Notes under the pieces: model-generated
Seen by the model: the letters and a program-made list of their open reading frames with translations, nothing else
What the model was told of the DNA's origin: nothing
The model's database searches: none
Made by a program: the position numbers and the translations under genes
Assembly: GCA_039640505.1 (NCBI GenBank)
Contig: CP046865.1
Location: 1,479,501-1,543,500 of the forward strand
Direction: 5' to 3'
From: Rhodobacteraceae bacterium Araon29
GTDB taxonomy: Bacteria > Pseudomonadota > Alphaproteobacteria > Rhodobacterales > Rhodobacteraceae
Length of the DNA stretch: 64,000 nt
Shown: positions 1 to 64,000 of the stretch, one piece after another
Layout: every line of letters begins with the position of its first letter
Numbering within the stretch: the first letter of the stretch is position 1

Positions 1-84
1 AAATTTATCATCGCCAAATTTGATAACCGCGTTCCAGCCGGCGTGTAAAAGTGCAGCAAATAGAACAGCCAGAAAAATATACAT
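1..84 (-). CDS. DMT/EamA-family transporter, N-terminal fragment (cut by window edge)
   Basis: Only the first 28 codons are in the window. They read [20 protein letters not shown] and then IKFGDDKF, the usual first membrane helix of EamA/DMT drug-metabolite exporters, in which the LHAGWNA motif is common. An AAAGG Shine-Dalgarno-like stretch lies about 8 bases before the ATG, which supports this start. The rest of the gene lies before base 1, so substrate and integrity cannot be judged. It is transcribed in the same direction as the next two genes but is separated from them by 280 bases. Confidence 0.6.
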
Positions 85-366
85 GCACGACCTTTCTGAA
101 CAATCATAATTTGCCTAATTGGGGCTCTGCTAAACGTTGAACCACACTACAACCTAGTTTGGGCAAAGCAATCGGTTTCATCCCCCCGAAGACGGGCCGA
201 TATCGTGCCGACAGATATGCTTTTCATGTACTGGCTAAATTCAAAAAAATCAGGTGTTGCTTGTCGTAATTCAACAGCCCTCATATGGGCGGAATTGAAC
301 TTCCATCACCATGTGTAGCCATGTGATCTTATAGGTAATTGGGAATAGCTAATATAGCTGACAGAT

Positions 367-699
367 TTACAAATCCATTCGACATAGAGGCCAATCAATG
401 TCTGTTTTTGCCACGTGATTTATGTAATTCCCGTACATAGCGCTTATCACATTCGAAATAATTTCGATTATCACACTATCTGATAGCCCACTCTTTCTTG
501 CAGTTTCCAATTGGTTGTCAGGCAATTCGCCTTGCTCTAGCGCTTTATCGATAGCAAACATCATCTTTAGGCTTGCTTGAGAATTCGCTGCAACAGCCAT
601 ACCATTTGGAATAAAGCCGAGATCGCTTTCGATTGCCTCTAAGGATTCTTTGACAACGCCTTCAGCTTCTTCTTTTTTCACTGCTTCAATTAATTGCAT
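367..699 (-). CDS. Carboxymuconolactone-decarboxylase/AhpD-like protein lacking its catalytic middle
   Basis: The 110-residue product starts MQLIEAV, behind a clear ACGGAG ribosome site, and ends with YGNYINHVAKTDIDWP, the C-terminal signature of about 180-residue CMD/AhpD-like proteins of the type MQxIEAV...FTNYINHVADTEIDFP. Residues 1-57 match the N-terminal helices and residues 58-110 match the C-terminal helices. The central segment, which in the family carries the CxxC(x3)H redox motif, is absent. The simplest reading is an in-frame internal deletion of roughly 60-70 codons, leaving a stable but peroxidase-dead protein or a decaying gene. The only cysteine is near the C-terminus (LCRMD) and is not part of a CxxC. 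It lies 248 bases downstream of the creatininase-family gene, same strand. Confidence 0.6.
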   Translation of the reverse strand: MQLIEAVKKEEAEGVVKESLEAIESDLGFIPNGMAVAANSQASLKMMFAIDKALEQGELPDNQLETARKSGLSDSVIIEIISNVISAMYGNYINHVAKTDIDWPLCRMDL

Positions 700-947
700 T
701 CCAGTACTCCGTTTGTAACCATAAAAACATTAACTGGTTTTTTTTACCTTTAGTTTCGCGTGGTGTCGATATTTATCAACACGCACTGTCATGGAGCATA
801 AAAGTAGAGGAAAAAATAAACAATTTGCATTTTTAAGTCGCGTGGAATTGTGGAATTCATCCGCCTGCCATCGCAAAATATACGCCCCGCAGTTTAGTTT
901 GGTGGTTCGCTGAGTAGAGCAATCATTCCTGACCAATGACGAGCACC

Positions 948-1757
948 CTAACGAAAAGGCACACCACCCGTTTCAGCCAATCTTAGATCTTTGGGAACCG
1001 CCCAAGTTTCGGGATCGATCATCAACTTTGCCAGCGCCTCTGCACCAGCTTCTAACATGTTTTCACCCTTCTCAGCATTGGAGCGTGCTGGATTTCCCGC
1101 CAATCCATTTTCTGTCATATGAGCAAAAGGTCGCCACCTGTAAGAGTTACGCCCTGCAGATAGAAAATCTTTGCCACCTTCTGGACTTGCAATCTTATCC
1201 ACGTTCGACAGGTCAACGAGGTCAGGTTCACAAACAAGCATCATTGAAGTTTCGGCTTCACCAGCATGCATGACCCCTGGTTGATCTTCTAAGTATTGTG
1301 ATAGATCTTCTCCGGCTTCCATAACGTAGGTGGTTGCCACCAAGGTTGCTTTGGATGTTGGAGACAGCTCATCCAATATCTGCTGCATGGCAATTATGTT
1401 TCCGCCATGCGCGTTTGAGATAAGAATATCTTTAAACCCTTGTCGCGCTATAGCCTCAATTAGATCCCGCAACACCCGTCTAAATGTGTCATGTGACAAA
1501 GTCAGTGTACCTCCAAAAGGCATGTGATGCTCAGACAGTCCTGACCAAACCGTTGGGGCTACCACCACTGGGCGCTTTGCATAGGCTTTGCGTGCCGCAC
1601 GGTGAGCAACTTCCTGTCCCAAACGCGTATCTGTCATTACCGGCAGATGCGGCCCGTGTTGTTCTATTGAAGCGATCGGCAATATGACGATTGCATTTTC
1701 GTTGGCCAACTTTCGCAGTTCATGGGCCTTCAAGCGCGCCCAGTCGACTTCAATCAT
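948..1757 (-). CDS. Creatininase-family amidohydrolase
   Basis: The 269-residue product belongs to the creatininase/creatinine amidohydrolase family of metal-dependent hydrolases, which cut cyclic or linear amides and include the mycofactocin and FAPy-deaminase relatives. Family landmarks are present: LPIASIEQHGPHLPVMTDT near residues 26-44 with metal-binding Glu, His and Asp, the segment SNAHGGN in the middle, and HAGEAETSMML for the third metal ligand set. I start it at the ATG at 1757, preceded by TGGAGAA; an upstream ATG at 1841 would add 28 unconserved residues. Its substrate cannot be read from sequence; the neighbouring exporter and TRAP operon suggest uptake and breakdown of a small nitrogen compound, but that is inference. 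Confidence 0.8.
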   Translation of the reverse strand: MIEVDWARLKAHELRKLANENAIVILPIASIEQHGPHLPVMTDTRLGQEVAHRAARKAYAKRPVVVAPTVWSGLSEHHMPFGGTLTLSHDTFRRVLRDLIEAIARQGFKDILISNAHGGNIIAMQQILDELSPTSKATLVATTYVMEAGEDLSQYLEDQPGVMHAGEAETSMMLVCEPDLVDLSNVDKIASPEGGKDFLSAGRNSYRWRPFAHMTENGLAGNPARSNAEKGENMLEAGAEALAKLMIDPETWAVPKDLRLAETGGVPFR

Positions 1758-2016
1758 TTTACGTTCTCCATTTAAAGGTGAAGCGTAGAGCAATAGAGTG
1801 CCATATTTCCAGTAGATTTTTACAAACTCAACACTAAGCACTTATTTGCTGGTTGAATTTGGTAAAGCTTTTTAAGCTAGGATCATAAAATCAACTAAGG
1901 AATGTATATGGTATTACACTTTAGGCATGAAACAGAACGGATACTCACTTCATCCTGTAGTGAAAATACAAAAACCGATCTCTTTGATGGTTTTTTTGGT
2001 GCAGTCTAGAAGAGTT

Positions 2017-2166
2017 CTATTCCTTATCCCTGCGCTGAATTACTTCTAACATACTGATATAATTAGATTTATAATACTCCAGTTCATCACAATAAAGCGT
2101 TTTCTGGTCTGTAATCGGCTGGGGGCCAGTGCCATGGGGGTATACCGGGGTACTGTACTCAGCCAT
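2017..2166 (-). CDS. Short unrecognised ORF inside decayed mobile DNA
   Basis: A 49-codon reading frame begins MAEYSTPVYPHGTGPQPITD and ends with SMLEVIQRRDKE. Its composition (aromatic, charged, no repeats) looks protein-like rather than random, but no good Shine-Dalgarno stands before the ATG and I recognise no family. It lies downstream, on the same strand, of a broken DUF2493 gene, so it may be another fossil of the same element. Around it, 1842-2370 and 3198-3577 hold nothing else I can support. Confidence 0.25.
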   Translation of the reverse strand: MAEYSTPVYPHGTGPQPITDQKTLYCDELEYYKSNYISMLEVIQRRDKE

Positions 2167-2369
2167 GATCTGAGGTTGGGGTTTTAGAACAGCAAACTAC
2201 TGAGTGCATACTACCTGCGTTGGGTGTTGACTATGCTAACTGCTAGAGTGTGTGTGGGCTGTGAGTATGGTTATTCAGTAGCTTTCTAAGGCCAGATTGC
2301 CTTTGAGGATATGCTATCTCTAAGGCACCCTAGCATGGGAGTGGAGGGCTTTAGAGATGGAGACTACTC

Positions 2370-3197
2370 TTAATCATGATCATTAAAGGTTACCACTCCT
2401 GCAACTTCGTGCGCTGTATCGAGCATTTGGTCATGCGCTCATAAGACGGCTGCACGGGCAGGGGCTTTTAAATTGGGTGTGAATGGAACCTGGTCGACTT
2501 TTCGGCTTTTTGCCCAACGTGCTGCGATTAGATCGATACCTTTTCTATTTCACGTGTGGAATAGGATCATAGGTTGAGCGTATCTATCTTCAATTCTGCT
2601 TTTGACCCTATCAAGCGTGTCCCAGACGGTCTTGGTGCAAATAAATTCAGGATCCCCCGCGACCGCAACTGTGAGACCTTTGATCGCGTATTTCTCAGGC
2701 TTTGCCGCTTCATTGGCTTTGATCATTTACTGCGCCTCATAGACGGCTCCGGTAAGGTGATCTTTCGGTGCGATACGAGCGCCTGAAGGTGAAATATACC
2801 CGTTGCTGGTGATCTTTTAATGCCGCATCGCGGCACCCTTGTGCCATTGTCACCAAAGCGTCTTTTTGCTCTTTGAGTTTTCTGTGGATCTGCTGGCGTC
2901 CTCCATCCGTGTTTTGAGAACTTCGGATCTGTCGGCGCATCTGATCAGGCCCTTCATCGTGCAGATATTTTTGTCGGTCGCTTCTGTGACATATTTTGCT
3001 CGCTGATGACTGGTGGTTGTAATCCCGTGCAGGAGCGGTTCAATATGCTCTTCTTAGCATTTACCGCTTGGGGCAGTTTCTAAAGCTCCAAAGGCCACCT
3101 GAATGCCTTTCAGGGTGGTATAGTCTTCCGGCATAGACAGCTGCGCGCCATGCTCTGTAAGACCGAGCGCTTCTATGCTGTCGTATATGTCTAACAT
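2370..3197 (-). pseudogene. Broken DUF2493 (SLOG/YspA-like) gene of a mobile element
   Basis: Reading backwards from an ATG at 3197, with GGAG at 3203-3206, gives MLDIYDSIEALGLTEHGAQL, the typical N-terminus of the long DUF2493 proteins carried on alphaproteobacterial plasmids and integrative elements. An in-frame stop follows after about 48 codons, near 3050. Further on, in other frames, come a charged helical stretch (2740-2940) and the domain itself: AVAGDPEF, VWDTLDRVKSRI, then a stop where the family has a Gly-Gly, then LIAARWAKSRKVDQVPFTP, another stop, and DQMLDTA. At least three nonsense codons and frame changes make it clearly dead. In intact relatives this is a nucleotide-binding Rossmann-like SLOG domain of unknown ligand. 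I place the 3' limit at the last recognisable residues, about 2370-2390. Confidence 0.7.
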
Positions 3198-3577
3198 TTT
3201 TTATCTCCTGAGATATTTTTTTATTCACCACGCAGGGTGGCGGATGATATCTCTTGCCCTGCTTTAAATTTGTGGGATGTCAAAGCGCTCTATGGCTCTT
3301 GCGCAGCAGCGCCGTGGGGTGATTTGGCAGGGTAACTGCGCCTGCGGGCCTATTGCAATCAATTTGAACGCAGCGCAATCGAAGGATGTGACTGATGTCG
3401 GGCCGGGTACCGATGACAGACAAGGGTCAAAACCTGCCGTTGAATTGGGGGGCGCTCGTTTGTCATGGTAGAGGCAAACTCTCTGACTATAGCAGATTTT
3501 TTTGCGGTCTTAAAAAATACCGCGTGTTGAAGATCTGCGAGAATAAAGGTTCTTAATCCTTATCCCCAACTGGATAT

Positions 3578-4744
3578 TCACGGCACTTTCGGTGGATGAT
3601 CTTCACCACGTGATCGCCACGCCACCGGAACTGTTTCAGCACTCAAACCCGGAGCCGGAAGGTCCTGCAATTGGGTTGAGCCAGAGATCGTGAAGGGAGA
3701 GCGGGTAGATCGGATGGCACCTTCGGTCGGATGATCCACTTCCTGAAACAGGTCAATTTCTTTCAGATATTCATCGTTCAGTAATTCGGTGAGCGATTTG
3801 ACCGGTGCGCAGGGAATGTCCAACTCATCGAGTATCTGTAGCCATTCACCAGATGTTCGTGCCGGCACCACCTTTTCGATTAATGCATAAAGTTCGCCGA
3901 TCCGTTCGCTTCGGTCGGGGGCGCTTAATACCCAAGAGGCGGTTGCAAGGTCTTCACGCCCAATGAAATTAAGAAAGTGAACCCAATGCTGTTTTGTGTA
4001 GGGCAGCACCCCGATAAACCCGTCTTTGGTGGCAAACGGCTTTCGATAGGGCGACGTAAGGCGTTCGTAGCCCAACGACCCGACCGCTGGATCAAAGGTT
4101 TCTCCAGCAAGCTGTTCTGCCATCAGAAAATATATCATTCCATCGAACATCGGCGCATCGATATGGCATCCTTTGCCGGTCTTTTGCTGTTGAACAAGGC
4201 CTCCAAGAACAGCCATCGCCAAATGCATGCCGCCGACTTTGTCGCAAATAATCGTGGGCAGAAAACGCGGTTCGCCTTTGTCATTTGAGTTCAAAGCAGC
4301 AACGCCCGCTGCTGCCTGAATGATGTCATCATAGGCTGGACGTTCGGCAAAGCTTGAGGTGCTGGAAAAGCCGGCGGACGAACAATAAACGAGTAATGGA
4401 TAGCGTTTGCAAATCTCAACTGGGTCCAGTCCCAAACGTTTTGCGGCAGAAGGGCGCATGTTGTGAACTAGAACATCCGCCTCCTCCAATAAAGTCTGGA
4501 AAGTAAGTTGATCAGCTTTAGATTTCAGATCAAGCGTGATCGACCGCTTATTGCGATTCATATTCAGAAAACCCGCTCCCATGCCATCGGACCGGGCGGG
4601 GCGGACATAGCGAAAGATATCGCCTGAAGGTGGCTCGACTTTAATAACGTCTGCGCCCAGATCGCCAAGATACTGGGTCGCGAAGGGGCCCAGAACAACC
4701 GCGGTCAGGTCCAGAACCCGAATACCTTTAAGAAGATCGAACAC
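3578..4744 (-). CDS. Family III (CaiB/BaiF) CoA-transferase
   Basis: The 388-residue protein carries the family III CoA-transferase fold: N-terminal GIRVLDLTAVVLGPFATQYL, then DLGADVIKVEPPSGD, NRNKRSITLDLK, and the catalytic aspartate at residue 168 in ICDKVGG, which forms the aspartyl-CoA anhydride in formyl-CoA transferase. Such enzymes move CoA from a donor acyl-CoA to an organic acid. The start is a GTG with AGGAGG 6 bases upstream. It follows dctM by 37 bases on the same strand and is probably the last gene of the TRAP operon, so its acceptor is likely the acid imported by that transporter. The exact substrate is not readable from sequence. Confidence 0.88.
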   Translation of the reverse strand: MFDLLKGIRVLDLTAVVLGPFATQYLGDLGADVIKVEPPSGDIFRYVRPARSDGMGAGFLNMNRNKRSITLDLKSKADQLTFQTLLEEADVLVHNMRPSAAKRLGLDPVEICKRYPLLVYCSSAGFSSTSSFAERPAYDDIIQAAAGVAALNSNDKGEPRFLPTIICDKVGGMHLAMAVLGGLVQQQKTGKGCHIDAPMFDGMIYFLMAEQLAGETFDPAVGSLGYERLTSPYRKPFATKDGFIGVLPYTKQHWVHFLNFIGREDLATASWVLSAPDRSERIGELYALIEKVVPARTSGEWLQILDELDIPCAPVKSLTELLNDEYLKEIDLFQEVDHPTEGAIRSTRSPFTISGSTQLQDLPAPGLSAETVPVAWRSRGEDHPPKVP

Positions 4745-4781
4745 TCAAAGCCTCCTGTGGCGGTTTATAGATTGGCCCGCG

Positions 4782-6146
4782 TCATCCGATTGAGTTTGGC
4801 AGCCAAAGTACGATTTGTGGAAACGCCAAAAGCACTCCGACAGTGATAACATCGGCGATGAAGAATGGACCAATGCCGCGAAATACATCCGCCAAGGGGA
4901 TTTCCAGCGACTTGCCATCGTCATCCACAAGATCGCGTGACACACCGGCAACAACAAAACAGTTTAACCCGATGGGGGGCGTGATCAGGCAGATTTCAGC
5001 CATCTTAACTACAATGATACCGAACCAGATCGGGTCAAACCCCAACGCAATCACGGCGGGATAAACAACCGGCAGTGACAAGATCAACATACCAATTGCG
5101 TCCATGAACATACCCAAGATCGCATAGGACAAAAGTATACAGATCATTATCACCATAGGAGGTGCATCAAGCCCGACAACCCAGTCCGCAAATGCTGTGG
5201 GCAATTCCGCAAAACCCAAAAAGCGGACAAAAAGAAACACGCCCCAAATCAACGTGAATATCATCACCGTAAGTTTGGCAGTTTCCATTGTCGCTTCGTA
5301 CAGGTTTGTTCGAATTTGCTTTACTTGCCTCGTTATGATTGCTCGATAAATGTATAAGCAAAAAACCACCATTGCCCCCAAAGCGGATGCTTCCGTGGGT
5401 GTTGCAGTACCCGTATAAAGCGCGCCAAAAATGATGCCAACAACGATAAAAATTGGCAGCGTTCCTGGGATGGATTCAAACTTTTCACGCCAAGTAAAGC
5501 CTCTGATCGGGCGTCCGAGATCCGGCTTTATACTACACATGATCACGATCATGACCGCGTAAATTAGGGCGGATGCAATGCCGGGCAAGAAACCGGCCAG
5601 AAGCAATTTTCCGACTGATTGTTCTACGATAATGGCGTAGATTACCAAAATGGCCGAAGGTGGAATTAGCGATGCTAGGGTGCCGCCTGCGGCGATAACA
5701 CCAGCGGTCAGACGCCTATCATAACCATTTGCGATCATGTCTGGAATGGCAACGCGTGAAAACACTGCGGCTGTCGCTGTCGATGCCCCCGATACAGCGG
5801 CAAACCCTGCCGTCGCGAAAACGGTTGAAACCGCCAAGCCACCGGGCACCCAACCAAACCATCGACGCGCGGCTTCGAACAGGCGAGTGGTTAAGCCCGC
5901 GTAAAATGCAAGAAATCCGATCAATATGAAAAGCGGTAACACTGACAGCGGATAGGTTACGGTTTTTGAATGGGGGATCGTTCCTGCGATGCCCGCCGCA
6001 ACGGTCCAGCCCTTCATCATCCAAAGCCCGATGAACCCGGTCAGTGCAGCGGCAACATAGACCCGCACCCCCAAAAACACGGCAATGATCAAACCGCTGA
6101 CACCTAGCAGCCCGATTGTGAAATTGTCCAGCCCAACCAAAATCAA
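4782..6146 (-). CDS. dctM: TRAP transporter large permease subunit (DctM)
   Basis: The 454-residue polytopic membrane protein has the family look of TRAP DctM subunits: many hydrophobic helices, the conserved PIFILIGFLAFYAGL-like loop, the segment ASGASTATAAVFSRVAIPDM (here FAAVSGASTATAAV) and a C-terminal LITPPIGLNCFVV motif. It forms the sodium-driven translocation channel of the tripartite carrier. Translation starts at a TTG that overlaps the dctQ stop codon (TTGA), with AAGGAG just before it, so the two permease genes are translationally coupled. At 454 residues it is somewhat longer than the usual 425-430. Confidence 0.92.
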   Translation of the reverse strand: MILVGLDNFTIGLLGVSGLIIAVFLGVRVYVAAALTGFIGLWMMKGWTVAAGIAGTIPHSKTVTYPLSVLPLFILIGFLAFYAGLTTRLFEAARRWFGWVPGGLAVSTVFATAGFAAVSGASTATAAVFSRVAIPDMIANGYDRRLTAGVIAAGGTLASLIPPSAILVIYAIIVEQSVGKLLLAGFLPGIASALIYAVMIVIMCSIKPDLGRPIRGFTWREKFESIPGTLPIFIVVGIIFGALYTGTATPTEASALGAMVVFCLYIYRAIITRQVKQIRTNLYEATMETAKLTVMIFTLIWGVFLFVRFLGFAELPTAFADWVVGLDAPPMVIMICILLSYAILGMFMDAIGMLILSLPVVYPAVIALGFDPIWFGIIVVKMAEICLITPPIGLNCFVVAGVSRDLVDDDGKSLEIPLADVFRGIGPFFIADVITVGVLLAFPQIVLWLPNSIG

Positions 6147-6778
6147 CGCACTCCTTCTTTTTGAGTCATTATGTTTTTGCGTTCCGGATCAGTCTCTGTG
6201 TCGCGAATTTCATCCTGCGCCTGCTCGTCCACAGATTTGAGTTTTGGCACGCTTATCGGCTCAAGGTTGGAATTGATCGCCAGGCGCAAATAATCGAGCA
6301 ATTGCATAAAAAGGCGCAGTTGCAGCACTGACAGGGCAATCGGAACAATCAGTTTCGCTGGCCATGTCGGCAGTTCGATGTCGATTGTACTGTCGCCAAA
6401 TCTATAAGCGCGAAAAAAGTGGTTATAGGATGAGGGAATCAAAACGCCAACAATAAACATCGCGACAAGTGTGCCGATAATTTCGGTCATCCAGTTGGCG
6501 CGCCCTTTCAATCGGGATATCAAAATCTCCATGCGAACATGCCCGCCCAAACGCTGTACGTATGAAATCGACAATACGGCAAAGCCAACCATCGTGACTT
6601 CTACGATGTCAACATATCCAAAAATTGGGGCATCAAAGGCAACGCGCAAAACGATTTGCGAAACGCCCAGAAACATCAAGAAAAACACAATTAATCCCGC
6701 GATGAAGTTGAGTGAATTTTCAACCGGAATAAAAACCCGATCCACACCGCGAAGAAAACTTCCAAGACGGTCAGTCAT
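6143..6778 (-). CDS. dctQ: TRAP transporter small permease subunit (DctQ)
   Basis: The 211-residue protein has four predicted membrane helices in the DctQ pattern: FIAGLIVFFLMFLGVSQIVL, VDIVEVTMVGFAVLSISYV, EIIGTLVAMFIVGVLIP and KLIVPIALSVLQLRLFMQ. The family pattern of a conserved acidic residue after helix 1 and the segment GHVRMEIL is visible. A charged tail of about 40 residues (residues 170-211) follows the last helix and is longer than usual. It overlaps dctM by 4 bases and follows dctP by 76 bases, with a strong hairpin in that gap. Confidence 0.88.
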   Translation of the reverse strand: MTDRLGSFLRGVDRVFIPVENSLNFIAGLIVFFLMFLGVSQIVLRVAFDAPIFGYVDIVEVTMVGFAVLSISYVQRLGGHVRMEILISRLKGRANWMTEIIGTLVAMFIVGVLIPSSYNHFFRAYRFGDSTIDIELPTWPAKLIVPIALSVLQLRLFMQLLDYLRLAINSNLEPISVPKLKSVDEQAQDEIRDTETDPERKNIMTQKEGVR

Positions 6779-6811
6779 TTACTTTCTTTCCAATGCACAC
6801 AACGGAACGGG

Positions 6812-6843
6812 CGTGTAGGGGTGACGTTTCGCATCCCTACACG
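6812..6843 (-). promoter_or_regulatory. Intercistronic hairpin between dctP and dctQ
   Basis: CGTGTAGGG and CCCTACACG form a perfect 9-base-pair stem with a 14-base loop, directly after the dctP stop. No T-run follows in the direction of transcription. This resembles the mRNA-stabilising or attenuating hairpins often found after abundant periplasmic binding-protein genes, which let dctP be made in excess over the permeases. Confidence 0.6.
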
Positions 6844-6854
6844 ATTTCAACATA

Positions 6855-7886
6855 TCAGTATGTTTGCCCAACTGCAGCAAAGATTGACTCGATCAACCCT
6901 CGGGCATCGAAATCACCCTGATTTTCTGCGATCCATTCCTCAATCACCGGCTTGCCCGCAGCTGCGCGAAAGCTGATCAATTCTTCTTCGGAATAGATAA
7001 CTTCGGTCAGTGTCTCTTTCAGCAACGGGATGTTTACGACATCAATATCAATATAGGATTGGATTTGCGCCGCAATTACATCCTCCCGCACATCGACCAG
7101 CAGCTGTTTATACTGATCAGGTAAAGCGTCGTGAGCGTTAATCGAGAATACCATCGGACAATCCGAAGTGCCAGGTGACAGGTTGGATGTATACCAGTCC
7201 GACACCTCGTGCAGCTTGTACGCCACATGGCTGTAGGTGAACGGGAACGACGCCGCGTCCATGGTTCCTTGCTGGATCCCGGTATAAACTTCTGTCGCCG
7301 TTGACGTTGTCGGCGTGGCTCCAATAACCTTCATAGCGCGCCCGATGCCGCCACCAGCACGCACAGTCAGCCCTTTCCAATCATTCAATGTTGCAGGCGG
7401 CGTGCCTCGACCCATAACTTCGTACTGAGGCAGATAGGAAGACACATAAATCATCGCATTCCAGTTCGCCAGTTCTCCTACGACGGCTGGGTTCTGATAG
7501 ACCGTTTCGCGAATTACCCGGTTATCATCCCAATCTGCCATTGGCAGGAACGGCATCGTCAAAGACATCAGCGCCGGGTTCTTTTTTGGATGATAAAAAT
7601 TGCACATCATCGCTGCCTCAAAGGCATCAATGGCTATTCCATCGAGGTTTTCGCGTCCCTTCGACAATGCGCCACCATAGTGCAACTTGATCTCCCAGTT
7701 GCCGTCGGTCTTTTCAGAAACTAACGCCGCCAGCTCCTCTGCGCCCGCGGTGAAAGCTCTGGGTTTGCCCCAAAGCGATACGTTCCATATTAGTTCCGGG
7801 CCATCAACATCCGCCGCAACTGCAGCGCCACTAATCAGCGCAAACGCGGTCGAGACCGCCGCCACCTTCCTAAATAAATTCCGCAT
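6855..7886 (-). CDS. dctP: TRAP transporter periplasmic substrate-binding protein (DctP)
   Basis: The 343-residue product begins with a signal peptide (MRNLFRKVAAVSTAFALISG, then AAVAA with likely cleavage before DVDGPE). The mature part follows the DctP/TAXI-free family: AGAEELAALVSEKTDGNWEIKLHYGGAL, then GRAMKVIGATPTT and VYTGIQQGTMDAASFPF, the region holding the carboxylate-binding arginine and the helix that contacts the ligand. I chose the ATG at 7886 because ACGGAGGAA lies directly before it; the frame is open 46 codons further but without signal-peptide logic. The protein scavenges the substrate in the periplasm and delivers it to DctQM. The ligand is unknown; the CoA-transferase in the operon suggests an organic acid. 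Confidence 0.92.
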   Translation of the reverse strand: MRNLFRKVAAVSTAFALISGAAVAADVDGPELIWNVSLWGKPRAFTAGAEELAALVSEKTDGNWEIKLHYGGALSKGRENLDGIAIDAFEAAMMCNFYHPKKNPALMSLTMPFLPMADWDDNRVIRETVYQNPAVVGELANWNAMIYVSSYLPQYEVMGRGTPPATLNDWKGLTVRAGGGIGRAMKVIGATPTTSTATEVYTGIQQGTMDAASFPFTYSHVAYKLHEVSDWYTSNLSPGTSDCPMVFSINAHDALPDQYKQLLVDVREDVIAAQIQSYIDIDVVNIPLLKETLTEVIYSEEELISFRAAAGKPVIEEWIAENQGDFDARGLIESIFAAVGQTY

Positions 7887-8140
7887 TTTCTTCCTCCGTT
7901 GATAATTTTCGTGACCAAGAAATCCGAATAATGTCAGGAAAGCCTGCTGTCGGTCATCGCCAATCAGCTTGGGCTGGCATTCGATTTGCATTTTGAAGCC
8001 CCTCCCGGGTTCGCCCCAATCCACGTTGACATCACCTGAATCGGTGGGCCCGTCTCAAAACGGTGGATCGTGTCATAGCCAGATTCTTATTCCGCCAAGT
8101 ATACCTTGACTCATCGCAAGATATAAATGAAATATACATA

Positions 8141-8152
8141 CATATTAATATG
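8141..8152. promoter_or_regulatory. Palindrome before the LysR gene
   Basis: CATATTAATATG is a perfect 12-base palindrome ending 12 bases before the LysR start codon, in the 278-base divergent region between dctP and the regulator. A dyad with this AT content and position fits the regulator-binding site of a LysR protein that controls itself and the divergent TRAP operon. Binding is inferred only. Confidence 0.4.
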
Positions 8153-8164
8153 AAAATCTGAATA

Positions 8165-9076
8165 ATGAATCTTAGCTTCAAACACTTTCGTGCCTTTGTT
8201 GCGGTCGCCAATCACATGCATTTTGGCCTCGCTGCAAGCGAGGTGGGAGTGTCGCAGCCTTCGCTTACATTGACGATTCAACAGCTGGAGGCCGCACTGG
8301 GAACTCAGTTGCTGGTCCGAAGCACTCGCAAAGTATCGCTGACCGACATGGGGCAAGAGTTTTTGCATCAGGCAGTCAGGGTGGTCAACGATGTTGATGC
8401 AGCGGTCTGCCATGTGCGCGACTTTGTAGAACTGCGAAAGGGCACCATCAATATAGGCTCACTTCCTTCGGCAGCCGTAAATGTCCTTCCGCATGTGTTC
8501 AAAAACTTGCACCGGAGTTTTCCAGAGATAAAGGTTGCCGTTCACGATGGTACCACAAATGCGATCCTAAGGAATTTGATATCCGGTAAGATAGATTTTG
8601 CGCTGACCAGCAAACCAAAGACCGAACCCGAATTAAATTTTACCCCCCTTTACGACGAAAGGGTTTCTCTATTGCTTCCGGTTGCGCACCATTTGGCTGG
8701 CAAGCCATCAATCGCATGGGCAGAGATTATCAATGAAGAAATAGTGGCGGTCTCAGACCAAACCGGTGTTCGTCAACTGGTCGACGAGAAACTGGCAGAA
8801 CGCGGCATGCGCATTAAAGCGATTATTGAACCAAACTCGATGCAAACAGTCCTTGCCATGACCGCAGCGGGTCTTGGTCCAGGCATTGTCCTAGCACCCT
8901 ACCCGACAGGAAGCGGAGTAAACGGCCTTGAGAATGTCCGCGCAACAGACCCAAAAATCTCCCGCACCGTTGGGTTCTTGCACCGAGCAACATATCGACC
9001 AACTCCTGTTGCACAAAAAGTAATGGACCTGATTTCCCAGTATGTGAGCGACGATGGTTTTCAGGCATTGACATGA
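8165..9076 (+). CDS. LysR-family transcriptional regulator
   Basis: The 303-residue protein has the LysR winged helix-turn-helix at residues 1-60 (FKHFRAFVAVANHMHFGLAA, SQPSLTLTIQQLEAALG, LLVRSTRKVSLTDMG) and a type 2 periplasmic-binding-like effector domain from about residue 90 (GTINIGSLPSAAVNVLPHVF, KIDFALTS, VLAMTAAGLGPGIVLAP). It is divergent from the dctPQM-CoA-transferase operon, the classic arrangement for a LysR regulator that senses the imported substrate or its CoA-pathway product. The residue string EVGVSQPSL is intact, so DNA binding should be functional. Confidence 0.9.
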   Translation: MNLSFKHFRAFVAVANHMHFGLAASEVGVSQPSLTLTIQQLEAALGTQLLVRSTRKVSLTDMGQEFLHQAVRVVNDVDAAVCHVRDFVELRKGTINIGSLPSAAVNVLPHVFKNLHRSFPEIKVAVHDGTTNAILRNLISGKIDFALTSKPKTEPELNFTPLYDERVSLLLPVAHHLAGKPSIAWAEIINEEIVAVSDQTGVRQLVDEKLAERGMRIKAIIEPNSMQTVLAMTAAGLGPGIVLAPYPTGSGVNGLENVRATDPKISRTVGFLHRATYRPTPVAQKVMDLISQYVSDDGFQALT

Positions 9077-9155
9077 GGCGTCACTTGGCTATCCGCATGG
9101 CAATCTAAAGTCTGCGAAAGCTATTTGTAAGCACTGTTCAGAACTCCATTCATGT

Positions 9156-9692
9156 GACAATTTCAATGTTGTGCCCAATCTTTTGGCAGGGGACGTCCAT
9201 GCGGATCGCCCGAACCAGAAATGGGCAAGCGATATCCGCTATATTTAGACGCAAGAAGGTTGGCTTTATCTGGCCGTCATTCTTGATTTGCATTCACGTC
9301 GTGTAATCGGCTGGGCAGTCAGCAATCGAATGAAACGCAATCTCGCGATCCGCGCTTTGGACATGGCTATCAATTTTAGACAACCACCAAAAGGGTGCAT
9401 TCATCATTCTGATCGGGGCATCCAATATTGTTCGCATGGTTGCCAGAAAATTCTACGTCAGCGCGGCCTTAAGGCGTCGATGTCTGGGACTGGAAATTGT
9501 TAGGACAATGCCGTCGTGGAAATCTTCTTCAAAACCATCAAGGCCGAACTGTTGTGGCAAACGTCATGGCCAACGAGACGAGAGGCTGTAATTGCAATCT
9601 TCAATTACATAAACGGCTTTTATAATCCACGAAGGCGCCATCCAGCGCTAGGCTGGAAAAGCCCTGTCGCCTTCGAACGAAAAGTGGCATAA
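9156..9692 (+). pseudogene. IS3-family transposase (orfB) remnant
   Basis: A single frame gives NVVPNLLAGDVHADRPNQKW, then ASDIRYI-stop-TQEGWLYLAVILDLHSRRVIGWAVSN, HHSDRGIQYCSH, SMSGTGNC-stop-DNAVVEIFFKTIKAELLW and finally FNYINGFYNPRRRHPALGWK. These are the rve/DDE blocks of IS3-group OrfB, with all three acidic catalytic positions (D in SDI, D in HSDRG, E in VEIFF) still in place. Two nonsense codons (TAG replacing Trp after RYI; TAG replacing Tyr in GNCYDN) and loss of everything before the integrase core show it is dead. The right flank after 9692 resembles an IS terminal region, but I could not pair it with a left inverted repeat. Confidence 0.9.
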
Positions 9693-9825
9693 AAGAGCAC
9701 TCGGAGCGGCACGAAAACGCGACAGGTGCACACTGGCCAGACCTAGTCTTCAGTCCCTAAACTATTCAAGGATAGGAATAATGCTGCACAAGATCAGCCG
9801 GAACACGTCTTTAGAAGTAGTAATA

Positions 9826-9859
9826 CCCCGCACGATTAAACGTGTAAGGGGCTTTTTTT
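9826..9859 (+). terminator. Rho-independent terminator after the IS remnant
   Basis: CCCC-g-CACG pairs with CGTG-taa-GGGG around an ATTAAA loop, followed by C and seven Ts. No intact plus-strand gene ends just before it, so it may belong to the decayed insertion or to an unseen transcript. Confidence 0.6.
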
Positions 9860-9970
9860 GGTCAGTTATTTAGTCAACACTCTCTCCAGCCGAATACTAA
9901 GGCAAAAATATTTATAATAATGGTATCAATGGGTTATCTATCAGTGAACTGATGTAGTCTGATTGATAAA

Positions 9971-10057
9971 TGGTGCGGTCGAGAAGACTCGAACTTCCAC
10001 TCCGGTTAAAGAACAGCGACCTCAACGCTGCGCGTCTACCAATTCCGCCACGACCGC
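9971..10057 (-). tRNA. tRNA-Leu (anticodon GAG)
   Basis: The 87-base minus-strand sequence folds as a class II tRNA. The acceptor stem pairs GCGGTCG with CGACCGC, then A and an encoded CCA. The D-arm contains GGCGGAATTGGTAGAC, the anticodon stem is CAGCG/CGCTG with loop TTGAGGT (anticodon GAG), a long variable arm follows, and the T-arm is GGAAG-TTCGAGT-CTTCT. An IS3-family remnant and a terminator sit on its 3' side, the side where integrating elements usually enter. Confidence 0.95.
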
Positions 10058-10123
10058 ACGATCATGGTCAGGGGGGAATAGCGAAATATGGGCGGGATGT
10101 GAAGTGGCAATTTGAGCGCTTTG

Positions 10124-10149
10124 CAAAAAAATCAAGGCTTTTGGCCTTG
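10124..10149 (-). terminator. Terminator of the enoyl-CoA hydratase gene
   Basis: On the minus strand CAAGGC-caaaa-GCCTTG forms a 6-base-pair stem with a 5-base loop, followed by A and seven Ts. It begins 16 bases after the hydratase stop codon. Confidence 0.8.
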
Positions 10150-10165
10150 CCGTGAGAGCCGAGCT

Positions 10166-10960
10166 TTACTCGCCCTTGAATTTTGGCGCACGTTTTTCAT
10201 TAAAGGCAAGCACACCTTCCCGGCGGTCTTGGGTCGAGATCGTTCGGTTGTAGGCTTCGATTTCAAAGGCCAAACCATCAGCAAGCCCCATCTGCAAGCC
10301 TTTATGGATGGCCTGTTTGGCCTGCCGCACGGCAATAGGGGCATTGTTTGCAATGTTCTCAGCCAGCGTTAGGACCGTTGGCAGTAATTCTTGCGGTGGG
10401 CAAATTGCATTTGCCAACCCCCACTCAAGGGCTTCTTGCGCGTCAAATACCCGACCTGATAATATAAGTTCTTTGGCCCGGCGTTCGCCAACCGCCCGAG
10501 ATAAGGATTGCGTGCCGCCGGCGCCGGGAATAATGCCGATGCGCACCTCGGTCTGTGCAAAACGAGCGGTTTTTGACACATAGACAAAATCCAGGGCCGC
10601 CGCCAATTCACAGCCGCCGCCATAGGCCGCGCCGTTAATCGCGCCTATGACAGGCAGAGGGCAGGCAATGATGGCGCGCACCATGCGTTCATAAACCAGA
10701 TGCTGCGCTTGCCAATCGGCGTCGCTCATTCCATTACGCTCTTTTAAGTCGCCGCCAGCACAAAAAGCCCGATCGCCGGAGCCGGTCATGACTACCGTCC
10801 TGATCTCTTTTGGTTTTAATGCTAAAGTTTCAAATAAATCATAAAGCTCACCTGCCATAACGGTATTAAAGGCATTTGCCGCCTCTGGCCGGTTAAGCGT
10901 AACCAGCAAGACATGCTTTGAGGGCTCTTGCAGCAAGAGTGTGTCATATGGGGTAGACAT
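10166..10960 (-). CDS. Enoyl-CoA hydratase/isomerase (crotonase) family protein
   Basis: The 264-residue protein has the crotonase landmarks: oxyanion-hole segments AFCAGGDLKE and AAYGGGCELA, and the two glutamates expected for hydratases, one in GGGCE and one in FAQTEVRIGIIPGAGGTQ. It therefore probably adds water to a trans-2-enoyl-CoA; methylthioacryloyl-CoA hydratases such as DmdD use the same pair. I start at the ATG at 10960, with AGAGG upstream, rather than 13 codons earlier. It is divergent from the CoA-transferase/acyl-CoA dehydrogenase pair, sharing a 180-base control region, which suggests one pathway. Natural substrate not readable. Confidence 0.88.
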   Translation of the reverse strand: MSTPYDTLLLQEPSKHVLLVTLNRPEAANAFNTVMAGELYDLFETLALKPKEIRTVVMTGSGDRAFCAGGDLKERNGMSDADWQAQHLVYERMVRAIIACPLPVIGAINGAAYGGGCELAAALDFVYVSKTARFAQTEVRIGIIPGAGGTQSLSRAVGERRAKELILSGRVFDAQEALEWGLANAICPPQELLPTVLTLAENIANNAPIAVRQAKQAIHKGLQMGLADGLAFEIEAYNRTISTQDRREGVLAFNEKRAPKFKGE

Positions 10961-11080
10961 TATAAGGCCTCTTTTTGCATTTTGTTGTTGGTTTTCCAAA
11001 ATGATAGTAGGGCTAGATCAAAGCCATGCCAAGCTTCATTTGCCAATGGTGGTAATAGGCTGCAGGCCATTAAATCAAGT

Positions 11081-11108
11081 TTGTGCTGGATCATTCCACC
11101 TGTATAGA
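11081..11108 (+). promoter_or_regulatory. Candidate promoter of the CoA-transferase operon
   Basis: TTGTGC and TATAGA are separated by 16 bases, 33 bases before the start codon of the CoA-transferase gene. The match is partial and rests on spacing and position only. Confidence 0.35.
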
Positions 11109-11141
11109 TTTGAAAGATAGTAAAGTTTTAGGTGAAGCGTT

Positions 11142-12296
11142 ATGGCACTTGATAAAGAACTAGAGGGCATATTCGTTGTGTCTTTGGAACACGCTGTTGC
11201 CGCGCCTTATTGCGGAATGCTGTTGGCCGATGCGGGGGCCCGTGTGATCAAGGTTGAGCGGCCAGAGGGGGATTTCGCGCGAGGGTATGACAAAGGCGCA
11301 GAAGGCCAAAGTGCGATCTTTGCCTGGCTTAACCGGGGCAAGGAAGCGCTGTGTTTAGATCTAAAAGATGCAAAAGACTTCGCGGTTCTGCAGGAAATGA
11401 TCGCGCGTGCGGATATTTTACTCAGCAATCTTGCGCCCGGTGCAATGGACCGCTTGGGGTTAAACGGCGGGGCCCTTCGACAAAAGACCCCCGGATTGAT
11501 CACCTGCCGCATTTCTGGATATGGCGAAAGCGGGCCTGCGGCGCAGAAAAAGGCATATGACTTTCTGGTACAGGCTGAAACCGGCATGTGTGCGGTCACG
11601 GGCAGCCCAGAGGCTCCGGCCAGAGTCGGCATATCAGTTACTGATATTTCCACAGGGTTGACCGCTTTTTCGGCAATTTTGCGTGCATTGATCCAGCGTG
11701 GGCGCACCGGGCAAGGCGTTGATTTATCTATTTCCATGTTTGATGTGATGGCTGATTGGATGAATATGCCGCTGCTGGCCCACCGCTATATGGGCAGCGC
11801 GCCGGACCGGATGGGGCTAAAACATTCCTTTATTGCCCCCTATGGAGCCTTTGTTTGCACTGATGATCAGCAGGTCTTATTGGCGATCCAAAGCGACCGT
11901 GAATTTTTCATGTTTTGCGATCAGGTTCTCGGACGACCCGAGTTGGCAAAAAATCCAAAATTTGCGGATAATCCGGCCCGATACACCAACCGCGAAGAGC
12001 TTGATGCAATTGTCACGCAATGTTTTTCCCAGTTTTCTGCCAATTCCGTTGCCGAACGTTTAGATGCCGCAGGCATTGCCAATGCCACACTGAATTCTGT
12101 GGCGGATCTTTCGGCGCATCCCTGTTTGAAAAATTCAGTGGCTTCATTTGGCAGCGCCGAGATCACAATGGCGGCCTTGCCAGTTTCTAGCGAGCCGGTA
12201 GCAGTTAAAATTGTGCCAATGCTCGATGAGCACGGGGATGCGATACGCCAAGAATTTGCCCCACAACAGTCAAAGGTTAATCAAGATGAACTATGA
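11142..12296 (+). CDS. Family III (CaiB/BaiF) CoA-transferase
   Basis: The 384-residue enzyme shows AAPYCGMLLADAGARVIKVE, NRGKEALCLDLKD, and the catalytic Asp168 in SVTDISTG of family III CoA-transferases. Its N-terminal half matches the family closely; the C-terminal part (residues 230-384) has the usual QVLLAIQSDREFFMFCDQVLG and VADLSAHPCL blocks. AGGTGA precedes the ATG. The gene overlaps the acyl-CoA dehydrogenase start by 11 bases, so the two are co-translated: an acid would be activated by CoA transfer, then desaturated. It differs clearly from the copy at 3578-4744, so this is not a recent duplicate. Confidence 0.88.
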   Translation: MALDKELEGIFVVSLEHAVAAPYCGMLLADAGARVIKVERPEGDFARGYDKGAEGQSAIFAWLNRGKEALCLDLKDAKDFAVLQEMIARADILLSNLAPGAMDRLGLNGGALRQKTPGLITCRISGYGESGPAAQKKAYDFLVQAETGMCAVTGSPEAPARVGISVTDISTGLTAFSAILRALIQRGRTGQGVDLSISMFDVMADWMNMPLLAHRYMGSAPDRMGLKHSFIAPYGAFVCTDDQQVLLAIQSDREFFMFCDQVLGRPELAKNPKFADNPARYTNREELDAIVTQCFSQFSANSVAERLDAAGIANATLNSVADLSAHPCLKNSVASFGSAEITMAALPVSSEPVAVKIVPMLDEHGDAIRQEFAPQQSKVNQDEL

Positions 12297-13443
12297 ACTG
12301 GATCATCCTGAAATTCGTCACGCAGTCAGTAAGCTTTGTGCTGATTTCCCCGGGACTTATTGGCAAAAATGTGATCGCGAAAATAGCTATCCCAGCGAAT
12401 TTGTGGCGGCATTGACAGGCGCCGGATATTTGGCCGCCCTGATCCCCGAGAAGTTTGGCGGTCTGTCATTGCCCTTATCAGCTGCCGCCGCAATCTTGGA
12501 AGAAATCCACCGTTCAGGTGGCAATGCAGCCGCCTGCCACGCACAAATGTATACCATGGGCACTCTTCTTCGGCATGGATCGGAAACGCAAAAGGCGCAG
12601 TACCTGCCGGATGTTGCCAGCGGCGCTCTTAGATTGCAGGCCTTTGGCGTGACCGAACCCAGCAGTGGTACGGATACTACATCGCTAAAGTGTACAGCGC
12701 GGCGTGAGGGGGGAACCTATTTGATCAATGGCCAGAAAATTTGGACAAGCCGGGCGGAATATTCGGATCTTTTGGTGCTTTTGGCGCGCACCACTCCGCG
12801 CGATCAAGTGACCAAAAAAACCCAAGGTCTGTCTGTGTTTTTGGTAGATATGCGGGATGCGCTTGGTACCTCTCTAACCATTAGGCCCATTCGAACAATG
12901 ATGAACCATGCCACAACCGAGCTTTTCTTTGATGAAATGCCGGTTCCAGCGGCGAACTTAATCGGCGAAGAAGGGCAGGGGTTTCGCTATATTCTATCGG
13001 GGATGAATGCCGAACGTATCTTGATTGCCGCTGAATGTATCGGGGATGCAAAGTGGTTTATCGAAAAAGCCTCTCACTATGCCAGTGACAGAACAGTGTT
13101 TGATCGGCCGATTGGGCAAAACCAAGGGGTGCAATTTCCGATTGCCCGCGCCTATTCACAAATGCGTGCAGCAGAGCTGATGCTAAAACAAGCGATTGCG
13201 CTTTATGAAGCGGGCGGCAATCCGGGTGAAGAAGCCAATTTGGCAAAGCTTTTGGCCGCAGATGCACAATGGGCGGCGGCAGAGGCCTGTGTACAAACCC
13301 ATGGCGGGTTTGGCTTTGCGGAAGAATACGATGTCGAGCGCAAATTTCGCGAAGCACGTCTCTATCAGGTGGCGCCGATTTCGACCAACCTTATTTTAAG
13401 TTACATCTCCGAGCACGTGCTGGACATGCCCCGATCATATTAG
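12286..13443 (+). CDS. Acyl-CoA dehydrogenase
   Basis: This 385-residue flavoenzyme has the acyl-CoA dehydrogenase order: N-terminal helical domain, beta-domain FAD motif GVTEPSSGTD (121-130) and QKIWTSRAEYSD (150-161), then a C-terminal helical domain with QTHGGFGFAEEYDVER. The usual catalytic YEG(T/S) near the C-terminus is replaced by LYQVAPISTN. A glutamate at residue 243 in MNAERILIA sits where isovaleryl-CoA dehydrogenase carries its alternative base, so activity is probably retained with a short-chain or branched substrate. The start at 12286 (AAAGG upstream) lies inside the CoA-transferase gene; a more upstream ATG at 12211 would add 25 non-homologous residues. Electrons would go to ETF. 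Confidence 0.9.
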   Translation: MNYELDHPEIRHAVSKLCADFPGTYWQKCDRENSYPSEFVAALTGAGYLAALIPEKFGGLSLPLSAAAAILEEIHRSGGNAAACHAQMYTMGTLLRHGSETQKAQYLPDVASGALRLQAFGVTEPSSGTDTTSLKCTARREGGTYLINGQKIWTSRAEYSDLLVLLARTTPRDQVTKKTQGLSVFLVDMRDALGTSLTIRPIRTMMNHATTELFFDEMPVPAANLIGEEGQGFRYILSGMNAERILIAAECIGDAKWFIEKASHYASDRTVFDRPIGQNQGVQFPIARAYSQMRAAELMLKQAIALYEAGGNPGEEANLAKLLAADAQWAAAEACVQTHGGFGFAEEYDVERKFREARLYQVAPISTNLILSYISEHVLDMPRSY

Positions 13444-13448
13444 CTTGG

Positions 13449-13847
13449 TTATTCCAGCTCTTCGATTGGGGCGTCGGCCTTAAGCCAAGCGCTAAATCCG
13501 CCTGCAATATGCGCAACAGGGGTAAGCCCCATTTCCATAGCAACTTGGGCGCTTAGGGCCGAACGCCACGCGCTGGCACAGTAAAACAGATAGGTTTTGT
13601 CCTGATTGAATATCTCTTTATGGTAGGGGCTGTCCGGATCAATCCAAAACTCTAGCATTCCGCGTGGGCATGAAAAAGCACCGGGGATTTTGCCGCTGCG
13701 CTTTAATTCGCGAATATCGCGCAGATCGACAAAAACATGGTCTGGGCTGTCCAAAAGGGCTTGCGCCTCTTCAATGGAGACGGTTGTGACCACTTTGTTT
13801 GCTTCGGCCAAGAGCGCTTTGACGCCTTTTGTGATTGTTTGAGCCAT
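13449..13847 (-). CDS. Single-domain rhodanese-like sulfurtransferase
   Basis: The 132-residue protein is one rhodanese domain: VSIEEAQALLDSPDHVFVDLRD, then GKIPGAFSCPRGMLEFWIDP, and the active-site loop YCASAWRSALSA with the persulfide-forming cysteine. The C-terminus KAGGFSAWLKA-like (HIAGGFSAWLKADAP) completes the fold. It is the last gene of the SBP56-ferredoxin-CoA-binding-rhodanese operon, and ends 6 bases from the convergent acyl-CoA dehydrogenase stop. Its neighbourhood suggests handling of sulfide or persulfide formed when methanethiol is oxidised. ATG at 13847 chosen because TAGGAAT lies upstream; the frame is open 11 codons further. Confidence 0.88.
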   Translation of the reverse strand: MAQTITKGVKALLAEANKVVTTVSIEEAQALLDSPDHVFVDLRDIRELKRSGKIPGAFSCPRGMLEFWIDPDSPYHKEIFNQDKTYLFYCASAWRSALSAQVAMEMGLTPVAHIAGGFSAWLKADAPIEELE

Positions 13848-13849
13848 TG

Positions 13850-14308
13850 CTATATTCCTAGATGTAGTTTTGGTTTCCAAAATGGGCGAAAAAGTTCAAT
13901 CTTTGGGCAGCGGTCCATCACCACCTGCAGGCCTGCGTCTTCGGCTAGACGGGCAGCTTCATCATTGCGTACGCCAATTTGGCCCCACAGAATCTTGGCG
14001 CCAATGGCGACGGCTTCTTGGGCAATGCCGAGCAAATCTTCAGGTCGGCGGAACACTTCCACCATATCCACGGGCCGGTCTATTTCAGCCAGTGAATTAA
14101 AAACCTTTAAGCCACGGATTTCGGTGACATCCGGGCGCGGGTTGACAGGGATCATTTCATATCCGGTTTCGTGCAACACGCGCAAAACTCCATAGCTGAA
14201 CTTGGTTTTATCCGGACTAGCACCGACCATAGCTATAGTTTTCACTGACTTTAAAATGCTCTGTAGATAGCTATCGCTATAGGGCTCATCATGGTTCATA
14301 TAACTCAT
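13850..14308 (-). CDS. CoA-binding (YccU-like) domain protein
   Basis: The 152-residue protein is a single Rossmann-type CoA_binding domain: SVKTIAMVGASPDKTKFSYG near residues 21-40 carries the nucleotide loop, then GYEMIPVNPRPDVTEIRGLK, VDMVEVFRRPEDL and KILWGQIGVRNDEAA. Such stand-alone proteins bind CoA in vitro but have no assigned reaction. The gene overlaps the ferredoxin stop by 4 bases and is followed 2 bases later by the rhodanese gene, so it is firmly part of this operon. A role in sensing or supplying a CoA thioester or CoA persulfide is a guess. Confidence 0.85.
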   Translation of the reverse strand: MSYMNHDEPYSDSYLQSILKSVKTIAMVGASPDKTKFSYGVLRVLHETGYEMIPVNPRPDVTEIRGLKVFNSLAEIDRPVDMVEVFRRPEDLLGIAQEAVAIGAKILWGQIGVRNDEAARLAEDAGLQVVMDRCPKIELFRPFWKPKLHLGI

Positions 14309-14673
14309 TGATTTGTCTCCTGCGGTGCGGCGATATCCGCTTTAAGCTCATGAGGGGCAAGGGGGTCCAAAAATGGATTACGATAAAGCTTGTCATGGCT
14401 TTCAACACCGATTTCCAACGTGCAGTCACCTCGCGGTCGCGCAACGCATAAAATCACATAGCCATCATTAAGCTGACGGTTGTTAAGTGCGACTTGACGG
14501 CGCTGATCTACTTGGCCAGCTGTCAGTTTGGCCGCGCAGGTAATGCAGCCGCCATATTTGCACCCATAAGGCAAATCAACGCCTTGATCCCGCAGACTAT
14601 CCAGCAAAGGTTTGCGTGGATCAACCTTATAGGCTGCACCGTCCCTGTTGGCGATCGTAATGGTATGCATCAT
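14305..14673 (-). CDS. 2Fe-2S plant-type ferredoxin
   Basis: The 122-residue protein is a [2Fe-2S] ferredoxin of the plant/Fdx type: cluster cysteines lie in YGCKYGGCITCAAK (C-x4-C-x2-C at residues 38-46) and in VILCVARP. A tail of about 35 residues after the domain is Pro/Ala-rich and not conserved in the family. Start and stop overlap the neighbours by 4 bases on each side. Sitting between a methanethiol-oxidase homologue and a CoA-binding protein, it is a likely electron carrier for the operon, though its partner reductase is not in the window. Confidence 0.9.
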   Translation of the reverse strand: MMHTITIANRDGAAYKVDPRKPLLDSLRDQGVDLPYGCKYGGCITCAAKLTAGQVDQRRQVALNNRQLNDGYVILCVARPRGDCTLEIGVESHDKLYRNPFLDPLAPHELKADIAAPQETNQ

Positions 14674-16019
14674 AGCCAGATGTCGCTTGTACAGTCGCCG
14701 CCCGGATAGCGGGCTTCATGGCAGCGGCTTGGGCCATTAGGCTCTTGGCCAAAATCGACGATAAAATCCGGATTAAGCGTCATGCCACCATTTACCGGAT
14801 CACAATCAATCATCACCATCACGCCGCCCTGCTCGCGAATTTCGGGATAGAATTGGTTGTCCCATGTGGAAAACAAAGAGGTGGTTACATAAAGCCGTTT
14901 GCCATCAAGGCTAAGCTGGAACATTTGCGGCCCGCCGGCCATTTTCACACCGTTCACCTCGGGCGCTTTGCCCAGCAATCCGCCCATCCAGACCTGGCCT
15001 GTCAGCACCGGGTTGTGCGGGTCGCTAATATCATACTGGCGCATATCACCATGCAGCCAATTATTGAGGTAAAGATATTTGTCATCCATCGACACAAGGA
15101 TTGCTGACATCACGCCGGGCACTGGAATAGGCCATTCTGGATGCGGTTCATTGCCAACATCGATTATTTTTTCCCATTCCCACTTTCCAGCATCATTTTT
15201 CCACCAATGAATGACGTTTGAGCTAAGTGCTGCGCCGCAAAACCCATGGGTACTGTCTGGATCATGGTGGAATTTCACTTCAAGCGGGATCAGGCCATCT
15301 TCCCCAAGATACATGGTTTCAATGGGTTCTTTTTTCTCAAAATCCCAAAAATGCAGCTCGCGGCCATATTTTAGGTGGCCAACTTCTTCCAAATCAAAGC
15401 CCGGCATGAAAGTGTTCGGGGCAGCCCATTCCGAGCTGACCATCACATTATGGCGCGGTTGATACCAAAAATCATAACCGAATTTTATATCGCCCATGGA
15501 GTTTTCCCACCGGCCGACGATTTCGAAATCCTTATTCAGCTGCAAATAGCCACCCGGAGCTTCGCCTTTGGCATTGCCTAGAAATGAAATGATTATTTCC
15601 GAGCCAAGGCAATGCACCGTGTGGGGGCCACTCAGATCTGTTTTGGATTTAATCTCTGCCCCGTCGATCACTTTGTGCAGACGCGGTGCACGCGGATCAG
15701 TAGCCGTATCAACAACATGGATATTATTTGACCGCACCCCAGGAAGAAGCAGATATTTACGCGCCATACTGCTATCATCATGGCAAGATGAACAGGCATT
15801 CCAACCCATATGGTGCAACTCGTCACCAATGCCCGGCATTTCCAGCCGGTGGATTACTTCAGAGTAAGTTGAGCTGTGGGGATCAACATCAACAGTGGCA
15901 AGATAATCAGGCTTTTGAATGCCGGTTCCAGTATAAATTGCAATCGTATAGAGCAGCTTTTCTTTTGGAGCCTGCATCGCCTCAGCCGGTGATGCATACC
16001 CCGGTCCACAACATTCCAT
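14670..16019 (-). CDS. mtoX: Selenium-binding protein family (SBP56) / methanethiol oxidase
   Basis: The 449-residue protein is a full-length SBP56 beta-propeller: MECCGPGYASPAEAM, then DYLATVDVDPHSSTYSEVIH, DELHHMGWNACSSCHDD with the conserved Cys pair and His ligands, KFHHDPDSTHGFCGAAL and the C-terminal FGQEPNGPSRCHEARYPGGD. Bacterial members oxidise methanethiol to formaldehyde, sulfide and peroxide with copper. The start at 16019 is set by AGGGAGG seven bases upstream; upstream in-frame ATGs would add residues without homology. No signal peptide is present, so this copy should be cytosolic, unlike the exported enzyme described from Hyphomicrobium. The operon also lacks the sco1 and mauG companions often seen with mtoX. 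Confidence 0.88.
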   Translation of the reverse strand: MECCGPGYASPAEAMQAPKEKLLYTIAIYTGTGIQKPDYLATVDVDPHSSTYSEVIHRLEMPGIGDELHHMGWNACSSCHDDSSMARKYLLLPGVRSNNIHVVDTATDPRAPRLHKVIDGAEIKSKTDLSGPHTVHCLGSEIIISFLGNAKGEAPGGYLQLNKDFEIVGRWENSMGDIKFGYDFWYQPRHNVMVSSEWAAPNTFMPGFDLEEVGHLKYGRELHFWDFEKKEPIETMYLGEDGLIPLEVKFHHDPDSTHGFCGAALSSNVIHWWKNDAGKWEWEKIIDVGNEPHPEWPIPVPGVMSAILVSMDDKYLYLNNWLHGDMRQYDISDPHNPVLTGQVWMGGLLGKAPEVNGVKMAGGPQMFQLSLDGKRLYVTTSLFSTWDNQFYPEIREQGGVMVMIDCDPVNGGMTLNPDFIVDFGQEPNGPSRCHEARYPGGDCTSDIWL

Positions 16020-16078
16020 AACTGAGCCTCCCTTAAGATTCGCTTTATTTGACTTTTTCATGGGTATCTTATTATATG

Positions 16079-16090
16079 AGACAAATGTCT
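16079..16090. promoter_or_regulatory. Inverted repeat between mtoX-like gene and IclR regulator
   Basis: AGACA-AA-TGTCT is a perfect 5+5 dyad in the 87-base divergent gap; on the minus strand a TATAAT box lies at 16071-16076 and TTTACA at 16089-16094, so the dyad sits inside the probable promoter of the SBP56 operon. Position and symmetry fit an IclR operator. Confidence 0.45.
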
Positions 16091-16106
16091 GTAAAGTGAG
16101 ATTATT

Positions 16107-16862
16107 GTGCATCTTGATCGTGTGATGAAAATACTTGAAGCAGTGGCAACAACAGGCCGGCCTGTTTCGGCACTTGAAGTTCAGAACCTCACTGATTTGC
16201 CACGCCCAACCTGCTATCGGCTCTTGCAGACAATGACCGCACAGCGCTTGTTGGACGAACCTGAAACGGGGCGGTTTTTAGTTGGCGAACGGATGGTTCG
16301 CCTAGCGTTTCTTGCCCAGCCTGATGCTGATATTTGCGTTGCTGCCGCACCGACATTGCAAGAGGCCGCAGATCAGTTCGGAGAGGCGATATTTCTGTCA
16401 CGGCTTCGCAATAAAGGTGTGGAAATCATTCATGTCGAAGTGCCCAAGGATGCCAAACGCTCGTTTATTCATCCCGGTCTTGGATTTCGGCCCATGCATG
16501 CCTGTTCGTGTTCTAAGGTGATCGCAGCCTATGCCAAAGACGGGTTTCGCGATGATATTTTGGCCGGGCCAATGCGGTCCTTCACCAAAAAAACAAAAAA
16601 TGATCCGCAGGCGCTGCGCCGCGAGTTTGATAGCATACGTACCGAAGGCTATGCCGAATGCGTTGAAGAGATTGAAGTGGGCGTTTGCTCGGTGGCTGCA
16701 CCCGTTCAAATCGGCGCCATTGGCCCCACCTTTAGCATTGGCGCCACAGGGCCAGTGCGGCGGTTCACCCAAGAGCGTAGGGCTGAGATTGGCGGCGCTT
16801 TGCAAAGCATTAGCCAAACCGTGTCTCAGGTTTTAATGCTGCATGGAACTGCACGCGCCTAA
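16107..16862 (+). CDS. IclR-family transcriptional regulator
   Basis: The 251-residue protein has the IclR winged helix-turn-helix at residues 1-65 (RVMKILEAVATTGRPVSALE, LPRPTCYRLLQTM, GRFLVGERMVRLAF) followed by the C-terminal effector-binding domain with FRPMHACSCSKVIAAY and EYAECVEEIEVGVCSVAAPV-like blocks. The start is a GTG 87 bases from the divergent SBP56 start; no strong ribosome site is visible. It most likely represses or activates the divergent sulfur operon in response to a small carboxylate or pathway intermediate. Ligand unknown. Confidence 0.9.
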   Translation: MHLDRVMKILEAVATTGRPVSALEVQNLTDLPRPTCYRLLQTMTAQRLLDEPETGRFLVGERMVRLAFLAQPDADICVAAAPTLQEAADQFGEAIFLSRLRNKGVEIIHVEVPKDAKRSFIHPGLGFRPMHACSCSKVIAAYAKDGFRDDILAGPMRSFTKKTKNDPQALRREFDSIRTEGYAECVEEIEVGVCSVAAPVQIGAIGPTFSIGATGPVRRFTQERRAEIGGALQSISQTVSQVLMLHGTARA

Positions 16863-16988
16863 TACTTTCGCCTAAGAGCAAAAGTTGCCGGCTTTGCCTT
16901 TGAAGTATCAAGTATCCTGAACGTTTGAGTAATGGGCCTTGCCATAAAAAGACCATTCTAAAAATCATAGTGGGGTAAAGTAAGAAAG

Positions 16989-17072
16989 TGGTGGGCGACC
17001 TTGGAATCGAACCAAGCGTGCGTCTCCGCGAGGGAGTTACAGTCCCCTGCCACACCTTGCGGCCTGTCGCCC
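16989..17072 (-). tRNA. tRNA-Tyr (anticodon GTA)
   Basis: The 84-base class II tRNA pairs acceptor GGGCGAC with GTCGCCC, then A and CCA. Anticodon loop CTGTAAC carries GTA, a long variable arm (CTCGCGGAGACGCACG region) follows, and the T-arm is CTTGG-TTCGATT-CCAAG. Variable arm plus GTA identify tyrosine. Confidence 0.93.
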
Positions 17073-17220
17073 ACTGCTCTTTTGCTAAGAGCGTGAGGCG
17101 GTGCTTACAATCGGCTTTTGGCGGCGTCAACAGAAAATTGCCAAATTTATGAGGTGATTGAACCTTGGTTTTAAAAACCAAAAATCAAATTCCAAGCTGT
17201 GTAGAAACGGCAGCGCGGAT

Positions 17221-17700
17221 TTAGAAGCTATCGGGCAGGGCGTCATGCGCCATGTGATCTAAAACGGCGTTGACAAACTTTGCCTCTTTGCCCTCAGGAA
17301 AAAACGCGTTGGCAAGATCAACATATTCGGAAATGACAACTTTCGGAGGGACATCTCTTGAGACCATTTCTGCTCCTGCCGCGCGGAACAAGGCCCGTAA
17401 GGTTGGATCAATGCGTCCCAAGGGCCATTTGGCAACCAAAGCCCGATCGGTCAGCTGATCAATTTGGGCTTGATTTTCCACCGCATTTGCGATGGTTTGG
17501 CGAAAAAGATCCACATCACCCTCGGCAAATTGAGCGCCATCGTAATCGGCACCAAAACGGTGGTCTAGGAATTCTTCGCAGACGGCATCCGAGGTTTGAT
17601 CAGAATGTTCCATCTGAAACAAGGCTTGCACGGCATAAAGGCGGCTCGCCGATTTCATTTTGCGTTTTTGGTTGCCAGAAAGGCTAGGTCTGTTGGTCAT
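17221..17700 (-). CDS. nusB: Transcription antitermination factor NusB
   Basis: The 159-residue all-helical protein matches NusB: KMKSASRLYAVQALFQMEHS at the N-terminus (RNA-binding arginine and ARxxAVQALY-like motif), DPTLRALFRAAGAEM in the middle and KVVISEYVDLANAFFPEGKEAKFVNAVLD at the end, the conserved block that docks NusE/S10. It binds boxA RNA with S10 and supports rRNA antitermination. Its ATG overlaps the ribH stop (ATGA), the usual ribH-nusB arrangement of alphaproteobacteria. Confidence 0.93.
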   Translation of the reverse strand: MTNRPSLSGNQKRKMKSASRLYAVQALFQMEHSDQTSDAVCEEFLDHRFGADYDGAQFAEGDVDLFRQTIANAVENQAQIDQLTDRALVAKWPLGRIDPTLRALFRAAGAEMVSRDVPPKVVISEYVDLANAFFPEGKEAKFVNAVLDHMAHDALPDSF

Positions 17701-18236
17701 GAACTACTATCGCTTGCTATCTGTAATTCATCTGACACAGGTTTAAAGCCGACCCCTTTGCGCTCAGCGCCCCACTTACGAGAGAGGGCAATCAGATGTA
17801 GGGCAGCAGCTGCTGCGCCGCCGCCTTTATTTTGATTTTCGGGGTCAGCGCGCACCTCTGCCTGCGTTCGGTTTTCAACCGTCAATATGCCATTTCCAAT
17901 GCACAAACCCTGTAGACCCAATAGCGTAAGGGCGCGCGAGCTATCATTGCAAACAGTGTCGTAATGGGTTGTCTCACCGCGGATAACGCAGCCGAGCGCC
18001 ACAAAGCCGTCATAGCTTTTTAGCCGCTCAGCAATGCCAATGGCGGTGGGGATTTCAAGCGCGCCTGGCACTTCTGCGACCTCGTAAATGCCTCCGGCTG
18101 CTGTGATTTCAGATGTCGCTCCTGCGATCAGCTTATCTGCAATATCTTTGTAGTAAGGCGCCACAACCAGCAAAAGTTTTAGCGGCTTTTCCAAAGCTGG
18201 GCGGGGAAGGGTATAATGCGTTTCCGAGCCAGCCAT
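17697..18236 (-). CDS. ribH: 6,7-dimethyl-8-ribityllumazine synthase
   Basis: The 179-residue protein has the lumazine synthase motifs: VPGALEIPTAIG, GFVALGCVIRGETTHYDTVCNDSSRAL with the catalytic His, and GNGILTVENRTQAEVRA. It condenses 5-amino-6-ribitylamino-uracil with dihydroxybutanone phosphate, the product of the neighbouring RibB domain. A 20-residue extension before the fold is slightly longer than the usual start. Its ATG overlaps the ribBX stop by one base. Confidence 0.93.
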   Translation of the reverse strand: MAGSETHYTLPRPALEKPLKLLLVVAPYYKDIADKLIAGATSEITAAGGIYEVAEVPGALEIPTAIGIAERLKSYDGFVALGCVIRGETTHYDTVCNDSSRALTLLGLQGLCIGNGILTVENRTQAEVRADPENQNKGGGAAAAALHLIALSRKWGAERKGVGFKPVSDELQIASDSSS

Positions 18237-19360
18237 TATTTTTTCTCCAAAATTTTGCGGGTGCCGATTATTTCCAAACCGTACGCTTCCAGCCCAACGA
18301 CCTTGGGTGTTGGGGAATTGGTCAACAGCTCAAGCTTTGAGAGCCCCAAAGAGGACAAAATCTGCGCGCCCAATCCGTATTGCCGCAGTGTTTTAGGGGA
18401 AACGGCATCACTGTCTTCTACTTTCATCGAGGTATCGCGCAGCAGTACAACAACGCCGCGTTCTTCCTGGGCGACTGTATGCATCGCATCGGCAAACTCT
18501 GCTGCGCGGCCATCAGGTCCGACACCCACAATGTCTAGTAGTGGATCCATCGCGTGCATGCGTACCAAAACAGGCTCGTCGGTTGAAATATCACCTTTGG
18601 ACAAAACAATATGTTCATCGCCATGGGTTTCATCGACGTAAACCCGCATCAACCAGTCACCACCAAACTCAGAGGTGATGGTTTTTTGGGCTTGCACCCG
18701 AACCAAATTATCATGCCGGCGCCGATAGGCGATAAGATCGGCAATGGTGCCAATTTTCAAGCCATGTTTTTGGGCAAAGGACACCAGCTCGGGAAGGCGA
18801 GACATTGTGCCATCTTCGTTCATAATCTCACAAATAACACCTGAAGGATTTAATCCGGCAAGCCGGCTTACATCGACCGCCGCTTCGGTATGGCCAGCGC
18901 GGACCAAAACGCCGCCGTTGCGCGCGCGCAGCGGAAAAACATGCCCTGGTGTCGCTATGTCGGTGCCAGTTTTTGAGGCATCAATGGCAACCGATATGGT
19001 GCGCGCACGATCATGTGCCGATATCCCCGTGGTGACACCCTCGCGCGCTTCAATGGAAATGGTGAACGCAGTTTCGTGGCGCGATGAATTATGCGTGCTC
19101 ATCAATTGCAGGCCTAATTGGTCAATGCGCTCACTGGTTAAGGTCAAGCAAATGAGCCCGCGGCCATGTGTTGCCATGAAGTTAATCGCGTCCGGGGTCG
19201 CCATTTGCGCGGGGATGACCAGATCACCTTCGTTTTCACGATCTTCGTGATCGACCAAGATAAACATTTTTCCGTTGCGCGCATCTTCAATGATCTCTTC
19301 TATCGAAGAGACGGCATTGTGATAGTCAGGGGTCATCTCACCTGTAGCCTCTTCACTCAT
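18236..19360 (-). CDS. ribB: 3,4-dihydroxy-2-butanone 4-phosphate synthase fused to a degenerate GTP-cyclohydrolase-II-like domain (RibBX)
   Basis: Residues 15-215 form the DHBP synthase: LVDHEDRENEGDLVIPAQ with the catalytic acidic cluster, ATHGRGLICLTL, and DRARTISVAIDA / GHVFPLRARNGGVLVRAGHTEAAVD. Residues 220-374 follow the GTP cyclohydrolase II fold (EFGGDWLMRVYVDETHGDEH, VLVRMHAMDPLLDIVG, LRQYGLGAQILSSLGL) but the zinc ligands C-x10-C-x-C are gone: the segment reads HAMDPLLDIVGVGPDG. The protein therefore corresponds to RibBX-type fusions, in which the second domain has lost GTP-cyclohydrolase activity; a separate RibA must exist elsewhere. It heads the ribBX-ribH-nusB operon. Confidence 0.9.
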   Translation of the reverse strand: MSEEATGEMTPDYHNAVSSIEEIIEDARNGKMFILVDHEDRENEGDLVIPAQMATPDAINFMATHGRGLICLTLTSERIDQLGLQLMSTHNSSRHETAFTISIEAREGVTTGISAHDRARTISVAIDASKTGTDIATPGHVFPLRARNGGVLVRAGHTEAAVDVSRLAGLNPSGVICEIMNEDGTMSRLPELVSFAQKHGLKIGTIADLIAYRRRHDNLVRVQAQKTITSEFGGDWLMRVYVDETHGDEHIVLSKGDISTDEPVLVRMHAMDPLLDIVGVGPDGRAAEFADAMHTVAQEERGVVVLLRDTSMKVEDSDAVSPKTLRQYGLGAQILSSLGLSKLELLTNSPTPKVVGLEAYGLEIIGTRKILEKK

Positions 19361-19373
19361 GTTTATCTCCGTA

Positions 19374-19417
19374 TCTAAGAGCTTCCCTTAGAGGCTCTGA
19401 TTTGGTTTTACCAGAGC
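19374..19417 (-). promoter_or_regulatory. Two hairpins in the ribBX leader
   Basis: In transcript orientation GCTCTG pairs with CAGAGC across 12 bases (19394-19417), directly followed by TCTAAG pairing with CTTAGA across 7 bases (19374-19392), ending just before the ribosome site CGGAG of ribBX. No long T-run follows, and the layout does not match an FMN riboswitch. A translation-level control or processing site is possible. Confidence 0.4.
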
Positions 19418-19525
19418 GCTTTTTGGGTGATAATCACAAACCCGTCAAATCTTTTGCAAAAACCACATGCGCTAGCGAGTATATATTTCAATTTTTTCTC
19501 AAACCAAACTTCCATGAAACCTGAC

Positions 19526-20305
19526 CTATATTGGCCGCGCAGCATAAAGCGCGACTGCCGCTGCGTTTGAGACATTAAGCGATCCAAAATTGGCCGCAAA
19601 GTCAATCCGCACCAAGCCATCAACCGTTTCTTTTGTGCGTTGCCGCAATCCTGGCCCTTCGGCGCCTAAAACTAGAGCAACCGGCCGATCACGGCGGTCG
19701 CTCAGAGCGGCTTCAATGGTTGTTTCTGCCGTGCCATCCAATCCAAAAACAAGATAGCCCATCGATTGTAATTGAAGGATGGTATCGGCCAAATTTCGCA
19801 GACGAAGATAAGGCTGACGTTCCAGTGCACCACTTGCGGTTTTTGCCAGTGCTCCGGTTTCGGGCGCACTGTGGCGCTGCGTGCCTATCACAGCGTTTGC
19901 CCCAAACACTTCGGCCGAACGTAAGATTGCGCCGACATTGTGCGGGTCTGTGACTTGGTCGAGCAGCACAAGCCGAGGCGCAGCTTGCCCGCTAGCCAGC
20001 GCAACATCTTCTAACGTTCCCCAGTTCAGCGGTTTGACCTCAAGCGCGGCACCTTGATGTACCGATCCAGGATCCAGCGGTGCAGAAAATTTGCGTGGGT
20101 CGCTAATTTCGGGCTGCATTCCGGATGCCTCGATTGCTGAGGCAAGTTTCTCAGCAGCATTTTTAGTTACAATAAGACGCAATCGTGTCCGCCGGTCATT
20201 TAGCAAGGCATCTCGCACAGCGTGCAGGCCAAACAGCCAAACAGTTTCCTGTTTGGCTGCTTTTTTGGATTGTTCTTTTTCAATGACCCAGTTGGGCTTT
20301 TTCAT
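19526..20305 (-). CDS. rlmB: TrmH-family 23S rRNA methyltransferase (RlmB-like)
   Basis: The 259-residue SPOUT methyltransferase has an N-terminal substrate-binding domain (WLFGLHAVRDALLNDRRTRL) and the SPOUT motifs VTDPHNVGAILRSAEVFGAN (motif 1), LVLGAEGPGLRQ (motif 2) and RIDFAANFGSLNVSNAAAVALY (motif 3, knot and SAM pocket). RlmB methylates the 2'-hydroxyl of G2251 in 23S rRNA. A Lys-rich leader (KEQSKKAAK) precedes the fold. ATG at 20305 has AAAGG upstream; an earlier ATG at 20365 would add residues without homology. Confidence 0.88.
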   Translation of the reverse strand: MKKPNWVIEKEQSKKAAKQETVWLFGLHAVRDALLNDRRTRLRLIVTKNAAEKLASAIEASGMQPEISDPRKFSAPLDPGSVHQGAALEVKPLNWGTLEDVALASGQAAPRLVLLDQVTDPHNVGAILRSAEVFGANAVIGTQRHSAPETGALAKTASGALERQPYLRLRNLADTILQLQSMGYLVFGLDGTAETTIEAALSDRRDRPVALVLGAEGPGLRQRTKETVDGLVRIDFAANFGSLNVSNAAAVALYAARPI

Positions 20306-20378
20306 CTTGTGCCTTTGATTTGCCGGAAACTTGGATGCAGTCGCTATCACATCCTGAACCGGCAAACCATAGGAATGC

Positions 20379-21512
20379 TTAGCTTAATGTCGGTCCCAAA
20401 GGCAGTTTACGGCTGATGAACGGCCAGATCACAACCCCCAAGCCGGCAAAGCCAAGAGCAAGACAGGCGAAAAAGCCTATGAATGGGATCATACTTAGTC
20501 CAAACACAACAACTGCGCCAATCAATGCTGCTATAATCCGCTCTAAAACACGGCTGCCGTCGAAGCTACCGAATTTTTCCAGCACATACACTCCTATGCC
20601 AAAGGTCGCGACCAAATAGCCAAGCCAAAATACAACAAAGCCAAAAATCAAAAACAACGGAAGCGTAAGCGCTCCGATGATTGTCAGAACAAGCACCAGC
20701 ATCAGCCCGAGAATAACGGCGAGTGACAGCATGCCGGACCAAAGCGACGCGAAAGGCGCTTGCACGACTGTACCGGCTGTATAGGACATCCAATTTGGGA
20801 AAATCACGGCAAGAATTCCAATAAAAGCTGTGGTTAAAGCAATGTCTTGAAGCGCCTCAATGAGCCACTCTAATGGCCCCCGTGGTTCGTAATCTGGATC
20901 ATCCTCTAAATGGTTGCCAACTATGAGTTCAATTTGATTGGGTGTGTTGTCTGAACCTTCAAGCGCGTTTATATTCGCTGTTGAGATTTCTAATTTTCCG
21001 TCGATTTTCGCGGCATCCGTAAACCGTACATCATCGGAAAAGATTTTTAGATCACCTGCGATGTGGGTCGCTATAACCACGCTGTCTGCCGCCAAAAGCA
21101 CAGAGCCAGAAATGGGCTGATTTAGGTAAACTGTTTGCGCCACAGCGCGTAAATTGCCGGCCAGTGCCGCATCCAGAGAGACTGTTTGCGCGGCTGCTGA
21201 CAAGCTACCATTTATTGGCGCGTTGACATAAATTGTTTGACCCAATGCATATAGATTGCCTTCGACCGGCGCGTCTATGGTCACCATACGGCCGGCCATA
21301 TGCGCGGATCCTTGCAAACTTGATTTGGTTTCAACCGTATCCCCAGCCAAGAACACATCGTTTAGGTTTTGAGCTTTGGCAATAACTGTGTTCCCCGTTG
21401 CAAAAAAGTCATTGGCCCAAATGAAGCTGGCATCGTCAGTATTTTCCTGCGCAATAGCCACGTGCGCTACGCCAAAAAAGACGCAGAGCGTAATAATTAA
21501 TTTCCGTAACAT
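20379..21512 (-). CDS. Bactofilin-domain (polymer-forming) membrane protein
   Basis: The 377-residue protein starts with a signal peptide (MLRKLIITLCVFFGVAHVAIA), then about 150 residues of short beta-helix repeats (GNTVIAKAQNLNDVFLAGDT, GNLYALGQTIYVNAPINGSL, GNLRAVAQTVYLNQPISGSV, AGDLKIFSDDVRF) of the polymer-forming/bactofilin type, and ends with four or five membrane helices from about residue 225. Such proteins probably form an extracytoplasmic scaffold anchored in the inner membrane; function unassigned. It is the last minus-strand gene before the gene transfer agent and stands alone. Confidence 0.75.
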   Translation of the reverse strand: MLRKLIITLCVFFGVAHVAIAQENTDDASFIWANDFFATGNTVIAKAQNLNDVFLAGDTVETKSSLQGSAHMAGRMVTIDAPVEGNLYALGQTIYVNAPINGSLSAAAQTVSLDAALAGNLRAVAQTVYLNQPISGSVLLAADSVVIATHIAGDLKIFSDDVRFTDAAKIDGKLEISTANINALEGSDNTPNQIELIVGNHLEDDPDYEPRGPLEWLIEALQDIALTTAFIGILAVIFPNWMSYTAGTVVQAPFASLWSGMLSLAVILGLMLVLVLTIIGALTLPLFLIFGFVVFWLGYLVATFGIGVYVLEKFGSFDGSRVLERIIAALIGAVVVFGLSMIPFIGFFACLALGFAGLGVVIWPFISRKLPLGPTLS

Positions 21513-21847
21513 TGATTTTTCCTATAATTTAACGCTTTATGTTAATTCGGATAACATCGCAGAGTTTCCATGGCAGGGCAAGCGATAATATTGCGATTTA
21601 CCGGATGCAAACAAAGGTTATTGATTTGCAACCAAAACGGTATTTTTTGCATCATAAAACAAGTTAACCCTACCGGTTTGATCCTCTCAAAATATGGGTG
21701 CTTAGAGGAAATTAGTTGTCTCTAAGGGTGATGGGTTGGCGTGAGCAGCGTTTAAAATGAAAGAAATGACCTTAGTTACTACATCGGAAAAATATTATAA
21801 CATTATGAAATAGTTAATAAAAAGAACGTTGCACATTTCAAATCAAA

Positions 21848-21876
21848 TTGACTTTGACCTCAAGAACAATTATAGG
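21848..21876 (+). promoter_or_regulatory. Candidate promoter of the gene transfer agent cluster
   Basis: TTGACT and TATAGG stand exactly 17 bases apart in the otherwise empty 418-base AT-rich gap (21513-21930), about 100 bases before g1. It is the best sigma-70-like match in the gap. No full CtrA box (TTAA-N7-TTAA) is visible there. Confidence 0.5.
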
Positions 21877-21978
21877 TTGAAAAATGCTGGGCGAATGCTG
21901 TGTGGGGCTAAACTATTCATTTAGTGCCATATGGTTTCGGTTAGGCGGAGGATCATCGACCCAATTATCAGAGTGACC

Positions 21979-22320
21979 ATGATCCTAAACTCCTCCGAAA
22001 GTGAGCCACTATCGAAAGATTGCATCCGACGCCGTCTTGATGCGGCCTTAAGCAGTTTTGTGCAGCAAGTTGAGGCATTAGAAGCCCAAGTGCGCGCAAG
22101 AAACTATGCAGATGAAACCCAAGCCCGAGATCTATTTTTGAACCTAAAATTATGGATTAGGTGGGCAAATGAAGCGGAGAAAATACGTGCAGAATCTCAA
22201 AAAGTTGCCTCAGGAAATCATTTTGGAAACAACCTCGACCTTGCCGCAGCACGGGCTGGTATCGGGTGCCGCTTGGATCGCCTCCGCAGATGTTGCCGTG
22301 AAGGACAAATTTCTAAATGA
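21979..22320 (+). CDS. Gene transfer agent protein g1 (small terminase-like)
   Basis: The 113-residue protein (from the ATG at 21979; an open frame allows 16 codons more) matches the first gene of RcGTA-type clusters: CIRRRLDAALSSFVQQVEALEAQVRARNY and DLFLNLKLWIRWANEAEKIR are its typical helices. In RcGTA this product is thought to act as the small terminase subunit. The gene overlaps g2 by about 150 bases, more than usual, so the true g2 start may be further in. It opens the cluster 100 bases after the candidate promoter. Confidence 0.75.
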   Translation: MILNSSESEPLSKDCIRRRLDAALSSFVQQVEALEAQVRARNYADETQARDLFLNLKLWIRWANEAEKIRAESQKVASGNHFGNNLDLAAARAGIGCRLDRLRRCCREGQISK

Positions 22321-23599
22321 GCTGAGTGTCTCAGAGCTTTTCGCGCTTCCGTATTTGTTCGAGTTCTGGGCCTTGCCCCATCAGGTTTCACCATCTGGTG
22401 CTTGGCGTACATGGGTAATCATGGGGGGGCGAGGCGCTGGCAAAACGCGGGCTGGTGCAGAATGGGTGCGTCATCAAGTTGAAGGCGCAACCCCGCTTAT
22501 GGATGGTAAGGCGCGTAGGATGGCATTGGTTGCTGATACGTTAGAGCAAGCGCGAGATGTTATGGTGTTTGGTGAAAGCGGTATTCTGGCCTGTAGCCCA
22601 CCAGACCGCAGGCCCGTTTGGCAAGCCGCTCGAAAGCGATTGTTGTGGCCAAACGGTGCAACCGCAACCGTCTTTTCCGCTCATGATCCAGAGGCTCTGC
22701 GAGGACCGCAATTTGATGCAGCATGGTGTGATGAACTGGCCAAGTGGAAGCAGGGGCAGGCGGCTTGGGATAATTTGCAGTTTGCGCTTCGGTTGGGGGA
22801 TGAGCCCCGTCAATGCGTGACCACAACCCCGAGGAATGTCGGAGTTTTGAAAACAATTCTTGGCCACTCTAGCACGGTGAAAACCCACGCTCCTACCGCT
22901 GCTAACCAAGCAAATTTGGCGGATAGTTTTCTTGCAGAAGTTCACGCGCGATATGCTGGTACGCGCCTGGGCCGACAAGAGCTTGATGGGCTTCTTATTG
23001 AGGGCATCGAGGGCGGGCTTTGGACCGAAAAAATGCTGAGCGTAGCTCAGGTTGATATCGTGCCTGAACTGGACCGGGTGATTGTTGCCATTGATCCGCC
23101 AGTCACGGGTCATAGCAAGTCCGATGATTGCGGAATTATCGTCGCGGGCGCTGTCACCAGCGGACCTATGCAGGACTGGCGCGCATATGTGTTAGCTGAT
23201 GCGACGATTTCGGGCAGCAGCCCGACGAAATGGGCAACTGCGGCTGTTGCCGCTTTGGATCGGTGGGGTGCAGAGCGGTTGGTTGCCGAGGTTAACCAGG
23301 GGGGCGATTTGGTCGAAACAGTTGTGCGTCAGGTTGCCCCAATGGTGCCTTATCGCGCTGTGCGTGCTGGGCGGGGCAAAGCCGCCAGAGCCGAACCTGT
23401 CGCTGCGCTTTACGAGCAGGGCAAGGTGTATCACGCAAAAGGATTGGACAAACTAGAAGAGCAAATGTCCCAGATGACTGCGCAGGGCTACCACGGATCT
23501 GGCAGCCCTGACAGGGTGGATGCCCTTGTTTGGGCACTTAGTGATCTTCTGCTGGACCCTGCGGCACAAGCACAGCCGCCCAGTTTGCGGGTTCTTTAG
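22169..23599 (+). CDS. Gene transfer agent large terminase (g2)
   Basis: The 476-residue ATPase/nuclease has Walker A GGRGAGKT (86-93) after TWVIM, a DEAD-like QFDAAWCDELAKW segment, and the RNase H-like nuclease blocks VIVAIDPPVTGHSKSDDCGI and DRVDALVWALSDLL. It packages random host DNA into the particle. AGGTGGG precedes the ATG at 22169; a GTG six codons later with GGAG upstream is an equally possible start. In the GTA order it is followed, after 118 bases, by the portal gene. Confidence 0.92.
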   Translation: MKRRKYVQNLKKLPQEIILETTSTLPQHGLVSGAAWIASADVAVKDKFLNELSVSELFALPYLFEFWALPHQVSPSGAWRTWVIMGGRGAGKTRAGAEWVRHQVEGATPLMDGKARRMALVADTLEQARDVMVFGESGILACSPPDRRPVWQAARKRLLWPNGATATVFSAHDPEALRGPQFDAAWCDELAKWKQGQAAWDNLQFALRLGDEPRQCVTTTPRNVGVLKTILGHSSTVKTHAPTAANQANLADSFLAEVHARYAGTRLGRQELDGLLIEGIEGGLWTEKMLSVAQVDIVPELDRVIVAIDPPVTGHSKSDDCGIIVAGAVTSGPMQDWRAYVLADATISGSSPTKWATAAVAALDRWGAERLVAEVNQGGDLVETVVRQVAPMVPYRAVRAGRGKAARAEPVAALYEQGKVYHAKGLDKLEEQMSQMTAQGYHGSGSPDRVDALVWALSDLLLDPAAQAQPPSLRVL

Positions 23600-23717
23600 G
23601 ATTTGACGCAACACCGAGCGTACGGTGCCCTAGCCTGGGCTTAATCATTTTCTGATTATTTATCATCAAGACCACGCCACTGGTTATCTTTGGAAAGTTG
23701 GAAACAGGAGTGATTAC

Positions 23718-24908
23718 ATGTCGCTATTTAATGTATTTGGAAGCCCCGCTTCACCTCAGCAGGCTAAAGAGTATAAATCCAGCGCAAGTTTTCCGGTTGT
23801 CACCTATCAAACAACTGGCCGGGTCGGATGGAGTGCCCGAGACCCCGTGAGCATGGTTAAATCAGGCTTTTGTGCCAACCCTGTAGGATTTCGTGCCGTT
23901 CGATTGATTGCAGAGGCAGCGGCCGCGCTGCCGATGGTGTTGCAGGATAAAGAGCGGCGGTATGAAAGCCACCCGGTTCTATCACTTCTCGATGCGCCCA
24001 ACCCTGCACAAACAAGAGCAGATTTGCTTGAAGCACTATTTGGTCAAATTTTACTCAGTGGCAACGGATATCTAGAGGCTGGTTTATCCACGTCCGGTAT
24101 GCCAATCGAACTTCATGTTTTACGTTCTGACCGCATGTCGCTTGTGCCTGGATCGGATGGGTGGCCCGCTGCTTATGATTATACGGTTGCCGGGCGAAAG
24201 CGACGCTTTGAGGTAAGTGGTTCAACCTGTCAGATATGCCATATTCGTAGCTTTCATCCCCATGACGATCATTATGGACTTTCGCCCCTGCAAGCTGCGG
24301 CGCAGGCGCTTGATGTGCATAATTCGGCCTCCCGTTGGTCCAAAGCATTGCTCGACAATGCGGCGCGACCTTCGGGTGCAATCGTATACCGTGGTCGTGA
24401 TGGTCAAGGCAGCCTGAGCGACGACCAATATGACCGCTTGGTAAACGAACTCGAAACCCATCATCAAGGTGCGCGCAATGCCGGACGGCCCATGCTGTTA
24501 GAGGGGGGGTTAGATTGGAAACCTATGGGATTTTCGCCTTCTGATATGGAATTTCAAAAAACCAAAGAGGCCGCAGCACGTGAAATTGCAGTTGCCTTTG
24601 GCGTACCTCCAATGATTTTGGGCATTCCTGGAGATGCCACATATGCCAATTATCAAGAAGCCAATCGGGCCTTTTATAGGTTGACTGTGCTGCCTTTGGC
24701 GCACCGCGTTGCGGCGCATCTTGGTCGGTGGTTGTCTACTTTGAGCGTTGAACCAGTCTCGTTGCGCTTGGATCTTGATGAAATTCCCGCCCTCGCTCTT
24801 GAGCGTGATGCGCAATGGCGACGCGTTGCTGAGGCCGACTTTTTGTCTGATGAAGAAAAACGCCGCTTGCTTGGATTGCCAATGATGAACGGTTTAAAGA
24901 ATGCATAA
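23718..24908 (+). CDS. Gene transfer agent portal protein (g3)
   Basis: The 396-residue protein is an HK97-type portal (phage_portal family): VGFRAVRLIAEAAAALPMVL, LLDAPNPAQTRADLLEALFGQILLSGNGYLE, QTKEAAAREIAVAFGVPPMILG and YQEANRAFYRLTVLPLAHRVA. Twelve copies form the vertex ring through which DNA enters the head. GGAG lies before the ATG. The 118-base gap before it is the second largest in the cluster and carries a small CACCG/CGGTG stem. Confidence 0.93.
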   Translation: MSLFNVFGSPASPQQAKEYKSSASFPVVTYQTTGRVGWSARDPVSMVKSGFCANPVGFRAVRLIAEAAAALPMVLQDKERRYESHPVLSLLDAPNPAQTRADLLEALFGQILLSGNGYLEAGLSTSGMPIELHVLRSDRMSLVPGSDGWPAAYDYTVAGRKRRFEVSGSTCQICHIRSFHPHDDHYGLSPLQAAAQALDVHNSASRWSKALLDNAARPSGAIVYRGRDGQGSLSDDQYDRLVNELETHHQGARNAGRPMLLEGGLDWKPMGFSPSDMEFQKTKEAAAREIAVAFGVPPMILGIPGDATYANYQEANRAFYRLTVLPLAHRVAAHLGRWLSTLSVEPVSLRLDLDEIPALALERDAQWRRVAEADFLSDEEKRRLLGLPMMNGLKNA

Positions 24909-25134
24909 CACCACTCAGCGAAATGGTTTTGAAGCCTTTGATTGTGCCCCAGCTTTGCGGCTGCAAGCTCATGAGGCGTTGGTAAAGCTTCAATTCGATA
25001 ATATGAACCGTCGGTTGGACAAAATTGAAGTTCTGATCGAAAGGCTCGAAAAAAGATTGTGGCTGACCATGTATGGCGTCGTTGCTGTTATCTTGGCGCA
25101 GGCGCTTCAGCAAATTCTGCCAAGCCTGACTTAA
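24901..25134 (+). CDS. Gene transfer agent gp3.5-like small membrane protein
   Basis: The 77-residue product overlaps the portal gene by 8 bases. Residues 25-51 form a charged helix (LVKLQFDNMNRRLDKIEVLI then ERLEKRLW) that could be a short coiled coil, and residues 52-72 a hydrophobic segment (LTMYGVVAVILAQALQQILP). A small gene of this build between portal and protease is a known feature of RcGTA-type clusters; its role is unknown. Confidence 0.7.
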   Translation: MHNTTQRNGFEAFDCAPALRLQAHEALVKLQFDNMNRRLDKIEVLIERLEKRLWLTMYGVVAVILAQALQQILPSLT

Positions 25135-25152
25135 TCCACTTTCGAAAGGTAA

Positions 25153-25746
25153 ATGATGACTGATCAAATGAATTTGGAGCATAAATTTTGCGCCGTCGAA
25201 ACGTGCCTAACCTTATCAGGAGATACGGAGATTGAGGGCTATGCAAGCCTTTTTGGAACCCCAGATCGCAATGGTGACATTGTACAAAAAGGGGCTTATG
25301 AAAAATCTCTTGCGGCCTTGTCGGCCAATGGGCGGCGGGTGAAAATGCTCTGGCAACATGATCCAGCTCAGCCAATTGGTATTTGGGAAGAAGTACGTGA
25401 AGATGCCCGCGGGCTTTATGTCAAAGGTCGGTTGCTCGACAATGTTTGCAAGGCGCGTGAGGCGGCCTGTTTGGTTGAAGCCGGCGCCATTGATGGGCTT
25501 TCCATTGGATATCTAACAAAACGCGCTGGAACGAGCGAACAGGGCCAAAGGCTCTTAAGTGAATTGGAATTATGGGAAGTATCGTTGGTGACATTCCCGA
25601 TGCTGTCTAGCGCAAGGGTCGCGGCCAAAGCAGATTTATATTTTTCTGACCGTGCCGTCGTGAAGCTAGCTGATATTTTTCAATCGGCAACTCAGGAAAT
25701 GACGCTTTCTACGCCTCATTCAATTAACAGCAGGACTTCATTATGA
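25153..25746 (+). CDS. Gene transfer agent prohead protease (g4)
   Basis: The 197-residue protein is an HK97-family prohead protease: VEGYASLFG-type start (EIEGYASLFGTPDRNGDIV), KMLWQHDPAQPIG with the catalytic His, and IDGLSIGYLTKRA with the catalytic Ser. It trims the N-terminus of the capsid protein during head maturation. AAAGG precedes the tandem ATGs at 25153/25156. The stop overlaps the capsid gene by 4 bases. Confidence 0.93.
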   Translation: MMTDQMNLEHKFCAVETCLTLSGDTEIEGYASLFGTPDRNGDIVQKGAYEKSLAALSANGRRVKMLWQHDPAQPIGIWEEVREDARGLYVKGRLLDNVCKAREAACLVEAGAIDGLSIGYLTKRAGTSEQGQRLLSELELWEVSLVTFPMLSSARVAAKADLYFSDRAVVKLADIFQSATQEMTLSTPHSINSRTSL

Positions 25747-26930
25747 CCCAACCCGACTTACCAACTAAAACCTCGAATGATCCACAGGCAGTGGATCTGC
25801 TTACGGCTGCGGCGCATGATTTTTTTGAAACGTCGAACAGTGTTTTAGCCGCCATTCAAACCAAACTTCAAAAACAGGAAAAGCAACTTGCCATGCTCGA
25901 TCGAAATCAAATCTCCCGTCCTATATTAGCACATCATGATATGCCTGATGCGCCACATAAAAAAGCTTTTAATACCTATTTGCGGTCCGGTGAGGACGGC
26001 GATTTACGCGGCCTGGACATTGAAACCAAGGGTCTTTCCAGCGCAGTCAATAGTGATGGGGGATATCTCGTTGATCCCCAAACTGCAAATGCGATCAATT
26101 CAAGTCTTTCTGGAGCGGCTTCGGTGCGTGCGATTGCAAGTGTTGTCACTGTCGAGGCAAGCTCTTACGATGTGCTGATCGATCACACAGATGTTGGCGC
26201 CGGCTGGAGCGATGAAAATAGTACGCCCAATGAAAGTGATAGCCCTCAAATTGATCGCATCACGATCCCTCTTCATGAATTAAACGCGCTTCCAAAGGCC
26301 TCTCAAAGACTGCTTGATGATAGTGCCTTTGATATTGAGGGTTGGCTAGCGACCCGAATTTCTGACAAATTCACCCGCGCCGAAGGGGCAGCTTTTGTGT
26401 CTGGTAATGGTATTGACAAGCCCAAAGGCTTTTTGACCTATGACACCGTTTCGGTCGGAGCTGAAGAATGGGGAAAGCTTGGTCACGTGATCACAGGCGC
26501 AAGTGGTGATTTCGCCGAAGCAAACCCTGCAGATGCGCTGGTTGATCTGGTCTATGCTCTTGGTGCACATTACCGCGCTAACGCCAGTTTTGTGATGAAT
26601 TCCAAAACCGCGGGCCGTGTACGCAAACTCAAAGATAATGACGGGCGGTTTTTATGGTCTGATGGCCTGGCCTCGGCAGAGCCAGCGCGTTTGCTTGGAT
26701 ATCAAGTTCTGGTTTCTGAAGATATGCCAGACATTGCCGATTGGGCTCCAGCCATTGCTTTTGGTGACTTTAAGGCCGGTTATACGATTGCTGAACGCCC
26801 AGATTTACGCGTGTTGCGTGATCCATTCAGTGCAAAGCCTCATGTGCTTTTCTATGCCACAAAGCGGGTTGGTGGGGATGTTAGCGATTTTGCAGCCATT
26901 AAGCTTTTGAAATTCGCCGCTCAAATTTAA
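25743..26930 (+). CDS. Gene transfer agent major capsid protein (g5)
   Basis: The 395-residue HK97-fold capsid protein has an N-terminal scaffold-like helix region (residues 1-100, with coiled-coil potential around FFETSNSVLAAIQTKLQKQE) that the g4 protease should remove, then GLSSAVNSDGGYLVDPQTANAI, GWSDENSTPNESDSPQIDRI and the C-terminal GDFKAGYTIAERPDLRVLRD. It forms the small oblate head characteristic of GTAs. A strong hairpin follows the stop, before g6. Confidence 0.95.
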   Translation: MTQPDLPTKTSNDPQAVDLLTAAAHDFFETSNSVLAAIQTKLQKQEKQLAMLDRNQISRPILAHHDMPDAPHKKAFNTYLRSGEDGDLRGLDIETKGLSSAVNSDGGYLVDPQTANAINSSLSGAASVRAIASVVTVEASSYDVLIDHTDVGAGWSDENSTPNESDSPQIDRITIPLHELNALPKASQRLLDDSAFDIEGWLATRISDKFTRAEGAAFVSGNGIDKPKGFLTYDTVSVGAEEWGKLGHVITGASGDFAEANPADALVDLVYALGAHYRANASFVMNSKTAGRVRKLKDNDGRFLWSDGLASAEPARLLGYQVLVSEDMPDIADWAPAIAFGDFKAGYTIAERPDLRVLRDPFSAKPHVLFYATKRVGGDVSDFAAIKLLKFAAQI

Positions 26931-26970
26931 GTCAGCGGCGAAATAGGCGGTGCTCTCAGTGCATCGCCTT

Positions 26971-27038
26971 GGGCGCGCGCCGGATAATGGCGAGTTGGCC
27001 GGTTTCCTCCGTCTATGCAACGCGCTTGGCGCGCGCCC
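26971..27038 (+). promoter_or_regulatory. Long-stem hairpin after the major capsid gene
   Basis: GGGCGCGCGCC at 26971 is a perfect 11-base reverse complement of GGCGCGCGCCC at 27028, with 46 bases between them. It fills the 143-base gap between capsid and g6 and has no T-run, so partial termination or 3'-end protection of a capsid-rich mRNA is more likely than full termination. Confidence 0.55.
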
Positions 27039-27073
27039 GTTCGCATCAATGAGATGACAAAGAAAGAAAACAA

Positions 27074-27667
27074 ATGATTTTGTCTGAAACACACCCAATT
27101 CCATCAGAAAATTTGCCGGTTGAGGCCTTGAAAGCCCATTTGCGAATGGGGACAGGGTTTGCTGAAGACACGCTGCAAGAACCAGTTCTTTTTAGTTTTT
27201 TGCGCGCCGCTGTCACGGCAATAGAATCTAGGATCAGTCAAATATTACTGCAGCGAGAGTTTCTTTGGGAAACCCCGTCACAAGTGATTATCGGTGATGG
27301 GTTGAGATTTCCCATTCGTCCAGTGCGTTCAATTGTGAAAATAATCGCTATGGACAAAGCAGGTATGTCCTCCGTTTTGCCGCCGGAAGCTTATCAATTT
27401 AGTTATCAGGGAGATCGGCAAATATTGCAGTGCGCACCAGCCGATAGGGGTGCGGCTGTTACATTGTTAATCACAATGCAGGTTGGAATTCATAGCGAGC
27501 TAAACTCGATTCCAGCAGATTTGCTTCAAGCTGTCATGCTGTTGGCTGCCCACTTTTATGAATATAGGGAAGAGACAAATTTAAAAGGCGGCTGCATGCC
27601 CTTTGGTGTTTTAAGCCTTATTGAACGCTATCGGCCATGCCGCATTTATGCTGGGCAAATGTCATGA
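27074..27667 (+). CDS. Gene transfer agent head-tail connector (g6)
   Basis: The 197-residue protein is the GTA adaptor of the phage_gp6-like/TIGR02215 type: LKAHLRMGTGFAEDTLQEPVL (helical), AVTAIESRISQILLQREFLW, then RFPIRPVRSIVKI and LLQAVMLLAAHFYEYREETN. It binds below the portal. Sequence and position agree with RcGTA g6. AAAGAAAG only weakly resembles a ribosome site. Stop and g7 start overlap as ATGA. Confidence 0.88.
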   Translation: MILSETHPIPSENLPVEALKAHLRMGTGFAEDTLQEPVLFSFLRAAVTAIESRISQILLQREFLWETPSQVIIGDGLRFPIRPVRSIVKIIAMDKAGMSSVLPPEAYQFSYQGDRQILQCAPADRGAAVTLLITMQVGIHSELNSIPADLLQAVMLLAAHFYEYREETNLKGGCMPFGVLSLIERYRPCRIYAGQMS

Positions 27668-28008
27668 ACTTTGCCGCACCAAAGTTATCTCGTTTACTAA
27701 CGCTTGAAACACCGATCACCCGGCCTGATGGAGCAGGGGGCTATTCCAACTCATGGACTGTTTTAGGTCATTTTTGGGCTGCAGTGGATGTGGCATCAGG
27801 CAGGGCCACGTCGGGTGAAACATCCCCTATTACGCGTGTCAGCTACAACATAATTGTACGTGCCAGTCCGGACGGTTCAGCAAGCCGGCCGCGCGCTGGA
27901 CAGCGATTTCGCGAAGCTCAGCGCCGATATCAAATAAAGACCGTCAAACAGGTCGATGGGCGCGCGCACTATCTTAGCTGCTTTGCGACCGAGGAGCTTG
28001 CATTATGA
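27664..28008 (+). CDS. Gene transfer agent head-tail joining protein (g7)
   Basis: The 114-residue protein is a phage head-tail joining/stopper protein: RLLTLETPITRPDGAGGYSN, then FWAAVDVASGRATSGE and RPRAGQRFREAQRRYQIKTV, a SPP1-gp16-like beta barrel. I start it at the ATG overlapping the g6 stop. It follows g6 and precedes g8 in the fixed GTA order. Confidence 0.85.
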   Translation: MNFAAPKLSRLLTLETPITRPDGAGGYSNSWTVLGHFWAAVDVASGRATSGETSPITRVSYNIIVRASPDGSASRPRAGQRFREAQRRYQIKTVKQVDGRAHYLSCFATEELAL

Positions 28009-28415
28009 GCTTTGCGAACTCTGCAGCATTGCAATCCGCGATTTATACTCAGTTGTCGGAAGATTCTGAGGTTTTGGATCTGGTGGGGGGGCATATTTAT
28101 GATGCGATGCCATCGGGTGATTTGCCCGAGTTGTTTATAAGTCTCGGCGCCGAAGTGATGCATGACAAATCCGATGTGACTGGGATTGGTACAGATCATG
28201 ATTTGACACTTTCGGTGATCACGACCAAGGCCGGGTTTCTACCAGCAAAGGTATTAGCTTCTGCTGTGGGACAAGCTCTTCTTGGCACTTTGCCAGATCT
28301 AGAGCAGGGCAGAATAGTCTTTTTTAACTTTATCCGAGCTACAGCGCGGCGCGATACCGATAGTCAAACACGTCGGATTGACATGCTATTTCGCGCGCGG
28401 CTCGCTGATGTTTAA
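28005..28415 (+). CDS. Gene transfer agent tail terminator (DUF3168, g8)
   Basis: The 136-residue protein matches DUF3168 phage proteins: ALQSAIYTQLSEDSEVLDLV, GGHIYDAMPSGDLPELFISL, DLTLSVITTKAG and RRIDMLFRARL. Members cap the tail tube at the head end. Overlaps g7 by 4 bases. Confidence 0.87.
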   Translation: MSFANSAALQSAIYTQLSEDSEVLDLVGGHIYDAMPSGDLPELFISLGAEVMHDKSDVTGIGTDHDLTLSVITTKAGFLPAKVLASAVGQALLGTLPDLEQGRIVFFNFIRATARRDTDSQTRRIDMLFRARLADV

Positions 28416-28439
28416 AATTCAACAAAATGGAGAACCCCA

Positions 28440-28853
28440 ATGGGCGCACAAAACGGTAAAGACTTTTTAATCAAAGTGGATATGAGCGGTGCGGGTCAAT
28501 TTGTCACTTTGGCGGGTTTGCGAGCCTCTCGGCTAAGCTTTAATGCCGAAAGTGTCGATGTAACGACCTTAGACAGCCAAGGAGGCTGGAGAGAGCTTTT
28601 GGCTGGAGCAGGGGTGCGAAGTGCCTCAATCTCAGGTTCTGGGATTTTCAAAGATGAAAGCACGGATGAACGTGCTCGGCAGATATTTTTTGATGGGAAA
28701 ACCCCAGATTTTCAAGTGATAATCCCTGATTTCGGAACCATTCAAGGGCCGTTTCAAGTGACTGCTCTTGAATACGGCGGTAGCCATAATGGCGAAGCCA
28801 CTTATGAAATTTCACTGGCCTCTGCCGGTGAGCTGCAATTCACCGTGCTGTAA
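28440..28853 (+). CDS. Gene transfer agent major tail protein (g9)
   Basis: The 137-residue protein is a TP901-1-type major tail tube subunit: MGAQNGKDFLIKVD, LRASRLSFNAESVDVTTLDS, GWRELLAGAGVRSASISGSG and FQVTALEYGGSHNGEATYEI. It stacks into the tail tube. It starts 24 bases after g8 behind AAAATGGAG. Confidence 0.93.
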   Translation: MGAQNGKDFLIKVDMSGAGQFVTLAGLRASRLSFNAESVDVTTLDSQGGWRELLAGAGVRSASISGSGIFKDESTDERARQIFFDGKTPDFQVIIPDFGTIQGPFQVTALEYGGSHNGEATYEISLASAGELQFTVL

Positions 28854-29182
28854 TGGTGGGCAATCCATATCGCGGTGAAGTGAGCCTTGTAATGAATGGG
28901 CGAACCCATAGCTTGCGGCTGACCCTCGGCGCGCTTGCAGAATTAGAAACAGCGCTTAAAGCCGACAGTTTGATCGAACTGGTTCAGCGATTTGAAAACG
29001 CCACGTTCAGCAGCCGTGATATTATTGCTCTTTTGATTGCTGGTTTAAGAGGAGGCGGTTGGGAAGGAGACACTAAAGAGTTGCAGAACGCTGACATCAA
29101 AGGAGGTCCGCAAACTGCAGCGCAGGTTGCCGCCTTGCTTTTGCATCGCGCTTTTGGGGCGCAAAACTCGGACATTTCGTGA
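28853..29182 (+). CDS. Gene transfer agent family protein (tail assembly chaperone, g10)
   Basis: The 109-residue protein has the GTA family signature NPYRGEVSLVMNGRTHSLRL, TLGALAELETALKADSLIEL and DIIALLIAGLRGGGWEG. It is the first of two tail-assembly-chaperone-like genes. Its ATG overlaps the last base of the g9 stop (TAATG). Confidence 0.85.
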   Translation: MVGNPYRGEVSLVMNGRTHSLRLTLGALAELETALKADSLIELVQRFENATFSSRDIIALLIAGLRGGGWEGDTKELQNADIKGGPQTAAQVAALLLHRAFGAQNSDIS

Positions 29183-29397
29183 GCAATTCCTTTGACTGGC
29201 CCGCATTAATGCGCTTGGGGATGTGTAATTTAAGGCTCAAACCTGACGAATTTTGGCGGCTGAGCCCTCTAGAGCTGAACATGATGCTGGGCCAGTCTGA
29301 CATAAGTACGTCGCTTGACCGTTCAGGTTTGGCCGCCCTTGAAAAACGCTTCCCTGATATTGGAACTGGACCGTCAGAAGGACTAAAAGATGACTGA
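29179..29397 (+). CDS. Gene transfer agent tail assembly chaperone (g10.1)
   Basis: The 72-residue protein matches the rcc01693-type chaperone: SFDWPALMRLGMCNLRLKPD, then EFWRLSPLELNMMLG. The start is a GTG overlapping the g10 stop, a normal translationally coupled arrangement for phage chaperone pairs made by coupling or frameshifting. The stop overlaps g11 by 8 bases. Confidence 0.8.
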   Translation: MSNSFDWPALMRLGMCNLRLKPDEFWRLSPLELNMMLGQSDISTSLDRSGLAALEKRFPDIGTGPSEGLKDD

Positions 29398-30055
29398 AAG
29401 CCAAAGCTATAGCGAATTGCAAGACCAACTGGATGCCGTGGACGCAGCGCTTGGGGCAACCACATCAATGGCGGATGATTTTAACACCGAGCTGCGCAAA
29501 ACCACCCAAGGCCTTGATGCAGCAAAGCGCAGTTCGCAGGCGTTGCAAAGCTCTTTGGATGGCGGTTTACGCAAGGCAATTGATGGGGTGATTTTAGACG
29601 GAGAAGGCTTAAGCAATGCATTAAAGCATGTGGGCACTGCTTTGGCCAATACAGCTTATAATACTGCTCTAAAGCCGATAACCGGACACTTAGCTGGCCT
29701 AATGACCCAAGGTGTCGAAAGCATCTTTGGCTCTGCCTGGCCGTTTGCAAAAGGGGAAGGTTTTACCAGCGGACGCGTCATGCCGTTTGCCCAAGGCGGG
29801 GTGGTTGGTCAGCCAACGCTGTTTCCCATGCGCGGCGGTGTAGGATTGATGGGCGAAGCCGGGCCTGAGGCGATATTGCCGCTCGCGCGCGGTAGAGACG
29901 GAAAGCTGGGTGTGCGTGGGGATACAGGTAGCAGTGCGCCAGCACATGTAGTGATCAATATCACCACACCAGATGTGGAAGGGTTTCGCCGCTCTCAAAC
30001 GCAAATTGCTGCACAGGTGCGGCGCGCCTTGGGCAGCGCAGACCGCAATCGTTAA
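29390..30055 (+). CDS. Gene transfer agent tape-measure protein (g11)
   Basis: The 221-residue protein is short for a tape measure, as expected for the short-tailed GTA: residues 5-60 form a coiled coil (QSYSELQDQLDAVDAALGAT), residues 100-110 are hydrophobic, and the tail carries GGVVGQPTLFPM, GLMGEAGPEAILPLARG, the C-terminal motif of phage tape-measure proteins. Its helical length sets tail length, so the particle should have a tail near the RcGTA size. Confidence 0.88.
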   Translation: MTESQSYSELQDQLDAVDAALGATTSMADDFNTELRKTTQGLDAAKRSSQALQSSLDGGLRKAIDGVILDGEGLSNALKHVGTALANTAYNTALKPITGHLAGLMTQGVESIFGSAWPFAKGEGFTSGRVMPFAQGGVVGQPTLFPMRGGVGLMGEAGPEAILPLARGRDGKLGVRGDTGSSAPAHVVINITTPDVEGFRRSQTQIAAQVRRALGSADRNR

Positions 30056-30070
30056 TTGAAGGGACCGTGA

Positions 30071-30703
30071 ATGTCATTTCATGAAATCCAATTTCCAGCG
30101 TCTATTAGCTTCGGTTCTGTCGGGGGGCCTGAGCGCCGTACAGACATAGTTTCACTCAGCAGCGGCTTTGAAGAACGCAATACCCCCTGGGCGCATTCTC
30201 GGCGGCACTACGATGCCGGTATCGGGATGCGCTCATTGGATGATATCACAACTTTGATATCCTTTTTCGAAGCCCGCCACGGGCAAATGTTTGGTTTTCG
30301 ATGGAAAGACTGGTCCGATTACAAATCTTGTTTGCCTTCAAGCGTTGTCGGTTACGAGGATCAGGTGATTGGCATCGGTGATGGTTTCAAAAGTGATTGG
30401 AGCTTGTTGAAAACCTATTCTTCGGGCGGGCATAGCTATCAGCGACCGATTGTCAAACCAGTCGCAGGGTCAATCAAGGTTGGCATTCAAGGCGAGCAAC
30501 AATTTGAGCAAGTTCACTTTGATGCCGATCACAGCACGGGGATATTACAATTTAAAATGCCCCCAGCCTCGGGGCTGCAAATAACAGCAGGTTTTGAGTT
30601 CGATGTCCCAGTACGCTTTGATACCGACCGAATTCAAACCAGTGTTGCAAGTTTTAAGGCCGGTACTGTACCGAGCATACCGGTTATTGAGGTGCGGCTG
30701 TGA
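30071..30703 (+). CDS. Gene transfer agent distal tail protein (DUF2460, g12)
   Basis: The 210-residue protein is DUF2460/TIGR02217: FHEIQFPASISFGSVGGPER, GFEERNTPWAHSRRHYDAG, DITTLISFFEARHGQMFGFR and TKAGTVPSIPVIEVRL-type end (SFKAGTVPSIPVIEVRL). It forms the hexameric distal tail ring. It starts 15 bases after g11. Confidence 0.92.
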   Translation: MSFHEIQFPASISFGSVGGPERRTDIVSLSSGFEERNTPWAHSRRHYDAGIGMRSLDDITTLISFFEARHGQMFGFRWKDWSDYKSCLPSSVVGYEDQVIGIGDGFKSDWSLLKTYSSGGHSYQRPIVKPVAGSIKVGIQGEQQFEQVHFDADHSTGILQFKMPPASGLQITAGFEFDVPVRFDTDRIQTSVASFKAGTVPSIPVIEVRL

Positions 30704-31581
30704 AACAAAACGCTCTCTCAAATGCGCTTAGATCACCAAATAAAACTCTTTGTCATGCTTGGGCCATTACCAGAGGAGATGGAACTGTCTTGGGGTTTAC
30801 TGACCACGATTTAGAACTGTCCTTTGATGGGGTTTCATTCAAACCAAGTGGTGGCTTTTCAGCAGCAGCTTTACAGCAAACCACAGGGCTGGCGATTGAT
30901 AACTCTGAGGTCTTGGGTGCTATTTCAGATGATATGATCCAAAATGAAGAGATAGAGGCCGGACTTTTTGATGAAGCGACGGTGAAAGTTTGGTTGGTAA
31001 ACTGGAGCGATCCAGTTCAACGCCAACTGGAATTCTCTGGATTTATCGGAGAAATTCAGCGTAAAGGCAGTCTTTTTCAAGCTGAGTTGCGCGGCTTAAG
31101 TTCAGCTTTGAACCGGCCTGTCGGGCATGTGTATCAGGCCCCTTGTACAGCGGTGCTTGGCGATAAAGCCTGTCGGTTTGATTTTCAAACAGCAGGATTT
31201 CATCATATTTGCGAAATTGAAAAAGTGGAAAATAACCGGATTTTGCGCTTTGCTGACCTGAGTATTTTTGAACCTGGTTGGTTTATCAAAGGAAAAGTTG
31301 TTGTCATTTCAGGTGCTGCCAAAGGGCAACTGCTGTTGATCAAAAGTGATGCCTTTGAAGGTCAAAACCGTATTATAGAGCTATGGGAAACTGTCCGTTC
31401 AACCTTACAAACAGGCGACAAAGTAAAGCTCTTTGCCGGATGCGACAAAGATTTTAAAACCTGCCGATTGAAATTCAACAATGCGGTGAATTTTCGCGGA
31501 TTTCCGGACATTCCACCTGAGGATTGGATCGCTATACACCCAAGCCAAACCACCACGCGTTCAGGAGGAAGTCGGCGATGA
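30700..31581 (+). CDS. Gene transfer agent hub protein (DUF2163, g13)
   Basis: The 293-residue protein is DUF2163/TIGR02218: CHAWAITRGDGTVLGFTDHD, LELSFDGVSFKPSGGFSA, QQTTGLAIDNSEVLGA, and a C-terminal half with cysteines typical of the iron-sulfur-binding hub (APCTAVLGDKACRF, AGCDKDFKTCRLKFNN, then NFRGFPDIP). RcGTA hub structures show a cluster held by such cysteines. Start overlaps g12 by 4 bases. Confidence 0.92.
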   Translation: MKQNALSNALRSPNKTLCHAWAITRGDGTVLGFTDHDLELSFDGVSFKPSGGFSAAALQQTTGLAIDNSEVLGAISDDMIQNEEIEAGLFDEATVKVWLVNWSDPVQRQLEFSGFIGEIQRKGSLFQAELRGLSSALNRPVGHVYQAPCTAVLGDKACRFDFQTAGFHHICEIEKVENNRILRFADLSIFEPGWFIKGKVVVISGAAKGQLLLIKSDAFEGQNRIIELWETVRSTLQTGDKVKLFAGCDKDFKTCRLKFNNAVNFRGFPDIPPEDWIAIHPSQTTTRSGGSRR

Positions 31582-32021
31582 CATTGCGGCAAATAATTGA
31601 AGTATCTGCACGTGGCTGGATTGGAACACCTTGGCATCACCGGGCCTCATGCCGTGGGGCGGGCGCCGATTGCCTTGGGCTTATCCGGGGCGTGTGGCGG
31701 GATGTGATAGGCCCTGAGCCTGAGCTTTTACCTGCCTATAGTGATGATTGGAGCAAGCTGCGACACCGCTGGGGTATCCGCAATCGTTTGGCTTCGCATT
31801 TTACCCCTCTTGCTGTCTCGATGGCGCGGCCAGGAGACGTAATTTTGCTATGTATATCGCCTAGAAGTGGGGCAGAACATTTGGCGATTCTGGCGCAGAG
31901 AGGGGATGTTTTGACACTAATTCACAGCTATCAAAAGCACGGTGTGATTGAGCAAACCTATACGCCATCATGGCGGCGTAGGGCTATGGAAGGATTTTGT
32001 TTTCCTGAAAGGTTGAGCTAA
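31578..32021 (+). CDS. Gene transfer agent NlpC/P60 peptidase (g14)
   Basis: The 147-residue protein is a NlpC/P60 cysteine peptidase: GWIGTPWHHRASCRGAGADC with the nucleophile Cys in GADCLGL, and the catalytic His in SGAEHLAIL. It probably opens peptidoglycan during DNA delivery. The ATG at 31578 overlaps the g13 stop (ATGA); an upstream in-frame ATG would only add residues inside g13. Confidence 0.92.
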   Translation: MTLRQIIEVSARGWIGTPWHHRASCRGAGADCLGLIRGVWRDVIGPEPELLPAYSDDWSKLRHRWGIRNRLASHFTPLAVSMARPGDVILLCISPRSGAEHLAILAQRGDVLTLIHSYQKHGVIEQTYTPSWRRRAMEGFCFPERLS

Positions 32022-35000
32022 TGGCAACGGTTGTATTTTCCGCTCTTGGGGCTGGCTTGGGAAGTTCTTTAAGCAGCACTTTTTTAGGACTTTCAATGAC
32101 TGCTGTTGGACGCTTTGCGGGGGCGGCGGTCGGCCGAGTTGTCGATGCTCAACTGATGGGGCAGGGATCTGAACCGGTTGAGGTTGGGCGGTTGGATCGT
32201 CTGCGATTTACGCAAGTTGGAGAAGGACAACCAATCGCACAGGTTTATGGCCGCACACGGATTGGTGGGCAGCTTATTTGGGCCTCTCAGTTTGAAGAGG
32301 CCATAAATCCAACAGGTGGTTCTAGTTCAAGCAAAATAGAGCCAGGCGTCGCAGAAAAAAAATCCTATTCTTATTCTGTTAGTCTTGCCATTGGCCTGTG
32401 CCATGGGGAAATCACCCACGTGTCCCGGGTCTGGGCGGATGGGGTTGAATTGGGGTTATCAGACATAAACATGCGGGTGCACACCGGCAGTGAAACTCAG
32501 TTGCCAGATCTCAAAATTGAAGCAGTCGAAGGCACTGGTAAAGCGCCCGCTTATCGCGGCATCGCCTATGTCGTGATAGAGGATTTGCTGCTTTCCCAAT
32601 TTGGTAACCGAGTGCCGCAGTTTAATTTTGAAGTGTGCCGTCCAGCACAAAGCCAAATTGGTTTAGATCCAGAAGTCGCAGAGCTTGTGCAAGCGGTGAC
32701 GGTCATGCCGGGTACTGGGGAATATGCGCTGGCCACAACCAAAGTCAGCTATGATTATGGCCAGGGACAGTCCAGAACCGCAAATGTAAATTCACCCGCA
32801 GGGGTGGCGGATATAACCGCTTCTCTCACCATGCTCTCCAATGAATTGCCCAAATGCGGGGCCGCTTCTTTGGTGGTCAGCTGGTTTGGGGGTGATTTAC
32901 GCTGCGCAGAATGTCAATTGCGCCCCAAAGTCGAACAGCACAAGACCGAAGGGGCAGAAATGGCTTGGCAAGTTGCCGGGCTAGATCGTGCAAAAGCTGA
33001 GCAAGTCTTGATGAGTGCCGATGGCCGCCCGATTTATGGCGGTACGCCCTCGGATGCCGGCGTTATCGAAGCGATCAAAGCGCTAAAGGCGGCAGGTCAG
33101 GATGTGATGTTTTATCCGTTTATCTTGATGGATCAAGCTGCAGGTAATGAATTGCCAGACCCTTACAGCGATACTTTGGGTCAGCTGGCGCTTCCATGGC
33201 GGGGGCGGATCACCCTATCAAAAGCGCCTTCAGTTTTGGCAAGTCCGGATCAAAGCTCAGTGGCTGCTAATGAGGTAAAACAGTTTTTTGGGCAGGCCAA
33301 GGCCAGCGATTTTTCAATCGTTAATAACGAAGTGCGCTACGACGGCCCCGATGAGTGGAGCTATAAAAGGATGGTTCTGCATTACGCGTTTCTGTGTCAG
33401 GCCGCCGGGGGGGTATCCGCCTTTTGTATCGGCTCAGAAATGCGCGGCCTTATGCAAATTCGCGGTGCTGATAATACCTTTGTTGCGGTTCAAGAAATGC
33501 GCAAGCTAGCAGCGGATGTAAGCGCCGTTTTGGGGCCTAAAACAAAGCTTGGCTATGCGGCTGACTGGAGTGAATATTCCGGCTATCAGCCTTTGGATGG
33601 GTCAGGCGATAAATTCTTTCATCTCGACCATCTTTGGGCGGACCGCAATATAGATTTCATTGGAATTGACAATTACATGCCTCTGTCTGATTGGCAGGAT
33701 GGAGACACCCACCGCGATGCAAATTGGGGCTCAATCTATAATATTGATTATCTTAAGGCGAATATAGAAGGCGGAGAGGGCTATGATTGGTATTATCAAA
33801 CCGATGCCGCACGCAAGGCACAAAGCCGAAAACCGATTACTGATGATACCGATGCAGAGCCATGGATATGGCGCTATAAGGATATTCGCAATTGGTGGTC
33901 CAATCCACACCACGATCGTCATTCTGGTGTACGTCAGGCGGTGGCCACTGATTGGGTGCCCATGTCAAAACCCATTTGGTTCACCGAAATTGGGTGTGCT
34001 GCCTTGGATAAGGCCACAAACCAGCCAAATAAATTTCTAGATCCCAAATCATCAGAGTCCGATTTTCCATATTTTTCAAACGGCCAGCGTGATGAATATA
34101 TTCAGATGCAATATTTGCGGGCTCTGACAACCTATTGGGCTGACCCCGTAAAAAATCCTGTCTCACCGCTGTATCACGCCCCTATGATTGATATGACACG
34201 GGCCTTTGTTTGGGCGTGGGATGCGCGGCCTTACCCATGGTTTCCCCGCGCTGATGATCTATGGAGTGATGGGGCGAATTATGCGCGTGGGCATTGGATA
34301 AATGGCCGTGTTTCAGGAGCGTCTCTGGCATCTGTTGTGGCTGAAATTTGTGAAAAGTCAGGGTTTTCGCATTATGATGTCTCTCAGTTGCACGGCTATT
34401 TGCGCGGCTATCATCTCACGCAGGTCACTACCGCCCGCAGTTTACTGCAACCTCTTGCGCAGCGCTATGGGTTTGATGCCGTTGACGATTGTGGGCGTTT
34501 GAAATTTCTCCCACGCAATGCTGGCGTTGTGCATGACGTGCCGCCCTCGCATCTGGTCGACAGCTCAGAACTGGCGTCGTTGGTCGAAACCACGCGTGAT
34601 AGCACACCCGATTTAACCGGCCGCGTGCAGATGACCTTTGCCGAGGCAGATGGTCACTATCAAGTGCGAAGCGCAGAGGTGATCTTGGCAAGTGATCAAA
34701 CCCATGCCGTGACCAATCACCAAACATCTTTGGTAATGACGCCGCAGGAAGCGCGCCAAACCCTTGAGCGATGGCTGATAGAAACGCGGGTTGCGCGGGA
34801 CAGCATACGGTTTGGATTGCCACTATCAAAACGCAGCATTGGCCCCGGGGATCGGGTGAGGATGACGGTCAATGATGCACAGGGGATCTATCGGGTAGAT
34901 CATGCAGAATTAGGGCAGTTTCAGCTGATTACAGCTACTCGGATTGAACCAAGCGTTTATCAGCCCTCGCCCTACAGTGATGCCTCTGTAAGCTTGAAAC

Positions 35001-35953
35001 CTTTCGTGCCACCCTTGCCCGTTCTTGCGATGTTTCTTGATTTGCCTCTCTTGAGCGGTGATGAAGTGCCCCATGCGCCGCATATTGCAGTTGCCGCAGA
35101 GCCATGGCCCGGCAGTGTAGCGATCTATAGTTCGGATCAAGATGCAGATTACCACTTAGATCACCTTGTTTATCATCGCTCAAAGATAGGTCAGGTGCTT
35201 GAGCCACTGCCGGCAGGGCCACTGGGGCTTATAGATCAGGGACATGTTTTGCGGGTTACATTGCGAAATGCAGATTTGCGTTCGGTGTCCGAGACAGCCC
35301 TGTTGGCGGGAAAAAACATTGCTGCAATCGGTGATGGAAGCGCTGCGAATTGGGAAGTGATACAGTTTCAAAATGCTGAATTGATTGGCAAGGATGAATA
35401 TCAGCTTTCAGGTTTGCTGCGTGGGCAAGCAGGTAGCGATGCCGCAATGCGTGATGTTTGGCCCAAAGGAAGCCTGTTTGTCCTGCTTGACGGGGCTCCG
35501 GTTCAATTGGACCTTAAATCTGCAAACCGTCAAGTCGAACGCCACTACCGGATTGGCCCGGCCAAGCGTGCCTTTGATGATCCCACATATCGCCATCAAA
35601 CCCATAGCTTGTCGGGCATAGGACTGCGGCCATATCGGCCCTGTCATTTGACGGTGAAGGCAGGTGATGGCGGCCTTGATATTGCTTGGATACGGCGGGG
35701 CCGGATCGATGCCAACCCATGGTCTGAAACCGAGATCCCGCTTGGTGAAACCTTTGAGCGCTATCGTGTTCGTGTCATCGGTGGCGGGCAGGTGCTCCGC
35801 GAGCATTTGGTCAGCGATCCATCATGGCAATATTCCAAAGAGTTTCAGGATATTGACAATCCGAGCGGTGAAAATCTGCCCATTTGGCTAGAGGTGGCGC
35901 AAATTTCTGAGCGTTTTGGAGTAGGACCTAGCGCAGGTATAACACTTCCATGA
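32021..35953 (+). CDS. Gene transfer agent baseplate megatron / host specificity protein (g15)
   Basis: The 1310-residue protein equals RcGTA g15 in length. After a hydrophobic start (ALGAGLGSSLSSTFLGLSMT) comes the baseplate part with RIGGQLIWASQFEE and SYSVSLAIGLCHGEITHVSR, then from about residue 420 a TIM-barrel glycoside-hydrolase-like domain (YKRMVLHYAFLCQAAGGVSA, FIGIDNYMPLSDW, PIWFTEIGCAALD) and a C-terminal phage-tail domain (LSGLLRGQAGSDAAM). It forms the tail tip and touches the recipient cell. It starts on the last base of g14. Confidence 0.95.
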   Translation: MATVVFSALGAGLGSSLSSTFLGLSMTAVGRFAGAAVGRVVDAQLMGQGSEPVEVGRLDRLRFTQVGEGQPIAQVYGRTRIGGQLIWASQFEEAINPTGGSSSSKIEPGVAEKKSYSYSVSLAIGLCHGEITHVSRVWADGVELGLSDINMRVHTGSETQLPDLKIEAVEGTGKAPAYRGIAYVVIEDLLLSQFGNRVPQFNFEVCRPAQSQIGLDPEVAELVQAVTVMPGTGEYALATTKVSYDYGQGQSRTANVNSPAGVADITASLTMLSNELPKCGAASLVVSWFGGDLRCAECQLRPKVEQHKTEGAEMAWQVAGLDRAKAEQVLMSADGRPIYGGTPSDAGVIEAIKALKAAGQDVMFYPFILMDQAAGNELPDPYSDTLGQLALPWRGRITLSKAPSVLASPDQSSVAANEVKQFFGQAKASDFSIVNNEVRYDGPDEWSYKRMVLHYAFLCQAAGGVSAFCIGSEMRGLMQIRGADNTFVAVQEMRKLAADVSAVLGPKTKLGYAADWSEYSGYQPLDGSGDKFFHLDHLWADRNIDFIGIDNYMPLSDWQDGDTHRDANWGSIYNIDYLKANIEGGEGYDWYYQTDAARKAQSRKPITDDTDAEPWIWRYKDIRNWWSNPHHDRHSGVRQAVATDWVPMSKPIWFTEIGCAALDKATNQPNKFLDPKSSESDFPYFSNGQRDEYIQMQYLRALTTYWADPVKNPVSPLYHAPMIDMTRAFVWAWDARPYPWFPRADDLWSDGANYARGHWINGRVSGASLASVVAEICEKSGFSHYDVSQLHGYLRGYHLTQVTTARSLLQPLAQRYGFDAVDDCGRLKFLPRNAGVVHDVPPSHLVDSSELASLVETTRDSTPDLTGRVQMTFAEADGHYQVRSAEVILASDQTHAVTNHQTSLVMTPQEARQTLERWLIETRVARDSIRFGLPLSKRSIGPGDRVRMTVNDAQGIYRVDHAELGQFQLITATRIEPSVYQPSPYSDASVSLKPFVPPLPVLAMFLDLPLLSGDEVPHAPHIAVAAEPWPGSVAIYSSDQDADYHLDHLVYHRSKIGQVLEPLPAGPLGLIDQGHVLRVTLRNADLRSVSETALLAGKNIAAIGDGSAANWEVIQFQNAELIGKDEYQLSGLLRGQAGSDAAMRDVWPKGSLFVLLDGAPVQLDLKSANRQVERHYRIGPAKRAFDDPTYRHQTHSLSGIGLRPYRPCHLTVKAGDGGLDIAWIRRGRIDANPWSETEIPLGETFERYRVRVIGGGQVLREHLVSDPSWQYSKEFQDIDNPSGENLPIWLEVAQISERFGVGPSAGITLP

Positions 35954-36285
35954 GACCTTTGATGCATGGCGATCTGGTGGCCGCGGGCCGCGCTCTTCTG
36001 TCGGTGCCTCCAGCCTGCCGGCAGGCACATATCCGCACGCTCATCATTCGAAGCCGGGCTGCAGACCGATATAGAAAACGGTATGGTAAAAGCCACCGTG
36101 ACTGGGGGGAAGGGTCGTTGATGAGCTGCGCACGCTATTGTATCCAACCAATAGAGCCACCCTTGTGCGATCCCAATTATGCGCAGGCTTTACGCTGCGT
36201 TTTGCAAGCAGCAGCGCCAAGCCTATCCTCTTGCGCAGCCAATACACAGCTGCAGGGCTGGGTTCAGTTCAAGGCGCGCCTTTGA
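35950..36285 (+). CDS. Small conserved protein following g15
   Basis: The 111-residue product overlaps the g15 stop (ATGA) and so is translated with the GTA. Its N-terminal half, MRPLMHGDLVAAGRALLSVP, then RAADRYRKRYGKSHRDWGEG and SLMSCAR, resembles a small family often found directly after g15 in Rhodobacterales. The C-terminal third (after residue 75) runs into the convergent DksA-like gene and looks unconserved; four cysteines are scattered there. Role unknown; it was not among the structural components I know from the particle. Confidence 0.6.
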   Translation: MRPLMHGDLVAAGRALLSVPPACRQAHIRTLIIRSRAADRYRKRYGKSHRDWGEGSLMSCARYCIQPIEPPLCDPNYAQALRCVLQAAAPSLSSCAANTQLQGWVQFKARL

Positions 36286-36561
36286 GATAAGATCGCCGCA
36301 ATCGTTGCAGTAGCCAAAGTCACCTTCCTCAATCCGCGTCAATGCTTGCAATAGGGCTTGGCGCAGGCCATCACGTCGGATTTGATGCGCCCTAGCCATT
36401 GCCTGAGCTTGTAGCGCGTCCATGCGGCTAAGGCGTCCAACAGACTGCTGATCCAACTCAACTGTTTGCTGGCTCTCTGCTCCTAAAGTATTTTCTTTGT
36501 CAATTTCGGCTAGTTTTTTCTGTATTAACCGGCGGAAATCGGATAAAATAACATCATCCAT
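36223..36561 (-). CDS. DksA/TraR-type zinc-finger protein
   Basis: The 112-residue protein has a long helical N-terminal part (LSDFRRLIQKKLAEIDKENT and RMDALQAQAMARAHQIRRDG) and the C4 zinc finger FGYCNDCGDLI...LCIGCARG of the DksA/TraR family, which acts in the RNA polymerase secondary channel. It lacks the two coiled-coil-tip aspartates (DxxDxA) at the place I would expect them, so it may be one of the short TraR-like forms. Its 3' end overlaps the end of the post-g15 gene by 63 bases on the opposite strand. Confidence 0.82.
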   Translation of the reverse strand: MDDVILSDFRRLIQKKLAEIDKENTLGAESQQTVELDQQSVGRLSRMDALQAQAMARAHQIRRDGLRQALLQALTRIEEGDFGYCNDCGDLISKARLELNPALQLCIGCARG

Positions 36562-36653
36562 AAACTTTTGGCCTCAGGCGCATTGAATTTATCTGATGTT
36601 GCCTATTTATGCCTTAAGGTGCAAGCAAGGTGTTGGATTTAGGAGCAGGTCCA

Positions 36654-37472
36654 TTGGCTAACATTCATAGCAAGATAAAAGAAATTGACCCAGTATGGGG
36701 TAAAATTCGCGTTGAAGCAGAAGAAGCCGTACAAACAGAGCCTTTGCTTGGCGCCTTGTTTCACAAGAATGTGCTTCAGCATGACACCATTGACATGGCC
36801 TTGGCACATCGGATTTCGCTTAAACTGGCATCGAATGAGATGTCCGAGCAGTATGTGCGAGAAATTTGTGACCTTGCATATCGCGGGGACTCAGAGCTTG
36901 CCAGTTCTGCACGCGCAGACATTATGGCAGTTTTTGATCGCGACCCTGCCTGCCACCGGTTTTTGCAACCGCTGCTTTATTTCAAAGGGTTCCAAGCGGT
37001 TCAAGCCTACCGCGTGGCACATTGGCTGTGGTTGAACGAGCAAAAAGATCTTGCCTATTTCATGCAGTCGCGCATTTCCGAAGTTTTTGGTATCGACATT
37101 CACCCCGGTGCGTTGATCGGTAAAGGCTTGATGATAGATCATGCACATTCAATTGTGATCGGCGAGACTGCCGTGGTTGGAGATAATGTCTCAATGCTGC
37201 ACTCTGTGACCCTTGGTGGAACCGGCAAGCAAGAAGAAGACCGCCATCCCAAAATTGGTGATGGGGTGCTGATCGGGGCAGGGGCGAAAGTTCTTGGCAA
37301 TATCAGCGTTGGGGCGTGTTCACGCATCGCAGCTGGATCAGTTGTTCTTAGCCCCGTACCTGAAAAAACTACGGTTGCAGGCGTTCCGGCAGAGGTTGTT
37401 GGAAAAGCAGGCTGCGCGACCCCATCAGTTACGATGGATCAGCTTTTGGCCAGTGAGCAATCAACTCAGTAA
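36654..37472 (+). CDS. cysE: Serine O-acetyltransferase
   Basis: The 272-residue enzyme acetylates serine with acetyl-CoA in the first step of cysteine synthesis. The N-terminal helical domain (IHSKIKEIDPVWGKIRVEAE) is followed by DIHPGALIGKGLMIDHAHSI, VIGETAVVGDNVSMLHSVTL and GGTGKQEEDRHPKIGDGVLI, the left-handed beta-helix with the catalytic His and Asp. I prefer the TTG at 36654, since AGGAG lies 8 bases before it and the product then starts MANIHSKIKEID as in relatives; a GTG at 36630 would add 8 residues. Confidence 0.92.
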   Translation: MANIHSKIKEIDPVWGKIRVEAEEAVQTEPLLGALFHKNVLQHDTIDMALAHRISLKLASNEMSEQYVREICDLAYRGDSELASSARADIMAVFDRDPACHRFLQPLLYFKGFQAVQAYRVAHWLWLNEQKDLAYFMQSRISEVFGIDIHPGALIGKGLMIDHAHSIVIGETAVVGDNVSMLHSVTLGGTGKQEEDRHPKIGDGVLIGAGAKVLGNISVGACSRIAAGSVVLSPVPEKTTVAGVPAEVVGKAGCATPSVTMDQLLASEQSTQ

Positions 37473-37591
37473 GAGTTGAACTAACCCTTCATGATCGCCG
37501 TTGGCTTTTCGATACTCTAGAGTGCTCAAATACAATTGGAAAAGGCGGTACCTGACCGCGCCGTCCCAGAAATTTCAATTTTGCAGTTAAA

Positions 37592-38908
37592 TTAGACCAA
37601 CATTGCGATCGGGTTTTCTAGGTTATCGACGATCGCTTGCAGCAACTCGGCGCCTAAGGCGCCATCAATCACCCGGTGATCCACCGATAATGTCACCGAC
37701 ATCACGGTGGCAACCTCAAGATCACCATCGGCATTGACCACGGGTCGTTTTTTACCAGCGCCCACTGCAAGAATAGCGCCATGCGGTGGGTTGATCACCG
37801 CATCAAAATTATCAATCCCAAACATTCCGAGGTTTGATATGGCAAAGCTGCCGCCCTGATATTCATGCGGAGCTAGCCTTTTGTCTTTGGCGCGCGCAGC
37901 AAGATCTTTCATTTCGGCGCTGAGCTGCGACAGAGTTTTTTGCTCGGCATCCTGAAGAACCGGTGTGAACAACCCGCCCTCGATCGCCACCGCAACTGCC
38001 ACATCAGATGGGGTGAGTTGCAGCACGCGATCGCCCGCCCAAACAGCGTTTGCGCTGGGCACAGATTGCAGCGCAAGCGCGCAGGCCTTGATGATGAAAT
38101 CATTGACCGACAGTTTAACATCGCGCGCGGCCAATTGCTTGTTCAAGTCGGCCCGAAACATGAGTAGCCGGTCAATTTTAATGTCCCGCCGCAGATAGAA
38201 ATGAGGAACGGTTTGTTTGGCTTCTGTCAGCCGCGCAGCGATGGTTTTGCGCATGCCGTCCAATTGAATTTCCTGATAATCGCGCCCTTGATACATCTTT
38301 AGGATGGTTTCGGTTGCAGGGCCGGCCGGCATGGCCGCAGGTGCGCTTGCAGGCGCGGGGCTTACGGCGCCTGTTGGTTGACCTTGAGCCGCTTCAACAT
38401 CTGCTTTGACAATTCGTCCATGTGGGCCTGATCCCTGCAAAGAAGCAAGATCAACACCTGTTTCAGCAGCCAGCCTCCGCGCAAGCGGTGAGGCAAATAC
38501 CCGATTGCCTTTCAGGGCAGGGGCATTAGAGGTTTGCGGCGCAGCAGAGGTATCCGTGCTAGACGGCTTGGACGGTTCGGCGGATGGCTCTGGCTGCTGC
38601 GGCTTGTCACTTTCTGGGGCCGGTGTTTTACTGCCGCCAGGGGTTGCCAAATCCTCGGCGGTTTCCCCATCCTCAAGCAAGACAGCGATAGCACTGTTAA
38701 CAGCCACGTTTTCAGTGCCTTCGTCTACATAAATTTTTCCAATGACACCTTCGTCAACCGCTTCAAATTCCATTGTGGCTTTGTCGGTTTCGATCTCGGC
38801 AATGACATCGCCGGATTGCACGCTATCGCCTTCTTTGATCAGCCATTTGGCAAGTGTTCCTGTTTCCATCGTTGGGGACAGCGCTGGCATGAGAATTTCT
38901 ATAGGCAT
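37592..38908 (-). CDS. pdhC: Pyruvate dehydrogenase E2, dihydrolipoamide acetyltransferase
   Basis: The 438-residue enzyme has one lipoyl domain (residues 1-78, lipoyl Lys in [10 protein letters not shown]), a Pro/Ala/Ser-rich linker, the E1/E3-binding domain ([35 protein letters not shown]) and the catalytic domain ending in [20 protein letters not shown] with the catalytic His. It transfers acetyl groups to CoA. It is the last gene of the pdhA-pdhB-pdhC operon; no E3 (lpd) gene follows in the window. Confidence 0.95.
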
Positions 38909-38920
38909 GATCTGCGCTCC

Positions 38921-40306
38921 TTAACGATAGGTGACTTTTTTGACCGCTGAGATCACTTCATCCGTGGTCACCAAGGCCAGTTTTTCCAAATTCGCGGCAT
39001 AGGGCATGGGTACATCTTTGCCGGTGCAATTGATCACCGGTGCATCGAGGTAATCGAACGCCTGCTGCATAATGACCGCAGACAGATGGTTGCCGATGGC
39101 GCCCACAGGAAAGCCTTCTTCCACGGTGACGCAGCGGTTGGTTTTTTGTACCGATGCCAGTACCGTCTCATAGTCAATCGGCCGCAAGCTACGAAGGTCG
39201 ATGACCTCGGCGCTTATCCCTTCCTCGGCCAGCTTATCGGCCGCCTCTAGGGCGTAATGCATACCGATGCCGAAACTGACAAGCGTGACATCGCTGCCTT
39301 CGCGCCAAATCCGCGCCTTACCAAAAGGCACTGTGAAATCATCCAGCACAGGCACATCAAAACTGCGCCCATAGAGGATTTCGTTTTCCAAAAAGATCAC
39401 CGGGTTGTCATCGCGGATTGCAGATTTCAAAAGCCCTTTGGCATCCGAGGCTGAGAAAGGCATGACCACTTTGAGGCCCGGAATATGCGCATACCATGCG
39501 GCGTAATCCTGACTATGTTGCGCGCCCACCCGTGCGGCCGCGCCATTGGGGCCGCGAAAGACCATTGGCGCGCCCATTTGGCCGCCGGACATGTAAAGCG
39601 TCTTGGCGGCTGAGTTGATGATTTGGTCAATCGCCTGCATGGCAAAGTTAAAGGTCATAAATTCCACAATTGGGCGTAGTCCGCCAAAAGACGCACCCAC
39701 TGCAATACCGGCAAAACCATGTTCTGTGATCGGGGTGTCGATCACTCGCTTGGCGCCAAATTCGTCAAGCAGACCCTGCGAAATTTTGTAGGCGCCTTGA
39801 TATTCGGCAACCTCTTCACCCATCAAGAACACTGCATCATTGCCGCGCATCTCTTCAGCCATCGCATCGCGCAAAGCTTCACGGACGGTTTGCTGTTTCA
39901 GCTCGGTGCCCTCGGGCCAGTCTGGTGTGCTGTCATGAGCTGGACTGATCGGAGCGGCAGGCGCCGTAGCCTCTGCTGCAGGCGCTGTTATCTCAGGGGC
40001 GGGCTCTGATGCCTCTTGCGGGGCCGGTTCGCTGGATGTTGCATCAGCGCTATCGGCGCTTTCGCCCTCTTCCAAAAGCACGGCAATTGCGCTGTTTACT
40101 TTGACGTTTTCGGTGCCCTCTGCGACTAGGATTTTGCCAATAACCCCTTCGTCGACGGCTTCAAATTCCATCGTGGCTTTATCAGTTTCAATTTCCGCTA
40201 TAATGTCGCCTGAGGCCACGCTATCGCCTTCGCTGACCAGCCATTTTGCCAGAGTGCCTTCTTCCATTGTTGGGGACAGGGCCGGCATAAGAATTTCGGT
40301 TGCCAT
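38921..40306 (-). CDS. pdhB: Pyruvate dehydrogenase E1 beta subunit with N-terminal lipoyl domain
   Basis: Of 461 residues, the first 80 are a lipoyl domain ([18 protein letters not shown]) nearly identical to that of the neighbouring E2, followed by an Ala/Pro/Glu linker (residues 85-130) and the E1-beta fold: [59 protein letters not shown], and the transketolase C domain. The extra lipoyl domain is a known feature of alphaproteobacterial E1-beta and lets the subunit carry acetyl groups itself. Confidence 0.95.
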
Positions 40307-40326
40307 CTTTTAACTCTCCTTATGCC

Positions 40327-41316
40327 TTACGCGTAAATATCTGTCCAAAGCTCTGATAGATCGGGCTCTGGGCTGTCTTTGGCAAATTCTGCCGACGCAT
40401 TGACGATTTCCTTGACCTTTTTGTCGATGGCCTTGAGATCATCTTCACTGGCGTGTTTTCCGGTTAGTAACATGGACCGGACGGTTTCAATCGGATCGCG
40501 CTCTTGGCGCATTTTCTGCACCTCTTCGCGGGTCCGGTATTTGGCCGGGTCTGACATTGAGTGGCCGCGATAGCGATAGGTTTTTACCTCTAGAATATAA
40601 GGGCCTTTGCCCGCTCTACAGTGCGCAACTGCTTTTTGCCCCGCTGCCTTTACCGCCAGAACATCCATACCGTCGACCGCTTCGCCCGGGATGCCAAAGG
40701 CTTCTCCGCGCACATAAAGATCAGGCGTTGATGTTGATCTCTTTTGTGCAGTTCCCATAGCATATTGGTTGTTTTCAATCACAAAAATAACCGGAAGGTC
40801 CCAGATCGCTGCCATATTGAAGGTCTCATAAACCTGGCCCTGGTTGGCTGCACCGTCCCCGAAATAGGTGAAAGTGACACGATTATTTTCGAGATATTTG
40901 TCCGCAAAGGCGAGCCCTGCGCCAATTGGTACCTGCGCACCGACAATGCCGTGACCGCCATAAAAGTGCTTTTCTTTGCTAAACATATGCATTGAGCCGC
41001 CCTTACCTTTGGAATAGCCGTCAATGCGCCCAGTTAGCTCGGCCATCACCCCGTTGGGGTCCATCCCTGCGGCCAACATATGTCCGTGGTCCCGGTAAGA
41101 GGTTAGCCGTTTGTCGCCTTCCTCTGCGGCAGCCTCAAGACCCACAACAACAGCTTCCTGACCGATGTAAAGGTGACAGAAGCCGCCGATAAGCCCCATA
41201 CCGTAAAGCTGACCTGCTTTTTCTTCGAAGCGCCGGATGAGCAGCATATCTTCATAATATTGGGTCAGTTCCTGAGCTGAGATATTGGGCTTTGCTTTGG
41301 TTTTGCGTGCCGCCAT
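40327..41316 (-). CDS. pdhA: Pyruvate dehydrogenase E1 alpha subunit
   Basis: The 329-residue thiamine-diphosphate enzyme shows SYRDHGHMLAAGMDPNGVMA, KGGSMHMFSKEKHFYGGHGI, the ThDP/Mg motif GDGAANQGQVYETFN...NNQYAM and YRYRGHSMSDPAKYRTREEV, the phosphorylation-loop-like region. With PdhB it decarboxylates pyruvate. It precedes pdhB by 20 bases. Confidence 0.95.
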   Translation of the reverse strand: MAARKTKAKPNISAQELTQYYEDMLLIRRFEEKAGQLYGMGLIGGFCHLYIGQEAVVVGLEAAAEEGDKRLTSYRDHGHMLAAGMDPNGVMAELTGRIDGYSKGKGGSMHMFSKEKHFYGGHGIVGAQVPIGAGLAFADKYLENNRVTFTYFGDGAANQGQVYETFNMAAIWDLPVIFVIENNQYAMGTAQKRSTSTPDLYVRGEAFGIPGEAVDGMDVLAVKAAGQKAVAHCRAGKGPYILEVKTYRYRGHSMSDPAKYRTREEVQKMRQERDPIETVRSMLLTGKHASEDDLKAIDKKVKEIVNASAEFAKDSPEPDLSELWTDIYA

Positions 41317-41439
41317 AGATATACCCTCGGAAATAAATAGTTTAGCATTAAACTATCTCTTACAGGAAAAAATAGTTTTGTGCGAGAGGTAATTTTAGTT
41401 TGCATGGAGTAATGAGATAAACTGTTTTTAAACAACAGG

Positions 41440-41742
41440 TTAGTTGATCACAATTTCGTTTCCACGCACATATCCTAGGATATCGCGGGCTTGCTGATCC
41501 AAGAGATCAAGGTCTAGAAACTCGTCAGACATCCGCTTGGTCAGGTTTTCCATGTGCTGAACTTCGACCTGCAAAGCCAGCAGTTCACGCTCTAACTTAT
41601 TTGTTTCGCTTAGAATTTCTGCGCGGCGGAACAGCCCAAAGTCACCTTGAACGGCGGCAAAGGTGAAATACATCCCAAGACCAAAGGCCAGCCCAAAGGC
41701 GGCAATCAATCCCCATGCTGGATGGTGTCGCTGTGTCGTCAT
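41440..41742 (-). CDS. ftsB: Septum formation initiator (FtsB/DivIC family)
   Basis: The 100-residue protein has a short cytoplasmic start, one membrane helix (WGLIAAFGLAFGLGMYFTFA) and a periplasmic coiled coil (EILSETNKLERELLALQVEV, QHMENLTKRMSDEF) with the family end DLLDQQARDILGYV. FtsB links FtsL and FtsQ in the divisome. GAGG before the ATG at 41742 decides the start. Its place between aldolase and pdhA is the usual one in Rhodobacterales. Confidence 0.88.
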   Translation of the reverse strand: MTTQRHHPAWGLIAAFGLAFGLGMYFTFAAVQGDFGLFRRAEILSETNKLERELLALQVEVQHMENLTKRMSDEFLDLDLLDQQARDILGYVRGNEIVIN

Positions 41743-41887
41743 TCCTGCCTCATTGCCCATTATAGGTGGACTTTGAGGCAGTATTGCACAGGTGATTCGC
41801 TTTGTGAATCCCCCAAATGACGAAAATTAAACGATTTTTTTAATCCTCAACCACGTGGGGTGACGGTGGCCTCAAAAAACCGGTATT

Positions 41888-42781
41888 TTATCCTGCAACC
41901 GAGGCCTGATAAATGCCGTTGATGGATTGACCAAGTGCGTGATTAAAGTCTGCGTCGCTTTGCTGGGCGGATAGCCCTTCGGTTAGCGCACGTGAAAAAC
42001 TGGCGATCATACCGCTGTTTTGCGCTAGTTTGCCGTTTGCCTCTGTTCGGCTATAGCCGCCCGAGAGCGCCACAACCCTGAGAACCCGAGGATGGTTGAT
42101 CAACTCTTGATAGTGATTTACTGCTTCTGGCAAGGTCAATTTTAACGTCACCTGTTGATCGGTTGGCAATTGATTTAACCGCTCGAGCAGAGCGGCACTT
42201 AACTTGTCTTCCGCCTCCGCTTTATCCGCGATTGAAATGCTCACCTCTGGTTCCAGAATTGGCATTAATCCCGCGTCGATAATATCACTGCCGATGGCAA
42301 ATTGTTGAGCCACAATTTCGTCAATCCCAGTGGCATTGGCGCCATGGATTACCGAGCGCATTTTAGTGCCGAAGATGCCGGCGCTTTTTGCACGCTTTAA
42401 AAGCGCCGTAAGACCCGCAATGGGTTTCATCACTTGAACATCGTTTTGGGTCTCAGCCAGACCTTGATCAACCTTGAGAAATGGCACGACACCGCACTTT
42501 GACCAAAGATATTCCGCCACAGGGGTACCTTCGATATCGCGGTCCATTGTATTTTCAAACAAAATTGCCCCCACCACTTTTTCGCCAGTGAAAGAGGGTG
42601 ATTTAATAATCCGGCAGCGCATTTCATGGATACGGTCGAACATTTCAGCATTGGATGCATAGGCGTCTTCTTCAATCCCATAAAGGCGCAGCGCTTTGGG
42701 TGTTGATCCTCCACTTTGATCAAGGGCGGCGACAAACCCGGGCGCTGTTGCGATTTTTTGCATCTGCTGCTGGTCGGTCAT
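41888..42781 (-). CDS. Fructose-bisphosphate aldolase, class I
   Basis: The 297-residue protein is a class I (Schiff-base) aldolase of the short bacterial type: FVAALDQSGGSTPKALRLYG, ENTMDRDIEGTPVAEYLWSK, GVVPFLKVDQGL and MPILEPEVSI with EPE motif. It cleaves fructose-1,6-bisphosphate in glycolysis/gluconeogenesis and lies after pgk on the same strand. AAAGGACG before the ATG at 42781 sets the start; the longer frame to 42835 has no homology. Confidence 0.9.
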   Translation of the reverse strand: MTDQQQMQKIATAPGFVAALDQSGGSTPKALRLYGIEEDAYASNAEMFDRIHEMRCRIIKSPSFTGEKVVGAILFENTMDRDIEGTPVAEYLWSKCGVVPFLKVDQGLAETQNDVQVMKPIAGLTALLKRAKSAGIFGTKMRSVIHGANATGIDEIVAQQFAIGSDIIDAGLMPILEPEVSISIADKAEAEDKLSAALLERLNQLPTDQQVTLKLTLPEAVNHYQELINHPRVLRVVALSGGYSRTEANGKLAQNSGMIASFSRALTEGLSAQQSDADFNHALGQSINGIYQASVAG

Positions 42782-42944
42782 AGATAAGCGTCCTTTTACA
42801 AAAATTACCTTTTGCGCGCTGCTGTGGCGGCACAAATTCGTGTCATGAACATAGCCTTAAGGCAGTGATCGAACTGTGACAATTGTGGTAGCGCTATCAA
42901 CTCAAAATAAAGTGACAGCTCTGTATTTTTGAATTTCTTTGTTT

Positions 42945-44138
42945 CTAATCTCGGATCAGCGCGGCCACACCGGGCAGGGTTTTGCCTTCCATCCACTCAA
43001 GAAATGCACCCCCTGCGGTGGAGATATAGCTAAAGTCCTGCGCTGCGCCCGCTTTGTTCAGCGCCGCAACCGTATCGCCGCCGCCGGCCACGGAAATTAG
43101 CCCAGCTGACTGGCTTAGCTGCGCAGCTTGTGCCGCCGCAGCATTTGTGGCGCGATCAAAAGGCTCGATTTCAAACGCCCCTAGGGGGCCGTTCCAAATG
43201 AGTGTTTTTGCCTGCGTAAAACAGGCCACAATCCGCGCCACCGTTTGCGGACCGGCATCCAAGATCATCGCATTGGCAGGGCAGTCTTGGACCGGTAGCG
43301 TTTGATTTGGGGCATGGGCGGCAAAGTCCTGCGCCACCACGATGTCACTGGGCAGAATAATCTCGCATCCGGTTGTGGCGGCTTTCGCCAGGATGCTCAA
43401 AGCGGTTTCGGTCATGTCGTGCTCGGCCAGAGATTTGCCCACTGCAACGCCTTGCGCGGCCAGAAAGGTATTGGCCATGCCGCCGCCAATCACAAGGTGA
43501 TCAACCTTTTCTACAAGGTTGCCCAACAGGTCGAGTTTGGTGGACACTTTCGCGCCGCCCACCACCGCCACCACGGGCCGCTTTGGGGCGCCAAGCGCGC
43601 CTTCAAGCGCGCTAAGTTCTGCTGTCATCAACCGGCCGGCGCAGGCGGGCAGCAATCGGGCTAAACCTTCAGTGCTGGCATGGGCTCGGTGGGCAGCCGA
43701 AAATGCATCATTGCAATAGACATCGCCGATTTGCGCCAATGCGCTGACAAATGCGGCCTCGTTGTGCTCTTCTTCGGGGTGAAAGCGGGTGTTTTCCAAT
43801 AGCAAAACCTCACCTGCCTGCATCGCCTCTGCTGCCGTTTGTGCTTTGGGGCCAATGCAGTCTTCGGCAAAACCAATTGTCGTTTGCAGAGCCGATTGAA
43901 GCGCGGGAATAAGATGGCGCAGGCTCATTTCGGGCACCACTTTGCCTTTGGGCCGGCCAAAATGCGCGAGCAATATCGGCAGGCCTCCGGCTGCAAGAAT
44001 GGTTTTAACGGTGGGGACAATCTTTTCAATCCGTGTCGCATCGGTCACACGGGCTCCGTCCATCGGCACATTGATGTCGACGCGTGTCAAAACCCTTTTG
44101 TTCCTAAGGTCCATATTATCCAGCGTTTTCCAAGCCAT
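42945..44138 (-). CDS. pgk: Phosphoglycerate kinase
   Basis: The 397-residue enzyme has [49 protein letters not shown], and the C-terminal nucleotide motif [18 protein letters not shown] with [20 protein letters not shown]. It makes ATP from 1,3-bisphosphoglycerate. It opens the central-carbon block pgk-aldolase-ftsB-pdhABC on the minus strand and is divergent from the cyclophilin pair. Confidence 0.96.
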
Positions 44139-44269
44139 CGGTGTATCCCCGTCCTTATTAACTTTACCCCGCGTCTTTTCCTATATTTGGCCTATGGTCA
44201 ATGCTGCACCTTGTTCCTTGCGACAAAGCAGCTTAGATAACCCGCTAAAGATCACCAAGGAGTCGCCGG

Positions 44270-44776
44270 ATGGCTAAAATCAAAGATCCAGAAAATACCA
44301 TTCTGATAGAACTGAAAGACGGAACAGTCGTCATTGAACTGATGCCTGATATTGCGCCTGACCACTGCGAGCGGATGAAAGAGCTGGCGCGCAGCGGCGC
44401 TTATGACAACGTGTGTTTTCACCGCGTGATCGAAGGTTTCATGGCGCAATCTGGCGATGTGGCTAATGGCAATATGGAGCAAGACTTCGATTTGCGTATG
44501 GCTGGCACAGGCGGATCTGATTTGCCCAATCTTAAGGCTGAGTTTTCCGGCATTCCGCATGACCGCGGCACTTTGGGTGCGGCGCGTAGCCAAAACCCCG
44601 ACAGCGCTAACAGCCAGTTTTTCATAAACTTTAGTGACAACCACTTTCTCAACCGTCAGTACACTGTCTATGGCCGGGTGATCGACGGTCTTGAACATGT
44701 GGATGCGATCGCATCGGGCGAACCACCGGCCGCCCCGGATCGGATGATCAGCGTTAAGGTGGCCGCCGATGCTTAG
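44270..44776 (+). CDS. Peptidyl-prolyl isomerase, cyclophilin type, cytosolic
   Basis: The 168-residue cyclophilin shows ELMPDIAPDHCERMKELARS, YDNVCFHRVIEGFMAQSGD (catalytic Arg in FHRVIEG) and SQNPDSANSQFFINFSDNHF. No signal peptide, so it acts in the cytosol on proline bonds. AAGGAG stands before the ATG. It overlaps the secreted paralogue by 8 bases. Confidence 0.92.
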   Translation: MAKIKDPENTILIELKDGTVVIELMPDIAPDHCERMKELARSGAYDNVCFHRVIEGFMAQSGDVANGNMEQDFDLRMAGTGGSDLPNLKAEFSGIPHDRGTLGAARSQNPDSANSQFFINFSDNHFLNRQYTVYGRVIDGLEHVDAIASGEPPAAPDRMISVKVAADA

Positions 44777-45317
44777 GGTTGCCGCTATTCTGTCCTTGCT
44801 GGCAGGCCCTGTTGTGGCCACCGGTATTGAAATTGAAATCGCCGGCGAGGGTGCAAATGGCACCGTGACGATCGATTTGCTTGAAGATGTTGCGCCGCTC
44901 CATGCAGAGCGCATTGCCCAACTGGCCGCCGAGGGGGCCTATGACGGCGTTGTGTTCCATCGGGTTATTGACGGCTTTATGGCCCAAACCGGGGATGTGC
45001 AGTTCGGCAAGGCCGGCGGCAATACCTCCATGGCCGGACGCGGGGGATCGACTTTGCCGGATTTGCCGGCAGAGTTTTCCGAAGTGCCCTATGATCGCGG
45101 GATCGTTGGCATGGCACGCTCACAAAACCCAAATAGTGCCAACAGCCAGTTCTTTATCATGTTTGCCGAAGGCTATTTTCTAAACGAAAATTATACTGTT
45201 GTTGGCCGCGTAACTTCGGGCATGGATGTAATTGATGCGATCAAGCTGGGTCAGGGCCCAAATGGATCGGTGATCGGCGCACCGGACGTTATGATGAAGG
45301 TCTCTGTGATCGAATAA
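44769..45317 (+). CDS. Peptidyl-prolyl isomerase, cyclophilin type, secreted
   Basis: The 182-residue protein starts with a signal peptide (MLRVAAILSLLAGPVVATG) and then repeats the cyclophilin pattern of the preceding gene: EDVAPLHAERIAQLAAEGAY, VFHRVIDGFMAQTGDVQFG, SQNPNSANSQFFIMFAEGYF. It should act in the periplasm. The close match and overlap point to an old tandem duplication with later addition of an export signal. A terminator follows. Confidence 0.92.
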   Translation: MLRVAAILSLLAGPVVATGIEIEIAGEGANGTVTIDLLEDVAPLHAERIAQLAAEGAYDGVVFHRVIDGFMAQTGDVQFGKAGGNTSMAGRGGSTLPDLPAEFSEVPYDRGIVGMARSQNPNSANSQFFIMFAEGYFLNENYTVVGRVTSGMDVIDAIKLGQGPNGSVIGAPDVMMKVSVIE

Positions 45318-45354
45318 GCGTTCACCAATGACTGTATGAGCTTCACAATTACGT

Positions 45355-45385
45355 GGGCGGGGCTAGACCAGCGCCGCCCTTTTTC
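45355..45385 (+). terminator. Terminator after the cyclophilin pair
   Basis: GGGCGG-g-GCT pairs with AGC-g-CCGCCC around AGACC, followed by five Ts. Confidence 0.85.
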
Positions 45386-45418
45386 GTTTTATAGCCCTAG
45401 GTTAAGGGAGGCTGTGAC

Positions 45419-46381
45419 ATGCGCCAAATAGTTGTGACCATTTTTGCCATTCTCGCGGCTTTGCCGCTGATGGCGGATCCTGCGCTGTGGGGCCGTGAGT
45501 GGCCGCAGACCAATTTTGAAAAAACAACATTGAGCGATTGGAGCGAAATTATCTCGGGTGGTCCGCCCAAAGATGGCATTCCGGCTTTGGTTGATCCTGC
45601 GTTTATTGCAGCTGGTGATGCGGCATTGCCGCAAAATGAACCGGTGATCACGGTCGAGTTGGCGCAGCAAACCCCGCGCGCCTATCCGCTGCGCTATCTG
45701 ATGTGGCATGAGATTGTAAATGACCTCATCGGGGCGCATCCGGTTGCGGTTACCTTTTGCCCGCTGTGCAATTCGGGGCTTACGTTTGACCGGCGGCTGG
45801 ACGGCCGCGTGCTTGAATTTGGCGTGTCGGGCAAACTGCGCGGATCGGACATGGTGATGTATGACAGGCAAACCGAAAGCTGGTGGCAGCAAGCCTTGGG
45901 CCGCGCCATTGTGGGCGAGCTGACCGGAGCGCAGCTGACGCCAGTGGCCAGCTGGATGGAAAGTGTCGGGCAGTTTCGCACCCGCAATCCTGACGGGTTG
46001 ATCATGGACCAGCCGGATTTTCCCCGCGCATACGGGCGCAATCCCTATGTGGGTTATGACGGCAGTACGGATCCGTTCTTATACAGTGGCGAGCTGCCGC
46101 CGCATGATATCCCGGCTTTGGCGCGGGTGGTGCGGGTCGGGCCGCGGGCCTGGCCGCTGGGCAGGCTGCGCGAAGCCGGCGAGTTGAGTGAGGCAGGCAT
46201 GCATCTGACATGGCGAGCCGGTCAAAGCAGCGCTCTGGACACTGCGCAGATTGCAAAAGGCCGCGATGTAGGGTCAATCCGCGTGCGCGATGCGGCGGGG
46301 CACGACCTGCCACATGACGTGATGTTTGCCTTTGCCTTTCACGCCTTTTGGCCTGATGGAGAATGGATGCTTGGCCGCTAG
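45419..46381 (+). CDS. DUF3179-domain secreted protein
   Basis: The 320-residue protein begins with a signal peptide (MRQIVVTIFAILAALPLMAD), has AAGGGAGG before its ATG, and shows the DUF3179 pattern: ALVDPAFIAAGDAALPQNEP, ARAYPLRYLMWHEIVND-like segment, TFCPLCNSGLTFDRRLDGRV with a CxxC, and SDMVMYDRQTESWWQQALGR. Function is not known; the CxxC and periplasmic location suggest metal or haem contact but this is unproven. Confidence 0.85.
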   Translation: MRQIVVTIFAILAALPLMADPALWGREWPQTNFEKTTLSDWSEIISGGPPKDGIPALVDPAFIAAGDAALPQNEPVITVELAQQTPRAYPLRYLMWHEIVNDLIGAHPVAVTFCPLCNSGLTFDRRLDGRVLEFGVSGKLRGSDMVMYDRQTESWWQQALGRAIVGELTGAQLTPVASWMESVGQFRTRNPDGLIMDQPDFPRAYGRNPYVGYDGSTDPFLYSGELPPHDIPALARVVRVGPRAWPLGRLREAGELSEAGMHLTWRAGQSSALDTAQIAKGRDVGSIRVRDAAGHDLPHDVMFAFAFHAFWPDGEWMLGR

Positions 46382-46498
46382 AGCTGCAACGGATGCTGGG
46401 CGTCGGCGCGGAATATGCGCGCCTTGCCAGAAAACAGAGTATTATTTAAGGTGGAAATTGTATTTTATTTTTCCACCCTAGGATAAGCTCAAGTTTAA

Positions 46499-47032
46499 AT
46501 GAAAACAATTTTAGTGCGCGTAAGTGAAAACATGCCATCTATTGTGTTCCTCACTGCGTTCAAATTGGGTCAAGACGTGATCATCGCCGCTTTAAGCGGG
46601 ATGTTGGTCAGTTGGCTGGTTTTATTTGTTTTTTACCGTAAAGGACTTGCCTTTGATCCAATTGTTTTAGGCATAAACGTGAATTTTGCCAGCCTCGCGC
46701 CGCTAATAATGTTGTTCTATTTGATGGGCTTTGGCGAATTGGCGCAGATAATCGTGAAATATGCAGGCCCGACGGTCTTGCTCTATATCCTGCTGACTGG
46801 CGCTGTCTTTGTTTGGGGGCTAAAGCGAGATATTGTTAGGGAAAAAACTGGAGGCCCTGTGGCCATTTGGCGGCGGTCTTATGCATTCATTGGGCTCTGC
46901 GGGCTCGCATGCGTTTGGAGCTTTGTATTTGCAGGGGATCAGTTTGTATCCGTTGGGCTTCCCATTATGGTTTTGTTTTTATCGCGTGGCTTTATGGGCG
47001 GCCGGTCGGACCCTATGGCAGCGGCCAAATAA
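46499..47032 (+). CDS. Unrecognised integral membrane protein
   Basis: I recognise no family. The 177-residue product has about five hydrophobic segments (near 28-48, 55-78, 88-108, 128-145 and 150-165) linked by short loops and ends with a basic, glycine-rich tail. The ATG has only weak ribosome-site bases. It sits between a DUF3179 gene (117 bases upstream) and the convergent tyrS, whose stop codon is 29 bases from its own. Confidence 0.55.
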   Translation: MKTILVRVSENMPSIVFLTAFKLGQDVIIAALSGMLVSWLVLFVFYRKGLAFDPIVLGINVNFASLAPLIMLFYLMGFGELAQIIVKYAGPTVLLYILLTGAVFVWGLKRDIVREKTGGPVAIWRRSYAFIGLCGLACVWSFVFAGDQFVSVGLPIMVLFLSRGFMGGRSDPMAAAK

Positions 47033-47061
47033 ACCAGCATCTATAGCCGCCCGCCTTGGGC

Positions 47062-48315
47062 TTATCCTTGCAAGCACACCAGCGCATGGCGTTTTTTGCC
47101 GGCGCTCAGCTTGATCGGGGTCTGCAGCGCGTCTGCATCAATCATCTGGCCTGCATCACTGAGCGCGACATCATCCATGCGCGCCCCGTTTTCCGCAATG
47201 AGCCGCTTGGCCTCTTTGCCGGATTTCACAAGGCCGGCTTTGACAATCAACTGCACCACCGAAATACCGCTGCCCACGTCTTCTAAGCTCAGCGTTACGG
47301 TTGGCAAATCATCGCCCACACCGCCCTTTTCAAACACTTCGCGCGCGGTGGCTTCAGCTTTGGCAGCGGCCTCTGCGCCATGCAGCAGGGTGGTGACTTC
47401 ATTGGCCAAAACGATCTTGGCATGGTTAATCTCGGCGTCTTGCAGCGCGCCAAGGCGGTCGCATTCATCAAGCGTTAGCTCGGTATAAAGCTTAAGAAAG
47501 CGGCCCACATCCGCATCCGTGGTATTGCGCCAGAATTGCCAGAACTCATAGGGGCTGCGCATATCTGCATTAAGCCAGACCGCTCCATCCTGGGTTTTGC
47601 CCATCTTTTTGCCATCGGAAGTTTCCAGCAGCGGCGAGGTGAGCCCGAAGACACTGGCATCTGCAATGCGCCGGCTTAGGTCGATACCGTTGACGATATT
47701 GCCCCATTGATCCGATCCGCCCATCTGCAGCATACAGCCATAGCGCTGGTGCAGTTCGAGAAAATCATAGGCCTGAAGGATCATGTAATTAAACTCAAGA
47801 AATGACAGCGACTGCTCGCGGTCGATGCGCGATTTAACCGATTCAAAGCTAAGCATCCGGTTGACCGAAAAATGCCGCCCGATATCGCGCAGAAAATCGA
47901 GATAGTTCAATTTATCAAGCCATTCGGCATTATTGACCATCACCGCATCTGATGGCCCATCACCATAGGTGATATAGGCCGAAAACGCGGTTTTGATGCC
48001 AGCGATATTCTGATCAATTTGGTCTGGCGATAAAAGCGGCCGCTCGTCGGAGCGAAAGCTGGGATCGCCCACTTTCGTCGTGCCGCCCCCCATCAATGTG
48101 ATCGGCTTGCCGCCGGTTTTTTGCAGCCAGCGCAGCATCATGATTTGCATCAAGTGGCCCACATGCAGCGAGATAGCCGTTGCATCAAACCCGATATAGG
48201 CGGGCATCGCGCCATCGCGCAACGCATCATCCAGCCGTGAATAATCCGTGCAATCCGCGACAAACCCGCGTTCCATCATAATTTTTAAAAAATCAGACTT
48301 TGGTTGAAAGGTCAT
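47062..48315 (-). CDS. tyrS: Tyrosyl-tRNA synthetase
   Basis: The 417-residue class I synthetase has the Rossmann start [20 protein letters not shown] with HVGH (51-54) for [34 protein letters not shown] for tyrosine recognition, the KMGKT signature (about 235) for KMSKS and an S4 domain at the end ([20 protein letters not shown]). It charges tRNA-Tyr, whose gene lies 31 kb away in this window. Confidence 0.96.
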
Positions 48316-48407
48316 ATCGGGCCTCGTTTCGGATTGTTCGGTTCATCCTATAGTCCTCTATCCCTTTGAGGGAAAGACCATGTTTTGCGAAAACCCCCAT
48401 TGCCGTT

Positions 48408-48425
48408 CTGCCGTGGGGACGGCAG
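48408..48425. other. Perfect hairpin in the tyrS-MFS gap
   Basis: CTGCCGT-GGGG-ACGGCAG gives a 7-base-pair stem with a GGGG loop. No T-run on either side. Otherwise the 420-base gap (48316-48735) holds no gene I can support apart from the tandem repeats near its right end. Confidence 0.4.
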
Positions 48426-48609
48426 ATAATTTCGTCATGGCACTGCATCATGTAAGTTAGCCTTTAGCCGGCCTACAGTTTCATCCAGAAAGTATTGGGA
48501 CCGAATGTGGGATGAAGATAATCCAAAATTCACTTCGGCTTACTGCAGGGCGATGTTAAGCTCTAGCTCTAATTCACACCCAAAAAATGATTCTGAATTC
48601 TTTGAATTG

Positions 48610-48719
48610 CATTATTGATACTCCTGCGACACTAAATTGATACCCGTGCAGCGCTAAATTGATACCCGTGCAACGCTAAATTGATACCCGTGCAGCGCTA
48701 AATTGATACTCGTACAACA
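48610..48719. repeat. Five tandem 22-bp direct repeats before the MFS gene
   Basis: Units start at 48610, 48632, 48654, 48676 and 48698. The core TAAATTGATACCCGTGCA is identical in units 2-4; units 1 and 5 are diverged (TATTGATACTCCTGCG and TAAATTGATACTCGTACA). The array ends 16 bases before the MFS start codon, leaving only AAAGGG as ribosome site between. A period of 22 bases is close to two helical turns, so copies lie on one face of the DNA. Could be operator sites of a regulator or a decayed iteron set. Confidence 0.85.
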
Positions 48720-48735
48720 TTAAAGGGCATATTTT

Positions 48736-50157
48736 ATGACACAAGCACATGAGACTGGTTCGATTAAGTCAGACGCAATCAATTTGGACGGAAAGTGGAA
48801 AGCGCTTGCTGTTATCTCTCTGATTCAATTTATTCTTTTGTTAGATGCTACTATTGTGAACGTAGCTTTGCCACAAATCAAAGAAGGTTTGAATCTAACC
48901 GATGGTAGTCTGACCTGGGTTGTTACTGCCTACGCAATTTCTGCGGGTGCGCTATTACTTTTTGGCGGTAAGTTGGGCGATGCTTATGGTATTCACCGGG
49001 TCTTTATTTTGGGTACTGTCATTTTTGGTGTGTTCTCATTTGTTGCAACGGTGGCGCCAAACGCAGAATGGTTGATTATTGGCCGTGCTGGACAAGGGAT
49101 AGGCGAGGCATTGGCAGCTGCCACTGGGCTTGCAATGGTCTCACTGCTTTTTCCTTCAGGCGAGGACCGCGCTAAGGCCTTTGGAATATGGGCGGCACTT
49201 GGTGGAATTGGTGCGATAGCTGGAGTTATTCTGTCGGGTGTCATAACCGAAACTCTCAACTGGCGCTGGATTTTTGGTATAAATGTGCCATTAATTTCTA
49301 TTCTTGTAGTTGCCGCGTTTTTGACAATTCCCGTTTTCCCAACCTCCAAAAAAGTGAGACTCGATTTTGGTAATGCTATGCTCATCGCAGTTGGTGTTGT
49401 TTTGATGGTGCAAGGTTTGGTTGGCACCAGTATCGAAAGCGAGCACGGACTGCGTTTTGGTCTTGCTGCCGTGGGTTTGATTTTTGGGGCCTTGGTGTTT
49501 TATCGCTGTAGAAAGGTTGAAGATGGAATTATTCCTGCACGTCTCTTAAAGTCATCGCCGAGATTTACTGGGTACGTGGTTGTAATTATTTTAGCAGCAA
49601 CTTCTGGGGCATTATTTTTTCTTGGTGTCCTGCACCTTCAGGGCGGACTGGGTCTTAGCCAAATGATGACCGGCCTTGCATGGTTGCCATTTTGTTTTGG
49701 TTTCTTTCCAGGAATATTCCTATCTCAATTTCTGTCACAAAAGTTTAGCCCAAAGACTGCGGCATGCACGGGCCTTATTATATCGGCTTCTGGCTTTGGA
49801 TTATTTGCTTGGGGGGTCACAACCGATAGCTACTGGTTGGGCATGCTACCTGCCATGTTGGTTACTTCGATCGGCTTTGGTTGTACCGCACCTGTGGCAC
49901 AATCGATAGCGACGGTTGAATTATCCGAAGAAGACGCGGGAGCAGGGTCTGGCTTAACATCTACGATTCAACAGCTTAGCCAAGTTTTTGGGATAACAGT
50001 ATTCGTTGCATTAGCCTTGAGCATTGGCAACGGTATCTCGGTTGGCACAGCAGGCCTGGTATTTTCTTTTAGCATTGCCATGCTTTTGATGTTGCTCGGG
50101 GGTGTTGTGGTTTGGAGAGCTAAGGGTGTGGACCTTTCAGTGTCTGGATCATCGTGA
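48736..50157 (+). CDS. MFS transporter, DHA2 (EmrB/QacA) type
   Basis: The 473-residue protein has 14-helix DHA2 family marks: LIQFILLLDATIVNVALPQI (motif D1 with the conserved DATIVNVALP), TWVVTAYAISAGALLLFGGK, GKLGDAYGIHRVFILG (motif A), IIGRAGQGIGEALAAATGLA and GVILSGVITETLNWRWIFGI (motif C region). It is likely a drug or metabolite proton antiporter. Base use looks more AT-rich than in neighbours, and no TetR/MarR regulator stands next to it; the 22-bp repeats in its leader may be the control site. Confidence 0.9.
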   Translation: MTQAHETGSIKSDAINLDGKWKALAVISLIQFILLLDATIVNVALPQIKEGLNLTDGSLTWVVTAYAISAGALLLFGGKLGDAYGIHRVFILGTVIFGVFSFVATVAPNAEWLIIGRAGQGIGEALAAATGLAMVSLLFPSGEDRAKAFGIWAALGGIGAIAGVILSGVITETLNWRWIFGINVPLISILVVAAFLTIPVFPTSKKVRLDFGNAMLIAVGVVLMVQGLVGTSIESEHGLRFGLAAVGLIFGALVFYRCRKVEDGIIPARLLKSSPRFTGYVVVIILAATSGALFFLGVLHLQGGLGLSQMMTGLAWLPFCFGFFPGIFLSQFLSQKFSPKTAACTGLIISASGFGLFAWGVTTDSYWLGMLPAMLVTSIGFGCTAPVAQSIATVELSEEDAGAGSGLTSTIQQLSQVFGITVFVALALSIGNGISVGTAGLVFSFSIAMLLMLLGGVVVWRAKGVDLSVSGSS

Positions 50158-50312
50158 ATTCTCAAAAAAAAACGAAAAGCGCATGCGTCAAGTTTGTAAT
50201 ATAAGTCTTGGATATTGCTAAAACGCTGATAGTCTTTTCACTACATAAATTTGAATGGTTTTTGGGGTGGGTAGCCCATAAGGTTCGTTAAGAATTTAGA
50301 TGAGGTAATAGC

Positions 50313-51212
50313 TTGGCCATTAAAAACGCAAAAGCCCATGCAGCGGCCATCGTGGCAGCATCCGTTGCCGGCTTGACGGTGATTTTTACCAGCATTTTAA
50401 TGCAATCGGTTGACCCGTTGCTGGCGGCAACACTGCGCTATTTTGTGGCCAGCCTAAGCGTGCTGCCATTTTTAATCTGGAATTGGTCTGCGGTTCGCAG
50501 AATATCGCCCTGGGATTTCATCGCAATATCCGCGCTTGGGGTTTTGTTTTATTTCCTATTTCCCTTTTTGTTCAATCAATCCTTGGAACTGACCACCGCG
50601 GCGCGCGGATCGTTGATTATGTCTTTGCTGCCCATTATGGCTTTGAGCATTGGTGTGGCCTTCAAGGTTGAAACGCTCAACCTGTTCAAAGTACTGGGCT
50701 GCGGTCTGGCCATTTTGGGCGTTGGTTTAAGTGTTTATGATGGTTTGGCACTTGGCGCTGCAGGGGCCGATGCGCTAACGGGCGATTTGATTATGATTAT
50801 AGCCGTGACGATTGCCGCCAGCTTTACGGTTTTCTCGAAGCGCTATTTTCAAAGATACGGGTCATGGGCCGTATCCTATATTGCCATTTGCGCCGGTTTT
50901 TTAGTGCCACTGCCGATCACTGCAACGGTGATAGATTTCGGTGTTCTGCCGGCGTTGACGAACTTAGAATTGGCCCTGTTGTTTTTGCTGGGCACTTTAG
51001 GGGTGCCCATTCAGTTCGGCTTGTTTTCTTGGAGCCTCAACCAACTGGGGCCATCGCGCGGATCCATGTACATTGTGCTGATGCCGATCACAGCCACTAT
51101 TTTGGCGGTCATTGCGCTCGATGAAACCCTCAGGCCATTATTTGTTGCCGGTCTAGTTTTGATAGTCGGTGCAATAATTTTGGTCAATCGAGAGCCAAAA
51201 ACCTCACTCTGA
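50313..51212 (+). CDS. EamA/DMT-family transporter
   Basis: The 299-residue protein carries two EamA repeats with ten helices: VAGLTVIFTSILMQSVDPLL, SLELTTAARGSLIMSLLPIM in the first half and LTGDLIMIIAVTIAASFTVF, SLNQLGPSRGSMYIVLMPIT in the second. It is probably a metabolite exporter. The start is a TTG with GAGG 8 bases upstream; no in-frame ATG fits the first helix. Confidence 0.88.
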   Translation: MAIKNAKAHAAAIVAASVAGLTVIFTSILMQSVDPLLAATLRYFVASLSVLPFLIWNWSAVRRISPWDFIAISALGVLFYFLFPFLFNQSLELTTAARGSLIMSLLPIMALSIGVAFKVETLNLFKVLGCGLAILGVGLSVYDGLALGAAGADALTGDLIMIIAVTIAASFTVFSKRYFQRYGSWAVSYIAICAGFLVPLPITATVIDFGVLPALTNLELALLFLLGTLGVPIQFGLFSWSLNQLGPSRGSMYIVLMPITATILAVIALDETLRPLFVAGLVLIVGAIILVNREPKTSL

Positions 51213-51291
51213 GAATTGCAATAAAACCCTAAAGACAGTATTTTGATCGCTTCAAACTGCTTGCAGATGAACCAAACGCAGAGTTGAGCGC

Positions 51292-51597
51292 TTAGGTGTC
51301 TATGGTGGTGTCCAAAGCCTGATCTAATTGTTGGTCTTTGAGCTGCTGAGTATAGGTTTGAAGATCGAATTGATTATTTTCTTGTGCAATATCAGCAGCA
51401 GCATCTGCATTCATTTTGCGGGCTGCGGCGCTAATTTCCACCTTAACGGACGCGGCAGAAGTTTTCTTTGCGACGGGGGCATCGCGCGGCCCTTCGCTGC
51501 GCTTGTTTTCAACTGCGATTTGCGCTTTGTCATCCGGGCTACTGTTATAAGCCTGCTTTAAATATGAGCCGAGACTGCTTGCTGTCACTTCTACCAT
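51292..51597 (-). CDS. Unrecognised small Ala/Gln-rich protein
   Basis: The 101-residue protein (ATG at 51597, GAGG upstream) is soluble and helical: an N-terminal MVEVTASSLGSYLKQAYNSS, a charged middle with Pro, then VKVEISAAARKMNADAAADI and a Gln-rich end. Small acidic proteins with an ISxxA core occur near flagellar and phage genes, but I see no diagnostic motif and assign no function. Confidence 0.5.
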   Translation of the reverse strand: MVEVTASSLGSYLKQAYNSSPDDKAQIAVENKRSEGPRDAPVAKKTSAASVKVEISAAARKMNADAAADIAQENNQFDLQTYTQQLKDQQLDQALDTTIDT

Positions 51598-51863
51598 AAT
51601 AAACCTCAAAAAGACGAGTTAGCGTTTGTAACCCATTGATTGTTTGCTGCTCTTTAAATGTTGTTTTGCCTGTTTTTGAATTAATAGAAAACATATTTTG
51701 AAAATTTTTAGAACGGGTGTTGCAGAATTGCTAAATCAGATATCTGGGTAGAACCGCCCTAGAGTGGACCATTTGGACTTTCGGCTTATTAAGCGCTCAA
51801 AACTTGGTAGAGCAATGAAATTGCTCTATATTCATGGTAACGAAAGATAAAACGGGAAAAAAC

Positions 51864-52559
51864 ATGACACAGCAGCCTGACCTAAAACTTGTGTATTTTA
51901 AAATGCGGGCTCTGGCAGAAGCGCCGCAACTTTTGATGCAGTATGCCGGATTGTCCTATGACTACGCTATGTCTTGGGAGTATTTCGACGCCCCTTGGCC
52001 AGAGGTCAAATCATCGGTTATGTTTAAACAGTTGCCGATCTTGGTGGTGGATGATCAGCATGTGATTGCGCAAAGCAGCGCGATCCTGCGCTATTTAAAC
52101 GGGCTTGCAGGGATGACCCTTGCAAACCCCATTGAGGCGGCACGCAGCGATGCCATCCTTGAAGCTGCGCAGGAAATGTTCGCCCCCCTAAACCCAACAA
52201 TGAACTTTGCCGTCGGCGATGATTTTGAGCAGAAAAAACAGGCGATGCTGCCAATGCTTAAATCGAAATGCGATGATTTTGAACGTTTGCTTGTCGATCA
52301 GGGTGATGGCCCGTTTTTTACTGGCGCACACCCAATTCATTGCGATTTTGCTGTCTATCACCACATTTCAATGGCGCAGAGGATGCACGCTGACATCTTG
52401 CAGGATTTTCCACGTTTGCAAGCGCTGCTAGAGGCCATCAGCAGCCTCCCGGCGATCCAGGGTTATCTTGCGAAGCGGCCCGAGCTTACCGGAGTGGGCA
52501 CAAAACCGCAGTTGGTTATTGACGGAGTGCCCGTTCCCACCGGCTTAACGCCGACTTAG
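51864..52559 (+). CDS. Glutathione S-transferase
   Basis: The 231-residue protein follows the soluble GST plan: thioredoxin-like N-domain (LKLVYFKMRALAEAPQLLMQ, SVMFKQLPILVVDDQHVIAQ then SSAILRYL, where the cis-Pro and the QSxAI glutathione loop are visible) and an all-helical C-domain from residue 90 (PFFTGAHPIHCDFAVYHHIS). The ATG at 51864 gives the usual short lead; an ATG at 51834 adds 10 residues. Substrate unknown. Confidence 0.88.
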   Translation: MTQQPDLKLVYFKMRALAEAPQLLMQYAGLSYDYAMSWEYFDAPWPEVKSSVMFKQLPILVVDDQHVIAQSSAILRYLNGLAGMTLANPIEAARSDAILEAAQEMFAPLNPTMNFAVGDDFEQKKQAMLPMLKSKCDDFERLLVDQGDGPFFTGAHPIHCDFAVYHHISMAQRMHADILQDFPRLQALLEAISSLPAIQGYLAKRPELTGVGTKPQLVIDGVPVPTGLTPT

Positions 52560-52621
52560 GCCTTGCTTCTAATATCATCGCCCGGCACGCTGTGACGCCG
52601 TGCCGGAGCAATTTTATGCAA

Positions 52622-52906
52622 TCATGCGCCTGTAAACACAGACCCTGCATAGGCTGAGTCCATGCTCATCGGAAATTCACTGGCCGCTTGGGCGCGAATA
52701 TCTGCGATTTTTTGCTGCGCGGATTGCCCTGTGGCCTCATCAGGATACTGGGTCACCACACACATGGCAAGATCGCCGGTCCGGATCATTTGAACGCTGG
52801 TGGCGCCGACGGACATAATCATGGGTGCAAATTTGCTTGTGGCTTGCGCCTCCATCTCATCGTTCCATTCGGTGGCTGTCCAATGCGAAATTGTTACATA
52901 TGCCAT
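52622..52906 (-). CDS. Small conserved roseobacter-type protein, antibiotic-monooxygenase-like size
   Basis: The 94-residue protein starts MAYVTISHWTATEWNDEMEA and ends with MDSAYAGSVFTGA. A beta-alpha-beta pattern of a dimeric alpha/beta barrel (VTISHWTA, MEAQATSKFAPMIMSVGA, SVQMIRTGDLAMCVVTQYPD, GQSAQQKIADIRAQAASEF) is plausible, but no catalytic signature is seen. A truncated second copy of its 5' end lies 200-300 bases upstream. Confidence 0.6.
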   Translation of the reverse strand: MAYVTISHWTATEWNDEMEAQATSKFAPMIMSVGATSVQMIRTGDLAMCVVTQYPDEATGQSAQQKIADIRAQAASEFPMSMDSAYAGSVFTGA

Positions 52907-53111
52907 TTTAACCTCCTACAAAAATCAAAAAACATTGGTTGAACTTGTGTAGCTAAGCACGGGTTTGAACAATTACCTAAATTGACCTCGCGTCAATGTC
53001 TGTCTGGTGTTTTCGTGGATGGGGTATTGGTATCGACTTACCGTCTTTCGTCAATCTACAGCGTAGAATTCCGTAAATCATCAAAAGCGTGCCGGTAGCG
53101 AAACAGATATA

Positions 53112-53200
53112 ATCATGGACACAAATTCACTTGTGGCTTGCGCTTCCGTATCGTCGTTCCATTCGGTGGCTGTCCAATGGAAAATTTTTACATATGCCAT
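53112..53200 (-). pseudogene. Truncated duplicate of the 52622-52906 gene
   Basis: About 90 bases read MAYVKIFHWTATEWNDDTEA then QATSEFVSMIISV, near-identical to the first 33 residues of the neighbouring gene, and then lose homology. It has no good ribosome site. The two copies share strand and sequence up to the start codon context (ATATGCCATTTTAA), so this is a partial duplication. No other gene is seen in 52907-53444. Confidence 0.8.
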
Positions 53201-53444
53201 TTTAAATCTTGCTTTTTCTTATATTGCTCTGGTAAATCCCTTTTCGGTCGCTCGTTCTCACCGCATTCTGACCACACTCTACGGCCATTACAGGCAAAAG
53301 TGGGGGCAGTATTTGAAGAGTTCATAGACCACCGCCTTACTCGACAATTAGGGCGTCTAAATATCATTGATGTGTAGAAGAGAATACTGTTTAATATTCT
53401 TTAAGTTGTTGACTCGTAATAAATATTTAAATTTTGAGGATTTT

Positions 53445-53777
53445 GTGGATCATAATAACTTTATAAGTTCCGCGTATTTAGCTAGGCGTGCAGACCGAGA
53501 CGAAAAAAATGAGGCGACACTGGTTTGGATGGTGTCATGGGGCGTTCTTTCTGCTGCTAGTTTTCCTGTGCGTTGGGCACTAAACCTCTATTTCATTACC
53601 ATTCCGATGGCTGTGGGAGTTTGTTTTGTTCTAAGCGCTCTCTTGGGCTTATTTTGGCTTATTCGAGCAAAGAAAGTTATTCACAGCGCTCGAGATGAAT
53701 ACCATAGCCGCCGCAGGGAGTTGCAGAAAAAAATGCAAGAAGAGCATCTAGAGAAACTAAGAAAATCTTCATTATAG
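53445..53777 (+). CDS. Unrecognised small membrane protein
   Basis: The frame is open from 53367. I prefer the GTG at 53445, since TGAGGA lies 4 bases before it and the result (110 residues) starts VDHNNFISSAYLARRADRDE. Two hydrophobic segments follow (LVWMVSWGVLSAASFPV and LYFITIPMAVGVCFVLSALL) and a basic, coiled-coil-like tail (YHSRRRELQKKMQEEHLEKL). No family recognised. AT-rich relative to core genes. Confidence 0.45.
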   Translation: MDHNNFISSAYLARRADRDEKNEATLVWMVSWGVLSAASFPVRWALNLYFITIPMAVGVCFVLSALLGLFWLIRAKKVIHSARDEYHSRRRELQKKMQEEHLEKLRKSSL

Positions 53778-53892
53778 CATTCTGCCAAACAGGGTATTGT
53801 ATGCGAATTATTGTGTAATGCGGCTTGAAGTATTTGGGGTGGATTTAGTTTTGGGACTTCTACAGCAACGCAGCCATTGACCTGTTTACGCC

Positions 53893-54018
53893 TCATAACT
53901 TCAATTGATACATTACCTCGATAGCGGTACTGCCTCCTGCTGAAACCCCAACAGGGCCAGCAATTGCGCTACAGCTTGCACCTACGCTGGTACCACTTCT
54001 ATCTTCTTGATCTGACAT
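53893..54018 (-). CDS. Unrecognised 41-residue peptide with strong ribosome site
   Basis: ATG at 54018 follows AAGGAG by 7 bases. The product is acidic at the N-terminus (MSDQEDRSGTSVGASC), then Gly/Ala/Ser-rich (SAIAGPVGVSAGGSTAIEV) and ends MYQLKL. Such a charged leader and small-residue core with one cysteine recall ribosomally made peptide precursors, but no maturation gene is seen nearby. It starts 25 bases after the 276-residue secreted-protein gene on the same strand, so the two are likely co-transcribed. Its stop overlaps a further ATG (ATGA) of a 71-codon frame I do not accept as a gene. Confidence 0.45.
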   Translation of the reverse strand: MSDQEDRSGTSVGASCSAIAGPVGVSAGGSTAIEVMYQLKL

Positions 54019-54043
54019 TGTCTTTCTCCTTAATATAATTTGT

Positions 54044-54874
54044 TCAATGATTAACCTTCAGAAAGTCGAGCATCCAACTGTATCGAATTTCAATGGTCCG
54101 CTGTATGCAGGCCAATACATGATCGAATTCAAATTTCCGGCAGGTTCCCGATATCTCCAAAAAAAGTGGAAAAGAACTATAGTAAGTTTCCCTTAATTTG
54201 ATTTCATCGAGGTTTTTTTCATAATCAAACAAGGCTGTGAATAGTCCAAATGCCAATGCCGTTTTATTTTTAAAGCATAGTAATCGCTGGTCTTCGGATA
54301 ACCTTGTGTGCGCCAAAATGACCACTGAGTTTACTTCAAAACGTGAGTTTTTGCCTTTAATGTGAGAACCGGAAGGAAAGATAAGACAATCATCCCCATC
54401 TCTAGCGTTGCCAATACTAAGCCGAGATTCCCGTTGGTGAAGTGCTTCGAACAATGGTGTGTTTGGCCATAGACCTTCCAATCTTTGCCGCAACCCAGGG
54501 TCCATAAATTCACCCTTTGGCGTAAAATCGGCGACAACGAGGCCGAAAGAATAATCATCGCTCGTTGAAGTCTCATCAGTACCATTTAGAATAAGCTCGC
54601 TTGCCGATGCCATCGCATAAAATTCAACAAATAATTTAGCTTTCTCCAATACCTTGGAACTGTTGCCACTTTCATCATGAAAACCGACCTTAACAGGACT
54701 GCGCCAATAGGGTGGAATATCGTTATCAAACAGAAGATAAAAACGGCGAGCTCTATCTTCCTGCGTGCCAGCCGTTTGATCGGCACTTTCAGCGCTGCTT
54801 ATAAATGGCAGGCACAATACGCCAAATGCAAAGAAGGCACAGGCTGAGGCCCAGCGTTTACAACTTAGTCCCAT
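54044..54874 (-). CDS. Secreted protein, weakly DUF2927-like
   Basis: The 276-residue protein has a strong ribosome site (AGGAGG, 6 bases) and a signal peptide (ACAFFAFGVLCLPFISSAES). The mature part has WRSPVKVGFHDES, DCLIFPSG, SVVILAHTRLSEDQRLLCFK and a C-terminal helix, an order loosely like the DUF2927 secreted proteins of Rhodobacterales, but I cannot confirm that. It overlaps the truncated MFS frame by 10 bases, and is followed by the 41-residue peptide gene. Confidence 0.5.
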   Translation of the reverse strand: MGLSCKRWASACAFFAFGVLCLPFISSAESADQTAGTQEDRARRFYLLFDNDIPPYWRSPVKVGFHDESGNSSKVLEKAKLFVEFYAMASASELILNGTDETSTSDDYSFGLVVADFTPKGEFMDPGLRQRLEGLWPNTPLFEALHQRESRLSIGNARDGDDCLIFPSGSHIKGKNSRFEVNSVVILAHTRLSEDQRLLCFKNKTALAFGLFTALFDYEKNLDEIKLRETYYSSFPLFLEISGTCRKFEFDHVLACIQRTIEIRYSWMLDFLKVNH

Positions 54875-55161
54875 AATTTCCTCCTAATGTCGTCATCCCC
54901 AACTTTCGGAAAAAACTGAACTAAATTGGTTGGGCAGCTTTGGTTTGAACCATAATCAGGTCGCATGGCAGAAACACCGCCGTGCCAAAGACGCGAGTCC
55001 GGCAACCCCGAGGTTATGATCTCAAGTGAAAATACGGCAAGTGCGCTATTGGCAATATTGCCCAAAGTGACTGCCAGTGCCGCTACGCCGTCACCTAGAT
55101 TAGAAATGCCCGTTGCAAAGAATAAAGACCGATAAGACCGGTTTGAAAAAAGTAAGTTCAT
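54865..55161 (-). pseudogene. Truncated MFS transporter gene
   Basis: The 98-codon frame begins MNLLFSNRSYRSLFFATGIS then NLGDGVAALAV, the first helix of MFS permeases of the about 410-residue NLGDGI type. After residue 31 the sequence no longer follows that family and contains no further 11-helix body. It is a fossil 5' end. It has no strong ribosome site. The 55162-55419 gap beyond holds nothing I can support. Confidence 0.65.
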
Positions 55162-55419
55162 GAACCCATAAAATGAAAATAAAAATAGCGGATGCAGCGG
55201 GACGCACGATAAATAGCGTACCGCCTTAAGTTAATAGTTTAAAAACAGATCAAGTTTTGATCGAAATTATGCCGCCGTGTCAAGGAACAGTCGTTACCAT
55301 TATTGGACAGCAAGTTTGTATGAGCAAAACCTGCCCTCCGCGATTTCCAATGTGGCACCATTAAATATTTACGTGTGGCGCGTTACAGATCCTATCAAAC
55401 CGAATTCAGTGGTCTGTCA

Positions 55420-55908
55420 TTAGCTCTCTGCGGCATCCGCAGAATCTGCATTCAGTAATCCGTAGTTCTGTACGCCAATTTCATCCAAAAGACCGATCTG
55501 GGTTTCTAAAAAGTCGATATGACCCTGTTCATCTCGAATTAACTCTTCAAAAAGATGCATCGACGCATAGTCACCCACTCCAGAGCAATATTTTCTTGAT
55601 TCATTATAGAGACTTACCGCTTCCATTTCGGCATCAAGATCACACGTCAGTGTTTCGCGTATATTTTGCCCAATACGCAAAGGATCAAGGGTCTGCAAAT
55701 TTGGGTGCCCTTCCAAAAATATGATCCGGTCAATCAGCTTGTCGGCATGCTCCATTTCTTCAATGCTTTCTTCGCGCATTTTTTTGGCCAGCTTTCCATA
55801 ACCCCAATCTTTTTGCAGCCGGTAGTGAAGCCAAAATTGGCTTACGGCGGTAAGCTCTACCTTCAACGCCTTGTTCAAATACTCTAAAACTTTTTTATCG
55901 CCCTGCAT
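55420..55908 (-). CDS. bfr: Bacterioferritin
   Basis: The 162-residue four-helix ferritin has the ferroxidase ligands in [40 protein letters not shown] (Glu and His) and [19 protein letters not shown], and a haem Met in the segment near residue 51. It oxidises and stores iron in a 24-mer. AAGGAGAATTCAC precedes the ATG. The gene for its ferredoxin partner lies 230 bases upstream on the same strand. Confidence 0.95.
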
Positions 55909-56138
55909 GTGAATTCTCCTTATTCAAATTTATGCACTGCAAGACTATTACTGTTTGGCAAGATCATAAAAAAAGTAGTTAGATGCTGTAGTGGCAATAG
56001 CAGCCATACTATTTCTATTTGCTTGGAAAAATGATCCTGCTCATCTCGCAGTAATTGCTGTTCTTCCCAAGATATACTCAGCGTTGCACGACAAAAGGAG
56101 CAAAGCAATGAAAACTTTGCTTGGAAATACCTTAAATA

Positions 56139-56378
56139 TTAAGCCTGTGCTCCTAGTGGCTCCCTTAAAGTGCAGAGTTCAGCTGGGACTTTCAGGCTTT
56201 TATTCGATCGCATCGTCGCAACAAATAGCTTCATGCACCCACCACAATTGGGCGCTTTGCCCAATGCGTGATAGATTTTGCCGGGTGTGATGATTGCTGC
56301 CGGATCGGAAGAGCGCATCCATTCAACAGCAGAATGGATATCGTCATCAGAAATTATTTCACAGCTGCAAATGATCAT
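56139..56378 (-). CDS. bfd: Bacterioferritin-associated ferredoxin
   Basis: The 79-residue protein is a BFD-like [2Fe-2S] domain: CSCEIISDDDI (CxC at residues 4-6) and ALGKAPNCGGCMKLFVATM (CxxC at about 45-48). Bfd docks on bacterioferritin and reduces the core to release iron. It stands directly upstream of bfr. Confidence 0.88.
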   Translation of the reverse strand: MIICSCEIISDDDIHSAVEWMRSSDPAAIITPGKIYHALGKAPNCGGCMKLFVATMRSNKSLKVPAELCTLREPLGAQA

Positions 56379-56409
56379 TTAAGGACTCGTATCGGAATCA
56401 AGGATTATA

Positions 56410-56438
56410 ATTGACTAAAACTGTCGGGTTGTCAATTC
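56410..56438. promoter_or_regulatory. Inverted repeat upstream of bfd
   Basis: AATTGAC and GTCAATT are perfect inverted copies 15 bases apart, 32 bases before bfd. The right arm read on the minus strand includes TTGACA, a good -35 box for bfd. Iron-responsive control is likely for this gene pair, but the repeat does not match a Fur, RirA or Irr consensus that I can recognise. The rest of 56439-56726 holds no gene I can support. Confidence 0.4.
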
Positions 56439-56726
56439 TGATAAAAAAACTAAGGATAGGTCTGGTGGAGAAAACAAATAGTGTATTTCACCTATTCTTT
56501 ATGTCCGGTTTGCCATGAGGGGCTTGCAAATCTCTCTGACAGCACATCGGGGCATAGGCCAGTCCCGTAACGCAGGTTTTGACCCACCAAAAGAAACGTT
56601 TGTCTGAATAGAACAGGCCGCTTTGAAAGACATCTCGTGCAATCAAATGGCCCGATTTGAAAGAGCCATATACTTAGGCCTTCAAGTTCCGAAAAAGAAA
56701 ATTTGTCAGCCGCTATTGCCGTAGGA

Positions 56727-57890
56727 TCAAGCAGACGCGCCCGCCGCCACCCGCCGGGTGATCCAGCCGCCGCCTAAGATGCGGCTGCCATCGGGGTGAT
56801 AAAACACGCAGGCCTGACCGGGGGCAACGCCCTCTTCGGGATTGAGCAACTCCACTTCGGCGCGGCCGCCGTCCAAGGGCCGCAGGATCGCCTCACGCGG
56901 TGGGCGGGTCGAGCGCACTTTAACCGCAACCTGCCATTCAGGCTGGCTGCCGAGCGGTGCATCGCCAAGCCAGTTGATCCCGCTGACCGGCACATGGCGC
57001 GTGGACAGCAGTTCTTTAGGGCCCACAACCACCTGTTTTTTATCCACATCAAGCGCGGTGACATAAAGCGGCTCGCTTAAACCGCCGATACCGAGCCCTC
57101 GGCGCTGGCCGATGGTGTAATGAATAATCCCATTATGACTTCCCAGCACCCGTCCGTCTGCATGGACAATATCGCCAGCATCGGCAGCCCCGGGGCGCAG
57201 CTTTTCAATCACGGCTGCGTAGTCGCCATTTGGTACGAAGCAAATATCCTGACTGTCCGGCTTGTCGGCCACCGCGAGCCCGTATTTTTGCGCTAGGGCG
57301 CGGGTGTCATGCTTTGATGCCAAATGCCCCAAGGGAAAGCGCAGAAAATCAAGCTGTTGTTGGGTGGTGGTGAATAGAAAATAGCTCTGATCTCGGTCTG
57401 CATCGCTGGCGCGGTGCAATTCGGCGCCATGCGCGCCAATTTTACGCTGAATATAATGGCCGGTGGCCATGCAGTCTGCATCCAAATCACGCGCCGTGTG
57501 CAGCAGGTCTTTGAACTTCACCCGCTCGTTGCAGCGAATGCAGGGCACAGGGGTGGCGCCGGCCAGATAACTGTCGGCAAATTCATCAATCACCGCCTCT
57601 TGGAAAATATTTTCATAATCCAAAACATAATGCGGAAACCCCATGTCATTGGCCACACGGCGCGCATCGTGGATATCAAGTCCGGCGCAGCAAGCGCCTT
57701 TTTTGGCCAGGGCCGCACCATGATCATAAAGCTGTAAGGTCACGCCCACCACATCATAGCCTTGCTCGGCCAGCTGCGCAGCGACAACCGAGCTGTCCAC
57801 ACCGCCCGACATTGCGACCACCACACGGGTTTCGCTAGGCGGCTTGTCAAAGCCCAAAGAATTCAGATTTTTTGATCGGTCGAGGGGCAT
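56727..57890 (-). CDS. mnmA: tRNA-specific 2-thiouridylase MnmA
   Basis: The 387-residue enzyme has the PP-loop SGGVDSS (28-34), the thiolation cysteines in [12 protein letters not shown] and [12 protein letters not shown], and the C-terminal domain with [16 protein letters not shown] and RIGHRG-like segments. It makes 2-thiouridine at tRNA position 34 for Lys, Glu and Gln. The N-terminal 22 residues are longer than the E. coli start but typical of alphaproteobacteria. Confidence 0.95.
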
Positions 57891-58006
57891 AGCGCTGCTT
57901 TCAAAAGAACTGTGCTAAAATATAGTAAAATCTTAGGCAATCACAAGCCCAGGCTTCATCTTGAATTAACCGGTTGGTCGACAGTTTAAACTGGGTTTAG
58001 GATTTG

Positions 58007-58297
58007 GTGAACAAAGATATGTCGATCAAGGATAAAAACGGCCCCTGTGTGGTCAAACTGCCAGATAATACAATTCTGAGCCGTGCAGATCTACCGCCGA
58101 AAGACACAGCGCGCTGGGTTGTATCGCGCAAATTAATCGTGGTGCGCGCTGTTATCTATGGTTTGATAAGTCTGGATGAGGCATTGGATACATATGCCAT
58201 CAGCGAAGAGGAATTTTTTACTTGGGTTGATTTGGCAGCACAGCATGGGGAAAAGGGCCTTAGGGCGACATATTCACAAATATATAGACAACCTTAA
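58007..58297 (+). CDS. sciP: CtrA inhibitor SciP (DUF1153)
   Basis: The 96-residue helix-turn-helix protein matches SciP: VVKLPDNTILSRADLPPKDT, ARWVVSRKLIVVRAVIYGLI, SLDEALDTYAISEEEFFTWV. In Caulobacter it binds CtrA and blocks its promoters. AGGA stands 5 bases before a GTG at 58007, which I prefer; a TTG at 58004 and an ATG at 58019 are alternatives. It lies directly before ctrA on the same strand. Confidence 0.9.
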   Translation: MNKDMSIKDKNGPCVVKLPDNTILSRADLPPKDTARWVVSRKLIVVRAVIYGLISLDEALDTYAISEEEFFTWVDLAAQHGEKGLRATYSQIYRQP

Positions 58298-58323
58298 CGA
58301 GAAATGACAAATTACAATAAATG

Positions 58324-58338
58324 GTAACGCGGGATTAA
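58324..58338. promoter_or_regulatory. Candidate CtrA box upstream of ctrA
   Basis: GTAA-N7-TTAA matches the CtrA consensus TTAA-N7-TTAA with one mismatch, and is followed by CC. It stands 49 bases before the ctrA start in the sciP-ctrA gap, where auto-regulation would act. Confidence 0.45.
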
Positions 58339-58386
58339 CCTTTTCGCCGCACTCTAACGAGATCGTTGAACAAATTGGAGTTTAAG

Positions 58387-59103
58387 ATGCGCGTTCTATT
58401 GGTCGAAGATGATCCTACCACAGCAAAAAGCATCGAAATGATGCTGACCCATGCCAATTTAAATGTCTATTCAACTGATTTGGGCGAAGAGGGCATCGAT
58501 CTGGCAAAGCTCTATGATTATGATATTATTTTATTGGATCTGAATTTGCCGGATATGACTGGCCATGACGTGTTGCGGCAGTTGCGGCTGGCGCGCATAG
58601 ACACCCCGATTTTAATTCTAACGGGATCGGATGATACAGAAAATAAAATCCGCGGATTTGGCTTTGGCGCCGATGATTATCTGACCAAACCGTTCCAAAG
58701 AGAGGAATTGGTGGCGCGTATTCATGCCATTGTGCGCCGCTCAAAAGGCCATGCGCAATCCATTATCTGGACCGGAAAAGTTGCGGTAAATTTGGATGCC
58801 AAAACCGTTGAGGTTGAGGGCAAGACCGTTCACCTGACCGGAAAAGAATATCAAATGCTTGAATTGCTGTCGCTGCGCAAAGGCACTACCTTGACCAAAG
58901 AGATGTTTCTCAATCATCTTTATGGCGGGATGGATGAGCCAGAACTAAAAATCATTGATGTATTCATATGCAAGCTGCGCAAAAAGATTGCTCAAGCAAC
59001 AGATAATGAAAACTATATTCAAACCGTTTGGGGACGGGGCTATGTGCTTAAAGATCCCGAACCCCAACAGCAGCCTGAGGCGCGGCTAGCGGTCAGCGCT
59101 TAA
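58387..59103 (+). CDS. ctrA: Cell-cycle response regulator CtrA
   Basis: The 238-residue OmpR-family regulator starts [10 protein letters not shown], has the phosphorylation site Asp51 ([12 protein letters not shown]), the receiver motif KPF at about 102, and the winged-helix end with [20 protein letters not shown] and [13 protein letters not shown]. CtrA controls motility and cell-cycle genes and is required for gene transfer agent expression in Rhodobacter. GGAG lies 6 bases before the ATG at 58387. It shares the window with a complete GTA cluster. Confidence 0.95.
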
Positions 59104-59169
59104 TCAGGTTTCGTCGTCTTAGGGTCTAGACCAATGCGGCCGGTCGATTTATCACCATAGTATGGATGA

Positions 59170-63401
<4,232 letters not shown>

Positions 63402-63500
63402 CACAAAGTTATTCAAAAAGTTCACAAATGTTCTAAAATTGTTCTTTACAAATCCTTAAAGATATGAGAACAAAAAGGCAACAAATGACGGAGTTGTCCA

Positions 63501-63623
63501 ATGATCACCATTTTGAAAACCGCTGTAGTGTCGTCACGCAGAACCATTTTGCAAGACAGTCTTGGGGCGGTATCGCTGTTGGTGATTTTGCTTGGCGGTT
63601 TACATTTGCCAGGCCTTTTTTAA
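63501..63623 (+). CDS. Conserved 40-residue single-helix membrane protein
   Basis: ATG at 63501 follows CGGAG by 8 bases. The product MITILKTAVVSSRRTILQDS then LGAVSLLVILLGGLHLPGLF has one membrane helix after a short amphipathic start. Short proteins with this exact build (ILKxAI...RxTIxQDxxGxxSLxVMLxxGLxLP) recur in Rhodobacteraceae, which supports it as a real gene. It is too short for most gene finders. Function unknown. It sits 100 bases after recG and ends about 130 bases before a terminator. Confidence 0.7.
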   Translation: MITILKTAVVSSRRTILQDSLGAVSLLVILLGGLHLPGLF

Positions 63624-63749
63624 CCACCCTCTGCCACCGCGCGGCGCGCAGGGCGTTTCCCCAAGGCGCCTGTCAACCGAAGGTTTCGTAAGCCTCGACA
63701 AACGGAAACCGGATCGCTGACAAATCCCTGCAGCCGCGTGGACAGTTTG

Positions 63750-63783
63750 CCGCCGCTCCCCCTCGGGTGCGGCGGTTTTTTTA
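63750..63783 (+). terminator. Terminator of the ligA-recG-small protein unit
   Basis: CCGCCGC pairs with GCGGCGG around a 12-base loop that itself holds CCC/GGG, followed by eight Ts. Confidence 0.85.
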
Positions 63784-64000
63784 TGCGCAGTCCTGATGTG
63801 CGGCCTTTTGCATGGCTTCGCTGGCCGCTTCCAGCGCCAGCAGAATCGAGGCATGGCGGTTTTTATAATCTTTCGCTGGCAAAAGCACCTCAAGCCCGTC
63901 AAAAGGCGCATCCGGGGTCGGGCCATTTGAAGTGAGCATCGCCTGCAGGGCATCGTGGGCTTTTTCAATTTGCGCCAGGTCGCAGCCGATAATCGACCGG
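63781..64000 (-). CDS. Iron-sulfur cluster assembly scaffold-like protein, C-terminal part (cut by window edge)
   Basis: Only about 72 C-terminal codons are in the window. They read RSIIGCDLAQIEKAHDALQA, MLTSNGPTPDAPFDGLEVLL, PAKDYKNRHASILLALEAAS and end with DCA. The GCDLAQ cysteine and the PAKDYKNRHASILLALEA block match the last third of the roseobacter NifU/IscU-like scaffold proteins. The 5' part lies beyond 64000. It converges on the terminator of the preceding unit. Confidence 0.6.
   Translation of the reverse strand, partial: RSIIGCDLAQIEKAHDALQAMLTSNGPTPDAPFDGLEVLLPAKDYKNRHASILLALEAASEAMQKAAHQDCA

Follow-up and report, generated by a model that had tools for sequence, protein, structure and literature searches.

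We found two conserved RNA structures in the gene transfer agent (GTA) clusters of the Rhodobacteraceae, a hairpin between the promoter and the first gene that is terminator-like in most loci and a structured RNA in the gap between g5 and g6; both are predicted from sequence comparison, and we found no description of either. Both are present in the window, the whole 64,000-nt stretch of DNA analysed here, which comes from a complete 3.66 Mb genome placed in the Rhodobacteraceae by its relatives. Their host cluster (21848–36285, forward strand) is one more GTA of the RcGTA type, the GTA of Rhodobacter capsulatus (rcc01682–rcc01699).

Gene content of the cluster and its accessory loci

The ORF list and family profiles revealed that g1 to g15, together with g3.5 and g10.1, were all present, open and in RcGTA order, confirming what the earlier note had claimed, and that the interval additionally holds g16. 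The small terminase g1 (21979–22320) was assigned by ORF, position and an N-terminus as in relatives, and is followed by the large terminase g2 (22298–23599, start uncertain; Terminase_6N, Terminase_6C), the portal g3 (23718–24908; TIGR01537, 222 bits), the GTA head formation protein g3.5 of the rcc01685 family (24901–25134; NF048001, 107 bits, cut-off 50), the prohead protease g4 (25153–25746; TIGR01543, Peptidase_S78) and the HK97 major capsid protein g5 (25743–26930; TIGR01554, 345 bits). Beyond the g5-g6 RNA lie the head-tail connector g6 (27074–27667; TIGR02215), the head completion protein g7 (27664–28008, ORF open from 27637; Phage_HCP), the tail completion protein g8 (28005–28415; PF11367), the TP901-1-type tail tube g9 (28440–28853; TIGR02126), g10 (28853–29182; PF11836, GTA-gp10), the tail assembly chaperone g10.1 (29179–29397; PF09550, TIGR02216), the tape measure g11 (29390–30055; NF058675 RcGTA_tape, 299 bits, cut-off 220), the distal tail protein g12 (30071–30703; DUF2460, TIGR02217), the baseplate hub g13 (30700–31581; TIGR02218, 304 bits), the NlpC/P60 peptidase g14 (31578–32021; TIGR02219) and the megatron g15 (32021–35953; NF048004, 1800 bits, cut-off 800). 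The last also matched PDB 6tba (1497 bits), whose names include putative gene transfer agent protein. The final ORF, 35950–36285, is g16 (DUF7742; PF24891, 99 bits), a gene described in R. capsulatus in PMC9552610. All of these genes lie on the forward strand.

Every cluster gene except g1 matched a family profile, and the RcGTA_tape, megatron and rcc01685 families each exceeded their curated cut-offs. The most likely start of g1 is 21979 rather than 21848, which is the -35 box, and its N-terminus "MILNSSE" was aligned by eye with the "MTLITPE" of relatives; the g2 ORF is open from 22169, with a candidate GTG at 22298. Among 97 related loci gene order was constant wherever genes were detected; the numbers of detections were 94 for g3 and g5, 91 for g15, 67 for g3.5, 37 for g16 and 30 for g1, which changes fast. 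The cluster itself is ordinary, for in a sample of 296 Rhodobacteraceae genomes 270 had the megatron family.

Resemblance to RcGTA extends from the shared order of g1–g16, g3.5, g10.1 and the megatron to a downstream serine acetyltransferase gene, GafA, holin and endolysin, the tail fibre family and a tspA candidate near lysS. The flanks differ in that the 5' neighbour of RcGTA is yceG (PMC9552610), whereas the window has an RlmB-type gene there, along with a 377-aa gene in divergent orientation, and an antisense DksA-like gene lies here between g16 and cysE. The earlier note had advised looking for gafA, ghsA/ghsB and endolysin genes elsewhere in the genome. We located gafA, endolysin, holin, a tail fibre of the DUF2793 family and the tspA candidate, named from its place and a pectate-lyase-like match only, at other loci outside the cluster, all open; a DUF6477 gene lies divergent from gafA. 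The head-spike families are a further difference from RcGTA, as whole-genome searches with the profiles for the spike base (NF048002, E ≤ 0.1) and fibre (NF048003, E ≤ 0.001) gave no match, although a diverged protein could escape them, and a search for a GhsB candidate by its Leu-Gly N-terminus also returned nothing. Only 6 of 41 genomes searched passed the GhsA cut-off and 0 of 41 that of GhsB, so we did not take head spikes as defining the RcGTA type.

A CtrA-like box, TTAAC-N6-TTAAA, was read by eye 64 nt upstream of the gafA ATG, with a second half-site that deviates from published ones; the reference position in R. capsulatus-type control is 65–71 nt before gafA. CtrA acts at gafA in R. 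capsulatus and did not bind the cluster promoter, according to PMC6363796. The lack of a clear CtrA box before g1, remarked on earlier, therefore stands as an observation but is the expected state and not a defect.

The promoter and leader hairpin ahead of g1

With a matrix built from 36 relatives, the window excluded, the promoter at 21848–21876 on the forward strand (-35 TTGACT, 17 bp, -10 TATAGG) ranked 1 of 251,468 positions, identifying the 17-bp-spaced promoter already seen before g1 as the family GTA promoter. It scored 6.1, where the relatives had a leave-one-out median of 41.8; the spacer of the window has not kept the CGNACGGT element that is common between their -35 and -10 boxes. 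The 36 promoter-selected loci probably include some false promoters, the leave-one-out 10th percentile being -3.8. A generic sigma-70 scan did not list the promoter at 21848 and returned 19 sites versus 18.0 in shuffles. A Gibbs search of 62 dereplicated sequences, the window among them, uncovered a start-of-transcript motif, GCTRGAMGAA, here GCTGGGCGAA (21877–21898, forward strand), and the spacing from it to the next motif was consistent in 41 of the 62, including the window.

Between the promoter and g1 lies a hairpin (21897–21935, forward strand, by folding) that is terminator-like in most relatives: a hairpin of -15 kcal/mol or lower before a T run was found in 52 of 79 loci versus 3 of 395 shuffles, and 30 of 36 relatives, but 0 of 36 control stretches, had a T tract. 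Of 37 sequences selected by promoter, the window and 36 relatives, 33 had a leader that folded with z ≤ -2, against 1 of 37 control stretches; this test is free of the hairpin-selection bias of our leader alignment A1. A1 took 36 loci (L078 and L093 excluded) from a set of 38 that had all been pre-chosen for the hairpin, which biases its pairing rate, and two of its five covariation measures were reached by shuffles (both-side-change pairs in 75/500, further pair types in 6/500). The window has kept the hairpin (41-nt stretch, MFE -16.4, z -4.0, 0/200 shuffles; 78-nt stretch, z -2.8; 62-nt leader, z -4.22) with a poor T tract. We rejected a loss of leader structure in the window, as the strict terminator finder misses a hairpin lacking a T run and folding gives a strong one. 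A leader peptide was also discarded, since promoter-to-T-tract distances fall in all residues modulo 3 (15, 10, 5), making a kept frame unlikely. The leader model R1 hit the correct place in the window, but at E 0.29, barely ahead of an unrelated match at 49069 at E 0.36.

Late-gene antitermination by lambda Q and phage 21 Q involves an element between the promoter boxes, a conserved transcript start and a terminator soon after. Features of the same three kinds, the third being a terminator-like hairpin, are common in the GTA promoter-leaders of the relatives, the window lacking the CGNACGGT element and a good T tract; we know of no homology between GafA and Q. PMC11150451 also draws the comparison with Q, and reports that GafZ of the Caulobacter crescentus CcGTA is an antiterminator homologous to the C-terminus of GafA. 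A terminator-like hairpin between promoter and first gene, set beside that role of GafZ, fits antitermination and suggests that GafA may act in this way. CcGTA follows a similar logic of activator and antiterminator, with a DNA element in the -35/-10 spacer and a terminator near the beginning of the transcript; it uses GafY and GafZ where GafA is one protein, and its terGTA, three 150-bp repeats, comes after the first gene whereas the Rhodobacteraceae hairpin precedes g1 (PMC11150451). The parts of the literature consulted here hold no demonstration of antitermination by GafA; in PMC11150451 Tran and Le raise the idea that GafA might possess an unrecognised antitermination activity and state that its sites have not been mapped to nucleotide resolution.

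The structured RNA between g5 and g6

The g5-g6 gap encodes a covarying RNA of two stems with a conserved CCUCCG loop (26968–27042, forward strand; model R2). In alignment A2, comprising 43 of 56 dereplicated relatives (gap 80–210 nt) and the window, 18 of 20 pairs had both sides changed, and such changes filled 89 cells against 23.3 in shuffles, a value that 0 of 500 shuffles reached; the structure was derived from the alignment on which it was tested, a bias in its favour. Pairing cells held 165 G-U versus 2 A-C, indicating that the structure forms in the gene-sense strand. Of the 91 loci in relatives that have a g5-g6 gap, R2 matched 74, and 43 had served to build the model; when trained without the window it matched the window at 43.4 bits (E 2.9e-06 in 126 kb), whose own RNA folded with z -2.9 (1/200 shuffles). 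Ten of the 13 relatives excluded from A2 lacked the core pattern and three had it (L040, L078, L093); these three and L103, also outside A2, later matched R2. GGAG precedes g6 in 85 of 92 gaps and is missing in the window, and a pseudoknot between the loop and downstream sequence is weakly supported (a stretch of at least 6 in 14/44 versus 13% in shuffles).

At the gathering score Rfam returned only a tRNA in the window, leaving the g5-g6 RNA unmatched, and permissive Rfam scans run on parts of the window, of L092 and of L110 gave only sub-threshold matches. The RNAs HRC-8-4 and uORFC-8-2 are likewise reported solely from Rhodobacterales in PMC8632094, which places them, unlike the GTA RNAs, at cco operons and cysS; the words "capsid", "phage" and "gene transfer" are absent from its main text. 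As far as checked, the g5-g6 RNA would represent an undescribed RNA class linked to a domesticated virus. Co-expression data cited in PMC9552610 have a transcription unit beginning at rcc01688; as rcc01687 is g5 (PMC6854486), we took rcc01688 to be g6, which would put the RNA where that unit starts.

Alternative readings and the proposed control circuit

That the g5-g6 element works as a DNA palindrome or a small coding region instead of an RNA is very improbable: its GC-rich outer arms come close to a palindrome and whole-gap folding reached z ≤ -2 in only 26 of 60 dereplicated sequences, but double-stranded DNA function would not lead one to expect the excess of G-U over A-C, the both-sided changes argue for pairing, and a core length of 75 to 90 nt makes a kept reading frame unlikely. 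The leader leaves more room for doubt. It is a real, if minority, possibility that its hairpin serves mRNA stability or translation instead of termination and that GafA only recruits polymerase, as the poor T tract of the window would allow, together with the lack of an R1 match (E ≤ 1e-4) in 23 of the 78 loci that include upstream DNA; against this stand the strong hairpins with T runs in most loci and almost no shuffles, their site ahead of the first gene, and the homology of GafZ to GafA.

Turning to the cluster as a whole, we give practically no credence to an active or cryptic prophage. Its head-tail genes do resemble phage and capsid relatives occur in 599 phage records, all below 60% identity, but we rejected this reading on the host genes at both flanks (an RlmB-type methylase and RibBA upstream, serine acetyltransferase and pyruvate dehydrogenase downstream) and the lysis, fibre and regulator genes dispersed at separate loci; the GTA-specific families above cut-off and the prevalence of the megatron in the family also speak against it. 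It is unlikely, though less so, that open structural ORFs conceal a GTA with decaying control that is being lost in the species. In a conspecific draft (G041, 62% complete) window position 20939 is joined directly to 35501: contig C40 corresponds to 9504–20939 followed by 35501–35721, contig C69 continues with 35636–44376, and the missing DNA, some 14.56 kb, reaches from the divergent gene to late g15. This weakens the earlier statement that selection is keeping the cluster, but the low completeness, scattered single Ns (15 in L139, 67 in L140) and a second large break, with window 656–9503 missing, mean that the junction may be a misassembly. Two same-genus drafts (G001, 63% and G002, 60% complete) lack a GTA match and are uninformative, as their contigs end or diverge before the site. 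The weak spacer element and T tract and the lack of detected spike genes also favour decay; opposing it, all cluster ORFs and the gafA, lysis, fibre and tspA candidate genes are open, and the GTA proteins have diverged no faster than the product of the adjacent cysE1, with a divergence ratio that is the second lowest among 45. The window capsid is the most divergent of 45 taxa (lowest mean identity).

We consider it highly probable that the cluster is a functional RcGTA-type GTA under the control proposed here. By analogy with RcGTA, CtrA would switch on GafA, which would load the promoter at 21848 with RNA polymerase and, we propose, carry the enzyme beyond the leader hairpin. The operon would give rise to a small tailed particle into which g1 and g2 package random host DNA, a small fraction of the cells would be lysed by holin and endolysin, and the particle would reach recipients with the aid of the tail fibre and TspA. 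Our proposal for the g5-g6 RNA is that it sets the abundant capsid message apart from that of the low-copy connector and tail genes, through RNA processing, termination or translational control.

More tentatively, and with somewhat less than even confidence, we envisage two undescribed RNA devices: a post-capsid RNA of 75–90 nt, seen only in GTA clusters within the sequences searched, that would tune how much capsid is made relative to connector and tail proteins or would take part in assembling the particle, and a leader terminator by virtue of which GafA would be a Q-like processive antiterminator, the window genome being a natural variant with a weakened leader terminator. The RNAs weigh more than the cluster, and the leader terminator, the CGNACGGT element and the start-of-transcript motif provide the bases to mutate, making antitermination by GafA directly testable.

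The gene transfer agent cluster and its relatives

The window (G000:C1:1479501-1543500) lies in a genome assembled as a single 3,659,197-base contig with 99.98% completeness. As the earlier note had claimed, the reading frames of g1 to g15, including g3.5 and g10.1, are all open (21979-35953), and g16 (35950-36285) additionally comes after g15. Family searches of the cluster proteins named families for every gene except g1, which had no match in these searches and agrees with the g1 of relatives in position, length and N-terminus. The models specific to gene transfer agents (GTAs), RcGTA_tape (299 bits), megatron (1800 bits) and the rcc01685-type head formation protein (107 bits), scored above their curated cut-offs, and the megatron (g15) aligned over its full length to chain 6tba_8A (1497 bits).

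We compared 97 related loci, comprising 17 from one set of relatives (one of them from another family) and 80 from a genome collection. Gene order was the same as in the window in all 97 wherever genes were detected, with g3 and g5 detected in 94 loci each, g15 in 91, g3.5 in 67, g16 in 37 and g1 in 30. The megatron family was found in 270 of 296 sampled genomes of the family (completeness ≥90%), 247 of them above cut-off, and the 80 capsid relatives among the matches listed, mostly from Rhodobacteraceae or its genera, showed best-segment identities of 62-72% to the window, so none of those 80 is a near relative. The 3' flank also recurs among the 97 loci, with a DksA-like gene in 20 and a serine acetyltransferase gene in 76.

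In the window, the DksA/TraR-like zinc-finger gene (36223-36561, minus strand) is convergent with g16 and overlaps its 3' end by 63 bp. DksA works together with ppGpp, a molecule already connected with RcGTA control, and the position of this gene beside the cluster may therefore be non-accidental. On the other side, a 377-aa gene (20379-21512, minus strand) is divergent from g1, with a promoter region common to both; it had no Pfam match, and among the 97 related loci neither it nor the upstream RlmB-type gene had a reported match.

Accessory loci and maintenance of the cluster

The earlier note had proposed looking elsewhere in the genome for gafA, ghsA/ghsB and endolysin genes. gafA was located at genome position 1757442 as an open DUF6456 gene of 338 aa counted from its ATG. 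Divergent from it is a DUF6477 gene, by position the counterpart of rcc01866, which is expressed divergently (excerpt of PMC9638019). The gafA ATG is preceded by a CtrA-like box, TTAAC-N6-TTAAA, whose end lies 64 nt 5' of it; Fogg gives TTAAC-N6-GTAAC, typically 65-71 bases ahead of the start (excerpt of PMC6363796). Family matches identified a holin-associated N-acetylmuramidase side by side with a GTA_holin_3TM holin near 74 kb of the genome. A DUF2793 protein at genome position 2682679 represents the tail fibre family (excerpt of PMC10883770), and a 761-aa protein with a pectate-lyase-like match, encoded after lysS with one 141-aa ORF in between, is a tspA candidate because tspA adjoins lysS (excerpt of PMC13420450). 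The ghsA/ghsB genes were not recovered: the head-spike base and fibre models had no match anywhere in the window's genome, and across 41 genomes the base model exceeded its cut-off in 6 and the fibre model in 0.

The claim that selection is keeping the cluster met evidence on both sides. In a divergence comparison of eight GTA proteins with cysE1 across 45 taxa, the GTA/cysE1 ratio of the window was 1.21, the second lowest of 45 (median 1.39), and the structural genes are therefore not evolving at a racing pace. In both trees the window lineage sits on a long terminal branch (ranks 43 and 44 of 45), and none of the other taxa has a capsid of lower mean identity. Against the claim stands a conspecific draft genome (G041, 62% complete), from which about 14.56 kb of the window is absent, covering the promoter, g1-g14 and most of g15. 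One of its contigs aligns to window 9504-20939 followed by 35501-35721, and another picks up 35636 to 44376 at 98% identity to the window (contigs C40 and C69).

The 20939/35501 join, at which a short stretch is shared, reflects a natural GTA deletion or else an assembly error. Single Ns are scattered through the draft, in some cases at three-base intervals, a pattern that suggests a mixture of strains, and the draft has another large break, with window 656-9503 missing from the conspecific contig; these Ns and this further break make a misjoin possible. The g15 remnant shows 5.3 non-synonymous and 1.7 synonymous changes, and the other contig 4 and 2, counts that are few, lie at contig ends and support nothing firm. 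The 656-9503 segment encodes a creatininase, a CoA-transferase, a TRAP transporter (DctP, DctQ, DctM) and a LysR regulator, and, with a tRNA-Leu gene close by at 9971, may be an island that varies between strains.

Promoter and leader upstream of g1

Motifs upstream of g1 were sought in 62 dereplicated sequences, window included, drawn from 79. They far exceeded shuffled sequence (best Gibbs scores 644 versus ≤379 and 853 versus ≤439) and share a common layout, 5' to 3', of TTGAC, the CGNACGGT element, TATAAC, the start-of-transcript motif GCTRGAAGAA, a GC-rich hairpin, a T tract and g1. With a matrix built on 36 of the 61 sequences other than the window's, selected on promoter pattern alone, the 17-bp-spaced promoter that had been noted ahead of g1 (21848-21876) came top among 251,468 positions across the window plus four further stretches of the genome, which upholds that assignment. 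By eye, 7 of 42 rows (loci L062, L068, L075, L077, L088, L096 and L108) show the spacer element again (CCGTACGGT or CCGTACGCT) about 35-40 bp 5' of the GTA -35 box; this additional copy was not evident in the window and would fit two-sided binding by a dimeric GafA.

In 33 of 37 sequences (the same 36 promoter-selected relatives and the window) the 62-nt leader between promoter and g1 (start 21979 in the window) had a more stable fold than its shuffles (z ≤ -2), compared with 1 of 37 control stretches 300 nt further on. A T tract follows the hairpin in 30 of 36 relatives versus 0 of 36 controls, and 52 of 79 sequences qualified as terminators under a strict definition, versus 3 of 395 shuffles; the window's leader does not qualify under it. 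Among 36 relatives picked for having a hairpin, the stem gave a covariation score of 0.488 versus 0.232 in shuffles (reached by 0 of 500; slid versions 0.085-0.210), with 6 pairs changed on both sides, a count reached by 75 of 500 shuffles. Of the 78 loci with sufficient upstream DNA, the leader model matched 55 at E ≤ 1e-4, and 21 of its 57 such matches are loci outside its training set; its best window match falls in the correct place at E 0.29, which is not significant. Both promoter boxes and the start motif are retained in the window, as is a strong hairpin (21897-21935); the CGNACGGT element and a good T tract are missing. Rfam had no match at the window leader or in L062.

The antiterminator GafZ of Caulobacter, which is homologous to the GafA C-terminus, has a putative binding element between -35 and -10; the authors of that work suggest that GafA might possess unrecognised antitermination activity, and state that GafA binding elements have yet to be mapped at nucleotide resolution (excerpt of PMC11150451). 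Antitermination by GafA would need a terminator between promoter and g1, and most relatives have a terminator-like hairpin there; we infer that the leader structure may reflect an antitermination mechanism. For GTA antitermination, terminators, attenuation and small or structured RNAs, only the Caulobacter work was directly relevant among the matches listed, which does not establish absence from print. Bartonella antitermination is cited in an excerpt of PMC13236601, and neither PMC6363796 nor PMC6854486 uses the word "terminator" or "hairpin" in its main text.

A structured RNA between the capsid and connector genes

The 143-nt gap after the window capsid gene (g5) folds better than shuffles (z about -3), and whole g5-g6 gaps reached z ≤ -2 in 26 of 60 dereplicated sequences. 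The consensus with 43 relatives comprises two ten-pair stems flanking a conserved UCUAGCUGCUCCCCUCCGUCCGAG, at 26968-27042 (plus strand) in the window. Both-sided changes occur at 18 of 20 pairs, 96.2% of cells pair versus 86.0% when shuffled, and double-change cells number 89 versus 23.3 in shuffles; none of five covariation measures was reached by any of 500 shuffles, and the structure score was 0.477, with slid structures at 0.06-0.20. The alignment holds 165 G-U cells versus 2 A-C cells, which places the structure on the gene-sense strand. With the window left out of training, the g5-g6 model matched 26968-27042 at 43.4 bits (E 2.9e-06); in the 126 kb of the genome that were scanned, the one other match at E ≤ 10 was the same palindrome on the opposite strand. 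Across 95 loci the model matched 75 (E ≤ 0.01), 32 of these outside training, and it matched 74 of the 91 loci having a g5-g6 gap, leaving 17 without a match. Rfam gave no match at thresholds in the window or in two other loci (L092 and L110), and the excerpt of PMC8632094 makes no mention of a motif of this type.

The RNA sits at the boundary between the capsid and connector genes of one cluster. A phage particle needs hundreds of capsid copies versus about a dozen connectors, and we favour a mechanism that would set this capsid excess through RNA processing, partial termination or translational control. The CCUCCG loop could pair with the ribosome-binding GGAG before g6, which is present in 85 of 92 gaps and missing in the window; because the window lacks it, this pairing is not the whole story. 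The RNA may alternatively have a structural role in the particle.

The exact loop pattern occurs in at least 120 IMG/VR stretches, of which 118 fall within 400 nt 3' of a same-strand g5 homologue and two start too near a contig end to judge. These 118 of at least 120 contigs (L168 onward), filed as viruses, resemble GTA clusters in having the capsid gene and the g5-g6 RNA. The g5-g6 RNA could be a marker separating GTA clusters from viruses in IMG/VR.
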